Shown here piece after piece: positions 1 through 64,000 of a stretch of DNA of 64,000 nucleotides. The position numbers and the translations under genes were made by a program. Position 1 is the first letter of the stretch. The number at the start of each line of letters is the position of its first letter. The DNA comes from Echinarachnius parma (lineage: Eukaryota; Echinodermata; Echinoidea; Clypeasteroida; Echinarachniidae). Under the pieces are notes generated by a model. It was not told the origin of the DNA. It searched no databases and saw nothing but the letters and a program-made list of their open reading frames with translations. Where the stretch lies: assembly GCA_037951105.1 (NCBI GenBank), contig JBAMJV010007378.1:34949-98948 (forward strand). The letters are read 5' to 3'.

Positions 1-50
1 TAAACAGGCTACTTTTCAAAACCTCACTCCCTTCATTGACAACTATAATT

Positions 51-78
51 GTATCCCCCGAACCACTTCGGGGGATAC
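51..78. repeat. Perfect 12-bp hairpin
   Basis: The 12 bases at 51-62 (GTATCCCCCGAA) are exactly complementary to 67-78, with the four-base loop CCAC. It sits just before a CGC microsatellite and the tandem array. No function is assigned. Confidence 0.8.
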
Positions 79-90
79 TATGGATTTGGC

Positions 91-96
91 CTCGTC

Positions 97-130
<34 letters not shown>

Positions 131-139
131 GTCCGCCGC
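91..139. repeat. CGC/GCC trinucleotide microsatellite
   Basis: A run of about a dozen GCC triplets with a few interruptions, in otherwise AT-rich DNA. It lies immediately before the first unit of the 156-bp array. On the minus strand it would read as polyarginine, but nothing supports coding. Confidence 0.9.
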
Positions 140-150
140 AGAGATTTTCT

Positions 151-2310
151 TGTGAACGCTCTACAGGTCCGAGTTCTTGTCCGATCATTTTCTAATTTGG
201 TATGAAGGTGTATTAAGGAAAGAGGATGAAGCCTATTGATTTTGGTGTGGGGCGGAGTCCTGGTTGCCATGGTAACCATGATATAAAGAAATAGTTAAGA
301 TTACCTTGTGAACGCTCTACAGGTCCGAGTTCTTGTCCGATCATTTTTTAATTTGGTATGAAGGTGTATTAAGGAAAGAGGATGAAGCCTATTGATTTTG
401 GTGTGGGGCGGAGTCCTGGTTGCCATGGTAACCATGATATAAAGAAATAGTTAAGATTACCTTGTGAACGCTCTACAGGTCCGAGTTCTTGTCCGATCAT
501 TTTCTAATTTGGTATGAAGGTGTATTAAGGAAAGAGGATGAAGCCTATTGATTTTGGTGTGGGGCGGAGTCCTGGTTGCCATGGTAACCATGATATAAAG
601 AAATAGTTAAGATTACCTTGTGAACGCTCTACAGGTCCGAGTTCTTGTCCGATCATTTTCTAATTTGGTATGAAGGTGTATTAAGGAAAGAGGATGAAGC
701 CTATTGATTTTGGTGTGGGGCGGAGCCCTGGTTGCCATGGTAACCATGATATAAAGAAATAGTTAAGATTACCTTGTGAACGCTCTACAGGTCCGAGTTC
801 TTGTCCGATCATTTTCTAATTTGGTATGAAGGTGTATTAAGGAAAGAGGATGAAGCCTATTGATTTTGGTGTGGGGCGGAGTCCTGGTTGCCATGGTAAC
901 CATGATATAAAGAAATAGTTAAGATTACCTTGTGAACGCTCTACAGGTCCGAGTTCTTGTCCGATCATTTTCTAATTTGGTATGAAGGTGTATTAAGGAA
1001 AGAGGATGAAGCCTATTGATTTTGGTGTGGGGCGGAGTCCTGGTTGCCATGGTAACCATGATATAAAGAAATAGTTAAGATTACCTTGTGAACGCTCTAC
1101 AGGTCCGAGTTCTTGTCCGATCATTTTCTAATTTGGTATGAAGGTGTATTAAGGAAAGAGGATGAAGCCTATTGATTTTGGTGTGGGGCGGAGCCCTGGT
1201 TGCCATGGTAACCATGATATAAAGAAATAGTTAAGATTACCTTGTGAACGCTCTATAGATCCGAGTTCTTGTCTGATCATTTTCTAATTTGGTATGAAGG
1301 TGTATTAAGGAAAGAGGATGAAGCCTATTGATTTTGGTGTGGGGCGCGGTCCTGGTTGCCATGGTAACCATGATATAAATAAATAGTTAATATTACCTTG
1401 TGAACGCTCTACAGGTCCGAGTTCTTGTCTGATCATTTTCTAATTTGGTATGAAGGTGTCTTAAGGAAAGAGGATGAAGCCTTTAGATTTTGGTGTGGGG
1501 CGGAGTCCTGGTTGCCATGGTAACCATGATATAAAGAAATAGTTAAGATTACCTTGTGAACGCTCTACAGGTCCGAGTTCTTGTCCGATCATTTTCTAAT
1601 TTGGTATGAAGGTGTCTTAAGGAAAGAGGATGAAGCCTATTGATTTTGGTGTGGGGCGGAGTCCTGGTTGCCATGGTAACCATGATATAAAGAAATAGTT
1701 AAGATTACCTTGTGAACGCTCTACAGGTCCGAGTTCTTGTCCGATCATTTTCTAATTTGGTATGAAGGTGTATTAAGGAAAGAGGATGAAGCCTTTTGAT
1801 TTTGGTGTGGGGCGGAGTCCTGGTTGCCATGGTAACCATGATATAAAGAAATAGTTAAGATTACCTTGTGAACGCTCTATAGATCCGAGTTCTTGTCTGA
1901 TCATTTTCTAATTTGGTATGAAGGTGTATTAAGGAAAGAGGATGAAGCCTATTGATTTTGGTGTGGGGCGGAGTCCTGGTTGCCATGGTAACCATGATAT
2001 AAAGAAATAGTTAAGATTACCTTGTGAACGCTCTATAGATCCGAGTTCTTGTCTGATCATTTTCTAATTTGGTATGAAGGTGTATTAAGGAAAGAGGATG
2101 AAGCCTATTGATTTTGGTGTGGGGCGGAGTCCTGGTTGCCATGGTAACCATGATAACCATGATATAAAGAAATAGTTAAGATTACCATGTGAACGCTCTA
2201 CAGGTCCGAGTTCTTGTCCGATCATTTTCTTATTTGGTATGAAGGTGTATTAAGGAAAGAGGATGAAGCCTATTGATTTTGGTGTGGGGCGGATTCATGG
2301 TTGCCGTTGT
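151..2310. repeat. 156-bp tandem array, about 14 units, each with an RFX X-box
   Basis: Units begin (TGTGAACGCT) at about 151, 307, 463, 619, 775, 931, 1087, 1243, 1399, 1555, 1711, 1867, 2023 and 2188. Spacing is 156 bp except for a 9-bp internal duplication of the CATGATAAC area near 2150. Units differ by only a few substitutions. Each complete unit holds the palindrome GTTGCCATGGTAAC (first copy 263-276), which matches the RFX-family X-box consensus (GTTRCC, short spacer, GGYAAC). In the last unit this motif is broken. The unit has no long open frame. It may be a satellite or an enhancer-like array. Confidence 0.95.
263..276. promoter_or_regulatory. RFX X-box motif, first of about 13
   Basis: GTTGCCATGGTAAC is a near-perfect inverted repeat with both X-box half sites and a 2-bp centre. 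RFX transcription factors bind this motif in metazoans, notably at ciliary-gene promoters. Sequence match only; occupancy is not known. Confidence 0.55.
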
Positions 2311-3098
2311 GTGTAAGAGATTTAGGTTCAGACATCAAATCCAGAAATACATGTCTAAAAAGTACCAGGGCCATGCACAATTATTGCAAATATCTCAGCT
2401 GAGGGATGAAAAGAAAGATCAGGGGATCTACTTTGCATAGGTATAGATTGTTAGAATGAGAAAAAAATGAAGTAATATTTTCAATAAATCCATTATCAAA
2501 CAGCAAATTAATTAATACTTGAGTCATTTGAAAACTTACTTGACATTAAAATAATGTTTTTTAAACTGAATGAGATATATGATTCTCTAGAGACTCTAGT
2601 ACACTTGAATACTGATCCCCCTATAATTGATAAACAAATCCAAGTATAACACCTTGTTCAAAACCCTAAACAATGACAATTGGCTGCAATTGTTTTTAAC
2701 TGCTGCATAATGTAAGAGCCTGTTACATATGCCAATATTAATGAGCTCCGCAAGTTAGCAAAGGCCTCGCCGCTGACGCGGCTCAGTCCAGCGATCACTG
2801 CTGTAAGCGCACATCGCCTTGTCTATTAATCAGACCCTGCTCGGAGGACAAACAGCGCGCGAGGCCTTGCCCAAAGGCTACTGCCAGCCTAGTAGAACAA
2901 CGTACACCACCAAACTTGTTCAGTTCACAATATTACAACCCACAAAAGTGCAATGCAATTGGTTCGGGGGATACATGTGCTCGGCTGCGCGACCCGCCGA
3001 GCGCGCAATTTCTAGTTGTGAATGCGGCTTGCTGTGGAGGAGGACGTGTGTAATATTTTCTCATTCTGTCTTTGTCAATTAAATATCTAGGATTACGG
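2311..3098. other. Intergenic stretch with a small inverted repeat
   Basis: No gene was recognised. Around 2760-2875 the block CAAAGGCCTCG at the left is mirrored by CGAGGCCTTGCC at the right, suggesting a short TIR element. The part from 2745 to 3060 is more CpG-rich than its surroundings. The 87-codon open frame here has no recognisable features. Confidence 0.5.
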
Positions 3099-3603
3099 TT
3101 AAAGGGATAGTTGAGTATTGGTCAAACTAACTTTAGTAACCAAAACCTGCATCATTACGGTACAAACTAATAGTTATAACTCCACCATGCTCGAAAGGTA
3201 TACACAATTACAAATGACTAAGTAAAAACCCTGTTATCATTAAAAAAAATAGCCATTACAACTCAAGAGGGCACTCTCTAAAAACTCATTGGTTTTAGTC
3301 ATTTTTTCATACAAAATTGTACCTTTTGATATTTTGTTAAAATAATGATTCAATAGAGATACCATCAACAACTATTTAAAAACCTATTTAAATTATTTTC
3401 AAAGTAGTCTATTTATTTTTGTATTTTTCAAAAATGTATGACTAAAATATCTTGAAATCAAATTTGTAAACTATGAGAGCATTTGAAAAGGAATAATTCT
3501 CATTTTACATGTTTTATTCAAGGAACTTTCATATGGACTTAAACCAACCAATTTAGTGTCAAGGGGCATTTCAAGAAGTACCAATACTCAAGCGTACCTT
3601 TAA
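3099..3603. mobile_element. TTAA-flanked MITE, family A, copy 1
   Basis: Starts TTAA-AGGGATAGTTGAGTATTG and ends in the imperfect inverse CCAATACTCAA...CCTTTAA. Both ends abut TTAA, the target duplication of piggyBac-type transposons. Internal sequence shared with copies at 8830, 33354 and (degenerate) 12174 includes the ACCAAAACCTGCA and CAAGAGGGC blocks. No transposase frame is present, so it is non-autonomous. Confidence 0.75.
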
Positions 3604-4084
3604 CACTGATGTTCAAGTAACAAAATTAAAAGTTAGGCATACTTCTAGCTTTAAAAAAAGAAGTTAAAAAAGAACAAGAAAACAATGAAAAGAAAACAAC
3701 GCCAAACAAAATATAAATGTTAGACAGACGAAGAAAATGGGCAAGAAAATGGAGGAAAATAATATGATTTTTGTTTATTCTTCCTAGATACCATTTATAT
3801 ATTACAAATTGTATATATCACACTGCGCAGTTCCCTTTATCTATGCAACAACTACTGTTCATAACATTATCTCACAATCTACCGTTCAACATATCTATGC
3901 ATTTTATATTGGCTATTGTCACATCATGCTTTACAGAACATTAACAAATATATTCAGTTTTAAAAGCTCATATTTATACATGCATTATAACTTTACTAGT
4001 AAATAAATGAAAATCAGCAAAGAATGTGGGGCTTGAGTATAATTAATTATACGATGCTGTTACGATGCTAAGAGAGCTACGTTG

Positions 4085-4160
4085 GGCTTCACAGGCAATA
4101 GAACCCATGACCTCCAGATTGCTATCCCAGTGCTCTAACCACTGGGCCACAAGGCTCTAG
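4085..4160 (-). mobile_element. tRNA-derived SINE fragment
   Basis: Read on the minus strand it has a tRNA-like box A region (GTGGCCCAGTGGTTAGAGCA) and a box B-like GGGTTCTATTG. Acceptor ends do not pair, so it is a SINE head or tRNA fossil. Related tRNA-like pieces lie at 44788, 44950 and 48755. Confidence 0.5.
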
Positions 4161-4365
4161 TAATGGTGGCACTTTATAACATACTACTGATGGTTTAGGA
4201 AATGGAGAAAATTGCATGCAGAATGGGTGTTTGAAATTCATTGCCTCAATACACTTCTTTATTTGAAGGTTGCCTAGTTTATACCTGTGATAACATTGAA
4301 AGTGTTATATTACATAAAGTGTGGAATTGAAATGCCAATATATATAACTATTCATATAACCCCTT

Positions 4366-4671
4366 GGGGGTGTTTCACAAAGATCCTAAGTTGAACTTAA
4401 CTCTAAGTAAGGCTTAAAAAGTATGGAAAGCCACTAGTTCTTTTGAAAAATTGTTGTAAAAGTCCTTTTTCAAAGGCATTAAAATGTTGATTCAAATCAT
4501 TAATATTTTCTATTCTAAAGGAGATTTCATGTTCTTGATGCAACATTTATGAAAAGTCTAAAATTATTGCTTTTTTGCTTTTTAATATATTTTATTCGAA
4601 GGCTACAAATGGCTTACCATACTTTTTAAGTCCAACTTAGAGTTAACTTAGGATCTTTATGAAACACCCCC
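4366..4671. mobile_element. MITE with long TIRs (GGGGGTGTTTCACAAAGATC)
   Basis: The left end reads GGGGGTGTTTCACAAAGATC and the right end is its near-perfect inverse (GGATCTTTATGAAACACCCCC). Complementarity extends about 70 bp inward, including the AGTTAACTTAG and CTTTTTAAG blocks. About 306 bp, no coding capacity. A second, interrupted copy lies at 5177. Confidence 0.8.
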
Positions 4672-4865
4672 ATGACTTGTAAATAGTAAAGTACCCATAT
4701 AGTTACACCATGGTCCACCAGGTTCCCACAGGCATGGGCTTAAGAACTACAACTGTGAACATCTATTGATGATTTACTTTTCCATAGCAAATGTGAACTA
4801 CATGTATCATATATATTACAATAATACAAATCTGAGAATGCGTCTTTAACCCATTCAAGACTATT

Positions 4866-5118
4866 TGTGACCGGCTATAGCAAAACCCGGCACTGGTCGG
4901 TAATTCATGTTTTGAAGAAATGGGCATTTTAAGTTCACACAATGTGTGTAAAAGACCTATGATTGTAAAATTGAAACAATCATATCTTCGTTAATTATTG
5001 ACCAATTAGTTAGAACAAAGCATCAAATGAAAGCTTGTGATGAGGCCTTTGTAATGGTATGAAAACCTACATTTTGATTTTTACCGTCAAGTGCCGGGTT
5101 TTGCTATAGCCGGTCACA
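4866..5118. mobile_element. MITE with TIR TGTGACCGGCTATAGCAAAA
   Basis: Inverted termini of about 27 bp, TGTGACCGGCTATAGC... at 4866 and ...GCTATAGCCGGTCACA at 5118, enclose about 200 bp of AT-rich non-coding DNA. Confidence 0.8.
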
Positions 5119-5176
5119 TTTAATTTGAGGATGATATGCATGCTCCATAGACATTTGCTGAGTTCTCTCAGGACCA

Positions 5177-5554
5177 GGGGGGTGTTTCACAAAGAGCCCA
5201 AGTAATACTTAAATCCTAAGTTGGACTAAAAATTATGGTAGGCCATTTGTAGCTTCAGAATTCAACATATTCAAGAGCCCAAATATTCATAAAAAATATA
5301 CATCAATATAAACTTGGAAGTGTCTTTGATATAAAGAAAATATTAATGATTTTTATCGAAATTGTATGCCAGTTTAAAGAACTTGTTTAACAATTTTACA
5401 AGGAAACTAATGACTTTCAATACTTTTTAAGTCCAACTTAGCGTTAACCCGTTCACTACGAGTTTATGAAATCCCCATAGACTTTGTACACAACCCACTC
5501 GGTTCCCGTAGTCAATGGGTTAAGTTTGACTTGGGATCTTTATGTTACACACCC
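5177..5554. mobile_element. Second GGGGTGTTTCAC MITE carrying a nested 76-bp element
   Basis: Same ends as the element at 4366, more diverged. Its right arm is interrupted at about 5444-5523 by a small inverted-repeat insert running from AACCCGTTCACTACG to CGTAGTCAATGGGTT. Similar short sequences occur near 33278-33356 and 43877-43960, so the insert is a dispersed mini-element of its own. Confidence 0.7.
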
Positions 5555-5844
5555 AAGTCTTGAAAGGGTTAACTGCTTGCCAGCAACTTTTTCAAAGATT
5601 ACTTTAAAACAAAATGGAATGGGAACAAATGGAATAACTGTCAACAATGGACAATGATGAAACAATATAAACTGGGCTCCAAAAGAAACTTATCACTTTT
5701 TCATACGACGCTCACTAAAATCCATAGCATCAAATTGATTCATATTTAGACACAGATAAGCTTTCATTCTCCTTTATGAAGCATATCTGAACAATTAAAA
5801 GTTTGCTTTTGCCAAAAAAGAGAAAAATGCCGTGGAATCACTAC

Positions 5845-6031
5845 AGGTCACTTTTCAAAAATCACAGAAACTGCTCGCTGCGAACCTCCACGAAAGGCGG
5901 TCTATTCAGAACTTTCAATAGCGATTCATTCAACTTCAAAGCGGGTTATGTAACCACTAGACTGGCTATTGTCCGTACCGAGCTCTGTGCCCGGAAAGCG
6001 AGCAGTTTCTGTGATTTTTGAAAAATGACCT
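5845..6031. mobile_element. 187-bp MITE with about 34-bp TIRs
   Basis: Left end AGGTCACTTTTCAAAAATCA and right end ...TGATTTTTGAAAAATGACCT are inverted copies; the repeat continues inward through CAGAAACTGCTCGCT. The open frame over this element is a by-product of the insertion. Confidence 0.85.
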
Positions 6032-6879
6032 CTTGCGATTTCACCTTATTTTATTCTTTGTTGACTAAAGCAAATATAATCTTTTTTAGATGAGGTTGCT
6101 AAGGAGTATTATAGCTAATCTATGCCCAATTATGATTACTTTTTATGCTTTGGATTTGAATGTGTCGCTCTGAAGAAGTGAGAAGTTTCTTTTGGAACCC
6201 AGTTTATGAGTGGAAACACAATCCTTTGGTAATAAAAGGGAAATAACATTTCAATATGTGGATTTTCATTGTCAAACCACAATTTTGTATCATAATCTTT
6301 GCAATCATAGTGATGTTTTTTCTTGATGCTTTCCTTCTTGGTGTTAGAAACAATTACAGTACATGAAGAATAAAACAATACTTTGTTTCTTATAGAGCAG
6401 CGATAGTACATAGCTAGTGATAACTTATTACACACATGTGGAAAGCAACATACAATGTAAATAAAGGAAATTCATAGGATGTTACTATGTATATTTTAGA
6501 GTTGATTGTAATCACCTATAATTTCATACTATATACATACAATAGAATAACCAAACTTATGTTCAGTCCTCGACAATTCAACAAATATGATAGTATGTTA
6601 GGTTATTACTGTAGATGTGCAGTCAATTTTTAAGTTAATATTCAATTTAACTAAATCTTTTATGGCAAGCATGGTCCTACATCTAAGTGCATGAAAATAT
6701 CAATGATTGTAGAATGAAAGTTTTGAAAAACACAATAAATCTTGAAAACTGAAATATCTTTCTTTCTTCATTTGTTCAACATGAAATACATTCCAATCCT
6801 TATAACAATAGAGTGATATTATTATACAGTGGTCTGTATTCTTCTAAATTCATCAAATTGAGCTCGACTTAAAAGAACA

Positions 6880-7213
6880 AAATTACTAGTAACCAGTCAA
6901 ACCATTCCACACCGGTGAATATTTTGTCTAGCCCATTGATGGTTGTCACGCACCACTGGATATATGCTATTTTTTTCTCCTCAGATTAACATTCCAGCAA
7001 GTGACAGGTAATGTTATCTCCTTTAATCCTCGGATCAAAATGACATACTATTACTGGTGACTTTTTACACCATTTCATTAGAATTTTAAACAGCCCTTTG
7101 TCTGGAAGGCTAATAATGAGGGGAAACAATATGTGGTGGTGCATGACAATCATCATCAATAGGCTAGTCTAATACCACAGGCGTGAAATGGTTTAACTGG
7201 TTACTGGTAATTT
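6880..7213. mobile_element. 334-bp MITE with about 31-bp TIRs
   Basis: AAATTACTAGTAACCAGTCA at the left is mirrored by ...GGTTACTGGTAATTT at the right; pairing extends to ACCATTCCAC. No coding capacity. It abuts the larger element at 7234. Confidence 0.8.
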
Positions 7214-7233
7214 AGGTTTTTTTTTAGTATAGC

Positions 7234-8624
7234 CAACGCTCGAAATTAGCACAGGCCCGATGGCCCGGGGCCACCAAAAATTGCTGTCGGGCCAGTAAAA
7301 AACTCATAATTCCAATGTTTGCTGGCCCGATCGGGCCATCATATGTTGAAACAATTGTGCACAATATTATGGTTCTTATTGCAAATTTGATACCTCACAG
7401 AAAATACTTGATTTGTGGTTTAAAAAGAGAGGAAAGAGAGAGGTCAATAATGAACAGTTTTGTGTGATTTTTTCTCTTCTGCCTACAGCTTAGAAAAGGC
7501 GCAAATTATTATAATTAGCATTATTTCTGCCCCGCCCCCATGTAAAATTTGTACAGCATGTTCCACTTGGGATAGGTAGAAGGATATCAAATTAATTCTG
7601 TTATCAGTTCAGTTTGTTTATAAAACTTGAATAAATAATAGGAAATATCAAGAATAATATTTGCTATACTTGCGGAAATAAGTTAAGAGAAATGTTGTCC
7701 GATTTGTAAAAGTTTAAGTTGTGTTTTTTTTTTCCATTCTGTTTATCCCCACACCCCCGGTTTTGTGAATGGAGCTTTCCAATTCCAAATATGGAATGTA
7801 GTGAGTGTGCATGCATATTTACGTGAGCATAGAATGTTTACGATCAATTCATCAATGTTTGACACCAAAATTTCAACAAAAAAAACCCACAATTTGAAAA
7901 TATTTAATTTATGTGAGCTTTATAAACAATAATCCATGGTAAAGTGAGGTTAAAAGTCTGAAATGTGAGAGGATATTTTAATAATCGATCAAATTTGGTT
8001 CGCATGTAAAAAATTCACAATCTGCATTGTCTACGTTTTGTGTTGCCGCCGATGTTGTGACTGTGTCTGTGTAAGTTCACGGAAGAATTTATAAATGTTT
8101 GACTAACAGTTTTACAAATATAACACCACAATTTGGAAAATGTGTCATTCATGACAGGTTTCAAAACAATATTCTACGGAATTGTGAGATTAAAGTCTGA
8201 TATATAAGTACAAATTTCCATTATCAATCAAATTTGTTATGCATGTAAAACTCAATAAATCATGTTTGCCGTATTCGAAATCGGATACAGTAGATCGGTG
8301 ACTTGTCAATGTTTGCAGCCGATGAATCGGCTTTTTGCCTTACAATTATTAGCTTAAAACACCACAATTTAAAAACATGTTATTTGTCTGAGATTTTCAC
8401 ATGACATTTACACAGAATGTTGAGGTCAAATTTGTATAATAACAGTGAATTTTCCACTTTTCCACAGTTTTGAATGTGCTATGAATTTTCTCGTTTTTTT
8501 CTTTTGTTTTTCTTTATTTTCTTCGGGCCAGTAGATTTTGGTTTCGGGCCACCAAAATTGGAAAAATACTAATTTTACTGGCCCGACCGGGCCACCAGCA
8601 AAAAAAGTTAATTTCGAGCGTTGG
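7234..8624. mobile_element. 1.39-kb TIR element (CAACGCTCGAAATTA), 6-bp TSD
   Basis: The element runs from CAACGCTCGAAATTA to TTAATTTCGAGCGTTGG and is flanked by TATAGC at 7228-7233 and 8625-8630. Subterminal regions hold alternating GGGCCACC and GGGCCAGTA blocks around GGCCCGATCGGGCC-type palindromes. The AT-rich interior has no long frame. A second copy with its own 6-bp duplication is at 29067-30294. Confidence 0.85.
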
Positions 8625-8829
8625 TATAGCTCAAGTTGAACAAATTAGTAGAATACCGGCCACTGAGATAAAAGTGAGAAAGTTTATTTCATGTATAGCT
8701 CACCTTGATCATTATTTTGGATATATAAATAACACTTCTAAAATATAAACCTTGTCACCTCATGAAAATACATGGCATTTTTGTACATGATTTCAAGGAA
8801 ATACACTGATTTTCTAAATGCATATATTA

Positions 8830-9392
8830 TTAAAGGGATAGTTGAGTTTTGGTATAGAGGGTGCTACACAAAATAATTTTTTGTGAGATAATGAAAAACT
8901 GAGTGTCAAATTCGAAAGAGCATACAATTTTAATGACAGAATAAACATTATTTGATCAAAATCGGTTCAGAAATGGCTGAAATATCCATAAAATAACCAT
9001 TTGTAATAAATGTGGGGCCCCACAATTATTAGACAATTTTGAATCGGCCGTTAAATTTTTTTTTTAATGTTTCCTCGTTTCAAAAATGTACAAAATAGAT
9101 TTTTATATAGTTGTTGATTATCTCTCTATCTAATCACTATTTCAACAAAACATCACATGCACAATATTTAATTTAAAATGGTTGAAACCGATGAGTGTTT
9201 AGAGAGCGCCCTCTTGAGTTAGAACGGCTCTTTTTGAATGATAACAGGCTTTTTACAAGTAGTAATTTGTAATGTTTTATTCCTTTTTAGTTATAATTAT
9301 TAGTTTGTAATGTAATGGTAGAGGTTTTGCTTACTAAAATTCAGTTTGACCAAAACTGTACTCTCATTACCAGAACTCAACTATCCCTTTAA
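8830..9392. mobile_element. TTAA-flanked MITE, family A, copy 2
   Basis: The best preserved copy: TTAAAGGGATAGTTGAGTTT at the left and AACTCAACTATCCCTTTAA at the right. TTAA flanks both ends. Non-coding interior. Confidence 0.85.
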
Positions 9393-9687
9393 GTTGCTAC
9401 CTTAAGGCTAAGTCTACCCTATTTATATATAAGCATAACTTCATACACTGCTAGAGTTTGATAAATACAAATTTTGCAGAAAAAAACACTGATGTTTGCA
9501 GAGATCAGCTTACAATGCTGAACTAGTACTTGGCACTCTGACTTTTAGACCGTTTCTTCATTTTAATATGACAAAAATGAGAATGAATGTTTTTCTTGCG
9601 AGGCCCTTTTGTTACTTCATTTTGTATTCATGATACTGCATGTGAGTTTCATGCCATATCAGATATGCCAGGCACAAATTTATGCAA
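9393..9687. other. Spacer with no recognised feature
   Basis: AT-rich DNA between the family A MITE and the presumed 3' end of the PRAF2-like transcript. Nothing coding or repetitive was recognised. Confidence 0.5.
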
Positions 9688-9693
9688 TTTATT
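9688..9693 (-). terminator. Candidate poly(A) signal of the PRAF2-like gene
   Basis: TTTATT on the plus strand is AATAAA on the minus strand, about 600 bases beyond the stop codon at 10291. The intervening DNA (9961-10290) is unusually rich in G+C and would be 3' UTR. The choice of this signal is inference. Confidence 0.35.
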
Positions 9694-10290
9694 TTGCCAA
9701 TTTTCCGGCCAAATACTAGCAGTGCTGTAATGTTCTTATCTACTACTATGTTTTAAATACATTTCATATCTTTTGATTGCTTGTGACAGATTAAAAAATC
9801 AAAACAAATGGTCTGCATTGGGATGACAAATGTCCATTAGAGCATTAGGCAAAAAAACAAATATGATTAAACCCATCAGTACCCAGCCATCAAAAGACCA
9901 CATAGTAACTATACTCTAGGATTACACACTGTAGTACTGCTGGTACTGAAACTGAAAGGATTAGTCCAACTTGGGTTTAAGCGGAGCGCTCTTCTTGGGC
10001 TGGCAGGTAATAATCTCCCTCTCCTTTGCTTCAACCGCATACTCAACTGGACCTGGAGAGACCCCCACACTCCGGGGAGAGCTCTTCCAGAACACGGGGA
10101 AGAACTTTCTGAGGAGGAGCCACACGCCACTAGACCTTTGCCTTGACTCGCGCTGGATCTTACTCGTATACTTCTCTGACTCTGCTCCTCTCACTCCGTT
10201 GCCATTTCTCGCTTCTAGGTTGAGCTGGAATGTGTGCTCGTTGCCTGCCAGTAGCCGCCTGTCGCACATCCGCACCCCGAGCTGAGCTAG

Positions 10291-11831
10291 TCATGAGCGT
10301 GCCTGCTCCTCGAGACCCATGTTGAAGAGGATGATGCCCATTGGCGTTCTCTTCAGACCCAGGGACTCCAGTCGCTTGCTCATCTTGTTCTTCATGTTAC
10401 GCATCCTCGTCGAGGCATGGACAAATATCACTGTAATAAACAAACAAAAATACAAAAAGAATAACAGAGAGGGCAGAGATGGCAAGAATGAGACTAAACC
10501 ATAACACTTAGAAAGATTTAGAAAAGCAAACATGCAGGGATTTTACATTAAATTTTGTTTTAATGAAACAATCAAAATTATACTTTTAAAAATATTAAAA
10601 TTGGAATCAGCAAACATTACTGTAACAAACACAATCTAGCTCTTTGCTTACTTACATATGTGTACAAGCAAAATGGTACATGTACTTAAAAAACCCAACA
10701 TTTTCATTAACTCTATATTTCCTACTGCATGTCACGTCTGACAGTGACAGAACTGTGGTCTTGACTTCTCTTTATTCTACTTACCAGCAAGAGGAACAGC
10801 CAGCCCCCAGATGAGAACAAGGATGCTTCCAAACAGATACATGAGCAACCAGATGACCGCCAACAGGACCAGCAGACACATGACAGGGTGCTCCTTCTTG
10901 AACTTATTCACATCCCGCTTGTTGCTTGTCCAGTAGCTGAATCCGATAAACGCTCCGGTCACAATGGCAAGACCCCACAGCATCTGACCCGGGTTGATGC
11001 ATCTGCAGATTGGTGTGTGGATGGAGTATGCATGTCAGAATATAACTAGGCTACATGTGACCTTACAGCACAAAACGACCGTTAAGTTGCAGTAGTAGTT
11101 ACTCTTTTATTAGCTGAATATATGAGATTTGGGCTTTTGTTATTCTCTGAATTAGGGTATCTTAATCAATCGCTTTAAATTTATGGTAACTTTTACGAGA
11201 AGGACCCTCATTATCAAATAAAAGTAAAATTTTGCTGGTGTATTAAAGTCAAATCTCTTTAACTAGGAGAACAGGATCACTGGAGACACAATATTTCACT
11301 AATTGTGCCGAGATAGCTTAGTGGTTTTGGCCCATGACTCATGAGACATGAGTGGTCACCGCATATCGCATCAGAGTTCAGACATTACAAATGAATACTG
11401 ATCAATTTTGTCAAATTAAATGGAACGGCTAACCTAAAGTAAACTAAGGCAACCTAAACCATCCACTTTTATTCCATCTACACACACACACACACACAGA
11501 CGCAGACAAGTTTACCGTTAATATCCGTATTACCAAGGCTTATACTCTATTACAAACACAATTAGTCATGAGTAAACTTAACTAACAAGAATTCAAGTCA
11601 AATCGCATTTTCAACAAACACAAATGTGTATGAGTGGGACAGTAACACTAACCCCACTATCAGGAAAATTACCACCAGAACAAGAAAATAATTTGTTTGG
11701 TAGTAAAGAAGGTTGTCGATTACTCGATTTGCCCATCTCTCAGGATTGCTGACCGCTGGCACTGAAAATCTGGCCGATTCTAGGATAAAATCGTCTACAC
11801 TTCGAAGGCCCGGAATCTCGATATCGTCCAT
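10291..11831 (-). CDS. ARL6IP5/PRAF2-like: PRA1-family protein, PRAF2/ARL6IP5 (JWA) type
   Basis: Three coding exons on the minus strand: 11653-11831, 10785-11002 and 10291-10430, all with GT-AG borders and consistent phase, give 178 residues. Visible hallmarks are NLLYYQTNY (residues 40-48), two pairs of hydrophobic segments in the middle (about 47-85 and 101-136), [13 protein letters not shown] (136-148) and GLKRTPMG (157-164), the family's conserved C-terminal block. PRAF proteins are four-helix ER/Golgi membrane proteins linked to vesicle traffic and glutamate-transporter regulation. The length equals that of vertebrate PRAF2 and is slightly below ARL6IP5; invertebrates often have one gene for both. 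The start is the first ATG of exon 1, with the expected short acidic N terminus. It is transcribed away from SELENOK. Confidence 0.95.
11003..11652 (-). other. Intron 1 of the PRAF2-like gene
   Basis: Bounded by donor GTTAGT (minus strand, from 11652 down) and acceptor CTGCAG ending at 11003. It holds a CA microsatellite near 11482-11498 and a weak tRNA-like or SINE remnant at about 11306-11370. No other content was recognised. Confidence 0.6.
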
Positions 11832-12173
11832 TTTTGCTCGTTGACGTATTCACTCGATCTAATAAATACAGAAATAGTAAAAAACAACAAGCACAAAGAT
11901 CACCAAATTAGAAATGGGGCGGGGTCTGAGGCGGATGCTATTTTTAGAAAAGGGGGAATTTCGGGGAAAAACGCGATTATTTATAAATTAGATTATAATA
12001 TGAGTGTTAACCTCTTGCTTGTAAAACATCTCCATTGTGGCCTATAATTTACTGCAGGAAATTAATAACAATTAAACATGGATCCAGTTGTGTTTTGTAT
12101 TCGAATTTGCACGAAGTAATAACGTAATACATAGGATAGCAAGACATTCATAATTATGCAGTGCCAGTGACGG

Positions 12174-12647
12174 AATATGGGTAGTTCAGTTTTGGTTTAG
12201 AGAGCTCTTCAAGAAATAGTTTTTGTGTGAGGTAATGACAAACTCCTGGGAAAAACTAAGTGTCAAATTTGAAGAAGAAAAAAACACAAGTTTCATGACA
12301 GTAGAGTCAACTTTTTGTTCTTCTTCAAAATCAGTTTAGAAACGGCTGAGAGTGAGATACCCATAAATATATCTGATTTATTTTATTTATTTTTAAATCC
12401 TACACATTTCAGAAAATATACCAAAATGTTTTTTTAATTGTTTTTTTGTATCACTGATTGAATTTTTATCAAACATCACACGCATATTAATTTGATTAAA
12501 CAATCGTTGAAACTTGAGGTGTCTGGAGGGAGCCCAGCCGTTATATGTTTTTCTACAATTCAAGCATCATTGAATTATATGACTGTTGCCGTTTTAAATG
12601 ATAACTGGCAAGTTTTGGTTTCATATTCTCTTGAACTATCCATTTAA
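12174..12647. mobile_element. Degenerate family A MITE
   Basis: GGGTAGTTCAGTTTTGG at the left and GAACTATCCATTTAA at the right match diverged family A termini, and internal blocks resemble copy 2 (8830-9392). Only the right TTAA survives clearly. Confidence 0.55.
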
Positions 12648-13549
12648 TAGTTACACCAGGACAAAACACAAACATGAACATCGAGCACAAAAGTGCAGCT
12701 TATATTAGTGCAGCATATATATTTTATGAACGAACTTTTGATTAAAATTCGCACTTCAAACTTCCCAAATGTCATTAATTCCAAAACACAGTGAATAATA
12801 ATAGTTTAAATTCACACACCCTTTCGTTGTAAATATCATTAGTACTAATCGACCAAACTAACCGTTCCATACCTAACTTGGTTCTTCCATGCCTGACTGG
12901 CAGTTGTGCAATTTCTAATAATAATAGAACTTAGAAGTATATAATTATGAAACCAGCTAATTTGATGTTCCACAAATCGAGATATCAATGATTTAATTTG
13001 AAACACTTCCTGGGGACCATTGCAACTGTGCACAAACTTGCAGCAATGAGTTAGCAAATATCACTTTGCATCAAGTTCGATCGCTTATAATATGGAATTT
13101 TAACGCAGTCATCATTACGCAGTGGACATAATACAAACACATTCAATCAACCCATTGTCAGTTTGTGTATAATTATGAACTACAGTCATATTATGGTTAC
13201 GAAATATTCACACATTACTTAGTGGAGAAATCTGATCACAACAATCCATTCATCACGTTTTGCACTTGTCAACAAAGTTACTAGATCCCTCATCCCTTTA
13301 TTGACAAAAAAAAAGAAGATAATTTCCCATATTGATTTCTATATAGCTGTCCACTTTCAGTTAGGACTATAAACAATTATAATGAAATACACATTATTTT
13401 ATCATGGTGACAGTTACCTCTACGTCTAAAGAACAAAATATTATCATGTACACAACTGTACAAGTTTTTATAATTATAGTCATGAAAGTAAGTGTGTTGC
13501 AGAAAATTACCCGGGAAAATTACACGCTCAAATCACTTTTAGCCCTTAC

Positions 13550-13878
13550 CCAGGAAAATCCAGTTGAAACCAATTAGAATTTCAATGGGTACCCATTGGT
13601 TTCAATGGGTACCCATTGAATTTAATGGGTAGGCCTACCCATTGAAAACCAATGGGTACCCATTGAAATTCTAATTGGTACCCATTGAATTCAATGGGTA
13701 GACATTGAAACTGAATTCAATGGGTAGGCCTACCCATCGGCATTGGTTTCAATGGGTACCCATTGATTTCAATATTGGTACCCATTGATTTCAATTTGTC
13801 CAAATTGTTTCATTTTCCATATGCATGCTCTTCGATTACCAATTGATTTCAATTGGTAATGGGAATTTCACCCTGGGT
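13550..13878. repeat. Cluster of CAATGGGTACCCATTG palindromes
   Basis: From about 13560 to 13870 the sequence is built almost entirely of permuted copies of TTTCAATGGGTACCCATTGAA, variants with AGGCCTACCC, and their inverses. Weak outer inverted ends (CCCAGGAAAATCC near 13549; GGGAATTTCACCCTGGG near 13875) suggest an inverted-repeat element whose inside has become palindromic low-complexity DNA. KpnI-like GGTACC centres recur. Confidence 0.8.
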
Positions 13879-15640
13879 AGATTGCCTCTGCTATTATATA
13901 CCGGCATTGTCAGTGACAGTCAATGACATTTTCATAATTATACATGTTATGACGTCACACGTCCAAATCAAGGATTACAAAGCGTAGCGAATGATATTAT
14001 AATCACACATTTTAATAAAAACATGCCCATTTCCGAAAATTCACTGATCACACTTCTCACTTCACGCTCCCATCTACTATACTTAAAGGGCAATGCAACT
14101 CAAGAATAGAGTTTATCCGTACTTGATATATCGTAATATGCCTTTTTATTATTAACATAACTCCGACTCGGATTTCTGCTTTGGGAGAAATATGTGAAAA
14201 CTCTATCGGGTTTACCACTATTCATGCGAACACTGGATGCCGCCATTATTAGGTGTGTGCGGACTTATGGTCAGTGATATGCACTAATTTCAATAGCTTC
14301 TATTGAAACCATTGTCTGAATACTTGTATATGCTTTGACGAGTCTGTAAATCAGTGAAAAGCTTTTTGTTTGGCCCGTAGCACACTCGTCATAGTTTGCA
14401 AAGCATGTCGGGCAAATACAAGAACATGGCCGCTCTCATCATCTTTTGCCGCCGTAAGAATTAGTAAAATGTGGGTATGTTCACGTAAGGATTTCATGGG
14501 ATCCAGGAGGCCAAAATTGCGAAGTTATGTATCAAATAAAATGTCTGGGGGTCTGTTCACCCTCTAAACGATAATAATAGCCGAAAGCCATAGTTTCATT
14601 GCCCTTTAACTATCACTTTTACACTCCAATGACTTCATCATCCTAAACACCAAGAGAAAAAGGAGGGGGAATGCATTCCCCCCCCCCCCCCCCACACTGT
14701 TTCTATTTTGTTTGCACCTTTCAAGGTCTTCAAGGAGTGTCACAAGTTTAACGGTGGTGCTCCTAATGCCCACCGACGTACTCTGTTACGCTCCTGCTCA
14801 CAGCAACACAATAATAGAAACAGTCAGACTCTGCGATTATAATACAATAAGTGTAGGGTCTTTATTCATTCTACTAACAAGCTGTGAGTTATAAGAGAGT
14901 GGCATTAAATTCCACTCAATGAGCTGCATCGATATACATGTAAGTCATATGTTACTTCGATGATTGTAACTTCGTGCTGTACACAAAACTGGACTGCAAG
15001 ACTTAGTGCTCCAATGTCAACTGACCGCTGGTCTCCACCAGCTAACTCCCCCAACCACTCTTCCACTGCTGACAGTGCAGTCATATATCCCTTCCCCTCC
15101 CCAGCAACACTTTTAACCAATCATAGCCCCTGATATATAATACATTTGCATAATGTCATAACTATGGGCCAAACAAACATGTATGTGTCCAAGATTCCTG
15201 CTTCTCTGCATAATATCATAAATCTACCCTGGATGTACCGATGGTCGTTAACCCTTAACCCTGTGTCCTCTACTGCTCATGTGCTTAACCCTGTGCACTC
15301 CGTCACAAGGAGCTACAAAATAGCAAGGCCAAGGGTTTGCAGTTGCACCTTTATTTTTGTAATACAAAGATTTTATTCCAGAAGATATTCAAAAGTTTAG
15401 TTGATGACAAATATGACCTTTTTGAAATATATTCATGAATGAATAGTACATTTTTAATTTGTGGTGAATTGCATACTGTATTACAATTTTCATACACTTC
15501 CGTAACCAATAGCCAACAATGAAACTGAAAGTATGTCAATCATCGATAACGATTGCAAAATGGACCTAATGCATACATTATGTTTTATTTTTGTGTCATT
15601 TTTCTTAGAGTAGGATATTCCTTTAAAATTGTTAACATTT
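13879..15640. other. Intergenic DNA between PRAF2-like and SELENOK genes
   Basis: AT-rich, without a recognised gene. A poly(C) tract of about 15 bases lies at 14681-14695. Several open frames of 60-84 codons occur but show no family features, codon bias or splice context. Confidence 0.5.
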
Positions 15641-15669
15641 TTATTTCTTGATGTTTGTATCCCCTTCCC

Positions 15670-15701
15670 TTCCCCCTCCCCCCCCCCCCCCCCCCCCCCC
15701 G
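15670..15701. repeat. Poly(C) tract
   Basis: Mostly uninterrupted C for about 25 bases, about 190 bp upstream of the SELENOK start codon. The minus strand would be a G-tract with quadruplex potential. Similar tracts occur at 14681, 19890, 21958, 56286 and 63611. Confidence 0.85.
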
Positions 15702-15758
15702 CAAACTGCCCAGCGTGTGTGTGCATGATACACACAAATTGCGTAACGCACAACGATT

Positions 15759-15764
15759 ACGTGG
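15759..15764 (+). promoter_or_regulatory. ACGTGG core upstream of SELENOK
   Basis: ATTACGTGG lies about 125 bp before the SELENOK ATG. ACGTGG is the core of XBP1/ATF6-type unfolded-protein response elements, and mammalian SELENOK is an ER-stress-responsive gene. A six-base match alone is weak evidence. Confidence 0.25.
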
Positions 15765-15885
15765 CTTTATTTTTACGTTGCAAAAAAAAAAAATACAAGC
15801 ACAATCACAATCAGTCAGATCACGTCGTCATCGCTATATCGCATCGGGAAAACAAGTTAACTAGTTGCATTATTTTGAGTTAAAA

Positions 15886-18800
15886 ATGCCGTACCTCTCC
15901 GAGAGTGGTAAGTGAAAACCAACGCAATGTTCTTTCGATCTTTCAAATGTAATTATATTGCCAGAATGTAAATCTAATATTTTGTTGAAGAAGTTGTATA
16001 TTTTGCCGTAGCTTACATGGATTTCTTTGTATGGGACCACACAACACTACATTGTAATGCTGCGCTATACGGGAACAATGTGGGACAGTACAAAAAAAGT
16101 TTGTCAAAATTTCACACAAAATTCTTATCTTAAATTCAACAAAATCAATCATGACTGGCCCTAAAAATGATACAAGTGTTATATGAACTTACCAAAATGG
16201 TCCAAATTATTCTTCAAATGTCGAAAAAAATGGAAAATCTGCAGTTTTGGAAAATAAAAAGACTGAGAAAATCTCAGTCGTGATCCCTCTCGAAAGTGTT
16301 GCTGCTATCTGGATGACTGTCATGTATTTCCCGCAAGCTTCCCACACCACACGTGTTACCGTATCCGAATTCTGACACGGCGTATCCGAATTCTGATACG
16401 GCGTATCCGAAATCGGATACGGCGGGCATGCTTGCAGATCGCGAGTTGGCTTGTTTTGGACAATAATAAGCGGCCTCCGCATGTTGCGGGCGGGCTTTCT
16501 TTGTTTACGATGGGACATCGAGCAGGAAGAGAAAGAAATGGAACTTATATGACGATTTTTGTAAGTATGACTTATCATTTTGAAAATGAAATTTTGTACA
16601 ATAAATCATAAAATCAGCTTCAATCTAGGTATGCAATTTTTTACTTTAGATATGCCGTTCTTTTCTCTCTGTTTGTAGTTCAAATTGTGTCCCGTAGATT
16701 TTTACCACTGTGAGCAGTAAATGGTCCATCAGGACCATTTACAATACATTGTAGATGTGTATGGGACTGACTATTGACTATTGTATTGGAAATCGAATAG
16801 CACGAACATGACGAAGTGCGCTCAGAAAAAGTTTAGTCTAATTGCCCATAATACATTTGGGTTAAAAGGAGCATGATTGCCAAGAAGAAAACAATATTGC
16901 GACTAAGCTAAGTTGTAACAAAACGCGACAAAGGCAAAGCCACATACTTGGAGGTGCATGTAATTGTAAAAAATAAAAAAATAATAAAAAATGCAACTAA
17001 AAATTTGAAATTAATTTTTTTCACCACAAAAACAAACGGAACGCATCTTCAATGACAATGACATCATTATAATTTATACTTATTATAGCAGATGCATAAA
17101 CTCCAATAAATAATATGGTATTGGGTCCTATTACCGGATACCATTTCTTTACGCCATGACAACGATCAACATGAAGAACAGAGATATGAATAAAACAAAA
17201 ATAAGTGATCTATATATTCTCAAGATAAAGAATTGATAACTTATTTCGTAGAAAAAAGCGGCAAACTTACGCAAATTGAACTTTTACGGCACCCTTTCAA
17301 GAAGCAGAATTTTTTGTAGCGCACAAACCGGGTTGTATTAACCGGACGCACCAAACGTGAATGTTTTGCATGGGAATGTCATTGACATGCGCGCTGCCAC
17401 TGGTGCGCGGCAAAATGCGCGTATAACGCCTCAGGGCGCTTATTTTCTTCGGGAAATGGTGGGAAATGTTTGCTAAACATCCATTTATTATCCTCCGTTA
17501 ATGCCGACTTTCAAATTCAACTTTCAAAATTCGAACGTTTTTCCTATTGGAATTTGCATGTACGGTAATACAACCCGTTCGGTATTGCAACCCCTTGCTA
17601 TACAATAAATAAGAAGGCCCTGAAAACGGTAAATTTATCGATTAAGCAGATGGTCCAGTCAGCTGGACCATTTACACGCTATATATGCTAATGTGCTGGA
17701 TATAAGCTAGATCGACAAATCTATCGCTTTCATGGCCTTTTTGACATTATTATTGTTATTTTCACTGTCGGCATTCTAGCGATAGACGCGACCGATACGC
17801 GGTGCCTTAAGAGGCAAGAACACCGTAGCTCTACAGTAAAAGTTACTTACGGAAAATCATTTTTTTTTGCACATAAAACACAACATATTTAGTATTTTGA
17901 GCGACATTTGTAGCCCTATCAATACATTTAGGGCTGTTATAATACTTTAACTCACCGATCTCGTGTGTCACTATACATGTCATTCTATAATTACGGCGAA
18001 TTGTGAGATTTTCCACAATTTTCCATCACTCTTCGTCGGTCTTTCGCCGTTCAAACTGCCGTTATCGTACACAGATGCAATAATTACGGTATCGCTAGCG
18101 TGCACACAAAAAAAAAAAAAAAAAAAAACGACGCAAAATTTAAATGAGTTATTTGACTTGACAAACTGTTACCGCTACCGAATAATTATTGGAATCACTG
18201 GCCCACAATTATTTGCTAAAAATGTAGCGGTAACAGTTTGTCAAGTCAAATAACTCATTTTAATTTTGCGTCGTTTTTTTTTTTTTTTTTTTTTGTGTGC
18301 ACGCTAGCGATACCGTAATTATTGCATCTGTGTACGATAACGGCAGTTTGAACGGCGAAAGACCGACGAAGAGTGATGGAAAATTGTGGAAAATCTCACA
18401 ATTCGCCGTAATTATAGAATGACATGTATAGTGACACACGAGATCGGTGAGTTAAAGTATTATAACAGCCCTAAATGTATTGATAGGGCTACAAATGTCG
18501 CTCAAAATACTAAATATGTTGTGTTTTATGTGCAAAAAAAAATGATTTTCCGTAAGTAACTTTTACTGTAGAGCTACGGTGTTCTTGCCTCTTAAGGCAC
18601 CGCGTATCGGTCGCGTCTATCGCTAGAATGCCGACAGTGAAAATAACAATAATAATGTCAAAAAGGCCATGAAAGCGATAGATTTGTCGATCTAGATATA
18701 AGCTAACTCAGGTGAGCGCTACGCTACAGCGTAGCGCTCAGGGTCGGGCTCATAGTGCCCCCGATTTTTTGCGGTAATGTGCACAATAAGTGTGCTTAAA

Positions 18801-21800
18801 ATTATAGATATGATACGGTACTTTCCACCGTGTAGATGATACATATGTTATGCAACTATGGGGTGGATCAGAATGATGATTTTTCGCTCCATTTCGCATC
18901 AAAATGAGTGATTTATGCACATCATCGACTTCTATCTGTGTTGTATCGCGACTTCTGAACGATCGATTACCGTACGACCACTAAACGCGCGAGTCAGATC
19001 TGCCATCTATTCGGCGGGCGCGGTACATGAATGGAGACCGTACCCGCGCGTTCGCCTGATCATCGCTCGTTCCTAAGTCGCGATACAACACAGATAGAAG
19101 TGGAGGAGGTGCATAAATCACTCATTTTGATGCGGAATGGAGCGAAAAATCATCATTCTGATCCACCCCATAGTTGCATAACATATGTATCATCTACACG
19201 GTGGTAAGTACCGTATCATATCTATAATTTTAAGCACACTTATTGTGCACATTACCGCAAAAAATCGGGGGCACTATGAGCCCGACCCTGAGCGCTACGC
19301 TGTAGCGTAGCGCTCACCTGAGTTAGATATAAGCATACCACCCATTCGTACACTGTAGCGTTCAACAGTTGAACGCTGTGTTTTAGGACGCATCCATCGC
19401 TACAGAAAACTGTCAGGAAATTTTCATTTTTTCTACATTTTTTGGTCTTCAAAACAACATAGTCGGTCATTATTTTCAAATTATATGAATTGTGAATCAC
19501 ATAAACGAAAGCATTTGCATTTGCATTTACTGGTAAATGGAGGGAGGAATTGGCCGACAAAAATATTTTTGTGTTGGATAGTGCAGCAGGTACTACAGTA
19601 CTTTTGTTGCGATGGCAATGTAATATTATAAGTGAGTATGGTGTCTCAACTCGTGCATACTTGCTTATGCATTTACTGTTGCAATAAAAGTTCTGGTGCA
19701 TGCTAGAATAAATTGGAATGCAGGTGGCCGAGTTCCCTCTCTGATATAACTAAGAAACAATGATATTTCATAATATTTTTCTCCTTTTCTTTGAAGGGCG
19801 AATGGTTGATGCAAGGTCATCATGGAGACTGTCGGCCATTCCAGAGATGTTCTGGGGGTTTATTAACTTTGTTATCCTTTTGTAAGTATAACCCCCCCCC
19901 CCCCCCCAAAAAAAAATATATATATATACAGTGTATATAAATAAATAAATAAATCAAAATCAAAAAATCAAAAAATTTTAATTTTTTGATTTTACTTAAA
20001 GGGTACCACCACCCAAACATAATATTCATATTAAAGAAAGGTAACATCTTTAGTATTCCATTCCATCAACAAGTTCACAAAAATATCTTTCCAGAAAAAA
20101 AAAAAAAATTGGAAACGCATCACCATTCTAAAGCATGCGTTCATGCGGTCTGAATTACGCAGACTGCTATGTGTGAGGTGAATTGCAATGTGTGCAGAGC
20201 GAACGAATCGCCCGGGAATCTATTGTTTACAAACGTGCGCGTGAATAGCATTGGCGCACTCGCAAATGGTTGGCCCGTATGGAACCAGGAAATAGCAGTG
20301 GTTCCGTAAGTGGTGGAATTTAATTGCTTTGTTTATGAATTACACAACCCTTTGCAAAATGTTGGGTATCTATTTGATATCACAAAATGGTACCAAAACA
20401 TATAATAATGTGTTGTTCTTTGCCTGTGGTCCCCTTTAAACTAAGTGAGGCCTGTAAAGTTTCTAACTCCACGAAAATTCCTTGGAGCTTCCTCGTTTCT
20501 CTTCTAACGTGTTGTTTATCTTATAAATGGTAAGAGAAGAATAAAATAGGGTTAGATTTTTTCAAATGCCCCATTAGTATGACGATATCTATCATTCAGC
20601 TCAAAAGCGTTAACAAATGGTCATAAACCTCATAGTCGTCCGTTGTAAAAGCTGACGCATATTTTCGCTTTTTTAACCAGGAAAGCAGTGTCCTTTTTCA
20701 ATGAAACTTTCACACATCATTCGGACATATCTTACAATGATGTTGGTACAGGATTGAAGTCTCAAATGTCATTTTGGGCAATATCTGACACTTTACAGGC
20801 CTCACTTTAATTTTCTGTTATTAGAATGTGTCTCCTAAATATTATTGGGTGATTTACTAGTTATTAAATATTCCTTCATGAAAAGTGTTGCAATAGGATA
20901 GAAATATATTATCTGTATTGAAGGTTTCATTTAAAAAATGGTTGTTTCTTTTCCATGTTGAGATTTTTTGCAACTTTTACAGATATTGAAATGAATACCT
21001 AATGTACGGCTACAAAATAATATAAATTATGTAGTGCAAGATGAGTGTTCTAATAACCCTTTTAATTCCCGGCATTCCAGTGATTGCAATTTGTTTTTGT
21101 TTGTAATATATATCTCTTATGATGTATACTTTTATTAATTTGCTACTAATAAAAAATTGTTATTTTGTGTTACAGGGCAAAATGTTGGTTGCCTTATTTC
21201 TTATTTGATGTATGAAGAAAAAATTAGACTGCTCTTTCCTCTTTCATGTTATGATCTATTCATTGTCATATTGCCTGGTTTGGAAAACTTACACTTGATT
21301 TCTCAACTTTTCTCATGCATTTTATCTACAGTTTCAGGACAATGTATTCGGTGAGTTTATTTTATAAGACCATTTTCCCAACAGCAAAGCATCCTTACTT
21401 AATTAATGAAAATTAAAGATGAATGTCTGAATCATATTGTATTTATCAGGGTATTTAAAAAAATTGAAATTCGTTAATTTAATCTTTACTATGAGTTACT
21501 ATGAGTGTTACTGTAGTTTGTTTTTATGATCTGTTGCAAATGTATGTCAAGGTAATTCAATTCATTTATTAATTCCGCTTTGATCATATCATTTTTTTTC
21601 CCTTGTGATAATATAAGATTTGACAAAGAATATGTCATCTATATCTAGAAGTGTAGCTTTGAATAATGCTGTCCTAATAACATCGCTCTTATGTTTAAAA
21701 ATATATATATATTTTTTAAATGGCTGAGCCGCTGACACCAAAGGTACATTGCTATATACTATAATTTTTCATTTTCTATCTGTCTTTATGTTCATGTTGT

Positions 21801-23140
21801 ATTAAATAACTTTCTAATTTTGTTTGACTGCAGCCTGAGCTTACAAACAAAGGTACAGGCCACTCGTCAGACTACAGGCAAGGGTTGACTAGCGACAGAA
21901 GAGGGTAAGCTGGACTATGTCAGTATAATATCACACAATTTGTTGTGTCTTTGATAACCCCCCCCCCCCCCCCCCCCCCAATTTGATGCAAGCATTGTAT
22001 GTTTTCTAGCCAGCTGAGTATCGCATACTGGGCCCTGTTTCATAAAATTGTTGTTAATGTCCTATTATTGTAACTACTCTGTCAACAGCCAATCAGCACG
22101 GAGCATTTTAGCTGTTGCCATAGTATTTACTATAATTGAACATTTACAACAAAATTTAAAAAGCAAGCATTTTATGTTTTCAAATTTCAAGCCAGCTGAG
22201 TACCACATATAATGCATTTCCTATCAAAGATCTGTAATCCCCACTTGACGCCAATAAGAGTGAAATTTAATTTTAAAACATATACATGTACATTGAAGCT
22301 TATGTCTATGTTCTCTTAAGTTTCCATTATCGTTATTAATTTCTTGTTCTTCTTTGTTCTTCTCCCTCCCCTCTTCTCTCCCCCCCCCTCATATTCTAGG
22401 CCTGGTGGGCCCCCTCCCCCACCCAGGAGAAGAATGGGAGGCTTTGGAGGCAGGGGGTCAGGACCCGCCCCACCCCCAGCAGCAGGTGGTGGATGAGGAA
22501 GGTGAGTACGACATTGAAAATGAAATGCAATGCTCAAAATTAGCACAGTCCTTAAGAATCATGTTCTGAATCGGTCAAGGACTGGTAAGTGATAACTTCA
22601 AACTAAAATTGTCAAATGAATATTCATCATGATTTTACTCTTGAAGAATTTGTTTGTTGAGTATTTGATACTGGTTTATGTCAGCAGGAAAACTGGAGTG
22701 GCCACAATGTGTAAAGTTCAATACTAATTTTTCATCTTTAGGGAGTGGAGCTGAAAATATTTTCATGCAACCTACATGTATTTCTTTGGAGATAATTTCC
22801 GCTTGCACAGAGTTATAATTTAGTTGCATAATCGTTTGAGTGCCCAGAGGTTTAATCAAAACTGCCTGCATCCTCTCAAAGTCAGTTTTCATATAGATTC
22901 AGTTGTCCCGGGCCCCGTTTCATAAAACTTTTGCAATTGTTGTAAAAGTCTAATTATTGTAACTAGTAGGTCAATATCCATCAGCATGGAGAGCACTGCA
23001 GCTGTTGTCATGGTCGTTACACTAATTTGACACTTGCAACAGTTGCAAAGGTTTTCTGAAACCGGGCCCAGATCTCTAAAAAAATAATGATGCATAATGT
23101 TTAATTTGCTACCCTCCTTCCCCTTTCTTACTGCAGGTAA
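15886..23140 (+). CDS. SELENOK: Selenoprotein K (Sec-encoding UGA)
   Basis: Six coding exons, all GT-AG and in phase: 15886-15907, 19797-19881, 21332-21350, 21834-21904, 22400-22501 and 23137-23140. They give 100 residues including Sec98. The N terminus MPYLSESG matches the MVYISNG start of vertebrate SelK. SSWRLS and a membrane segment (about 20-37, FWGFINFVILFF) follow, then a Gly/Pro/Arg-rich tail with PPPPPRRRMGGFGGRG (70-85) and GGG-U-GR before TAA. Known role: single-pass ER membrane protein with a cytosolic C-terminal Sec, partner of DHHC6 in palmitoylation and of p97/Derlin in ERAD. Vertebrate SelK is 94 residues with Sec92, so length and Sec position agree. The last two residues and the stop are split by intron 5, as AG|G TAA. 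Confidence 0.95.
16355..16425. repeat. Short tandem/palindromic CGTATCCGAATTCTGATACG repeats
   Basis: Three tandem variants of CGTATCCGAATTCTGATACGG in SELENOK intron 1; each is itself roughly palindromic. A related GAAATCGGATAC motif occurs at 8276 inside another TIR element. Confidence 0.6.
17708..18695. mobile_element. Palindromic element P1 with 471-bp arms
   Basis: The left arm (17708-18178) and right arm (18224-18695) are almost exact inverse copies around a 45-bp spacer. Termini are TAGATCGACAAATC and GATTTGTCGATCTA. Both arms include a 20-plus-base A/T homopolymer beside GTGTGCACG. ATATAAGC flanks it at 17700-17707 and 18696-18703, the 8-bp duplication typical of hAT-type insertions. 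No transposase is encoded. It lies in SELENOK intron 1. Confidence 0.9.
18704..19326. mobile_element. Palindromic element P2 in the same target site
   Basis: Arms at about 18704-18956 and 19075-19326 enclose a 118-bp GC-richer centre. Ends read TAACTCAGGTGAGCGCTACG and the inverse CGCTCACCTGAGTTAG. It is followed by ATATAAGC at 19327-19334, so the same octamer occurs before P1, between P1 and P2, and after P2. The arm (GGAATGGAGCGAAAAATCAT) is related to the insert at 33525-33985. Confidence 0.9.
19880..20020. repeat. Poly(C), TA and AAAT simple repeats after SELENOK exon 2
   Basis: About 16 Cs from 19891 are followed by poly(A), a short TATATA run, AAATAAATAAAT and AAAATCAAAAAATC runs. They lie just inside intron 2, after donor GTAAGT. 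Confidence 0.8.
20436..20810. mobile_element. MITE family B, copy 1
   Basis: AGTGAGGCCTGTAAAGT at the left and ACTTTACAGGCCTCACT at the right are inverted ends. The interior (CTTGGAGCTTCC, AATAAAATAGGGTTAG, TTTTTCAATGAAACTTTCAC) is shared with the copies at 25883-26260 and 31664-32053. About 380 bp, non-coding. It lies in SELENOK intron 2. Confidence 0.8.
21958..21979. repeat. Poly(C) tract in SELENOK intron 4
   Basis: About 22 consecutive C residues, 53 bases after the exon 4 donor. A second C/T-rich run precedes the exon 5 acceptor (22363-22390) and probably serves as its polypyrimidine tract. Confidence 0.85.
22494..22496 (+). other. SELENOK: In-frame UGA read as selenocysteine (Sec98)
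   Basis: TGA follows GGT GGT GGA and precedes GGA AG|G TAA, giving Gly-Gly-Gly-Sec-Gly-Arg-stop, the invariant SelK ending. A normal gene finder would stop here. Recoding needs a SECIS element in the 3' UTR; I did not find a convincing one by eye. Confidence 0.93.
22909..23069. mobile_element. Short MITE with GGGCCC(C/T)GTTTCATAAAA ends
   Basis: CGGGCCCCGTTTCATAAAAC at the left and TTCTGAAACCGGGCCC at the right are inverted, as are TGCAATTGTTG and CAACAGTTGCA just inside. It lies in SELENOK intron 5. Half copies occur at 22030-22150, and related elements with GGCCCTGTTGCAGAAAGAG ends at 43566-43724. Confidence 0.75.
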
Positions 23141-23931
23141 ATGCCTACTCATCATGGACACCACATGCGAGTAGGCCATAGAAGACCTCATGAAACATCA
23201 CCCTCCAAACATTTTGAATGACCTTACTCTGTCTTCTAAAGCCCAATAATGGCTGACAGATTGAATCAACTTAACAGTGTTTATATACTATAGACATAGT
23301 AGTTCCATTAATATATTCTTACATTTTACTTGTTAGTATTTGTATTATTCAAAGATTATAACTCATTTTGTATAATGACATGTTTGACATTTTTCAAACT
23401 CTGATATGATTTTTCATTTTTGATAGGTTTGTTTTAGAATTTAGGAAAAATTGCCCTGCCAAATGTTTGCTTAGTTACATTTAACAACTTAACAAAATCC
23501 TTTAACTTAATCTTAATGAATGATAAATCTTTACTTTCTGTTTTCTAGAACTTGCAGTCTTGCAGTTCTAGGGATGTTGATATAACATTTCGGTATATTA
23601 CAAATGATACTTTCTCTTTGGAACTGTGCAATCTGATATTCAAACATAAATAAGAAATCATTTATAGATGTAATAATACTTGAATCAAATGATGGTATGG
23701 TGATGTTTCTTGTGGTTTTCACAACAAATTGTTTTCTTTGTCTAGAAGTACCAGCTAATGATGTCTTGTTAGTAAACTCAGAACCTTGAGTCTTGCTTGA
23801 CTGATGCAAAATGGTATATACATGTAACAATCTATTCAAAGAGAATGATTTAGACAAATGTATAAATCATATATTTCTTGTAACAAATATTTTGTTGTGC
23901 ATATTTATGAAATTATTAATGTTTTTGTACA

Positions 23932-24090
23932 GGGATGCACAAGGATACCAGTTTTGACTTTGAGGCAAAAGCCTGAATTCAGACCCTGTTCACCTGGAAT
24001 TCTAGGCTATTTTTGGTAATTTTCCTCACAAATCAGGTTTCATGGCTCAGTTTTCAGGCTCTCCACTTGTAGCCAGCTGGCATCCCTGAA
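23932..24090. repeat. Inverted-repeat block ending in CAGGGATGC / GCATCCCTG
   Basis: ACAGGGATGC at 23930-23940 is mirrored by GGCATCCCTGA near 24082-24091, enclosing about 140 bp with further inverse words (AGCCTGAATT / TTTTCAGGCT). It is probably a small MITE in the SELENOK 3' region. Confidence 0.5.
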
Positions 24091-24169
24091 TACCTTTAAC
24101 ACGTATTTTTATGATAATTACTAATATTTTGTATTAGTAGTTTGTTAATTGTGTTATTGTTGTAAATAT

Positions 24170-24180
24170 TCTTCTTCTTC

Positions 24181-24243
<63 letters not shown>

Positions 24244-24395
24244 TTAGTATTATTATTATTATTATTATTAGTAGTAGTAGTAGTAGTATTAGTATTGGTA
24301 TTGGTATTATTTGTATTATTTGTATTATTATTTGTATTATTATTATTATTATTATTATTTGTATTATTTGTATTATTTGTATTATTACATGTATT
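24170..24395. repeat. TTA/ATT trinucleotide microsatellite
   Basis: Long run of ATT with TAG and GTATT variants over more than 200 bp. Confidence 0.95.
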
Positions 24396-25464
24396 ATATT
24401 TATAATGATTGTTTTTTGTTTATATTACCATTATTATTGTGAATACTAAATGAAAGTGGTAAAAGGTGTAGTTTTATAAATATACAGTATAATTTTCTTC
24501 TGATAATGGAAGATTAGAGAATATAGATTATAGGCTACTGATTATTGCTGCATTTGCATTGCAATACATGTGCATCAATTTTAAATTTAGTTTCTGATGT
24601 CATTACTATTACTTTTGCAAAGTCAGGTTACTACAGTAGTATCTGATTATAAAATATTCATGAATGTGGAAATAGCATTCAGAAACATTGTCATGTACCT
24701 ACATTTGCATATATATGTATTTATTCTTGCTTCTTCGTTGTCTATTGTAGTACAGTCCACCTACTGGTGCATTTAAGTTTAAAAGTAGGATACAAGAAAT
24801 AAGAGAAACTGTCAAAGTATGACAGATTGGTTTATTTTAAATAAGTTATGCATGTAGGTTTGTAATCCTCAAGGTGTATTATATTTATTAAAAATTGCTC
24901 TTAAGATAAAAATGTGTACAAACCTGAATTGAGCCTTATATGTATTTCATTTTTAGATAAATGTACCATCCTATATAAAACCCTCAAAGCAATAAGTTAG
25001 TCTTTTTTTCTTTCTTTTTTACTACCAGTGATCTTAGAAATTCCATTATTAGAATCAATCCATCACTTGACATGTTTTATTTTCTGTAATATCCATTTCT
25101 CTTTTTGTAATGCATTTAATTCCATGTGTTATTGTTGACATTTTATACTTACAGGATAATTTATAATATACAGTATGTAAGGTTGCTGAACTGAAATGTT
25201 GCATTTTAGTTTAATAGATTGTACATTGTAATTATCTGCTCCTGCAGAACATGGAAGGTTTCAGGGAGAAATATTACTTTAATACAAAACTTTGGAAACT
25301 TATTTGTGATTTCTGAATATGCTAACTGTTTATTATTAGTACAATGTCATAATGTATAAGGAAAAGTCAGAAAAAACAAGATTATTACTCTTCTCATCTT
25401 GGTATACAGATCCAGTACGGCTATGATGAAAGTATAGTAAACTTATATGTAATGTATATGTACT

Positions 25465-25470
25465 AATAAA
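25465..25470 (+). terminator. Candidate distal poly(A) signal for SELENOK
   Basis: AATAAA in an AT-rich context, before the next repeat cluster. Nearer signals may be used; the assignment is inference. Confidence 0.3.
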
Positions 25471-25882
25471 ATATTCTTGTTTACATAGTCAACGTATTGA
25501 TGTCAATTATTAAGTAACTCTAACAATTATTTGTAAGTAAGTGTATTTCCTACCATGGAACCCTACATATACATGTGCCACCCTCCCACCCCCTATAATT
25601 TGACAAAAACAGTAGAAAACATAAGGGTTGGAATTAACGAAGGAGGTATGTAAATAGACCATAGTTTTAATGATGTCATATGACGCAGATAAACCATGGT
25701 TTATTTACAAACCTATGTGAATTCCACCCAAGGGGTACACCACTGCATAGAGATGTATGTTTGTGTTCTTGGGTGTGTTTATTTCTATGTGGTTTAGGGT
25801 TGATTAGATGTGTAATGCACATTTCGCCCTTACTATGTTACAACAAAACAAAACATTCTATATAATTATGATAGTATGTTGA

Positions 25883-26260
25883 TTAAAGGTGCACCTGTAA
25901 AGTGTCAGATCATTGCCCAAAATAACATTTGAGACTTCAATCTTATACCAAAATCATTGTAATATATGTCTGAATGATGTATTTAAGTTTCATTGAAAAA
26001 GAACACTGCCTTCCTGGTTTAAAAGCGAAAATTTGCTTCAGCTTTTACAACTAAATGCAGTATGACGTTTATGACAGTCTGTATAGACGTTCTTTAGCTG
26101 AATGATTATCAATGATAGATATCTTCATACTAAAGGGGCATTTGAAAAAAATCTAACCCTATTTTATACTTCTCTTACCATAAGCTAAACAAAACGGGAG
26201 AAGAGAAATGTGGAAGCTCAAAGTAATTTTTGTGGAGTTAGACACTTTACAGTTGCACCT
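25883..26260. mobile_element. MITE family B, copy 2
   Basis: TTAAAGGTGCACCTGTAAAG at the left and GACACTTTACAGTTGCACCT at the right. The interior matches the copies at 20436 and 31664 in opposite orientation. Confidence 0.8.
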
Positions 26261-26700
26261 GTGACTTATATAGCTTCAGTTCACGGGTACACACGAAATT
26301 TGCTTGTCATAGTTTTAAGCAAAAGAGAAACAGTTGCCCCCCCCCCAAAAAAAAACAAAACAAAACAAAACAACAACAACAAACAAAAAAGAACAACAAC
26401 AAAATACAAAAAAGAAAAGAAATAGAATACATTCATAAATAAATATAAAAATCAATAAGCCGCGCCTACTTTACATTATACATAAACGACACCATAGATG
26501 AAAATTGAAAAACTGAACTTATCGATCAAAATTTTGTAGAGGTGATGAAACTTTGTGAAATATTGTTTTTAATTGTTTTAACATGCTTGAAATGGGGGAC
26601 TTAATGTCTAATTATTAAATTAGCACGAAATAGAAATCTCAAACAAAACGAAACGTAATTAGGGGTGATTAGTAATATTTTCATAACAAAATCCTAAACG
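26261..26700. other. Spacer with A-rich simple sequence
   Basis: A C8 tract and AAC/AAAC simple repeats lie at 26337-26430. The rest is AT-rich without recognised features. Confidence 0.5.
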
Positions 26701-26749
26701 TGGCAGTATAAATAATTGTTGCTAACTTCAGTTACGGCGAAATTAAATG

Positions 26750-26820
26750 GCCACATGTGTGAGTCGGCAAAGTGAAGCCGTGCTGCCGTGAATTAGAAGT
26801 CGTGTTTTACTCTCAAAACA
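26750..26820 (+). other. Candidate IARS1 5' untranslated exon
   Basis: A CpG-containing stretch ends in CTCAAAACAG before GTAATG, a plausible donor. The coding exon 1 region begins after a good acceptor at 28090 (TTTTTTAG), so at least one upstream untranslated exon is expected. The exact exon is a guess from context. Confidence 0.3.
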
Positions 26821-27279
26821 GGTAATGTTCGTTTATACTTTTCTAATTCAGTTGGGCTGATCTGATGATCATGATATAACAGTGCACTTTTAAGAGAGAT
26901 ATTTAAAAAGATTTGGGTCGATCGTAACACGAAAATAATCTGAGCTGAAGAGCGAACGTCCCAAGCCAAGACTCCACCCAGTACAATCAGCCCTCCCTGG
27001 CCCTGCGTCTCGGCGCGGCTGCTTTGCACGGTGAATGCCATGAGCTGCTTCGCGGCGCGGCAGCTGTTGTTGGAGCTCTTTTCTTGTGTTGTGTGTGTTT
27101 GTGTGTGTAAGTAAATGATCGAGTGAGACCGAATGACGAATCTGAGCGAACATGGCGAATGGGTTTAATGTGCTGTGATAATCAAAGTGTGATTGTATTT
27201 AATTATTCCAAGACCAAGTACAATATTATTGTATTGGAGTCGGATACAATTCTAAGAAGAGTAAATCCCAGCGCAGAGC

Positions 27280-27485
27280 CGCAGACAGAGCCGACTTGAC
27301 CCGATCCGACTGGTTTCAATCAAGCTAGGCCTAGAGTTGGGCCTGGTCGGTCGGAGCAGATTTATCGTGTCGAATCGGCCCCAACTGGCATCCGACTGTC
27401 TCTCGACTGGCAAAATGTGTGTCGCAAGGCACTGAAAACTGAGCCGATCGGAAGGACAACCAGTCGAGTCGGCTCTGTCTGCACC
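27280..27485. mobile_element. Small inverted-repeat element (GCAGACAGAGCCGACT)
   Basis: GCAGACAGAGCCGACTTGAC at the left and GAGTCGGCTCTGTCTGC at the right are inverted, enclosing about 170 bp of GC-richer DNA with further GATCGG/CCGATC pairs. It lies in the presumed first intron or 5' flank of IARS1. The open frames here are incidental. Confidence 0.6.
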
Positions 27486-28144
27486 GGGCATAAGTAAGAG
27501 TAGACTAAGATAAGAGTTAAGACCAGAGGCAGAGAGTGAGGGACAGCAAGATCTGCTACCGTTTTCTTTGACTTGTCTTTGTCTTTGAGTTTGACTTTGT
27601 ACCCCCGGACCATTCCACTCTGCCTCTGGAATTCACTGCTCTCAAACTCAAACATTGAAACGGCGGCTGCTTCAACAAATTAAGCCAAGGATCTGCTTGA
27701 AAAAGCAGAAATCTAGTGCATAGCCTTGATTGCACGAAGGCCTGCACGCTTATAAAAATTATAGCCACCATCTGGTCTCTAGAGACTGGAGGCAATTTGT
27801 GCAGTTAACAAGACAAGACAAGACGAGGCAATAATTTCCCTCAAAAATGAAAATTAAGTTATTTTACTCATGAGAAAAGTAGTTAGTAGTTATGAATTAA
27901 ACAAATCAAACCTTTTTGTTGATAAATGCGACTTTTGACCTTGTCGCACTGTTCAAGGTTTTTCAATGCAAGTCATTACAGCGGTGTGTAACAAATTGTA
28001 TGCTTTCCTCTTGATTAAGAAGTGCTTGTATTTTCCAACTTGACAAATACTAATTTTAATTGTGTGCCTCCATCTACTTCCCTTTTTTAGATTTTTAATT
28101 GAAGTACTACAAGTTGGTGAAACCGGCTGTAGCCCTCTGTTGCC

Positions 28145-31100
28145 ATGGTGCAACCAGTCCCAGAGCATATGAACTTCCCCAAGGAAGAGGAGGAGATTCT
28201 AAAGCTGTGGAACGAACTTGATGCATTCCAGACATGCCTCAAACAGTCCAAGGGAAAACCTAGGTGAGAACCATTCATATGCAATATACCATACTGCTGT
28301 GTGTCGTAGGCAATGCTAAGAGTAAGACAATGCCCGGCTTTGCAGGCACTTTTGACCTGCCAGCGCATGCATTGTCTATGTACCTATAGAATACAATCAG
28401 GAAATTATGCTTATCGCATATAAATGGTCATACAACCTAGCATACTTGTAGTTGATGTCTCTAGCATCATTTTTCTAAATGCCTACATTAGGATCATGCC
28501 ATTTTAAAGTAATAATGTTATTGAGCTGCTAAAATGTATCTTGTTCCATATATTGGAATTACATCAATCTAATTGGCAAGTTGACGATGACAAAACACAT
28601 TCGGAATCTGCATGGAAATCTGAACTTAGACTCTTCAGTTAGATTTTAGATGGAATCCACATGATCATAATGAGTTCTTTTTTTTTATCCTACTCTTCAC
28701 TAGATTTTGCAATGCCCAAAGAGTTTATACAAAGCCCACCATGCAGGTGTCACAATTTACTTTCATTCATTTTCTGATCTCCCAGGTATGCATTCTATGA
28801 TGGCCCACCCTTCGCCACTGGCCTGCCGCACTACGGCCACATTCTAGCTGGAACCATCAAGGACATCGTGACAAGATACGCCCACCAAAGTGGTTACCAT
28901 GTCGACAGGAGATTTGGATGGGACACCCATGGCTTGCCTGTGGTAAGTTGTCGCATATTTGGGGTTCTTAAAAGTCAATGCTGTAAACTCTTTAATTTTA
29001 GGATTTCGTAGAGCCTAGCTTTATTATTTCAGAGACCATTTCTAAAATGGTTAATGTCGGGTTAGACAACCCTCGAAATTAACTTTTTTTGCTGGTGGCC
29101 CGGTCGGGCCAGTAAAATTAGTATTTTTCCAATTTTGGTGGCCCGAAACCAAAATCTACTGGCCCGAAAAAAATAAGGAAAAACAAAAGTAAAATTAAAA
29201 CAATAACCATATTCATAGTTTCAGGGTACTGGGCAATGTTTAGCCTCATTTGTTATTCCAATGCTCGAAATTATCTTTTTTTCTGGTGGCCCGAAAATAA
29301 AATTTACAAACAAAGAAAAACAATGGTCATGACTACTTGGTCATTAATTGGTAAATTATGGAAGTTATGTGTTAAAATTACCACCATCATTAAAGAAATC
29401 CATCACTGAATAAACAAAACAAAACCTAGAATCGAGCAGTTTCATCTAAGAGTCATCAACTGATGAAACTAAGCTCTTTTCCATGTACGATTTTGTTATT
29501 TTATGGTCCATAAAATCTCCAACACAAAAAAACACACATGGGACTGAGCATAGCTCAGATAACTTTTCAAATCGGGAAATGAAATCACTTAAATCTTTGT
29601 TATTTTACAAGCTAAAATTATTCCAAGTAGTCACAAGTCTCTACCTTGTAAAAATGATTCCTTCTAATACCTTCAAAAATATGAATAATGATCCGAAAGA
29701 TGAAATTATTCCCCTTTATTGACGGTATCGCGGACGGTATCGCAAAGCAATATGAATGAATGTGAAAAGTTAGACATGTGTTTTGATAGGTCTTAGTATG
29801 CACACATACTCCCTCTGTGGATTGGTTGTTCTATGTTTATATTCTACATGTTGCAAAGGCTTCCAGGGGGTGTGTGGGAAATTAAGAAAACAGCATAAGC
29901 ATGCTTTTACTTTTAGTCATTACACACCTCTGGAAGTTGTTTAATTTTACCATGATTTATCATGCAAGAAGTAGATAATTCAAGGGAGAGTGTTCATATG
30001 AGGAAATAGCACATATTTGTAGGCATAAATAAGGATTAATTCAACTAGCGCAAGTGCGCTTGCGACTTTTTATGTCCGTCCTTTTCATTTCTTGCAAATA
30101 TTTAAATCACAATTAAAGTGTTTTTAAGAGGTGTCAAACTTGAGATTCATATTCCTTGATGTTGTCTTCTTATGGTTTAAACATTTGGTGGCCCGATCGG
30201 GCCACCAAACTTTGGCATTTTCATGTTTTTACTGGCCCGACCGCAACTTTTACTGGCCCCGGGCCATCGGGCCTACGCCAATTTCGAGCGTTGGGTTAGA
30301 GTAAAAGTGTCTTTGTCAGCCATTATTTATGCCTCCACTAACGAAGTGTCTGGAGAGCTGAGGAGGCATGGTATTCCTTCACTAGAGTGCCTCAGCAGTG
30401 GTTTAAAAGCAAATGGGATGGAGCAAGGTGTGCAATTGTCCTCTCTGTAGAAGAAACTTTTGCTACCCTAGATGACACCCCCACCACTTCCAGTTTGGTA
30501 AAATAAAGAATTACATCTCTGCTGATAGTTTTAGTTGACACATACTCCCCACCTTCTTTGTGTACTTGGGGGTGTTGCATAAAGAGTTGCAATCAATCGC
30601 AAATCAGAAAATACTCTCATTTGAACCAATCAGATTTGCGCATTGTGGCAAAATTTTCTGACTTTGGATTAATTGCAACTTTGCGATTGATCGATTATAC
30701 CCCCCTGATACCCCCCTGTTTAGGTTCTAGGTTGATCTGGTGACCTACATTAGGTTGATACTAGTAGTACACCTCTGATTCTAGTAATGCTATTTTGGTT
30801 GTTGTTGTTGTTGAACAGGAATATGAGATTGACAAGAAGCTGGGGATCACAGGACCTGACGATGTGCAGAAGATGGGCATTGAGGCTTACAACAACGAGT
30901 GCAGGAAGATTGTATCTCGCTACGCTGGTGAATGGGAGGTAAGACACTGCACATATATCTATACTAGATATCTATCCTATACTAGCACTCTGAAATGGTT
31001 GTACATTGGAACTTTTTGAGAATTTACGAGGACTCCGCCACCAGTGAGTGCAGGAAGATTGTGTGGTGCTGCGCTAGTGAATGGGAGGTTAGAGACAAGA

Positions 31101-34100
31101 CGTATGCTTAATAGTAACAAACAATTTCAGGTGCACCTTTCCTAAACTACCTCCATTGAAAAAACACTCTGAAATTATTTTTACATTAAACTCTGAGAAT
31201 GCAGTGTCGGAAGATTGTGTCTCGTTACGCTGGTGAATGGGAGGTGAGGAACTTCACATACTTGGCAGAGAAACAAATAATATGCCTCCATTGAAATAAC
31301 ACTCTGAAATTGATTGAACATTGAACACTCTGTGAATTTACGAGGACTCCTCCCCCAATAAGTGCAGGATGATTGTGTGTTGCTGTGCTATTGAATGGGA
31401 GGTGAGAGACGAGACATATCTATAATATGCTTAGTACACATGTAGCATTAAACAAAAGTATATCATTTTGGGGGCAACTTTCCTAAACTACCTCCATTGA
31501 AAAAGCACTTTGACATTAATTTTACGATTGTGTCTCAATACACTGGGGAATGGGAGGTGAGAGACTCCACATATCTATGCTTTGCAGGGAAACAAAGATA
31601 ATTATTAGGGGGTTATTTTTCTAACCTGCCTCCATTAATTAGAATAGCACTTTGAACAAATTGCATTAAAAGTGAAACCAGTAAAGTGTCTAACACCACG
31701 AAAATTACTTGGAGCTTCCACATTTCTCTTCTACCGTGTTGTTTGGCTTATGGTAAGAGAAGAATAAAATAGGGTTAGATTTGTTTAAATGCCCCTTTAG
31801 TATGACAATATCTATCATTGATAATCATTCAGCTCAAGAGCGTTAATGAACGTCATAAACCTCATGCACGTTATGCAGTAATTCGTTGTGAAAGCTGACG
31901 CAGATTTTTGCTTTTTTAACCATGAAAGCAGTGTTCTTTTTCAATGAAACTTTCACGCATCATTCGGACATATCTTACAATGATTTTGGTATAGGATTGA
32001 AGTCTCAGATGTAATTTTGGGCACTATCTGACACTTTACAGGTGCACCTTTAAACTATATAGGAATTACCATAAGGGTGCATATTCAATTACAAAAGAAA
32101 TAAAATTGAATATCACTGAATCAATATCACTGTTAAGCAGTAGCTATTTCACTGATTACAACTGTTTGATTTTGCTTTACAGCACATTGTCAAGCGTCTT
32201 GGGCGGTGGATTGACTTCAAGCACGACTACAAGACGATGTACCCCTGGTTCATGGAGAGCGTGTGGTGGGTCTTCAAACAGCTGTATGACAAGGGCATGG
32301 TCTACAGAGGCTTCAAGGTAAATATCCCTCTTATTATTTAGGTTTTTTCCCAGTGATTATTAACACAATGGCCGTTCATAGCTTGTTATTACAAGTGTTA
32401 TAACTGACTGAAATGCAAGAATATAATTCATGGAAAATGTGGTGGGTTGTATGACAAGGGAATGGTCTACACAGGCTTCCTCTAGTCTTACTTTGGTTTT
32501 AGTGCATTTTTCTTTCTCTGTGTTTGATTATGCTATGGTTTTTCATAGTTTGTTATTGAAACAATTTGTATTGACTGTAAGATGATATATTGGTTTATGG
32601 AGAGTACATTGTGGGTCTTCCAATAGATGTACAAGAAGGGCATTGTCTAGAGGCTTCAAGTTATTCAAACTTTGATTACTGCAGGCTCATTATAGTGATT
32701 ACGAGTTGCTGCCCGTTTCCTCTTTCTGCTATGTATATTGTATGTATATTCTAATGATCCAATCAATGAGTAGCTGTAATTAATAGAAAATTTTAGACTA
32801 TTGTAATTTGTGTTTGTTAATGTTTATTTACACCAGGTGATGCCATTCTCAACGGCCTGTAACACTCCCCTGTCAAACTTTGAGTCTGGCCAGAACTATA
32901 AGGATGTGGTCGATCCCGCTGGTAAGTCTCCACATTTGCCCACCTAAACCTGATTGACCTTGTGTTAATTTATTTAGGCTGATTCCTTAAATACTCAGGC
33001 TGGGGTCTACAGAGAATGTATGTTATATCAAAATCAATACCAATCAATCAAAATCTATAAGGGAAATATACACATTTGGGGAAATATGACTGCACTAAAC
33101 AACATGTAGTGATGTTGTTGATAGTCATAATAGTGATTATGATGCTGATTGGAGTTTATTATGATATTAATCAGTTATGAATAACAATGTTAATTGAGAT
33201 TGGTAATGATGACAATTCAATTATTCTCATGATGATTGTGACAATGATGATTTTGTTGCCCACAAAGGTGATAAGTGATAACCCCTTGACTACGGGAACC
33301 GGGTGGGTTGTGTTCAAAGTCTATAGATATTTCGGAATCTCAAAGGGAACAGGTTAAAGGGATAGTTGAGTATTGGTCAAACTTAACTTTAGTAACCAAA
33401 ACCTGCACGATTACGATACAAACTAATAGTTATAACTTCACCATGCTCGAAAAGTATACACAATTACAAACGACAAAGTAAAACCCCTGTTATCATTCAA
33501 AAAGAGCCGTTACAACTCGAAGTGTCAAATTAACTCGGCGCGAAGCACTAGCGTTGTAGGTCCTAATACGGGACTGTATAGTGCAGTGTGCGGTAATACG
33601 GGACTGTAGTGCAGTCACTGTGTGCGGTAATACTATACAGTAGTACGTGTATATTATGTATCGCAACCATAGAAGTATGACTCCAACACTGCCGTTGACG
33701 CAACTCGCAAGCCCCATTCGCATTCGTTCGCCTTTCGTTCACAGTCGCGCTAACACACGGAGAGACTGGTCCATGAGGCGCATATATCACTGATTTTTTG
33801 CGGAATGGAAGGAAAAATCATAATCTTAATCCACCCGGTAGTTGGATCACATATTGGAGAGTAAATTGCTGGTAAGTACCGTATCATATGTATAGTTTTA
33901 AGCACAATTAGCGTGCACACAAATATTTGGTTTCAGTCTTTTATTAGGAGAACATAGAACGCTAGTGCCTCGCACTAGCAGTTCTAAAAAGTGATACCCG
34001 GGCGTCAACCACTTTTATATGATATTTTGAAAGCAAATTTCACAACAATTAGAGCATTTGAATGGAAATTATTATTATTTCCCATGTTTTTTTCGATGAT

Positions 34101-37100
34101 CTTTCATATGGAATTGAAATCAACCAAATCCGTTACAATCGATGTTGGGGGGGGCACTTTGGAAATTACCAAAACTCAACTTGGCCTTTAACAGTGATGA
34201 TACTATGGAGCTATTTATATGATTATATTTAATTGTATTCTGCTTCAGCAGTGGTTACATTGTTCAGTTTGTAATCGATATGATGATGATATTGATTTCC
34301 ATCATTTCATCTCTCTTTGCCAGTGATCATCAGCTTCCCCCTGGATGACACACCCGATGTGAGCATGATCGCCTGGACGACCACGCCCTGGACGTTGCCT
34401 AGCAACCTGGCTCTGTGTGTCAACCCTGATATGGACTATGTGAAGATCACACACAAGAAGGATGGCAAGGTGTACATCCTGATGGAGGCAAGGCTGGGGG
34501 CGCTATTCAAGAAGAACGACGAATACCAAGTGCTGGAGAAGTAAATGATGATGATAATGATGATGATGATGATGATAATAATAATAATAAATAACATTAT
34601 AAGTACAAATTTGGGTGAAAGATAGTAAAGCGTATTGCATTGCACATATAATTTGTTACACATTTTCTTTGTGCTTTACATCTTAGATTGAATTATTCCT
34701 ACATCACAGGATTCACAGTATAAACACAGTCAAGAACTACAAAAAATATAAATATGGAGTGTGGGAGAAATAATAATTAAAATTAATACAGTCACGTATT
34801 TGCATGTAGTACCGTATTTGTCGGTGTATTACCCGCTCCGATGTATTAACCGCACCCCCAACTTTGGCCATTTTTCCATGAAAAAAAAAAAAAATTTGAT
34901 AGTATAATTCTTGATTTTTAGTCTTTAGATGGTCAGCATTTTCTTAGGAAAGGTACCAAAAATAGCTTATCTATCAGAGAAGTTTTGCCTATGAATTTTG
35001 TTTTATTTACTGAAGCCTCCGAAGTAAATAAAGAAAATTATCAGGCCTTCTTCACAGCAGAAGAATCTATAACTTCTGTTGAATTTGCCACACGGATCAC
35101 TACACATGGGACTACATAAAACGTTAGACAACAGAACAAAGATTTCACCAATAAAACAATCAGAACGGAGATTTAAACTAGATGGATCTTCGACTGCGCG
35201 CAGTCGAAAATTATGCCTCCGCTATGACGCAATTTTCAATATCAAGCCCAAAATAACGTGCACTGAAATTTTGTTTTTTTCATATATATATTTTGAGTTC
35301 TGTGACCTTGACCTAGATGTAGACCCCAAACTTTGATGGCTACATTGGCTCCCAAGAATATTCAGGTACCAAGTTAGATTGAAATTTGACATTCAGGTCT
35401 TGAGATTTTGTCATTACAAGCCATTTTTGCATATATATTGAGTCATGTGACCTTGACCTTTGACCCCATGGCCCCCAAACCTAATCCAATCATTGCCACC
35501 CGATGTGTATGTAACTCATTCCAAGTTTCAAATTGATCCGTCAAACGGTTCTTGAGATATCGTGAGGATGCTTTTTTGCACATATATTGAGTCCTGCGAC
35601 CTTGACCTTTCACCTCATGAACCCCAAAATCTAATCAGATCATTGTCACCCCAATATGTACACTCATACCAAGTTTGAAATTGATCCATCAACCGGATCT
35701 AGAGATATCGCAAGAATAAGGCATTTTTGCACATATATTGAGTCCTGTGACCTTGACCTTTGACCTCATGAACCCCAAAATCTATTCAGATCATTGTCTC
35801 CCCAATATATACACTCATACCAAGTTTGAATTTGATCTGTCAACTGGTTCTGGAGATATCGCGAGAACGAGGCATTTAAAAACATATATTGAGTCATGTG
35901 ACCTTGACCTTTGACCTCATGAACCCCAAAATCTAATCAGATCATTGTCACCCCAATATGTACACTCATACCAAGTTTGAAATTGATCCGTCAACCGGTT
36001 CTTGAGTTATCGCGAGAACGAAAACGGGACGTACGTACGGACGTACGTACGGACGGACGTACGTACGGACGGACGGACGGACGGACGGACAACCCGAAAA
36101 CATAATGCCTCCGGCCACTTCGTTGGCGGAGGCATAAAAAAACTGTACCTTAATGTTATTCCTTCTTTCTAGTTCAAATTATGTTCAATCTACTCTTGAA
36201 AACTGTTTCAGGGGATAAGAAATTACGATCGTTACTTGCGAGTGCATTGTACTGATAATATACGATCACGATGTTGTCATGTCAGCTCACATGTTTTGAA
36301 GGGTGGATTATTATTTGAGTATTAGCACTCAATAGTTTAGCATAATTTTGATGACATATTGAGTGCTACAGTGTACAACGTACCAATTTCTTATTTAGCA
36401 TATGCGGAAATCGCACACGTGTGTGCATTCAGCGGCGTGGCCTTTCACCTGAACGAGGGCGCGCCTGCCTGTGCTACCCGCAGCGCTAGCATGCACACCG
36501 CCAGCGCGCACCGCGTACGGCGCGGGGCGGCGGCTTGGGGTCGCGTCGGGAAAGAGAATTCCCGCCTGAGCTGAGCTGAGCTAGCTGCTCGGCCAGTCGC
36601 GCGGGTGCATGTTAGGATTCGTACTAAGATCGTGAATCTTCCAAGCCGCTTTCGCAGCAACAACGAGCAATATTTAGGAAGAGGTAAAAGAGAAACAAAA
36701 GACACTGCATGACTTGTTTTGGGGGGAATATGCTTGTATTTTCCGTGCATCGTATGAGTATGAATGCCTTGCTGAGGTGGACTTTGGTCACTTGTGAATC
36801 TTATCTCCGTGCATTAACCGCATCGTAATTAAGGCCCGGCGCTGGCTAGGCAATTTGCGTGTACAGTTTTCCTATCTCCGTGTATTGACCGCTCCCCCCA
36901 TTTTGGAGCTTTTTTTTGGAGAAAAAAGGTGCGGTTAATACACCGACAAATACGGTATTCATGACATTGTTTGTCTTGAGTCAGATGGTTAGGTTCATTT
37001 ACAAAGTGTTTCTATTTCGTTGGAGATGATAAAAAATAAATAAAAGTAATTAATTATACAATTATTAGACTCTGTCTCTACTCAAGAAACAAGATAAGTG

Positions 37101-40100
37101 ATTTAAAAATGGTATTTGGGTCAATCCACGTCAAATCAACCAATTTTCAGACATTTTGTCACCCGACCCCCTTCGATTTTGCTAAAATTCGCACCAATTG
37201 TTCCCCCAAGTGTCTGACGGAAAACCCCAAAATTTTTTGCCCCGAAGTCATTCGGTTGCTAAGTTACGGCCGCGCCTAGCAACCAATGTGCGGTCAAACC
37301 CTTTCTTCTTTAACATTTTGGCCATTTTTGATTATCTGCTGTAGCTAAAATTGAAAAGCCAGAGCTCTCATTGTCTGGAAATTGGAAGAACTTTGTCATC
37401 TCTACAAGATGTATTCATTATGTCGCGGGTCGAGTTTTCGTTTTCGCGTACGAGGTCACCGAAAATGGCTTTAAGCGAAAAATTAAAGTTTTTTTAAGCA
37501 TGTTTGGATGCCCATAGCTTAAAAATTAATAGATATTTTGCTCTAATCTTTTAGAGTATTAAAGACCTTCACTTCCTTTACAGATAAAAAAAAAAATGAG
37601 CGTGATTGTTCAAGTCGTTTTCGAGTAAAGCGCCCTCAAAGTTTGGATTTTTCAAAAATGTACCAAGTTCAAGGTCAAAGGTCACCCTTAGTCCAATCCG
37701 GGATCTTCACCAATTTTTGTGTACTGACAGATATTTACCTATATTTTCAGGGGTTACCAAAGAAATTTTGCTACCGGAACGTTTAATGGCTTAATTACGC
37801 TAACGAAAATGGTCGTAAACAACCCGAAATACTCAAAATTGCCATATAATTGGCTTTAGGGCATATTTTGTATCTCTCTCACACGCAATACAAAAGTTTA
37901 TAAATACTGTTCTTCAGGGAATTGGCAGACATTCACCTATATTTTCATGGGTTAGCCAAAAAAAATTGCTACCGGAACGTTTAACGGCTTATTTACACTG
38001 ACGAAAATGGTCGTAAACACACTGTAACATGTTAAATCGCCATATTACGGGCTTTAGGGCATAGTTTGAATCTCTCTCACACGCAATAGAAAACGTTATA
38101 AATACTGTTCTTCAGGGAATTGGCAGACATTCACCTATATTTTCATGGGTTAGCCAAAAAAAATTGCTACCGGAACGTTTAACGGCTTATTTACACTGAC
38201 GAAAATGGTCGTAAACACACAGTAACGTGTTAAATAGCCATATAATTGGCTTCAGGGCATATTTTGAATCCTTCTCACACGCTATACAAAAGTTTATAAA
38301 TACTGTTCTTCAGGGAATTGGCAGACATTCACCTATATTTTCAGGGGTTAGCAACAAAAAATTGCTACCGGAACGTTTAACGGCTTATTTACACTGACGA
38401 AAATGGTCGTAAACACACTGAAACGTGTTAAATAGCCATATTACAGGCTTTAGGTCATATTTTGAATCCTTCTCACACGCAATACAAAAGTTTATAAATA
38501 CTGTTCTTCAGGGAATTGGCAGACATTCACCTATATTTTCATGGGTTAGCAAAAAAAAATTGCTACCGGAACGTTTAACGGCTTATTTACACTGAAGAAA
38601 ATGCTCGTAAACACACTGAAACGTGTTAAATAGCCATATTACGGGCTTTAGGGCATATTTTGAATCTTTCTCACACGCAATACAAAAGTTTATAAATACT
38701 GTTCTTCAGGGAATTGGCAGACATTCACCTATATTTTCATGGGTTAGCAAAAAAAATTTGCTACCGGAACGTTTAACGGCTTATAAATAACTGACGAAAA
38801 TGGTCGTAAACACACTGTAACATGTTAAATCGCCATATTACGGGATTTAGGGCATACAGTTTGAATCTCTCTCACACGCAATATAAAACGTTATAAATAC
38901 TTTTCTTCAGGGAATTGGCAGACATTCACCTATATTTTCATGGGTTAGCAAAAAAAAATTGCTACCGGAACCATTAACGGCTTATTTACACCAGTTGACG
39001 AAAATGGTCGTAAACACACAGTACTGTTTACGACCATTTTCGTCAGTGTAAATAAGCCGTTAAACGTTCCGGTAGCAATTTTTTTTTGCTAACCCATGAA
39101 AATATAGGTGAATGTCTGCCAATTCCCTGAAGAACAGTATTTATAACGTTTTCTATTGCGTGTGAGAGAGATTCAAACTATGCCCTAAAGCCCGTAATAT
39201 GGCGATTTAACATGTTACAGTGTGTTTACAACCATTTTCGTCAGTGTAAATAAGCCGTTAAACGTTCCGGTAGCAATTTTTTTTTGCTAACCCATGAAAA
39301 TATAGGTGAATGTCTGCCAATTCCCTGAAGAACAGTATTTATAAACTTTTATATTGCGTGTGAGAGAGATTCAAAATATGCCCTAAAGCCCGTAATATGG
39401 CTATTTAACACGTTTCAGTGTGTTTACGACCATTTTCGTCAGTGTAAATAAGCCGTTAAATGTTCAGGTAGCAATTTTGTTTTGCTAACCCATGAAAATA
39501 TAGGTGAATGTCTGCCAATTCCCTGAAGAACAGTATTTATAAACTTTTGTATTGCGTGTGAGAAAGATTCAAAATATGCCCTAAAGCCCGTAATATGGCT
39601 ATTTAACACGTTTCAGTGTGTTTACGACCATTTTTGTCAGTGTAAATAAGCCGTTAAACGTTCCGGTAGCAATTTTTTTTTGCTAACCCATGAAAATATA
39701 GGTGAATGTCTGCCAATTCCCTGAAGAACAGTATTTATAAACTTTTGTATAGCGTGTGAGAAGGATTCAAAATATGCCCTAAAGCCCGTAATATGGCTAT
39801 TTAACACGTTTCAGTGTGTTTACGACCATTATCGTCAGTGTAAATAAGCCGTAGAACGTTCCGGTAGCAATTTTTTGTTGCTAACCCCTGAAAATATAGG
39901 TGAATGTCTGCCAATTCCCTGAAGAACAGTATTTATAAACTTTTGTACTGCGTGTGAGAGAGATTCAAAATATGCCCTAAAGCCAATTATATGGCTATTT
40001 AACACGTTACTGTGTGTTTACGACCATTTTCGTCAGTGTAAATAAGCCGTTAAACGTTCCGTTAGCAATTTTTTTTTGCTAACCCATGAAAATATAGGTG

Positions 40101-43100
40101 AATGTCTGCCAATTCCCTGAAGAACAGTATTTATAAACTTTTATATTGCGTGTGAGAGAGATTCAAAATATGCCCTAAAGCCAATTATATGGCTATTTAA
40201 CACGTTTCAGTGTGTTTACGACCATTTTCGTCAGTGTAAATAAGCCGTTAAACGTTCCGGTAGCAATTTTTTTTTGCTAACCCATGAAAATATAGGTGAA
40301 TGTCTGCCAATTCCCTGAAGAACAGTATTTATAAACTTTTGTATTGCGTGTGAGAGAGATACAAAATATGGCCTAAAGCCAATTATATGGCAATTTTGAG
40401 TATTTCGGGTTGTTTACGACCATTTTCGTTAGCGTAATTAAGCCATTAAACGTTCCGGTAGCAAAATTTCTTTGGTAACCCCTGAAAATATAGGTAAATA
40501 TCTGTCAGTACACAAAAATTGGTGAAGATCCCGGATTGGACTAAGGGTGACCTTTGACCTTGAACTTAGTGCATTTTTGAAAAATCCAAACTTTGAGGGC
40601 GCTTTACTCGAAAACGACTTGAACAATCACGCTCATTTTTTTTTTTATCTGTAAAGGAAGTGAAGGTCTTTAATACTCTAAAAGATTAGAGCAAAATATC
40701 TATTAATTTTTAAGCTATGGGCATCCAAACATGCTTAAAAAAACTTTAATTTTTCGCTTAAAGCCATTTTCGGTGACCTCGTACACGAAAACGAAAACTC
40801 TACCCGCGACATAATGAATACATCTTGTAGAGATGACAAAGTTCTTCCAATTTCCAGACAATGAGAGCTCTGGCTTTTCAATTTTAGCTACAGCAGATAA
40901 TCAAATATGGCCAAAATTGTAAAGAAGAAACGGTTTGACCGCGCATTGGTTGCTAGGCGCGGCCGTAACTTAGCAACCGAATGACTTCGGGGCAAAAAAT
41001 TTCGGGGTTTTCCGTCAGACACTTGGGGGAACAATTGGTGCGAATTTTAGCGAAATCGAAGGGGGTCGGGTGACACCCACCGGTTGATTTGACGTGGATT
41101 GACCCATTTACAAGTACATGATCCATACATGTAAACTCTAGTTGATTGACAAAATCATTCATTGAATCAATGAGAAGTAATACATGTCTAATTAATAAGG
41201 GAGTTCGTAGTTAGCCCATGGAGCAACGGACGTAACCAGGTTTTCGGAAGATTGTACCAAAATTTACGCTTTACGCGTACGTTTACGGCACAGCCTGTGA
41301 CGCACGCATTTAAAGTACAGGAGCTCTATGCAGAATTTCCGCGTGCGTGCGTGAATTCTCCTTGTGTTTCATTACGTTTGAAAGACCTGACCAAAAAAAA
41401 ACTCACCTTAATCCTAAAATATTTAAAATTGAATTAATGTAACCATTCATTTTAATTTTCAAACTTGAAGCAGGCTAAAAAAAAAAAAAATTGAATAAAA
41501 ATCACATCTTTGCCCGTTTTCAACACTTAAAAGAAAACAGTACACACAAATCTACGTATGGGGCCTTTGCGATTTCAATAAAAGCCCAGATACGAACGTT
41601 GACATTTTTGTTAAAATCCGAAAATAAATAGAAAAAATAAATTAAAAAAAATCAGTCTTATGTATATGAGATGTCTATTATGATTAATTCAGAAAAACAT
41701 TTATGACTTCGAGCCAAATTTCCCGTGAAAACATGTTTCCAATGTGACAATAATTGCACGAAAGGTCCATAGAACAACACACAAAATCAATGACTTCCGG
41801 GTACAATCTTGGTAAATAAATTTTCGTCTCAGAAATTGGCGCATGCGCAGTTTGTAAGTACGAACTCCCTTATTCCTGAATGTTGAATGACATTGTAATT
41901 TTGTCAGAGCAACTACCAACTGGTTTTAATACTTTGTACATTAACATAACTTTTTTCCAGTTTGAAAGTTTTTTCCTTCTATTTATTCATGTATTTTCTG
42001 TGCTCAGCATTATATGCCTACTTTGTTAAGTTGCTTGTCATATTGTTAATAGTAATAGAGAGTATCATGTCATGTTTTTTCCCCCCATAGATTCAAAGGG
42101 ACATCACTGAAGGGCAAGAAATACAAGCCGCTGTTCCCTTACTTTGCAAAGGTATGAATTCTAGGAACTTTTTACCTCCTGAATACAATGCTATAAAAGA
42201 AGGTCTGGCTCATTACTAACGTTTTGTGACAATGATAGAGTAACCATGTTGTCAGCATGTACTTGAGAGAAAGAGCATATACATTATATATTTTTAATAA
42301 TGAAAAATAATAAATTACATTTATATAGCACTTAATACTGTGTTTCATTATTATTACCCTTAGTCATAAGGTACAGTCAAACCCGAACAATTATCTTGCG
42401 CACCTTCTCAACTCCCTGGGGAGCATACTAGCCCAGTTGCCCAACAGGCGCTGAACGCTAATTAACACCTGACCAAGTACCCACATTTAATGTACTTACA
42501 TAGTTATTTTTAGGTCTTTTACTTTCTTGGTGTTTTACTAGGGAATGATTCCTAAGTATTTACTTTTACTTGCATATTTTAAACTCTTTACTATCATATT
42601 TATGTTTTTCATACGTAATAAAGAGCTATTTACTATGAGTTGCCTATTTCACCAGATTCCCTGGCTTTACCATTGACATTTTTTTTTTAACAAACCGAAG
42701 GAAAAAAATCTTGCTAATCCATTTTGGGTGTTCGATTAAGAAATTCAATATCAATTGTAATCTTTTACTTTTTAGCTGAAAGAGACGGGTGCCTTCAAGA
42801 TTGTGACAGATGGCTACGTTACCGATGACAGTGGTACCGGTGTGGTTCATCAGGCTGCATACTTCGGCCAGGTACCAAGTTCTCCTTTGTGCTTTTCTTC
42901 ACACTATTGCTCTTCTTTAATACACCTCACACACCTTTGCAGTCAGTTGAATTCTTTGTTAGTTTATTCATCAAAATTGCCTCAAAAGTCCATACAATGG
43001 ACTTTATTCATCAGAAAATAAGTAAATGATTTACATAATATCAAAAATAATATCGCTAGTGATATTCGTTTGTCTCGCAATGTATGGTCAATAAGGAATC

Positions 43101-46100
43101 TAAAAGATCACAACGTTTTGTGCGCCGCTGCAACACTTTGTCAAGTGATATAATATAATGTAAGCAATCGTGTTTTATACTCATCGGGCGGCTCCAACCG
43201 CACTATCTTGCATGTTCCACATTTTATGGATATTTACCATGAAATGCCATAATAAGTTGTACAGATAGCTTGTGAAAGGAATGTTGATGTACTGTATGTT
43301 CGTGAGTTATAGATAATTATAAAATAGTGCTGGGCCTGCCCTGAATAAAATATAAATGTCATAATATTTTCAGTATGAACTTATTTTGAACTTTGACCTT
43401 TGACCTCACAACACCTAGGATGATTACAGAGTGTGCATGGAGCATGGGGTCATCACCAAGGAGATGGTTGTCTGTCCGGTGGACGCCAGCGGCCGCTTCA
43501 CCAGCGAGGTCACAGACTTTGCAGGACAGTATGTCAAGGTCAGTCGTATCATCGTAAACCGGTCCAGGGCCCTGTTGCAGAAAGAGTTGCAATCGATTGT
43601 AAAGTCACAATTAATTGCAAGTCAGATCATGTGACTAAATGCACAAGTCTGATTGGTTCAAATGTGCATATTTTCTGACTGGCAAATAATTGGAACTTTA
43701 CAATTTGTGCAACAGGGCCTTGGACTATTTTCAGCTACACTTAAGCTGGGATCTATAGATCTACACATGATATATCAAAGTCAAATGGTCTTAAATGGGT
43801 TTGTTCTCGGGTTTTATCATCTGAAAGAGCTTTACATATAAATGTGTATACTGTCTTGTGCTATGTCTAACCCTTTTATTAACCCTTTCCATTCAAGATT
43901 CTGAAATCCCCATAGACTTTGTACATAGCCCACCCGATTCCATGTAAGCAACAGGTTAAATATTGAACTATTTGAAAAGTAAAAATATTACAAAATTATG
44001 TATATTGGATAATAATAGAAAGTTCTTCAAGAGATGGTATCACATTGGATATTATACATTGAAATATATCTCTGAAAGTGTCAATGACACTCTTATAGCC
44101 ATTATTAATGTTATCATTCAAAGTCAAAGTAGTAGTCTAGAATTAGAAAGTAGTTGTAGTAGTATAGTTGATTGTTCAGAGTGTTGTACTTTTTGATGTA
44201 ATTATTGACATCCTGTATGTAAATTTCCTACTAATAATTGTTAAATTCAGGATGCTGACAAGCAGATCATCAAGATGCTGAAGACGCTAGGTCGTCTGGT
44301 GGACAGCAGCACCTGCAAGCATAGCTACCCGTTCTGCTGGCGCTCAGACACACCCCTCATCTACAAGGCTGTTCCCAGCTGGTTCATCCGTGTAGAGCCA
44401 ATCGTAGACCGGCTGCTTGCCAACAACCAGCAGACCTACTGGTATGTGGCATACATTCTCTATCATTAGTATTGATAAAGTAATTGTTACGAAAATTAGG
44501 ATTAGGAGTATTATGCTGATGATGCTGACGACGACGGTGAAGGGTTATGTCAACAACCAGCAGATGTACTGACATATTCAGGTTTAAAAGATCATGATGG
44601 ATATGATAATGAAGAAGATGAGGATGGTGGTGGTGGTGGTGGCGGTGTTAGTGGTAAAAGTAGTGATGGTGGTAATAATGATTGTGATTGTAACTAATTG
44701 ATTTATGGTTATGATGTTTGTTTGACAATTAAAAAAAAAAAATTTCAAACATAGGGAAACTGACTAGAAATATATAATATTAATACAAAATGAGCAGAGA
44801 AAATATTTTTTTCTGGGATTCGAACTCGAGACATCCAGATTGCTAGGCCGGTACTCTACCAACTGAGCTATAGAAAGCCCTTATGCTGTGTTCTTTCCTG
44901 AAAACCTTTAGTTTTAAATGCTTGTGTTGGTCAGAAGCTATTATAAACCTGACACTAAGCTCAGCTGGTTGAGCACCGGTCTAGCAATCTGGAGGTCTGG
45001 GGGTCGAATCCCGGAGAAACCCTATTTTCTTTGCTCATTTTCATTTACATTATTTTATTATCAGGGTATTGTTGTTATTGTTCATGACAGGATTCTAGAC
45101 TTTGAGGAGAACTGGCTTTGTGAAATGCATGGTTAGGCAATATCTAAAAAGCAGCAGTTTGTTTTAACCCCAATTCCTGCATTGAATAGCAAATCTTCTA
45201 TTTCTTTTATTGCAAATGATTATTTTGTCTAGAATCTGGAAATTCCAGGGTCCCCGAGTTTGTGAAGGAGAAGCTTTTTGCCAACTGGCTTTGGGATACC
45301 CATGAATAACCAATCTCCAGGAACCGGTACTGGTAAACCCCCATTCCATCTCTCAGTCGGTGAATTGCTTCTTGTTTTGCTCAAGTTTATATTTGTCTTT
45401 TTCTTGAATCTGTATAAACACAGGGTCCCAGAAGCGTTTTGCCAACTGGCTTCGGGATGCCCATGACGGATGGGTCTCTAGGAACCGGTACTGTGGAACC
45501 CCCATCATCTCTGAGTCAGTGAATCTGCAGTATCTTGTATTGATCAAGTTCATTGTTAATTGTTCTTTTTCTTGAATCTGGAAAACACAGGGTCCCAGAG
45601 TTTGTGAAGGAGAAGCGTTTTGCCAACTGGCTTCGGGATGCCCATGACTGGGCGGTCTCTAGGAACCGGTACTGGGGGACCCCGATCCCTCTGTGGGTGA
45701 GTGAGGATCTGCAGGAGATCGTCTGCATTGGATCCATCCAGGAGCTCAAGGAACTCACCGGGGTGGAGATTACTGACCTTCACAGGGAACAGTAAGTTTA
45801 TCCATTCAGGAAAACAATTTTTTTGAAAGAAACTTTACTACCAACCTGGTTCAAAATAGAGCCCCAAAAACATGAGCATCAGCAAACTTTTTCCTGCGTG
45901 TAATTTTGAGATTCATACGGCTTTATAAGTCCTATAAAGCGTAAAATCTTGTAACATAGCAACATGTGTATACTTCAATAAAAAATAGCTGGCTCCTAAT
46001 TTTGATTTTCTTTTTGGTGAAAATTTGACCACAAAAATGCAAATTTTGAGAGAATGTCGTCAATATTTTGCTTTCTTAAAAGTGCATAGACAAAGCACAC

Positions 46101-49100
46101 ATACAACCATGACTCGCACGCTCAATTGCCGCTTTTACTTATTTGACCTTGTTACCTGATACTTCCATTTTCTCCATACACTTACCGTGCACTGGCTTAT
46201 AGCAGCCAGCTTGCATATAGTGGCCACCATAATTGATCCCCTGCAGAGAAATAAGAAATTCAATGTTAAGGAACCTATCTACATTGCTCGCTTTTCTTGT
46301 TCTTCCCTTAGGTGGTCTTTATACACAAGTTTGACTGTACCTTTTATTTTCCCCATTCTAGTGTTGATAAGTTGACAATCCCATCGAAGCGTCCAGGCAT
46401 GCCACCGCTGCGTCGTGTCTCTGAGGTGTTTGACTGCTGGTTTGAGAGTGGTAGTATGCCCTACGCCCAGATGCACTACCCCTTTGAGAACAAGAAGGAG
46501 TTTGAGGACAGCTTCCCGGCAAACTTCATTGCAGAGGGCATCGACCAGACCAGAGGATGGTAAGGAAAAACACATTAGATCAGTTATATAATACCAACAA
46601 AAGCAATCCGGAGGTCTCGGTTTTGAAAACTGAGGAAGCTCATTTTCATTTAGATCAGAGCTATGCTGAAAACTGCATGATAATCTCCTTCTGAAAGGAA
46701 AAAGCACTTCAAATGTTAGTTTTATCTAAAGTAAGAAATTACAAACAGTAAATTTCTGTAACTTTACCAAGAGAAAGTTGATATATTGCTAAATGCTGGT
46801 TGGAGACAAAAACATTTGGGAGTGCAACCACTCAGTTTAATAACTACTGACAGTTATCCTGAAAATAACCTAGAAAAGGAAACGTTTATAACACATTTGT
46901 TTGATTTGAAAGAAATAAACCATCCTTTAAGTTTTACATTTATTGAGCTATTGACAGCTCTTTTTGACAAGCCTCTCTGTTCGAGGAACCTCATTGTCAA
47001 CGGGCTGGTGTTTGACTTTGATGGATAGAAGATGAGCAAGAGAAATAAGAACTAACGTGAATGTTGGTATCAATAACCTGGTGACCTTTGATCTTTGACC
47101 CTATCACTGAACAAACTGTTCTACCTAACTTCCTTATCACAGGTTCTACACCCTGATTGTGCTGTCCACTGCTCTGTTTGATAAGCCTCCGTTCCAGAAC
47201 CTCATCGTCAACGGTCTGGTGCTTGCCTCAGATGGGCAGAAGATGAGCAAGAGGAAGAAGAACTACCCTGATCCCCTCAACGTTGTGGACAAGTTTGGTG
47301 CAGATGCACTCAGGTAAGGCTTTCTTATTTATTTATTTAAACATTCATTCATTCATTCATTCATTCATTCATTCATTCATTCATTCATTCATTCATTCAT
47401 TCATTCATTCATTCATTCATTCATTCATTCATTCATTCATTCATTCATTCATTCATTCATTCATTCATTCATTCATTCATTCATTCATTCATTCATTCAT
47501 TCATTCATTCATTCATACATACAATTCATTCATTTATGTATTTATTTATTATTTATTCAAAACAAATATATACATGTGGACCTGCTTTACAAGAAAGCCC
47601 TGCAACATTAAAACAACCACAGTTTGCAAAGTAAATCAAGAATATTATCCTATATTATATATTATATTAGAGCATGAAGCGAAAGCATTTTGTATATTAA
47701 CTCCAACTCTGTGTTTTTGCTGCTAGATTGTACCTGATCAACTCGCCTGTTGTGCGTGCAGAAAGTCTTCGGTTCCAAGAGACAGGAGTGCGTGATGTAC
47801 TGAAGGACATCTTCCTACCGTGGTTCAACGCATACCGTTTCCTCATGCAGAACGTGGAGAGACATCAGAGGGTGAGAAACAGTAACCTCCCTCAATTCCA
47901 TTCACCAAGATAAAACGGGAAGAAAAGAAGTTATTCTTGAAAAATATGGAGGAATAAGTTTTCAATATGGTTATCTACATGTATCTATTGCATTATTGTT
48001 AAAAACATATCAATAATGTAGGCTTTGGAAAAGCATCCTGACTTTTCAGGTATCACAAATTGGAAGGTTTTTGGGGGTCAATTTTATTCTTCTAAAAACG
48101 TACCTTTATTTTGATAAAATTGTCTTAATGAGTGAAGAAGAAAACTAAGATATTAAACAGATATTTTGACGGTGGGGTTGATAATGTCCCATTGAGTTAT
48201 TATTGATTTGTATGTGTCTCTGATATTGAGAGGTGTTAATGCTTCTTTTGTACATATTTATATTTGCTATGTATGTTCATCCCGCAGGAAGAGAATGCAG
48301 TGTTCCTGCACAACGAGGCAAGTTTCCAGCCGACTGATAACATCATGGATCGCTGGATCCTCTCCTTCACTCAGTCTCTCACCAAGTTCTTTCACACGGA
48401 GATGTCTGGTGAGTGATGTTAGACATTGATAATAATAATAACAACAACAACAGCAATAACAATAATAGTAAATAATAATAATAATAGGATCGATTAATAT
48501 GGCACCTAATATGATACATTATCATCTCACAGTGCTTTACTATTACCCGGTCAATAGAATACAATGCCAGCCCCCACACATTGTGTGCACCATCTCCACT
48601 CCCTGGGGAGCATTCCTTCTAAGCGGCTCATGGGCATTGAGAAGATCATTCACATAAAGGCTTTCACCTCCTACTGTGTCCCAATTTATGCATCTGGGTA
48701 CAGAGCATCAATAGTGGATCAATTGTCTTGCTGAAGGACAAATGCAGTGGGCATTCATAGGGTTCGAACTCTGGATCTCATGATTAAAAAATGCACGCTC
48801 TACCAATCTTGCCATACCACTATAATGATAATGATAATTAAAAATATGAATAACGATAGGCATTCATCCATTTTACATTATATCCCTACATCTGACATGT
48901 AGAGGAATTCGTGAAGGAATAAAAGTTTATAAGTTAAGTTTCAGGAACATGTAACATGAGATTGAAAATGAATCTCTGCTTTTCTTGAGATGTTGGCATT
49001 AAACAATTAATATACCGAAATATGATGTCCATAACACATTATCCCTTATTTGAGTGCTTACATAATGTATACCTCACTACCTCAATGTTTTCTTGCATGC

Positions 49101-52100
49101 CTATTCTTTGCTTGCTTTTTTAGCCTACCGATTGTACACAGTGGTGCCCAGGCTGGTCAAGTTTGTGGACATGCTGACCAACTGGTACGTCCGGTCAAAC
49201 AGGAAGAGACTGAAGGTAAGCTGGTTAGTTTTTGAAAGGATCTAGTAACTTTGTTGACATGTGAAAAAAGTGCTGAATGGTTGATAAAATGTATATTGTT
49301 GTGATCTGATATGTCTACTGAGTAATATTACAAAAATTCACGTCCAATTGATGTTATATGGCTTTTAGACTACCAGAAACAATTTCTTCATAGGATATAA
49401 TCAAAGTAAATATAATCAGAAAATTAAACATATTTTGCAAAATGGTCTGTTAACCAAGCCTCCACACTAACTTTTTTTCTACATACCCATTCGGTCGAGT
49501 AAAATCATAAATGTTCATTTTACTTGCCCGAACAGAACATTTACTTGCCTGGAAAAACAATGTGGACAAAAAATAATTGTGCTACTTGCAGGTAGCTCAA
49601 TCTGATTGGCAAATTTCTCTCGATGAGATTTGCACGCAAGGAATTTTCTCAAACCAAACTAGACCGTTTATGAAATTACCTTTCAGGAGTGTTCCTGAAA
49701 ATGATTGGGATGGGATCTATAGAGAATGCATGTCAAATCGTCATCATTTGGTTTAAATGAGAACTATTTTGTTCTTTCTCTCTATGCTAGGGTGAGGGTG
49801 GATTGCAGGACTGCCAGGGTGCACTACACGCTCTCTTCAGCGTGCTCTTCACTATGGTTCGCGTCATGTCACCGTTCACCCCGTTCCTCTCCGAGCACAT
49901 GTATCAGAATCTTCGTCACCTGGCGGACTCTCCCGCTTCAGAGGCACAGCAAGACACTCGCAGTGTGCACTTCCTCATGCAGCCAAAGGCCAGGTTAGTA
50001 TCTTAAATCCTGTGGTATGGAAGCTTATTTACAGTAAACTGCTTGAGGGCTTCCACATTATTTTTCTCTGACATTTGTGTGATGTGTCACCTTGCATTTC
50101 CTGACCGAGTACAAATAACAGAACCTGTGCCACCTTTCAGTAAGTGAAACAATTCAAAGTCAAGTTGATAATTGAGCTAAAAGAAGAAGAACACTACTGA
50201 GTACTGACTGGATTGTCTGGTATGCAGGCACCAACACTCAAGAAGACTTTGAGATTACAATGAATAAATTGAAGCCAAATCATAATTCATATTAAAGCTT
50301 TTTTTTTAATACAGGAAGGACTTGATTAACAATAGTATCAAGTCAGCTGTAACTAAAATACAAACCGTTCATGAGCTGGCAAGAATGAATCGTGAGCTTG
50401 TTACCATCCTAATATGAAAAATATATATCAAATAAAATATGAAAAATTGTTGACTGTTTTGTCTGTATTGCAGGGAGGACTTGATCGATAGTAGCATCGA
50501 GTCTGCGGTCACCAACATGCAAGCGGTCATTGAGTTGGCACGAGTGATCCGTGACCGAGTGACCATGCCAACCAAGTACCCACTGAAGGAGGTTGTGGTC
50601 ATCAACCCGAGCCAGGAATGCTTGGACGATGTTAGGTCTCTGGAGAAGTACATCATTGAGGTAAGTTACATCAGAATTTGATTTCCTCAAACTTGTAGCA
50701 GTGATTGTCTGTATGTAAAGATCCTTTGATCTTTACCTTTATATCACCGGATGAGAAAGAGAAGGGCCCTAGTATAAAGTTTCTTCCTATTTGTTTAGTA
50801 GTAATTCAGAGATAATCAAACCCTCTTAAATTTTTGATAAATATTTCAACAATAAGAAATAATTGTTAACTGAAAATTTTGCTTCACATAAAGGGAGCCC
50901 TAATCTACAAGGTGGTATGCATAACTCAATTTAGCCAAATTTGACTTTACGTCCTTATCACCCTCACCTGACAATACATTATATTTATCTTGTATTAAAA
51001 GCAGTTAGCATTCTCCTAAAAAGCAACTTCAAGGTCATATTCTTGTTCTCTATTCAATATATTCATGTATGTATTTCAACATAATTTGTCATTGTTTTTA
51101 TCGATGAATCCCAGGAGCTGAATGTACGCAAGGTGACGACCTCACAGGACAAGGGCAAGTACCACGTCAACCTTCATGCCGAACCAGATCACATGATCTT
51201 GGGCAAGCGGCTGAAGGGTGACTTCAAGCGTGTGACAGCGGGCATCCAGAAGCTGACCGACGCTCAGCTGCAGGCATATGTGGCGTCGGGTCAGATTGAG
51301 GTCGAGGGTCACCAGCTTGGCAAGGATGACCTGAGACTGAGCTACGCCCTGGGCGAGTCGTCGGAGTCTTCGCAGTACCAGGCACACTCTGATGGAAAGG
51401 TACGTTGCAGGCCTTGGATTATGAACCCATTCCAGACTGCTTCAATTTAGTATAACCAGCTTTCTCCATTGACCTGTTTAAATCAAATACTTATCAAATA
51501 TAATTCAATAATTCTGAGTGCTTGTCGCCTAATCATTTCAGTCTTTCTGCTTAGCAGTTTGTAATGAATGCCAATGAATTAGAAAGCACAAGTGTAACGT
51601 GCATTTCCTTTTTAGTTATTTTGAATGATTGATAATCGTACCATAAAGAATAGCTGAAAAAGAATTTGTAGACACCATATGGTCCTTCTATGTCAAGAAA
51701 TGTCTTTTCACTAGTGACAATTCATGTAATGTTATCATATTTATTTTATTTCTCTTTACTAGATCCTAGTTCTGCTTGATGTCACTCCGGACCAGTCCAT
51801 GTTGGATGAAGGGGTGGCCAGAGAGGTCATCAACCGCATCCAGAAACTGAGGAAAAAGGTATGACGACCGATCAACATTTTCAAGTTCAGTTTAAATGTG
51901 CATAAATGCAGTTATTTAGCATTTAGAAAGTGTGTGTGTCATCCAGCATTTTACATTTGAGAAATAAATGCAAGATTTAATTATGGAAAAGCATCAACTT
52001 TTTGCTGAATAAAGCAATGCTGTTTGTCACTGAGTTTTGTTTATTCAGTATTCCAACTCTCTGCATAAATTGAGAAACATCTATGATTGTGAGGTAAGAT

Positions 52101-53947
52101 GCTGTTTTATGCACTTTACCCATATTCGTAGCAGCAAAGAAAGTTGGTATGAAAGTAATTTTGTAACCACCTATCGCAATGTTTTCTAATTTTCTGAAAA
52201 TCAATTTTCCAACAATATGGACATTACATTTCCTTATCATAAACAATTACAACAATCTTACCAACGGTCATTGGTAAGATTCTTGTAAAATAAATTGCTG
52301 TGCGCAGTTATTTGATGTCCTTTTGCATTCCTCCCCATTACCTCCTTTAGGGTAAACTGATGCCTACCGAGGATATCACCATCTTCTACAAAGTGGAGCC
52401 GCATAGCGACCGTCTCAACCAAATCATCCCTGCCCATGAGGAGTACATATTTAGCACCATCAAGCAACCCCTCAGACCATTCCCTCTTTCCAGCAGTGCT
52501 GAGGAGATTGTCAGAGAAACATTTCAGGTACGTTGGCTACATGATGTTGTTATTGTTATTGATATTACGGTTGTTACTTAGCAACCGTCTCAACCAAATC
52601 ATCCCCGCCCATGAGGAGTACATCTTTAGCACCATCAAGTAACCCCTCAGACCAATCCCTCTTTCCAGCAGTGCTGAGGAGATTGTCAGAGAAACGATTC
52701 AGGTATGTCAGGCTCTTGATGATATTGTTCCCTCTTCCTAGCAGAGCTGTGGAGATATCAGAGAGCTGTCAGAGAAACCTTCTGGGTGCATCAGCTATTT
52801 ATTGTTCTTGTTGTAAGCTATGTCCAGTAAAAGAAATATGAATATGTCCAGTAAAAGAAATATCAATATGTTTATAAAATAAATTCAGAATGCGATTTTG
52901 ATGACTACTTTTTATGGAATAGTTCACCCAACCAAAAAAAACCCCAAAGAAATGAATTAAGCTTGTGTTCTGAGTCTCAGCTAAGTCTCTATCCTGGGTC
53001 CTTGCAGAATACTTGTACCAAAATCAAAGGTCTACCTCCATTAAGTGTTGCTAATTTATCTTCTCTGTTCTCTGATAATAAACATTTGCAGCTGAAGGGG
53101 CCCAGTCTGGAGCTAGTAATTGTGAGGGGTCACATTGACACCAAAGCGGTTACCGTAGGAGCGGTCGGTAACGGTCCAACACCTTTCTGCAAGTTTGTCA
53201 ATGTGGAGCTGTGTGATGCCAAGCCATCGCATGGCGCCCGTAGCACGAGAGGGTCTGTTCTACTGGAGAACCCGCCTGGTGACTTCCTGCTGACGGTGGA
53301 CGAGCTTGCGGCACACATTGCTGTTATCTTCGGGCTGCATGGCAAGAAGGTCACATTGTACAGAGCCAAGAACAAGAGCAACGGTGAGTTGAAATTACAT
53401 TTCCTTTTATACTCCTGTCAAAAGTTTTGTTTGAAGACCGCAATCCACATCTTACTAACTGAATTATAGAAAAACATTCTCTGTATTGAGCCATGAACAA
53501 AATGTTTATCATTCCTTCTTTATTTATTGATTCATAACCAAATACTTTTGGACATGTCAGGTCTAGCAGATGCTTTTTATTTGTTTTTACTTATACGATG
53601 CTGTATGTTTAAGAGTTTGTTACTGTGCTATGAGCAGGTCTCTGCTACTCATTGCTGTAGCTATGGGGAGGGATTGAAACTATGAGAGGCCCTTGAAATG
53701 TGATATTATTAAACAGAAATATACATGTAAAGTCAGAAATCATCCATCAAATATTATTTGTAAACATTTTGTGTGAATGCAAGTGTGTTTATTTAATGTT
53801 TACCATTTTCAGTTGATTGTTTATATTTCATATGATTAATATATCTTTTTCCCCCTCTCCCTTCTGATTATTTTGTTTTCAGCTCTCAACAATGTGAAGT
53901 CCATCGTCTCCCTGAGCGGTAGCACCCTATACGCCTACGTCAGTTGA
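28145..53947 (+). CDS. IARS1: Isoleucine--tRNA ligase, cytoplasmic
   Basis: Twenty-three coding exons: 28145-28263, 28786-28942, 30819-30938, 32183-32317, 32837-32921, 34324-34540, 42091-42151, 42776-42871, 43419-43538, 44251-44441, 45591-45791, 46362-46559, 47143-47313, 47727-47871, 48288-48408, 49124-49215, 49791-49993, 50474-50660, 51115-51399, 51763-51858, 52351-52527, 53092-53383, 53883-53947. All introns are GT-AG, phases agree, and the sum is 1177 codons plus TGA. It charges tRNA-Ile in the cytosol (class I synthetase; part of the multisynthetase complex in animals). Visible motifs: HYGH (55-58), TTTPW of the editing domain (224-228), GTGVVHQA (318-325), [16 protein letters not shown] (600-604). 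The ATG is in good context (GCCATGG). The C terminus has one UNE-I-like repeat instead of the two in vertebrates (about 1262 residues). Several exons have decayed copies in flanking introns. Confidence 0.98.
28786..28942 (+). other. IARS1: IARS1 exon 2, HIGH motif
   Basis: Encodes [16 protein letters not shown] (residues 43-58), the class I nucleotide-binding motif in its usual IleRS form HYGH, plus [11 protein letters not shown]. The acceptor CTCCCAG completes Arg40 across the junction. Confidence 0.97.
29067..30294. mobile_element. 1.23-kb TIR element, second copy of the 7234 family
   Basis: Runs from CAACCCTCGAAATTAAC to CCAATTTCGAGCGTTGG and is flanked by GTTAGA at 29061-29066 and 30295-30300. 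Subterminal GGCCCG / CGGGCC blocks match the first copy. A second CGAAATTA-type partial end at about 29258-29300 suggests a nested or rearranged arm. It lies in IARS1 intron 2. Confidence 0.85.
30562..30715. mobile_element. MITE with GGGGGTGTTGCATAAAGAGT ends
   Basis: GGGGGTGTTGCATAAAGAGTTGCAATC-type left end; the right end has GATTGATCGATTATACCCCCC and a TTGCAACT-type inverse. It is related to the elements at 43566-43724 and 22909. It lies in IARS1 intron 2. Confidence 0.6.
31021..31575 (+). pseudogene. Four decayed tandem copies of the 3' part of IARS1 exon 3
   Basis: After the true exon (ending 30938, GAATGGGAG|GTAAGAC), its last 35-45 bases recur at 31046-31088, 31203-31243, 31360-31401 and 31524-31557, spaced about 157 bp. 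Each ends in GAATGGGAG followed by GT (GTTAGAG, GTGAGG, GTGAGA, GTGAGA). Flanking intron words (TTTACGAGGACTCC, CTACCTCCATTGAAAAA, CACATATCTAT) are duplicated with them. The second copy still reads [13 protein letters not shown]. Confidence 0.85.
31664..32053. mobile_element. MITE family B, copy 3
   Basis: AGTAAAGTGTCTAAC at the left and GACACTTTACAGGTGCACCT at the right, with the shared interior. It lies in IARS1 intron 3, next to the exon 4 acceptor. Confidence 0.8.
32428..32662 (+). pseudogene. Two decayed copies of IARS1 exon 4
   Basis: 32428-32479 (GTATGACAAGGGAATGGTCT) and 32582-32660 (GGTTTATGGAGAGTACATTG, then TAGAGGCTTCAAG) match the second half of exon 4 (32183-32317) with indels and substitutions. 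They lie in intron 4, downstream of the true exon. Confidence 0.8.
33354..34191. mobile_element. TTAA-flanked MITE, family A, copy 3, with insertion
   Basis: TTAAAGGGATAGTTGAGTAT at the left and CAAAACTCAACTTGGCCTTTAA at the right. It is enlarged to 838 bp by a nested insertion at about 33525-33985. It lies in IARS1 intron 5. Confidence 0.8.
33525..33985. mobile_element. Nested element related to palindromic element P2
   Basis: GCGCGAAGCACTAGCG at 33538 and CGCTAGTGCCTCGC near 33960 are approximate inverted ends. The right half shares GGTAAGTACCGTATCATAT and GTTTTAAGCACAATTA with the arms of P2 (18704-19326). Tandem AATACGGGACTGTA units lie inside. Confidence 0.65.
34324..34540 (+). other. 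IARS1: IARS1 exon 6, CP1 editing domain
   Basis: Encodes [12 protein letters not shown] (222-233), the threonine-rich signature of the CP1 domain that hydrolyses mischarged Val-tRNA-Ile. The donor GTAAAT leads into ATG/ATA microsatellite DNA and the 7.5-kb intron 6. Confidence 0.95.
34541..34595. repeat. ATG/ATA microsatellite at the exon 6 donor
   Basis: GATGATGATAATGATGATG and ATAATAATAA runs begin within a few bases of the exon 6 donor. Confidence 0.85.
34810..36957. mobile_element. 2.15-kb TIR element, TACCGTATTTGTCGGTGTAT
   Basis: TACCGTATTTGTCGGTGTAT at the left and ATACACCGACAAATACGGTA at the right are perfect inverted ends; CCGC / GCGG continues inward. It carries a nested element (35211-36136) and a GC-rich block at 36415-36620. 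It lies in IARS1 intron 6. No transposase frame was seen. Confidence 0.85.
35211..36136. mobile_element. Nested element with TTATGCCTCCGC ends and about 150-bp repeats
   Basis: TTATGCCTCCGC at 35211 and GCGGAGGCATAA at 36136 are inverted. Inside, five units of about 150 bp start with ATATATTGAGTC.TG(T/C)GACC and include TGACCTTTGACCTCATGAAC and CTCATACCAAGTTTGAAATT. They are followed by GTACGTACGGAC simple repeats (36028-36093). A perfect 16-bp palindrome, CGACTGCGCGCAGTCG, is at 35191. A fragment of the same end occurs at 30327. Confidence 0.8.
37118..41105. mobile_element. 4-kb head-to-head palindrome
   Basis: Left arm 37118-39015 and right arm 39026-41105 are inverted copies around a 10-bp centre (ACACAGTACT). 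Ends are GGGTCAATCCACGTCAAATC and its inverse, flanked by ATTT on both sides. Each arm has a unique outer part (about 500 bp) and an inner array of about 198-bp units containing GGGAATTGGCAGACATTCAC, GCTACCGGAACGTTTAACGG and CGAAAATGGTCGTAAACACA: six units on the left, seven on the right. The 182-bp arm-length difference fits one extra unit. Mirrored 62-codon frames at 37606 and 40438 are by-products. It lies in IARS1 intron 6. Confidence 0.92.
41195..41874. mobile_element. 680-bp TIR element (AATAAGGGAGTTCGTA)
   Basis: AATAAGGGAGTTCGTAGTTA at the left and TAAGTACGAACTCCCTTATT at the right are inverted. The interior has CpG-rich GCGTGCGTGCG words and poly(A) runs. It lies in IARS1 intron 6, 90 bp from the previous palindrome. 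Confidence 0.75.
42296..42492. mobile_element. SINE-like repeat with CTCCCTGGGGAGCAT block
   Basis: ATAATAAATTACATTTATAT followed by AGCACTTAATAC and CAACTCCCTGGGGAGCATAC. The same words occur at about 48470-48620, so this is a dispersed family. It lies in IARS1 intron 7. Confidence 0.5.
43566..43724. mobile_element. 159-bp MITE, GGCCCTGTTGCAGAAAGAGT
   Basis: AGGGCCCTGTTGCAGAAAGA at the left and TTTGTGCAACAGGGCC at the right, with inverted TTGCAAT/ATTGCAA and TCTGATTGG words inside. It lies in intron 9, 27 bases after the exon 9 donor. Confidence 0.8.
44515..44580 (+). pseudogene. Decayed copy of the end of IARS1 exon 10
   Basis: CAACAACCAGCAGATGTACTG at 44552-44572 repeats the exon 10 ending CCAACAACCAGCAGACCTACTG (44420-44441), about 130 bp downstream. 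Only the last 25 or so bases are clear. Confidence 0.6.
44788..44880 (-). mobile_element. tRNA-derived SINE, inverted partner
   Basis: On the minus strand: GGGCTTTCTATAGCTCAGTT (box A), an anticodon-loop region CTAGCAA, and GAGTTCGAATCCC (box B), then a tail with CTGCTCATTTT. The 5' and 3' ends do not form an acceptor stem, so this is not a functional tRNA. Confidence 0.65.
44950..45048 (+). mobile_element. tRNA-derived SINE
   Basis: TAAGCTCAGCTGGTTGAGCA (box A), CTAGCAATCTGGAGGTC, and GGGGGTCGAATCCCGG (box B), then TTGCTCATTTTCATTT. It is the same family as the piece at 44788 in the opposite direction, 70 bp away. A tail fragment lies at about 46598-46650. Confidence 0.65.
45240..45560 (+). 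pseudogene. Two decayed upstream copies of IARS1 exon 11
   Basis: Copies start at 45249 (after CCAG) and 45424 (after AACACAG), before the true exon at 45591; spacing is 175 and 167 bp. Each carries the GAAGCGTTTTGCCAACTGGC block, GGAACCGGTACTG, and the following intron with GTCTTTTTCTTGAATCTG. Copy 2 has lost about 16 bases (GAGTTTGTGAAGG...) and both have frameshifts. Acceptor sites survive. Confidence 0.9.
46925..47060 (+). pseudogene. Decayed upstream copy of IARS1 exon 13 (KMSKS exon)
   Basis: 46945-47055 matches exon 13 (47143-47313): CTCTTTTTGACAAGCCTC, AACCTCATTGTCAACGGGCT, then GATGGATAGAAGATGAGCAA, where CAG has become TAG just before the KMSK codons. No clear acceptor or donor. 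It lies about 210 bp upstream of the real exon. Confidence 0.88.
47143..47313 (+). other. IARS1: IARS1 exon 13, KMSKS loop
   Basis: Encodes [27 protein letters not shown] (600-604) is the second ATP-binding signature. A decayed copy of this exon lies about 210 bp upstream. Confidence 0.97.
47341..47530. repeat. ATTC tetranucleotide microsatellite
   Basis: More than 40 uninterrupted CATT units just after the exon 13 donor. The frame reading HSFI repeats is not a gene. Confidence 0.98.
48425..48830. mobile_element. AAT/AAC microsatellite and SINE-like repeat
   Basis: Starts with AATAATAATAACAACAAC, then a block similar to 42296-42492 (ACTCCCTGGGGAGCATTC), and ends with a minus-strand tRNA-like piece at 48755-48820 (GGGTTCGAAC box B). 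It lies in IARS1 intron 15. Confidence 0.55.
50307..50417 (+). pseudogene. Decayed upstream copy of IARS1 exon 18
   Basis: After TTTTAATACAG (acceptor-like, ending 50314), the copy reads [16 protein letters not shown] in frame with the real exon ([16 protein letters not shown], from 50474). It remains open for about 33 codons to a TGA. No donor is evident. It lies 160 bp upstream of the true exon. Confidence 0.88.
52581..52702 (+). pseudogene. Near-identical downstream copy of IARS1 exon 21 with a stop
   Basis: AACCGTCTCAACCAAATCAT through GTCAGAGAAACGATTCAG repeats 52406-52527 with only a handful of differences, one being CAA to TAA (ATCAAG-TAA). It retains a donor, GTATGT. The copied unit begins inside the exon, so it has no acceptor of its own. 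Confidence 0.92.
52720..52795 (+). pseudogene. Third, more decayed piece of IARS1 exon 21
   Basis: TCCCTCTTCCTAGCAGAGCTGTGGAGATATC followed by CTGTCAGAGAAACCTTC matches the end of exon 21 with insertions, 170 bp beyond copy 2. Confidence 0.75.
53092..53947 (+). other. IARS1: IARS1 exons 22-23, single C-terminal repeat
   Basis: Encodes [11 protein letters not shown], then [12 protein letters not shown] and [11 protein letters not shown]-stop. In vertebrate IARS1 this module is present twice (LLENPKG... and LLENPLG...). Here only one is found before TGA, accounting for most of the 85-residue length difference. No second copy was seen downstream in the 3' UTR. Confidence 0.85.
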
Positions 53948-54735
53948 TGAGGGATCCATCCTACCACTTAGCTGTAGTTTGATTCAAATTGTGCAGTACC
54001 AGTTAGGTAACGTGTTCATGGCATTCATACCAAGCAAATCTTAGATTATGGAAACAGTTGTTGAATTAATGCTGTTTATATGATACCAAAGCTTGACTTT
54101 GATAACGTTAACAATTGTTGAAGTAATGTTATTTATGATAAAAATGTATTTGGCTGTGGAAATGGTTACGATGTAACAAAGAAAGAAGTGTAGGTATGAA
54201 GGGGAATCTAATTCACATTATGAAATATGCCATGTTTATTGAAAAGGTTCTGAAATTACGACAATATACTGGTACGTATATCTTTCTATTACTGTCCATA
54301 CGCACATTTACATTGAAAATGGCATTGAATTCTGAATATTGTACTTAATGTATTTATGGGTCATGGTCTACATCTGGACATAATCGTCTTGCCTGACATA
54401 GAGCGAAAGTGTCATAGACATTCTTCTATGACTTCTATGACTTCAGTTGTCTGTTGCCCAAAATACGTAGAACAGAAACTCTCTGTGGGGCATATGTTAC
54501 CGTTTTAGCATTGCCATGGTAACCTTGCAGTACAAAGTAAAAGTGGGGTAGGAAACTAAACTGGTGCATTTTCTGAGTTCGAGATGTTATGTTATGATTT
54601 ATCAATACTGCACTACCTTGTTACCTAAAATTGGCTTGACTATTGTACAAGTAATAACTTCTGACATTGATATTCATTGTAAGTCAAATTGAGCTGAGCT
54701 TTCGATCCTATCAGGTCCTTTATCAAGCATTGTGA
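53948..54735 (+). other. IARS1 3' UTR
   Basis: Follows the TGA at 53945-53947. It is AT-rich and contains an X-box-like ATTGCCATGGTAAC at 54510-54523. The 3' end is inferred from the signals at 54736 and 54798. Confidence 0.6.
54510..54523. promoter_or_regulatory. X-box-like palindrome in the IARS1 3' region
   Basis: ATTGCCATGGTAAC differs by one base from the motif repeated in the 156-bp array at 151-2310. Isolated copy; it may be chance. Confidence 0.35.
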
Positions 54736-54741
54736 AATAAA
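54736..54741 (+). terminator. Candidate IARS1 poly(A) signal
   Basis: AATAAA about 790 bases after the stop. A second AATAAA is at 54798-54803. Either would give a normal-length 3' UTR. Confidence 0.5.
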
Positions 54742-54803
54742 GACTTACAGAAAACACATTAATAATGCAAGTAAAGGTGTCTTTGGCATGCTTGCAAAAT
54801 AAA

Positions 54804-56756
54804 ACTGCTGCAAAATGTAGTGTGTATACAAATGTTTGTTTGTATTCTAATATCATTTGAAGTGTGCTACCACTGGGCCCATTTAAAGTTGTTTTGTTGT
54901 TTTCAGGCGAACGTTTATTGCATCTTCATTTGTGGACAGGTTCATGATGCCCTCGCAATTAGACTCTGCCCCCACACTCACCTATTGATCGCTTTGTGCT
55001 GTTGCAAATGAGTACGACGCTTAATTGGTCAAATCAACACTGTATTGAACAGGGATAGCAGGAACAGGACAACGGGTGAACGTGGGCAAGGCCTAATCAT
55101 GGCGTTATCACGTACCAGTTCACTAGTGGACATGCCAATCAAAGAAAAGTCCCTTATTCTGTGGCCCTCTCTCGTAAACCCTTTGATGAGGTTAAAGTGA
55201 TTCATTAACTTCATAATGTTTTTCCAAAAGTGATATTTGAAACTTCAATCATATTCCAATGTTATTGAAAGATTCTTCTAAATGATGTGTGAAAGCTTCG
55301 TAGAAATAGACCACATTGTACCTAGTGAAAAACAGTGCAAATATAAGATTTATCACGTACTGTCCATTGATTTTTTACTACAAACAAAAAGAGTGTTCTA
55401 GAATGCTTTTCTAATCAATCATGAATATCTCCATAATTAGGGAGACATTTGATAAATCAAAACCCATTTTATTCTTCTTTTATCATAAGCCAAACAACAA
55501 GGTACAAATGTGTTTTATTCTAGAGTCAAATTGTCCTAAATCGGTCAACAAGTGCAGTATTATATTTGTAATACTAATACTAATCTTTTCTTTGCCTTTT
55601 TCAGATTTTCATTACATTATTTCTTTCATTTCTAATGTAAATTTGGAACCTTTCTCCTGTTAAAAGGGTTTATTAACCATTTCCTATATTCAACGTCATA
55701 TCCCATTCAGAGCCAGAAGATCAGTTCATTTATGTGAGATGAACATCTTCTGTATTTATATGAAGTTTGAACACAGTGTAAATAAATTCTGAATCAAAAT
55801 TCAAGATTTATTAGGATATTAGGCAAAGTCATTTTCATGAAGTATTCGGAGGATTGGACTTTCTCCCTGCTAGCGTTATGTAAAAGGGCGCATACTAACA
55901 TGTATATTATATTCTAAGACAAGAATCATTGTAAGACTTATCAGCATGAATTATATAATAATGTATTATCATTGTAATGGGCAATCGAAGATGTTCATAT
56001 CTCAGTAAGTAAATGATATGCATTTCACCAGTCAGTTGCTGTGCTGTGAAATGAGCACTAATAAATGAAAAGAAACAGAAATCATTAGTGTTGTATTTGG
56101 ATTTCATTTTAAAGATTGCACGAGTGACGAGTGTATAATTATTTAGGCCATTTTTGTGTATGTGTGTTTAAATGTCTGCTATAGCATTACATAAAGACAG
56201 TTGTCTGGTACAGTTGACAATTTGACTTAATCAGTATTTCAACATTTGGTAAATTAAATAGCTACATTGCAGGTGCTTTGGAGCAGCCCCCCCCCCCCCC
56301 CCCCCTCCCACCAAGTGTTTTGAAAATTGCAACAATATTTGGACACAAATTAACTCGACTCCCATTTGAGCGAAAGTGTCTTATGATATTACGGCAAAAG
56401 ACCTCAGCCCCTTCCCCAACCCCAGAGTATGAATTTCTGCTTATGCCTTTGATAGCATTTGTATATTGAAAGGTCAATCGATTCATCTTAGTCGGCAACA
56501 ATTGATAATTGCTGAATTTATGAATAATATTATAGCTTTATTGTAGTTGATGTATGATAAAATTATTCACACTAAATTGCTTGTATGACAGCATTATACA
56601 GCTAAGTTTATCTCCGTCCACATCAATAGTCTAATGACATCCTACTTATCTTCCTCCCACCAAGTGTTTTGAAAATTGCAACAATATTTGGAAGGTAGGT
56701 AACTACCGCTACCTCTTCCCATCACTTCCTCGCTCTCTTCTTCTTTTCCTCCTGCA
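54804..56756. other. Intergenic DNA
   Basis: No gene recognised. About 55215-55510 resembles a degraded family B MITE (ACTTCAATCATATTCCAATG, TTTATTCTTCTTTTATCATAAGCCAAAC). A 20-base poly(C) tract lies at 56286-56306. CCACCAAGTGTTTTGAAAAT occurs twice (56308 and 56658), a direct repeat flanking about 350 bp. Confidence 0.5.
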
Positions 56757-58317
56757 CATCAACATGATCAAAACCACCACCATCATCAATCATAACCATC
56801 ATCACAACCACCAGCATTGGCATCAACATGATCAAAACCACCACCATCATCAATCATAACCATCATCACAACCACCAGCATTGGCATCAACATGATCAAA
56901 ACCACCACCATCATCAATCATAACCATCATCACAACCACCAGCATTGGCATCAACATGATCAAAACCACCACCATCATCAATCATAACCATCATCACAAC
57001 CACCAGCATTGGCATCAACATGATCAAAACCACCACCATCATCAATCATAACCATCATCACAACCACCAGCATTGGCATCAACATGATCAAAACCACCAC
57101 CATCATCAATCATAACCATCATCACAACCACCAGCATTGGCATCAACATGATCAAAACCACCACCATCATCAATCATAACCATCATCACAACCACCAGCA
57201 TTGGCATCAACATCATCAAAACCACCACCATCATCAATCATAACCATCATCACAACCACCAGCATTGGCATCAACATCATCAAAACCACCACCATCATCA
57301 ATCATAACCATCATCACAACCACCAGCATTGGCATCAACATGATCAAAACCACCACCATCATCAATCATAACCATCATCACAACCACCAGCATTGGCATC
57401 AACATGATCAAAACCACCACCATCATCAATCATAACCATCATCACAACCACCAGCATTGGCATCAACATGATCAAAACCACCACCATCATCAATCATAAC
57501 CATCATCACAAACCACCAGCATTGGCATCAACATGATCAAAACCCACCCACCATCATCAATCATAACCATACATCACAACCACCAGCATTGGCATCAACA
57601 TCATCAAAACCACCACCATCATCAATCATAACCATCATCACAACCACCAGCATTGGCATCAACATGATCAAAACCCACCACCATCATCAATCATAACCAT
57701 CATCACAACCACCAGCATTGGCATCAACATGATCAAAACCACCACCATCATCAATCATAACCATCATCACAACCACCAGCATTGGCATCAACATGATCAA
57801 AACCACCACCATCATCAACATAACCATCATCACAACCACCAGCATTGGCATCAACATGATCAAAACCACCACCATCATCAATCATAACCATCATCACAAC
57901 CACCAGCATTGGCATCAACTATCATCAAAACTACCACCATCATCAATCATAACCATCATCACACCACCAGCATTGGCATCAACATGATCAAAACCACCAC
58001 CATCATCAATCATAACCATCATCACAACCACCAGCATTGGCATCAACATGATCAAAACCACCCACCATCATCAATCATAACCATCATCACAACCACCAGC
58101 ATTGGCATCAACATGATCAAAACCACCACCAATCATCAATCATAACCATCATCACAACCACCAGCATTGGCATCAACATGATCAAAACCACCACCATCAT
58201 CAATCATAACCATCATCACAACCACCAGCATTGGCATCAACATGATCAAAACCACCACCATCATCAATCCATAACCATCATCACAACCACCAGCATTGGC
58301 ATCAACATCATCAAAAC
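56757..58317. repeat. 64-bp minisatellite, about 24 units
   Basis: Unit CATCAACATGATCAAAACC... to ...CCACCAGCATTGG, period 64 bp (56757, 56821, 56885 and so on). Units are nearly identical, with occasional single-base indels and a GAT/CAT swap. Because 64 is not a multiple of 3, reading frames rotate and the His/Asn or Met/Val frames are not genes. The unit itself is built of CAT/CAC/AAC triplets. Confidence 0.97.
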
Positions 58318-58497
58318 TACAGTGAAACCTCATAACTAACACCTTGGGCCTATTGAATTTACCTCGTTATATCAGATTTTGTTGTTGTATCCGGGCTTAA
58401 AGATAATTAAATACATAGAACCGGGGACCCGTGATGTTATCTTGCTGTATCAGGTACCTCTTTATAACAGAGCTTGTTATAAATAGGTTCCACTGTA
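58318..58497. mobile_element. Tc1/mariner-type MITE at the end of the minisatellite
   Basis: TACAGTGAAACCTCATAACT at the left and GGTTCCACTGTA at the right; CAGTGAAACCTC is the common Tc1/mariner terminus and TA flanks both ends. Minisatellite-like CCACCATTACAACCATCATT resumes afterwards, so the element appears to have inserted into the array. Confidence 0.8.
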
Positions 58498-58690
58498 CCA
58501 CCATTACAACCATCATTCATTACCATCCACAATCAGAAACCATCATCACAATCACCAGTATTAGCATCAACAATATCATCATCATTCTCGTCCTCATCGT
58601 CATCATCATCACCATCATTATCATAATCTTTGTCATCACCGTCATCAGCAGCATCAGCATCAACATCAACATCGCATACAGCAAATACCA
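58498..58690. repeat. Degenerate continuation of CAT/ATC-rich repeats
   Basis: CATCATCATCACCATCATTA and similar triplets without the 64-bp period. Confidence 0.7.
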
Positions 58691-61594
58691 TTGCGTTATT
58701 GACTTTTACAAACGGAGATAGCGTGAAGACAGGCAGAGTTTAGATTGAATAAATTTAATGGCTCATTTAAATATATGCGCATTTCATTTTTACAGTGAGA
58801 AAGAAATTGTCTTTGTAGTGCAGAATAATTACACAAAAATACAATGTACCTGTATACGACACACAAAATTTCTACTATACATTATGTTCTTGTTCTGTAC
58901 AGAAGAAAATGATGAGTTCGAAGAACATATAGGAAATGTACATGTTTTGAGTGTGGTTTACTATCGTTTTATAACTTTTACATTTTGTATGTAAAACTAA
59001 AACATTGTGTTTGGAATAAGACGAACCATCATCATAATTTGGCAAACATATTTGAAATATCCGTTAGTTCACTGAAATTGAGTTGTTAATATATCCATCG
59101 ATGGAATTTTGCATTTTATTAATTAATCAACAAAATTGTGTCAGCTACAAGGTCCAATACGTTGAGTTCAATTACATTTAAAACATAATAACAGATCATC
59201 AGATGAACAATGATAACAATTAAGAAACTCAAACAATTATTATCGGTATATCAGCTACATCGAGTTGAACCAGTGATATGTACTTGAAATCGTACAGGTG
59301 ATCAAAATTGAATGTGCATAATTTCATTTGAAACGAATGAGATAAATCTCTCACTACAAAAAGTATACTTTACATGTGCGTATCGCAATGACAAGGATTG
59401 ACGGTTGCTGAAATAAGCTCGGAGGGTAGAGATTCATCATAAAGTGGTCAGCGGTCTGAGCATGTCCGCTTAAATAGCTTTACTAGCTAAATACTTAGCT
59501 AATAAAATAATACTGGTGCACACAAATGCAAATTTCAAGTCAACAATTATTCAATTAAAGTTAATTGACCACATAACCTAATATTTCACAAAATTTCCGA
59601 TTACTATTTATTCATCTATCTATTCAAATTTCCGAATAAAAAGTTGATACCGAAATAAAGTGATTTTGATGGAAATCTTTTCTTGTTTCAAATGATTTTC
59701 ATCATGAAACCAACTCGATGAATATCAAGTTCGCGTTTCTCTTCCGTAATATAACAATACGAATTCGTAAATCAAAGGATCATTGATTGTAGAATTATAA
59801 TGAATATGGCATTTTACAAAAGAAACTTTCCACGTTCTTCAATCTGCCAAAGTTAATCTCACCTTGAATGTAATAAACGTATTCATGAAAAAGTGTTAAT
59901 CAAATAAATAAGGTTGATTCTCTAACCACATAACTTAAATGCGTCAGTGGTATAAATCATTTTCCTGATAATACTTCATCTTCTATCATCTACAAAAAAT
60001 CTGCATACAATAAGTTTTCATAATTTACAGTATAAAAACAATAAATAATACATGTGTATCATTCCTGTGTCACCTTGTGTACAACGGTTATAAAGACAAT
60101 CGATGTTCTGGACATAATGGTGCTATTTCTAAAAAGCAATTTGACGAAAATATTCAGTAGTGTCCAATTTCTTTAAATTTATCTTCCCATTATTTCATAA
60201 TGTCGCACATGGCATGACAGCATAGCAGTAAACAAACAAAAATTACTTCAAAATAAATATTACTTACAATCAAAGTAAAATTGGTTCATAAACATAATTA
60301 TTGATCTTTTAAAGTGACTGTATCGCCTATTACAGGGCGGTCTTCAAAGTGCTAATGGGAGGCACCATGTTAAATCACATATATTACCTAGTATTAGTTG
60401 TGTGAAAGTCGCGCACATGCGCATTATTCCGCCTGGTTCTGCAGACAATAAGCAAACGATAAGGAGCTATAAATGCCCTATACAGTAATGTTATTATGCA
60501 GTGCATCTAACACCATAAACAGATTAGAAAGTTGCATATCAGAATGATATCTTTGTAGGTGAACATTTGAGAAACTCTCCAAGCTAACAGCATCTCGACA
60601 CGAGATGGATGTTATTTAATTTAGAATATTAAACGAATTTAGAATAAGACAGCGACAGAAAAGGGCAGTAATGTGCTGGTCGTGTGCATCTGTGTTGCGG
60701 GGAAAACCCCAACAACGTACAGATAGCTACAGAGTGGAAGAAACATACATGAAGATAAGTGTCAACATTTTAGGTCGATTTTAGCAATAAGAGAAAATAT
60801 CCTAGATGCGTTTGTTTTTATTTCTCTTCTCCTTTTCTCGATCTCTGACATGCTAAGACAGTTTGGCAAGTAAAAAGCGGGAAATGAATGAACAATACCG
60901 ATAGATGAATTGAATACTTTTTCATCACTTAAAAATAGTCTACTTCTACAAAATAACATACTTTTTACAAAAATGAAGGTGTTTGTACAGACTTGTATTT
61001 ACAATCGGGAGTGTCCTTGGTAGCTACCCACAGTCACCTTTGAAAAAAATAGCAGCAATCACGTCCACTGTTTGTCTTGAAAAAAGAAGAGTAATTCACA
61101 AATTCCTGTTCTTCCTTTTGGTAAAACAATAGTTACAGCTAGAAATATGTTACACTGTCACTAGTCTCTTATCGGGTTCCTTGCACCACTGAACACCAAC
61201 AAGGCTGCAGGAACGTTGCAGAAAACGACTGTTCTGGGAGTCCAGCTCGCATGAAAGTAAGATTAATTTGAATGTTATGCACTACATCGACATGTCACGT
61301 CACTTTTGTTTCCTGCTCATAATGTCTTTCGACTCTTATAGTAGCAGCTAAACAAACATTGTATGCACACAAAAACTGCTGTCCATGTTGTTGTTTTCAT
61401 TGTCAGCGGTTGTTTTTTTATTTTGACATGGCATCTGCCGTTGAGTGTAAGCGACAAATCGCTCTTCTATAAACGTGATAATATGATCTCCATCTTTCGA
61501 TGTCCGTTTCGTTGTTCATACCAGTGTAAAAGCTCCCACCCACCTACCATCCCAGTGTTTGAAACGACTTCAATGTCGGTGGTGTCTTTGGATT
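58691..61594 (-). other. Presumed GATA 3' UTR and spacer
   Basis: AT-rich DNA downstream of the GATA stop codon on the minus strand. Several minus-strand AATAAA signals occur (TTTATT on plus, for example near 60828 and 59606), so the UTR end is uncertain. No other gene was recognised. Confidence 0.45.
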
Positions 61595-61978
61595 TTACGC
61601 TAGAGCCCCCACCATGTTGGTCACCGGGGACGACAACGATAAGCTACACGGCACGGCGGAGACGTGCGTCGTCGAGCCGGGGTACAACGAATTGCAGATG
61701 CCCGAGGTCGGGTACGGGACCGACGGCGCGTGCGAAGCGTACGCAGACGCGGTGGTCATGCCGTAGTCCATGGCCGAAGACGCGTGGTGATGGTGGTGTG
61801 GGTAGTGGTGAGCGGGGGCGAAAGTCTGGTCGCCGAAGGTGGCGAATCGGTGCATGTCATCGGGCGACAGGGCGCGCAGGCCATCGACTCCTTTCCCCTT
61901 GTTCTTCTTCGACTTCGACGACAGTTTCCTGTTTCGCGTCTGGATGCCTTCTTTCTTCATCGTCAGAGGGCGGTTCAC
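61595..61978 (-). CDS. GATA-c (GATA1/2/3): GATA1/2/3-class transcription factor, terminal exon (partial)
   Basis: After the acceptor GACTCCAG (minus strand), the exon encodes [20 protein letters not shown] followed by a lysine-rich [10 protein letters not shown], 127 codons in total to TAA at 61595-61597. [17 protein letters not shown] is the basic tail of the C-terminal zinc finger of GATA1/2/3 factors (GATA4/5/6 have [17 protein letters not shown]), so this is the 1/2/3 class, which echinoderms have as one gene. The finger contacts WGATAR sites in nuclear DNA; the tail helps bind DNA and localise to the nucleus. The rest is a Ser/Pro/Ala-rich C terminus with HHYPHHHHH. The fingers themselves lie on exons beyond 64000. 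The plus-strand 229-codon frame over this region is antisense noise. Confidence 0.93.
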
Positions 61979-64000
61979 CTGGAGTCAAAATGAAACAAAA
62001 TACAAATGAAACCATTAGAATTATGAATTTTTTCAAAATCATAGTAATATAATTGATTTTCCATCCAACTTAACATTTGAAATTACATTATATTTTTGTT
62101 CATCAATGAAGTTGAAGGATTCATTAACACAAAGTCGCTTCTAAAATATTATGTTTACCTTTGTCCCCATTTTGTTCAATGAAACAAAAATATACCAACT
62201 CTAATAGAAAAAATGATAGCACATAAATTATCTAACACGAACAATACATACATAAATCATCGCAGAAGAAACGAATGAAAATGGATTCAAAACAGAGTTG
62301 GAAATATCATCACGAGCGGGCAATTATTCTGTTTTTTTCCACTCTTGATTTCTTTCACACCAAATATGGTCAAGAAATGCGGAGGGGCACGCTCCCGGAC
62401 TAGCAAGGTGGTTGTTACATTAAACAGGGGCGCGTGCAAGCACCCCTGGTATAGCAATAATCGACAATTCATATCATAAATCAACCCTAGTCAAGTTCAA
62501 GAGTGATATGTGGTATTCGCGATAGAGGAGAGGGGGTGGGGAGGGAGGCGGAAGGTTTGTTTTTCTTTCGCAAGTGGTGGATCATCCCCTATAGCATGTA
62601 TAGAGTCAGCTGAGCTGTTTTTATAAGGGATCCAGTTAAACATGTGAAGGGATCGACTAGAAAATGAGAGGTGAATGTTAGACCGGACTTGGAGGGGTGG
62701 TGGTGGTTATAATGAGTAGAGCGAAGACAGCGAGGCAAATGGAAGGAATATAAAATGTCTTTGTGCATAATTATGCAAAAAAAATTACAACTTACTATTA
62801 CAATTATAAAATGTGGCGTACTTTTGGAAACAAGTTTTCAAAGAAATAAGTTTCGTTGTGAATTAACAATGTATACTCTGTAACAGCATCATTTAGCCTA
62901 CTTGCAAATAGTGGATCAAAACTCGTGTGGACTGATTAACTTTCGAAACTTAACTTTTATCATGCCAATCTACAGTTCATCAAGATTGAAGCCAAAAGGA
63001 CAACATAATCACGCCTTGAACATAAAACCAACGGCAAGAAATTAGATCAATTAGTGAAAATTAGGTCTGAATGTTTCGATGGGTATAGAACCTATATAAA
63101 CCGTGTCACATCGCGAACTATTGGTCGGTCGAAATTGTGAATTACCAGGTTAATGTTGAGAGAAATGAGGCGCAGGAATCCCGTGGATTATCCCATATAA
63201 TTCTCCGTTTAATCTAGTTCATCGCAGCATAACATACATCTCACAACGGAACCAGGCAGGGGAGCGGGGGAAGGGGGATATATGCCCCAAATGCAATGTA
63301 GGTTACAGTTTCTATCTTCCTTTTAAAAGTCATCATAAGTGACAAGGCATATTGGCCTATATTACAAGTCTACGTACAAGATTGGTGGGGGTAGGACGAT
63401 AGCGGGGCTCAATAAAGATGTGTCTGTTTATACTGTGAAGTCCAATACTCCCTGTGATATCAGCTAATGGCACTTTCCAAAATAATTGACTAAAGAAGTT
63501 GCGTTTCTGTACGGAATTAAAATGATAACGAACATAATGCCGTTACTATTTTACTATTTCATTAAAAAAAAACGTTCAACAAATACATTTTACTACCCTC
63601 TTATCAAAATGCCCCCCCCCCCCCCCCTCCCCTCCCTCAACTAATATCCTTATTTATATAGGAGCCACGCGTAGGCCTATTTCGCGCGCGTGTTGTTTGA
63701 CCCCTGTGACACCAGTTAAAACCGCGGCAGCGACCCAGGACATAACTTCCGTCTTTTCTACTCCGTAACAACATTTTTTCTTGTCTTTTTTTTTTTGCCA
63801 TGGCACTCACTGCTGCAGTTTGTATGAATTATTATTTCATTACCCCTGCAGCTTTATCAGTAGGTGTTAATGTTGTTGATTAATCGAAATCCAAACGCCA
63901 GCAAGCAAGCACGCAGTGTTGTACAATTTCCGTGTTTCGTAACTTTTGTAATCCATACCAGCATTTTCACCCTGCATTTTCATTATATTATTGTTCATGC
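61979..64000 (-). other. GATA intron (part)
   Basis: No zinc-finger exon was found between the terminal exon and the window edge. Visible features are a G-rich stretch at 62523-62552, a G/A-rich one at 63257-63280, a poly(C) tract at 63612-63627 and a GC-box-like CGCGCGCG at 63682-63690. It may contain regulatory DNA, but nothing specific can be named. Confidence 0.5.

Follow-up and report, generated by a model that had tools for sequence, protein, structure and literature searches.

Decayed partial copies of IARS1 exons in Echinarachnius parma and short tandem duplication in its genome

Exon copies and their nearest counterparts

Tandem exon duplication has reportedly been treated by Letunic et al. 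(2002), and internal gene duplication, or tandem genomic duplication, is said to have been considered as an intron source by Gao and Lynch (2009). In the available parts of the studies on tandem exon duplication (Ivanov and Pervouchine 2022, PMC9013439; PMC12343006), an exon is copied beside itself in its own gene together with intron flank, and intronic, unannotated or degenerate copies already form a recognised class. According to the accessible text of PMC9013439, exonic bases that have a homologue of at least 80% identity amount to about 2% in human, 0.08% in the fly and 0.06% in the worm. The portion at hand of PMC12343006 (Exonize) puts full-exon duplication at about 4-7% of the genes of vertebrates, finds more genes affected by partial and intronic events, and treats degenerate copies as a class. 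Moreover, tandem duplication is discussed as an intron source in the available portions of PMC3443670 and PMC2809761, and template switching around DNA transposons in that of PMC8277862. A literature search, judged by titles and the openings of abstracts, returned nothing that we recognised as a genome-wide habit of the type described below or as exon duplication of nucleosome length.

The IARS1 gene of Echinarachnius parma shares the main properties of tandem exon duplication, as 6 of its 23 exons have a direct copy beside the parent in the same gene and the adjoining intron sequence is duplicated as well. However, the published studies, in their available parts, centre on whole and often spliced exons, whereas the confirmed copies in IARS1 are all partial and dead. 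Internal gene duplication as an intron source (PMC3443670, as far as its accessible part goes) likewise involves a short duplication inside a gene, but there the unit lies within an exon and makes an intron, whereas here it crosses an exon border, so that a dead exon piece ends up in an intron already present. Satellite and minisatellite arrays offer a third comparison. Like them, the exon copies show abutting head-to-tail units of similar size (151, 156 and 198 bp for the arrays in the window, i.e. the whole stretch of 64,000 nucleotides analysed here), higher-order growth (two units, at exon 3) and copy-number variation (between paired contigs). Unlike satellites, the exon-copy families have few copies and mostly locus-unique units, and they are old, decayed and contain exon pieces. 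The phenomenon is known in kind, as tandem exon or internal gene duplication, and apparently extreme in rate. We consider the exon fossils, with a probability of about 0.87, to be the coding-visible part of a genome-wide process of short head-to-tail tandem duplication.

Inventory of the copies in IARS1

IARS1 occupies positions 28145-53947 of the window (+ strand) and is intact, with 23 coding exons, a single open frame of 1177 aa and GT..AG borders at all introns; its protein matches human cytosolic IARS1 (9w01_B, E 5e-247 and 1e-211). Each exon was aligned to the 700 bp on either side, with the other IARS1 exons masked, and compared with a null of 400 far intervals of the window per exon, which gave 46 exon-side tests. 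Significant direct copies were found at six exons, all with a best p of at most 1.5e-6: exon 3 (four copies, p 1.5e-6 to 1.7e-3), exon 4 (two, best p 2.6e-13), exon 11 (two, best p 4.5e-19), exon 13 (one, p 5.8e-18), exon 18 (one, p 2.6e-9) and exon 21 (two, p 7.5e-25 and 2.4e-4). An independent self-blast returned the identical six. An earlier note on this DNA had listed the same exons and exon 10 in addition; the candidate at exon 10 (21 of 24 bases, p 0.008) fails significance after correction for the 46 tests. Exon 17, absent from that list, has a marginal copy. Among the 46 tests no inverted copy was significant (smallest p 0.012), and at a score of 150 inverted copies were found at 0 of the 23 exons. 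The parents, the copies and the larger arrays are the following.

30819-30938, + strand: exon 3, parent (gene model)
31039-31087, 31203-31243, 31315-31401 and 31524-31556, + strand: four degenerate copies of the 3' portion of exon 3 with its donor
32183-32317, + strand: exon 4, parent (gene model)
32427-32479, + strand: decayed copy of the 3' part of exon 4, with gaps of 11 and 2 bases
32573-32660, + strand: decayed copy of the 3' part of exon 4, with a stop and a frameshift
35279-36022, + strand: 151-bp tandem array in intron 6, non-exonic
37715-40512: two 198-bp tandem arrays in intron 6, non-exonic, of 6.5 and 7.5 copies, back to back in opposite orientation
44251-44441, + strand: exon 10, parent
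44548-44571, + strand: candidate copy of the final 24 bases of exon 10, not significant (p 0.008)
45249-45363, + strand: degenerate copy of the 5' portion of exon 11; two stops, acceptor AG retained
45430-45544, + strand: degenerate copy of the 5' portion of exon 11; one stop and frameshifts, acceptor AG retained
45591-45791, + strand: exon 11, parent (gene model)
46931-47060, + strand: degenerate copy of the 5' portion of exon 13; two stops, acceptor lost
47143-47313, + strand: exon 13, parent
49791-49993, + strand: exon 17, parent
50062-50162, + strand: copy of a central piece of exon 17, marginal (p 4.8e-4)
50315-50407, + strand: degenerate copy of the 5' portion of exon 18; frameshifts, acceptor AG retained
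50474-50660, + strand: exon 18, parent
52351-52527, + strand: exon 21, parent
52577-52702, + strand: youngest copy, of the 3' part of exon 21, 118 of 126 bases identical, with one stop, donor GT retained
52728-52781, + strand: another and shorter copy of exon 21, 73 bp behind the previous one

The main steps between the units are 149-214 bp, the exception being the 73 bp between both copies of exon 21, and no copy begins farther than 618 bp from its parent stretch. At exon 3 the copies belong to an array (30857 to about 31640) that consists of five units, each about 155 bp long, and has a two-unit higher order; a doubtful sixth unit reaches 31800. Units 2 and 4 (84.6%) and units 1 and 3 (80.0%) are closer to one another than most neighbours are, so an early pair was itself duplicated as a whole. 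At exon 11 there are three units plus a weak fourth (the copy at 45080-45178, p 0.005), and other weak extra copies were found at exon 18 (50199-50259, p 0.007) and exon 5 (p 0.017). In practice, gene finders and homology searches will mistake such fossils for exons; in fact, the search with PF00133 returned decayed exon copies as separate matches.

Two further repeats lie beside exons of the gene. Exon 9 directly follows a TTTGACCTTTGACCT stretch (window 43390-43418), which resembles the 151-bp array of intron 6, and this upstream repeat may supply the acceptor of exon 9. Directly behind exon 13, at window 47342-47559, lies a run of 54 CATT units.

Anatomy, decay and origin of the copies

All confirmed copies in IARS1 are partial and consist of exon pieces with intron flank; whole exons are absent among them. 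They lie on both sides of their parents, as the earlier note had described: those of exons 3, 4 and 21 (3' part with donor) downstream, and those of exons 11, 13 and 18 (5' part with acceptor) upstream. Head-to-tail duplication across an exon edge predicts exactly this arrangement, and the predicted side was found in 6 of the 6 families of IARS1. In other genes, where profile hits fail to mark the exon ends exactly, 19 of 23 rows clearly lie on the predicted side, three are undecidable (L013:1841, L045 and L051) and one is contrary (L017:6520).

The copying of intron flanks was likewise borne out. In the 26 exon rows, which come from all genes sampled and include one intronic pair of the same array that has no exon bases, the duplicated intron parts measure 14-185 bp and are 80% identical over 2073 aligned bases; in 20 of these rows they score at least 150 ungapped. 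After realignment of the flanks the copies are spaced by 0-8 bp in 23 of the 26 rows and by 12, 19 and 87 bp in the others. Across the 51 families collected in the genome sample the spacing is at most 5 bp in 28, 6-60 bp in 16 and more in seven. A nearly perfect, abutting duplication of 195 bp (99% identical) at L025:3898-4287 in contig C3500 lends itself well to an inspection of the junction. Full-exon copies were seen in 0 of 25 families, against about two expected under uniform placement, which is no significant depletion (P 0.11).

These features agree with the origin proposed earlier, repeated short tandem duplication instead of retroposition, as flanks are copied, orientation is direct, copies abut and the side is as predicted. 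Retroposition or the capture of exon pieces by transposons would at first sight suit the dispersed repeats in the window and the 13 of 51 units that match another sampled locus. Nevertheless, we put its probability at next to nil, considering that intron flanks are copied, that the copies abut and are only direct at exons, that those in IARS1 all lie within about 620 bp and that most units are locus-unique. Processed pseudogenes have no introns and lie away from their parent, a description that suits none of the copies.

Under the tandem duplication that we favour, a segment of roughly 150-250 bp across an exon edge would be duplicated head to tail. Of the two copies, the one still attached to the remaining exon would continue as the working exon. 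The other would come to lie in the intron, on the same side as the copied flank, and would decay there free of constraint. Some pairs would grow into small arrays through further rounds, with copies gained or lost. The likeliest first step, in our judgement, would be slippage or template switching during replication, and later changes in copy number would most likely proceed by unequal exchange.

The copies show the signs of such decay. Several of them carry stops or frameshifts and each has at most one splice site. Sorted by the codon position of the parent, differences in 14 copy rows number 60 of 378, 46 of 381 and 103 of 381 at positions 1, 2 and 3 (position 3 versus 1 and 2: p 1.7e-7), a count in which parents with several copies enter several times; when the weak rows of exons 10 and 17 are left out, the values are 13.5, 11.2 and 25.5%. 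Differences at position 3 are about double those at positions 1 and 2, as expected if the copy drifts everywhere and the parent only at position 3. It is therefore very unlikely that the copies are functional extra exons under selection, whether used alternatively, in a mutually exclusive manner or as poison exons. In human, duplicated exons that lack annotation are sometimes expressed (PMC9013439, in its available part), and the splice dinucleotide is retained here in 9 of the 11 assessable strong copies; the earlier note had likewise spoken of often intact splice sites. This retention, however, is about the level left by neutral drift at 14% per site. An open frame with both splice sites, as mutually exclusive exons possess, was found in none of the copies.

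The copies had also been described as being at different stages of decay, and they do differ in age. Pair identities range from 65% to 99% (51 families), which points to a duplication process that is long-running and continuing. Recent change is seen in contigs that carry the same gene in pairs (C6484/C11573, C4637/C172, C2977/C3355 and C8375/C6105) and are about 4-13% different in aligned introns. Such pairs are probably the haplotypes of a very heterozygous, unpurged assembly, or else recent paralogues; for IARS1 no partner contig was found in the genome. The gene in C6484 is closest to ValRS, that in C8375 to CCT epsilon and the exon in C2977 to bacterial-type IleRS, and the 36-aa exon in C4637 fits LeuRS, ValRS and IleRS with no decision among them. 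In the valyl-type gene, C6484 has an extra exon-intron copy of 190 bp that is absent from C11573, and an exon stretch has three copies in C4637 versus one in C172 (332 bp extra). As two exon arrays thus differ in copy number between paired contigs, the change is recent. A rough tally shows unequal copy numbers within the pair for 16 of 18 aaRS families, three of them having no match in a partner whose coverage is incomplete. Both CCT copies that were compared are common to the two contigs, so not all copies are recent.

The same contigs bear on the question of whether the assembler might have strung two haplotype versions head to tail. The divergence of roughly 4-13% in introns is what an unpurged diploid assembly would give, and the youngest non-exonic pairs could include artefacts of this type. 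As an account of the exon copies it is nevertheless highly improbable. Both haplotype exons would be intact, whereas the copies contain stops, frameshifts and a drift of 11-16% at codon positions 1 and 2, are truncated inside exons and spread in age over 65% to 99% identity; moreover, two CCT copies are present in both contigs. Falsely duplicated haplotypes have two functional copies with allele-like differences, and this was not found here.

Occurrence in the genome, exon bias and unit size

The genome of the window comprises 1.2 Gb in 14790 contigs. From it we sampled further aaRS loci as well as contigs picked by number; the random, aaRS and window DNA examined adds up to about 190 kb, and the coding stretches to 64 (a number that excludes those of the PRA1 gene and the TF-like stretch of the window). 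Families were collected with 120-bp tiles at a score of at least 150 with a direct copy within 600 bp, using one contig of each pair for the aaRS loci. Their density is 3.10 per 10 kb in IARS1 (8 in 25.8 kb), 3.05 in the other aaRS loci (18 in 59 kb) and 3.14 in the random contigs (22 in 70 kb). It varies along the genome, as the window outside IARS1 is poor in families (3 in 38.2 kb, 0.8 per 10 kb). Tiles with a direct copy number 115 of 614 in IARS1, 59 of 830 in the rest of the window, 129 of 1336 in the other aaRS loci and 177 of 1552 in random contigs; for inverted copies the corresponding numbers are 21, 40, 59 and 43. Exon-sized intervals have a direct copy in 192 of 582 cases in IARS1 introns (a figure raised by the satellite arrays), 62 of 546 in the rest of the window, 228 of 1141 (20%) in random contigs and 198 of 1153 in the other aaRS loci.

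Coding stretches outside IARS1 were defined from profile hits. The scan found local copies at 7 of 15 in other aaRS genes, 11 of 20 in CCT and 2 of 6 in myosin, 20 of 41 altogether, and inverted copies, by best score (150), at 0 of 15, 0 of 20 and 0 of 6. Within the window, the PRA1-family gene and a TF-like stretch have copies at 0 of 4 coding stretches (20 of 45 when these are included). For 38 of the 51 units no match was found at any other sampled locus. The earlier note had left open a genome-wide mutational habit or a property of this locus, and the recurrence of the same copies in aaRS, CCT and myosin genes and in random contigs speaks for the habit, within which IARS1 is ordinary. That something in IARS1 itself makes its exons duplicate is extremely unlikely: the copies at six of its 23 exons and the scarcity of families in the rest of the window could be read in this way, but other aaRS loci and random contigs have an equal family density, other genes a higher exon rate, and intervals in IARS1 introns are matched as often as its exons. 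The locus-special reading was rejected on the equal density and the higher exon rate elsewhere. Likewise, the density of copies, held to be unusual for one gene, is not so within this genome (6 of 23 exons here, 20 of 41 in other genes). Between species it does look unusual, as 508 of 3534 exonic bases of IARS1 (14.4%) are matched elsewhere in the gene by a copy with an identity of 80% or more, versus the about 2%, 0.08% and 0.06% given in the accessible text of PMC9013439, obtained by different methods. A sizeable share of exons with dated, decaying copies forms a natural record of the birth, growth, loss and tolerance of short tandem duplications in essential genes, and bears on intron growth, the birth of alternative exons and intron gain by duplication.

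A bias of the duplication towards exons is suggestive, and we regard it as likely. Against the 20% base of random contigs the excess at exons has p 3e-5 (20 of 41) or 4e-4 (26 of 68, with IARS1 and the four window stretches added). The bias may be merely apparent, if duplications land anywhere and exonic ones are recognisable longer through their conserved parent. In simulations the detection advantage of exons is 1.01 for ages to 0.2 and 1.33-1.36 for ages to 0.4-0.5. Against a base raised to 27%, which allows for this longer visibility (simulated ratio 1.36), p becomes 0.002 (20 of 41), 0.009 (20 of 45) or 0.03 (26 of 68), and within IARS1 exons (6 of 23) are not enriched over intron intervals (192 of 582). 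Nevertheless, the intron parts of the units are still 80% identical over the 2073 bases (with an ungapped score of 150 or more in 20 of the 26 rows), which implies that equally old non-exonic units would mostly be detected, and the values against the 20% base are low. Taken together, we give the merely apparent bias a little less than an even chance. An enrichment test confined to the window (6 of 10 families, p 9e-5 to 0.03) was dropped, the window outside IARS1 being poorer in families than the genome sample.

A characteristic unit near 190 bp is likewise suggestive. At exons the unit measures 154-253 bp in 22 of 26 rows, and the other four (269, 306, 338 and 366 bp) are read as multiples; two myosin copies have units of 178 and 222 bp. 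Family units at random loci spread from 50 to 606 bp (KS versus exon units p 0.002, with the two sets aligned somewhat differently and four multi-step rows replaced by hand-entered base steps). A putative link of such a unit size to the length of a nucleosome or an Okazaki fragment is an existing idea. That a process with a unit near one nucleosome repeat or Okazaki fragment prefers exons, and leaves about one third to one half of the coding exons with a present or recent dead neighbour, appears unlikely to us though not far-fetched. A preference of nucleosome-sized duplication for exons would perhaps be due to well-placed nucleosomes on exons, and another influence on the pattern of exon units could be selection against decoy splice sites that lie close together. 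With this material one can count directly whether the size of duplications follows chromatin or replication units.

The window contains several other features. Its satellite patterns had no match in genome and viral contig collections, and an Rfam search gave no match. The PRA1-family gene lies at 10294-11831 (- strand; PF03208, E 4e-27). A decayed 240-bp tandem family is found at 7842-8464, outside any known gene, and a dispersed repeat occurs at 8429-8644 (- strand) and 29055-29189 (+ strand), the frames of which read alike. In addition, there is a 156-bp satellite at 142-2305 (13.8 copies at 97%) and a 64-bp minisatellite at 56757-58317 (24 copies at 98%).
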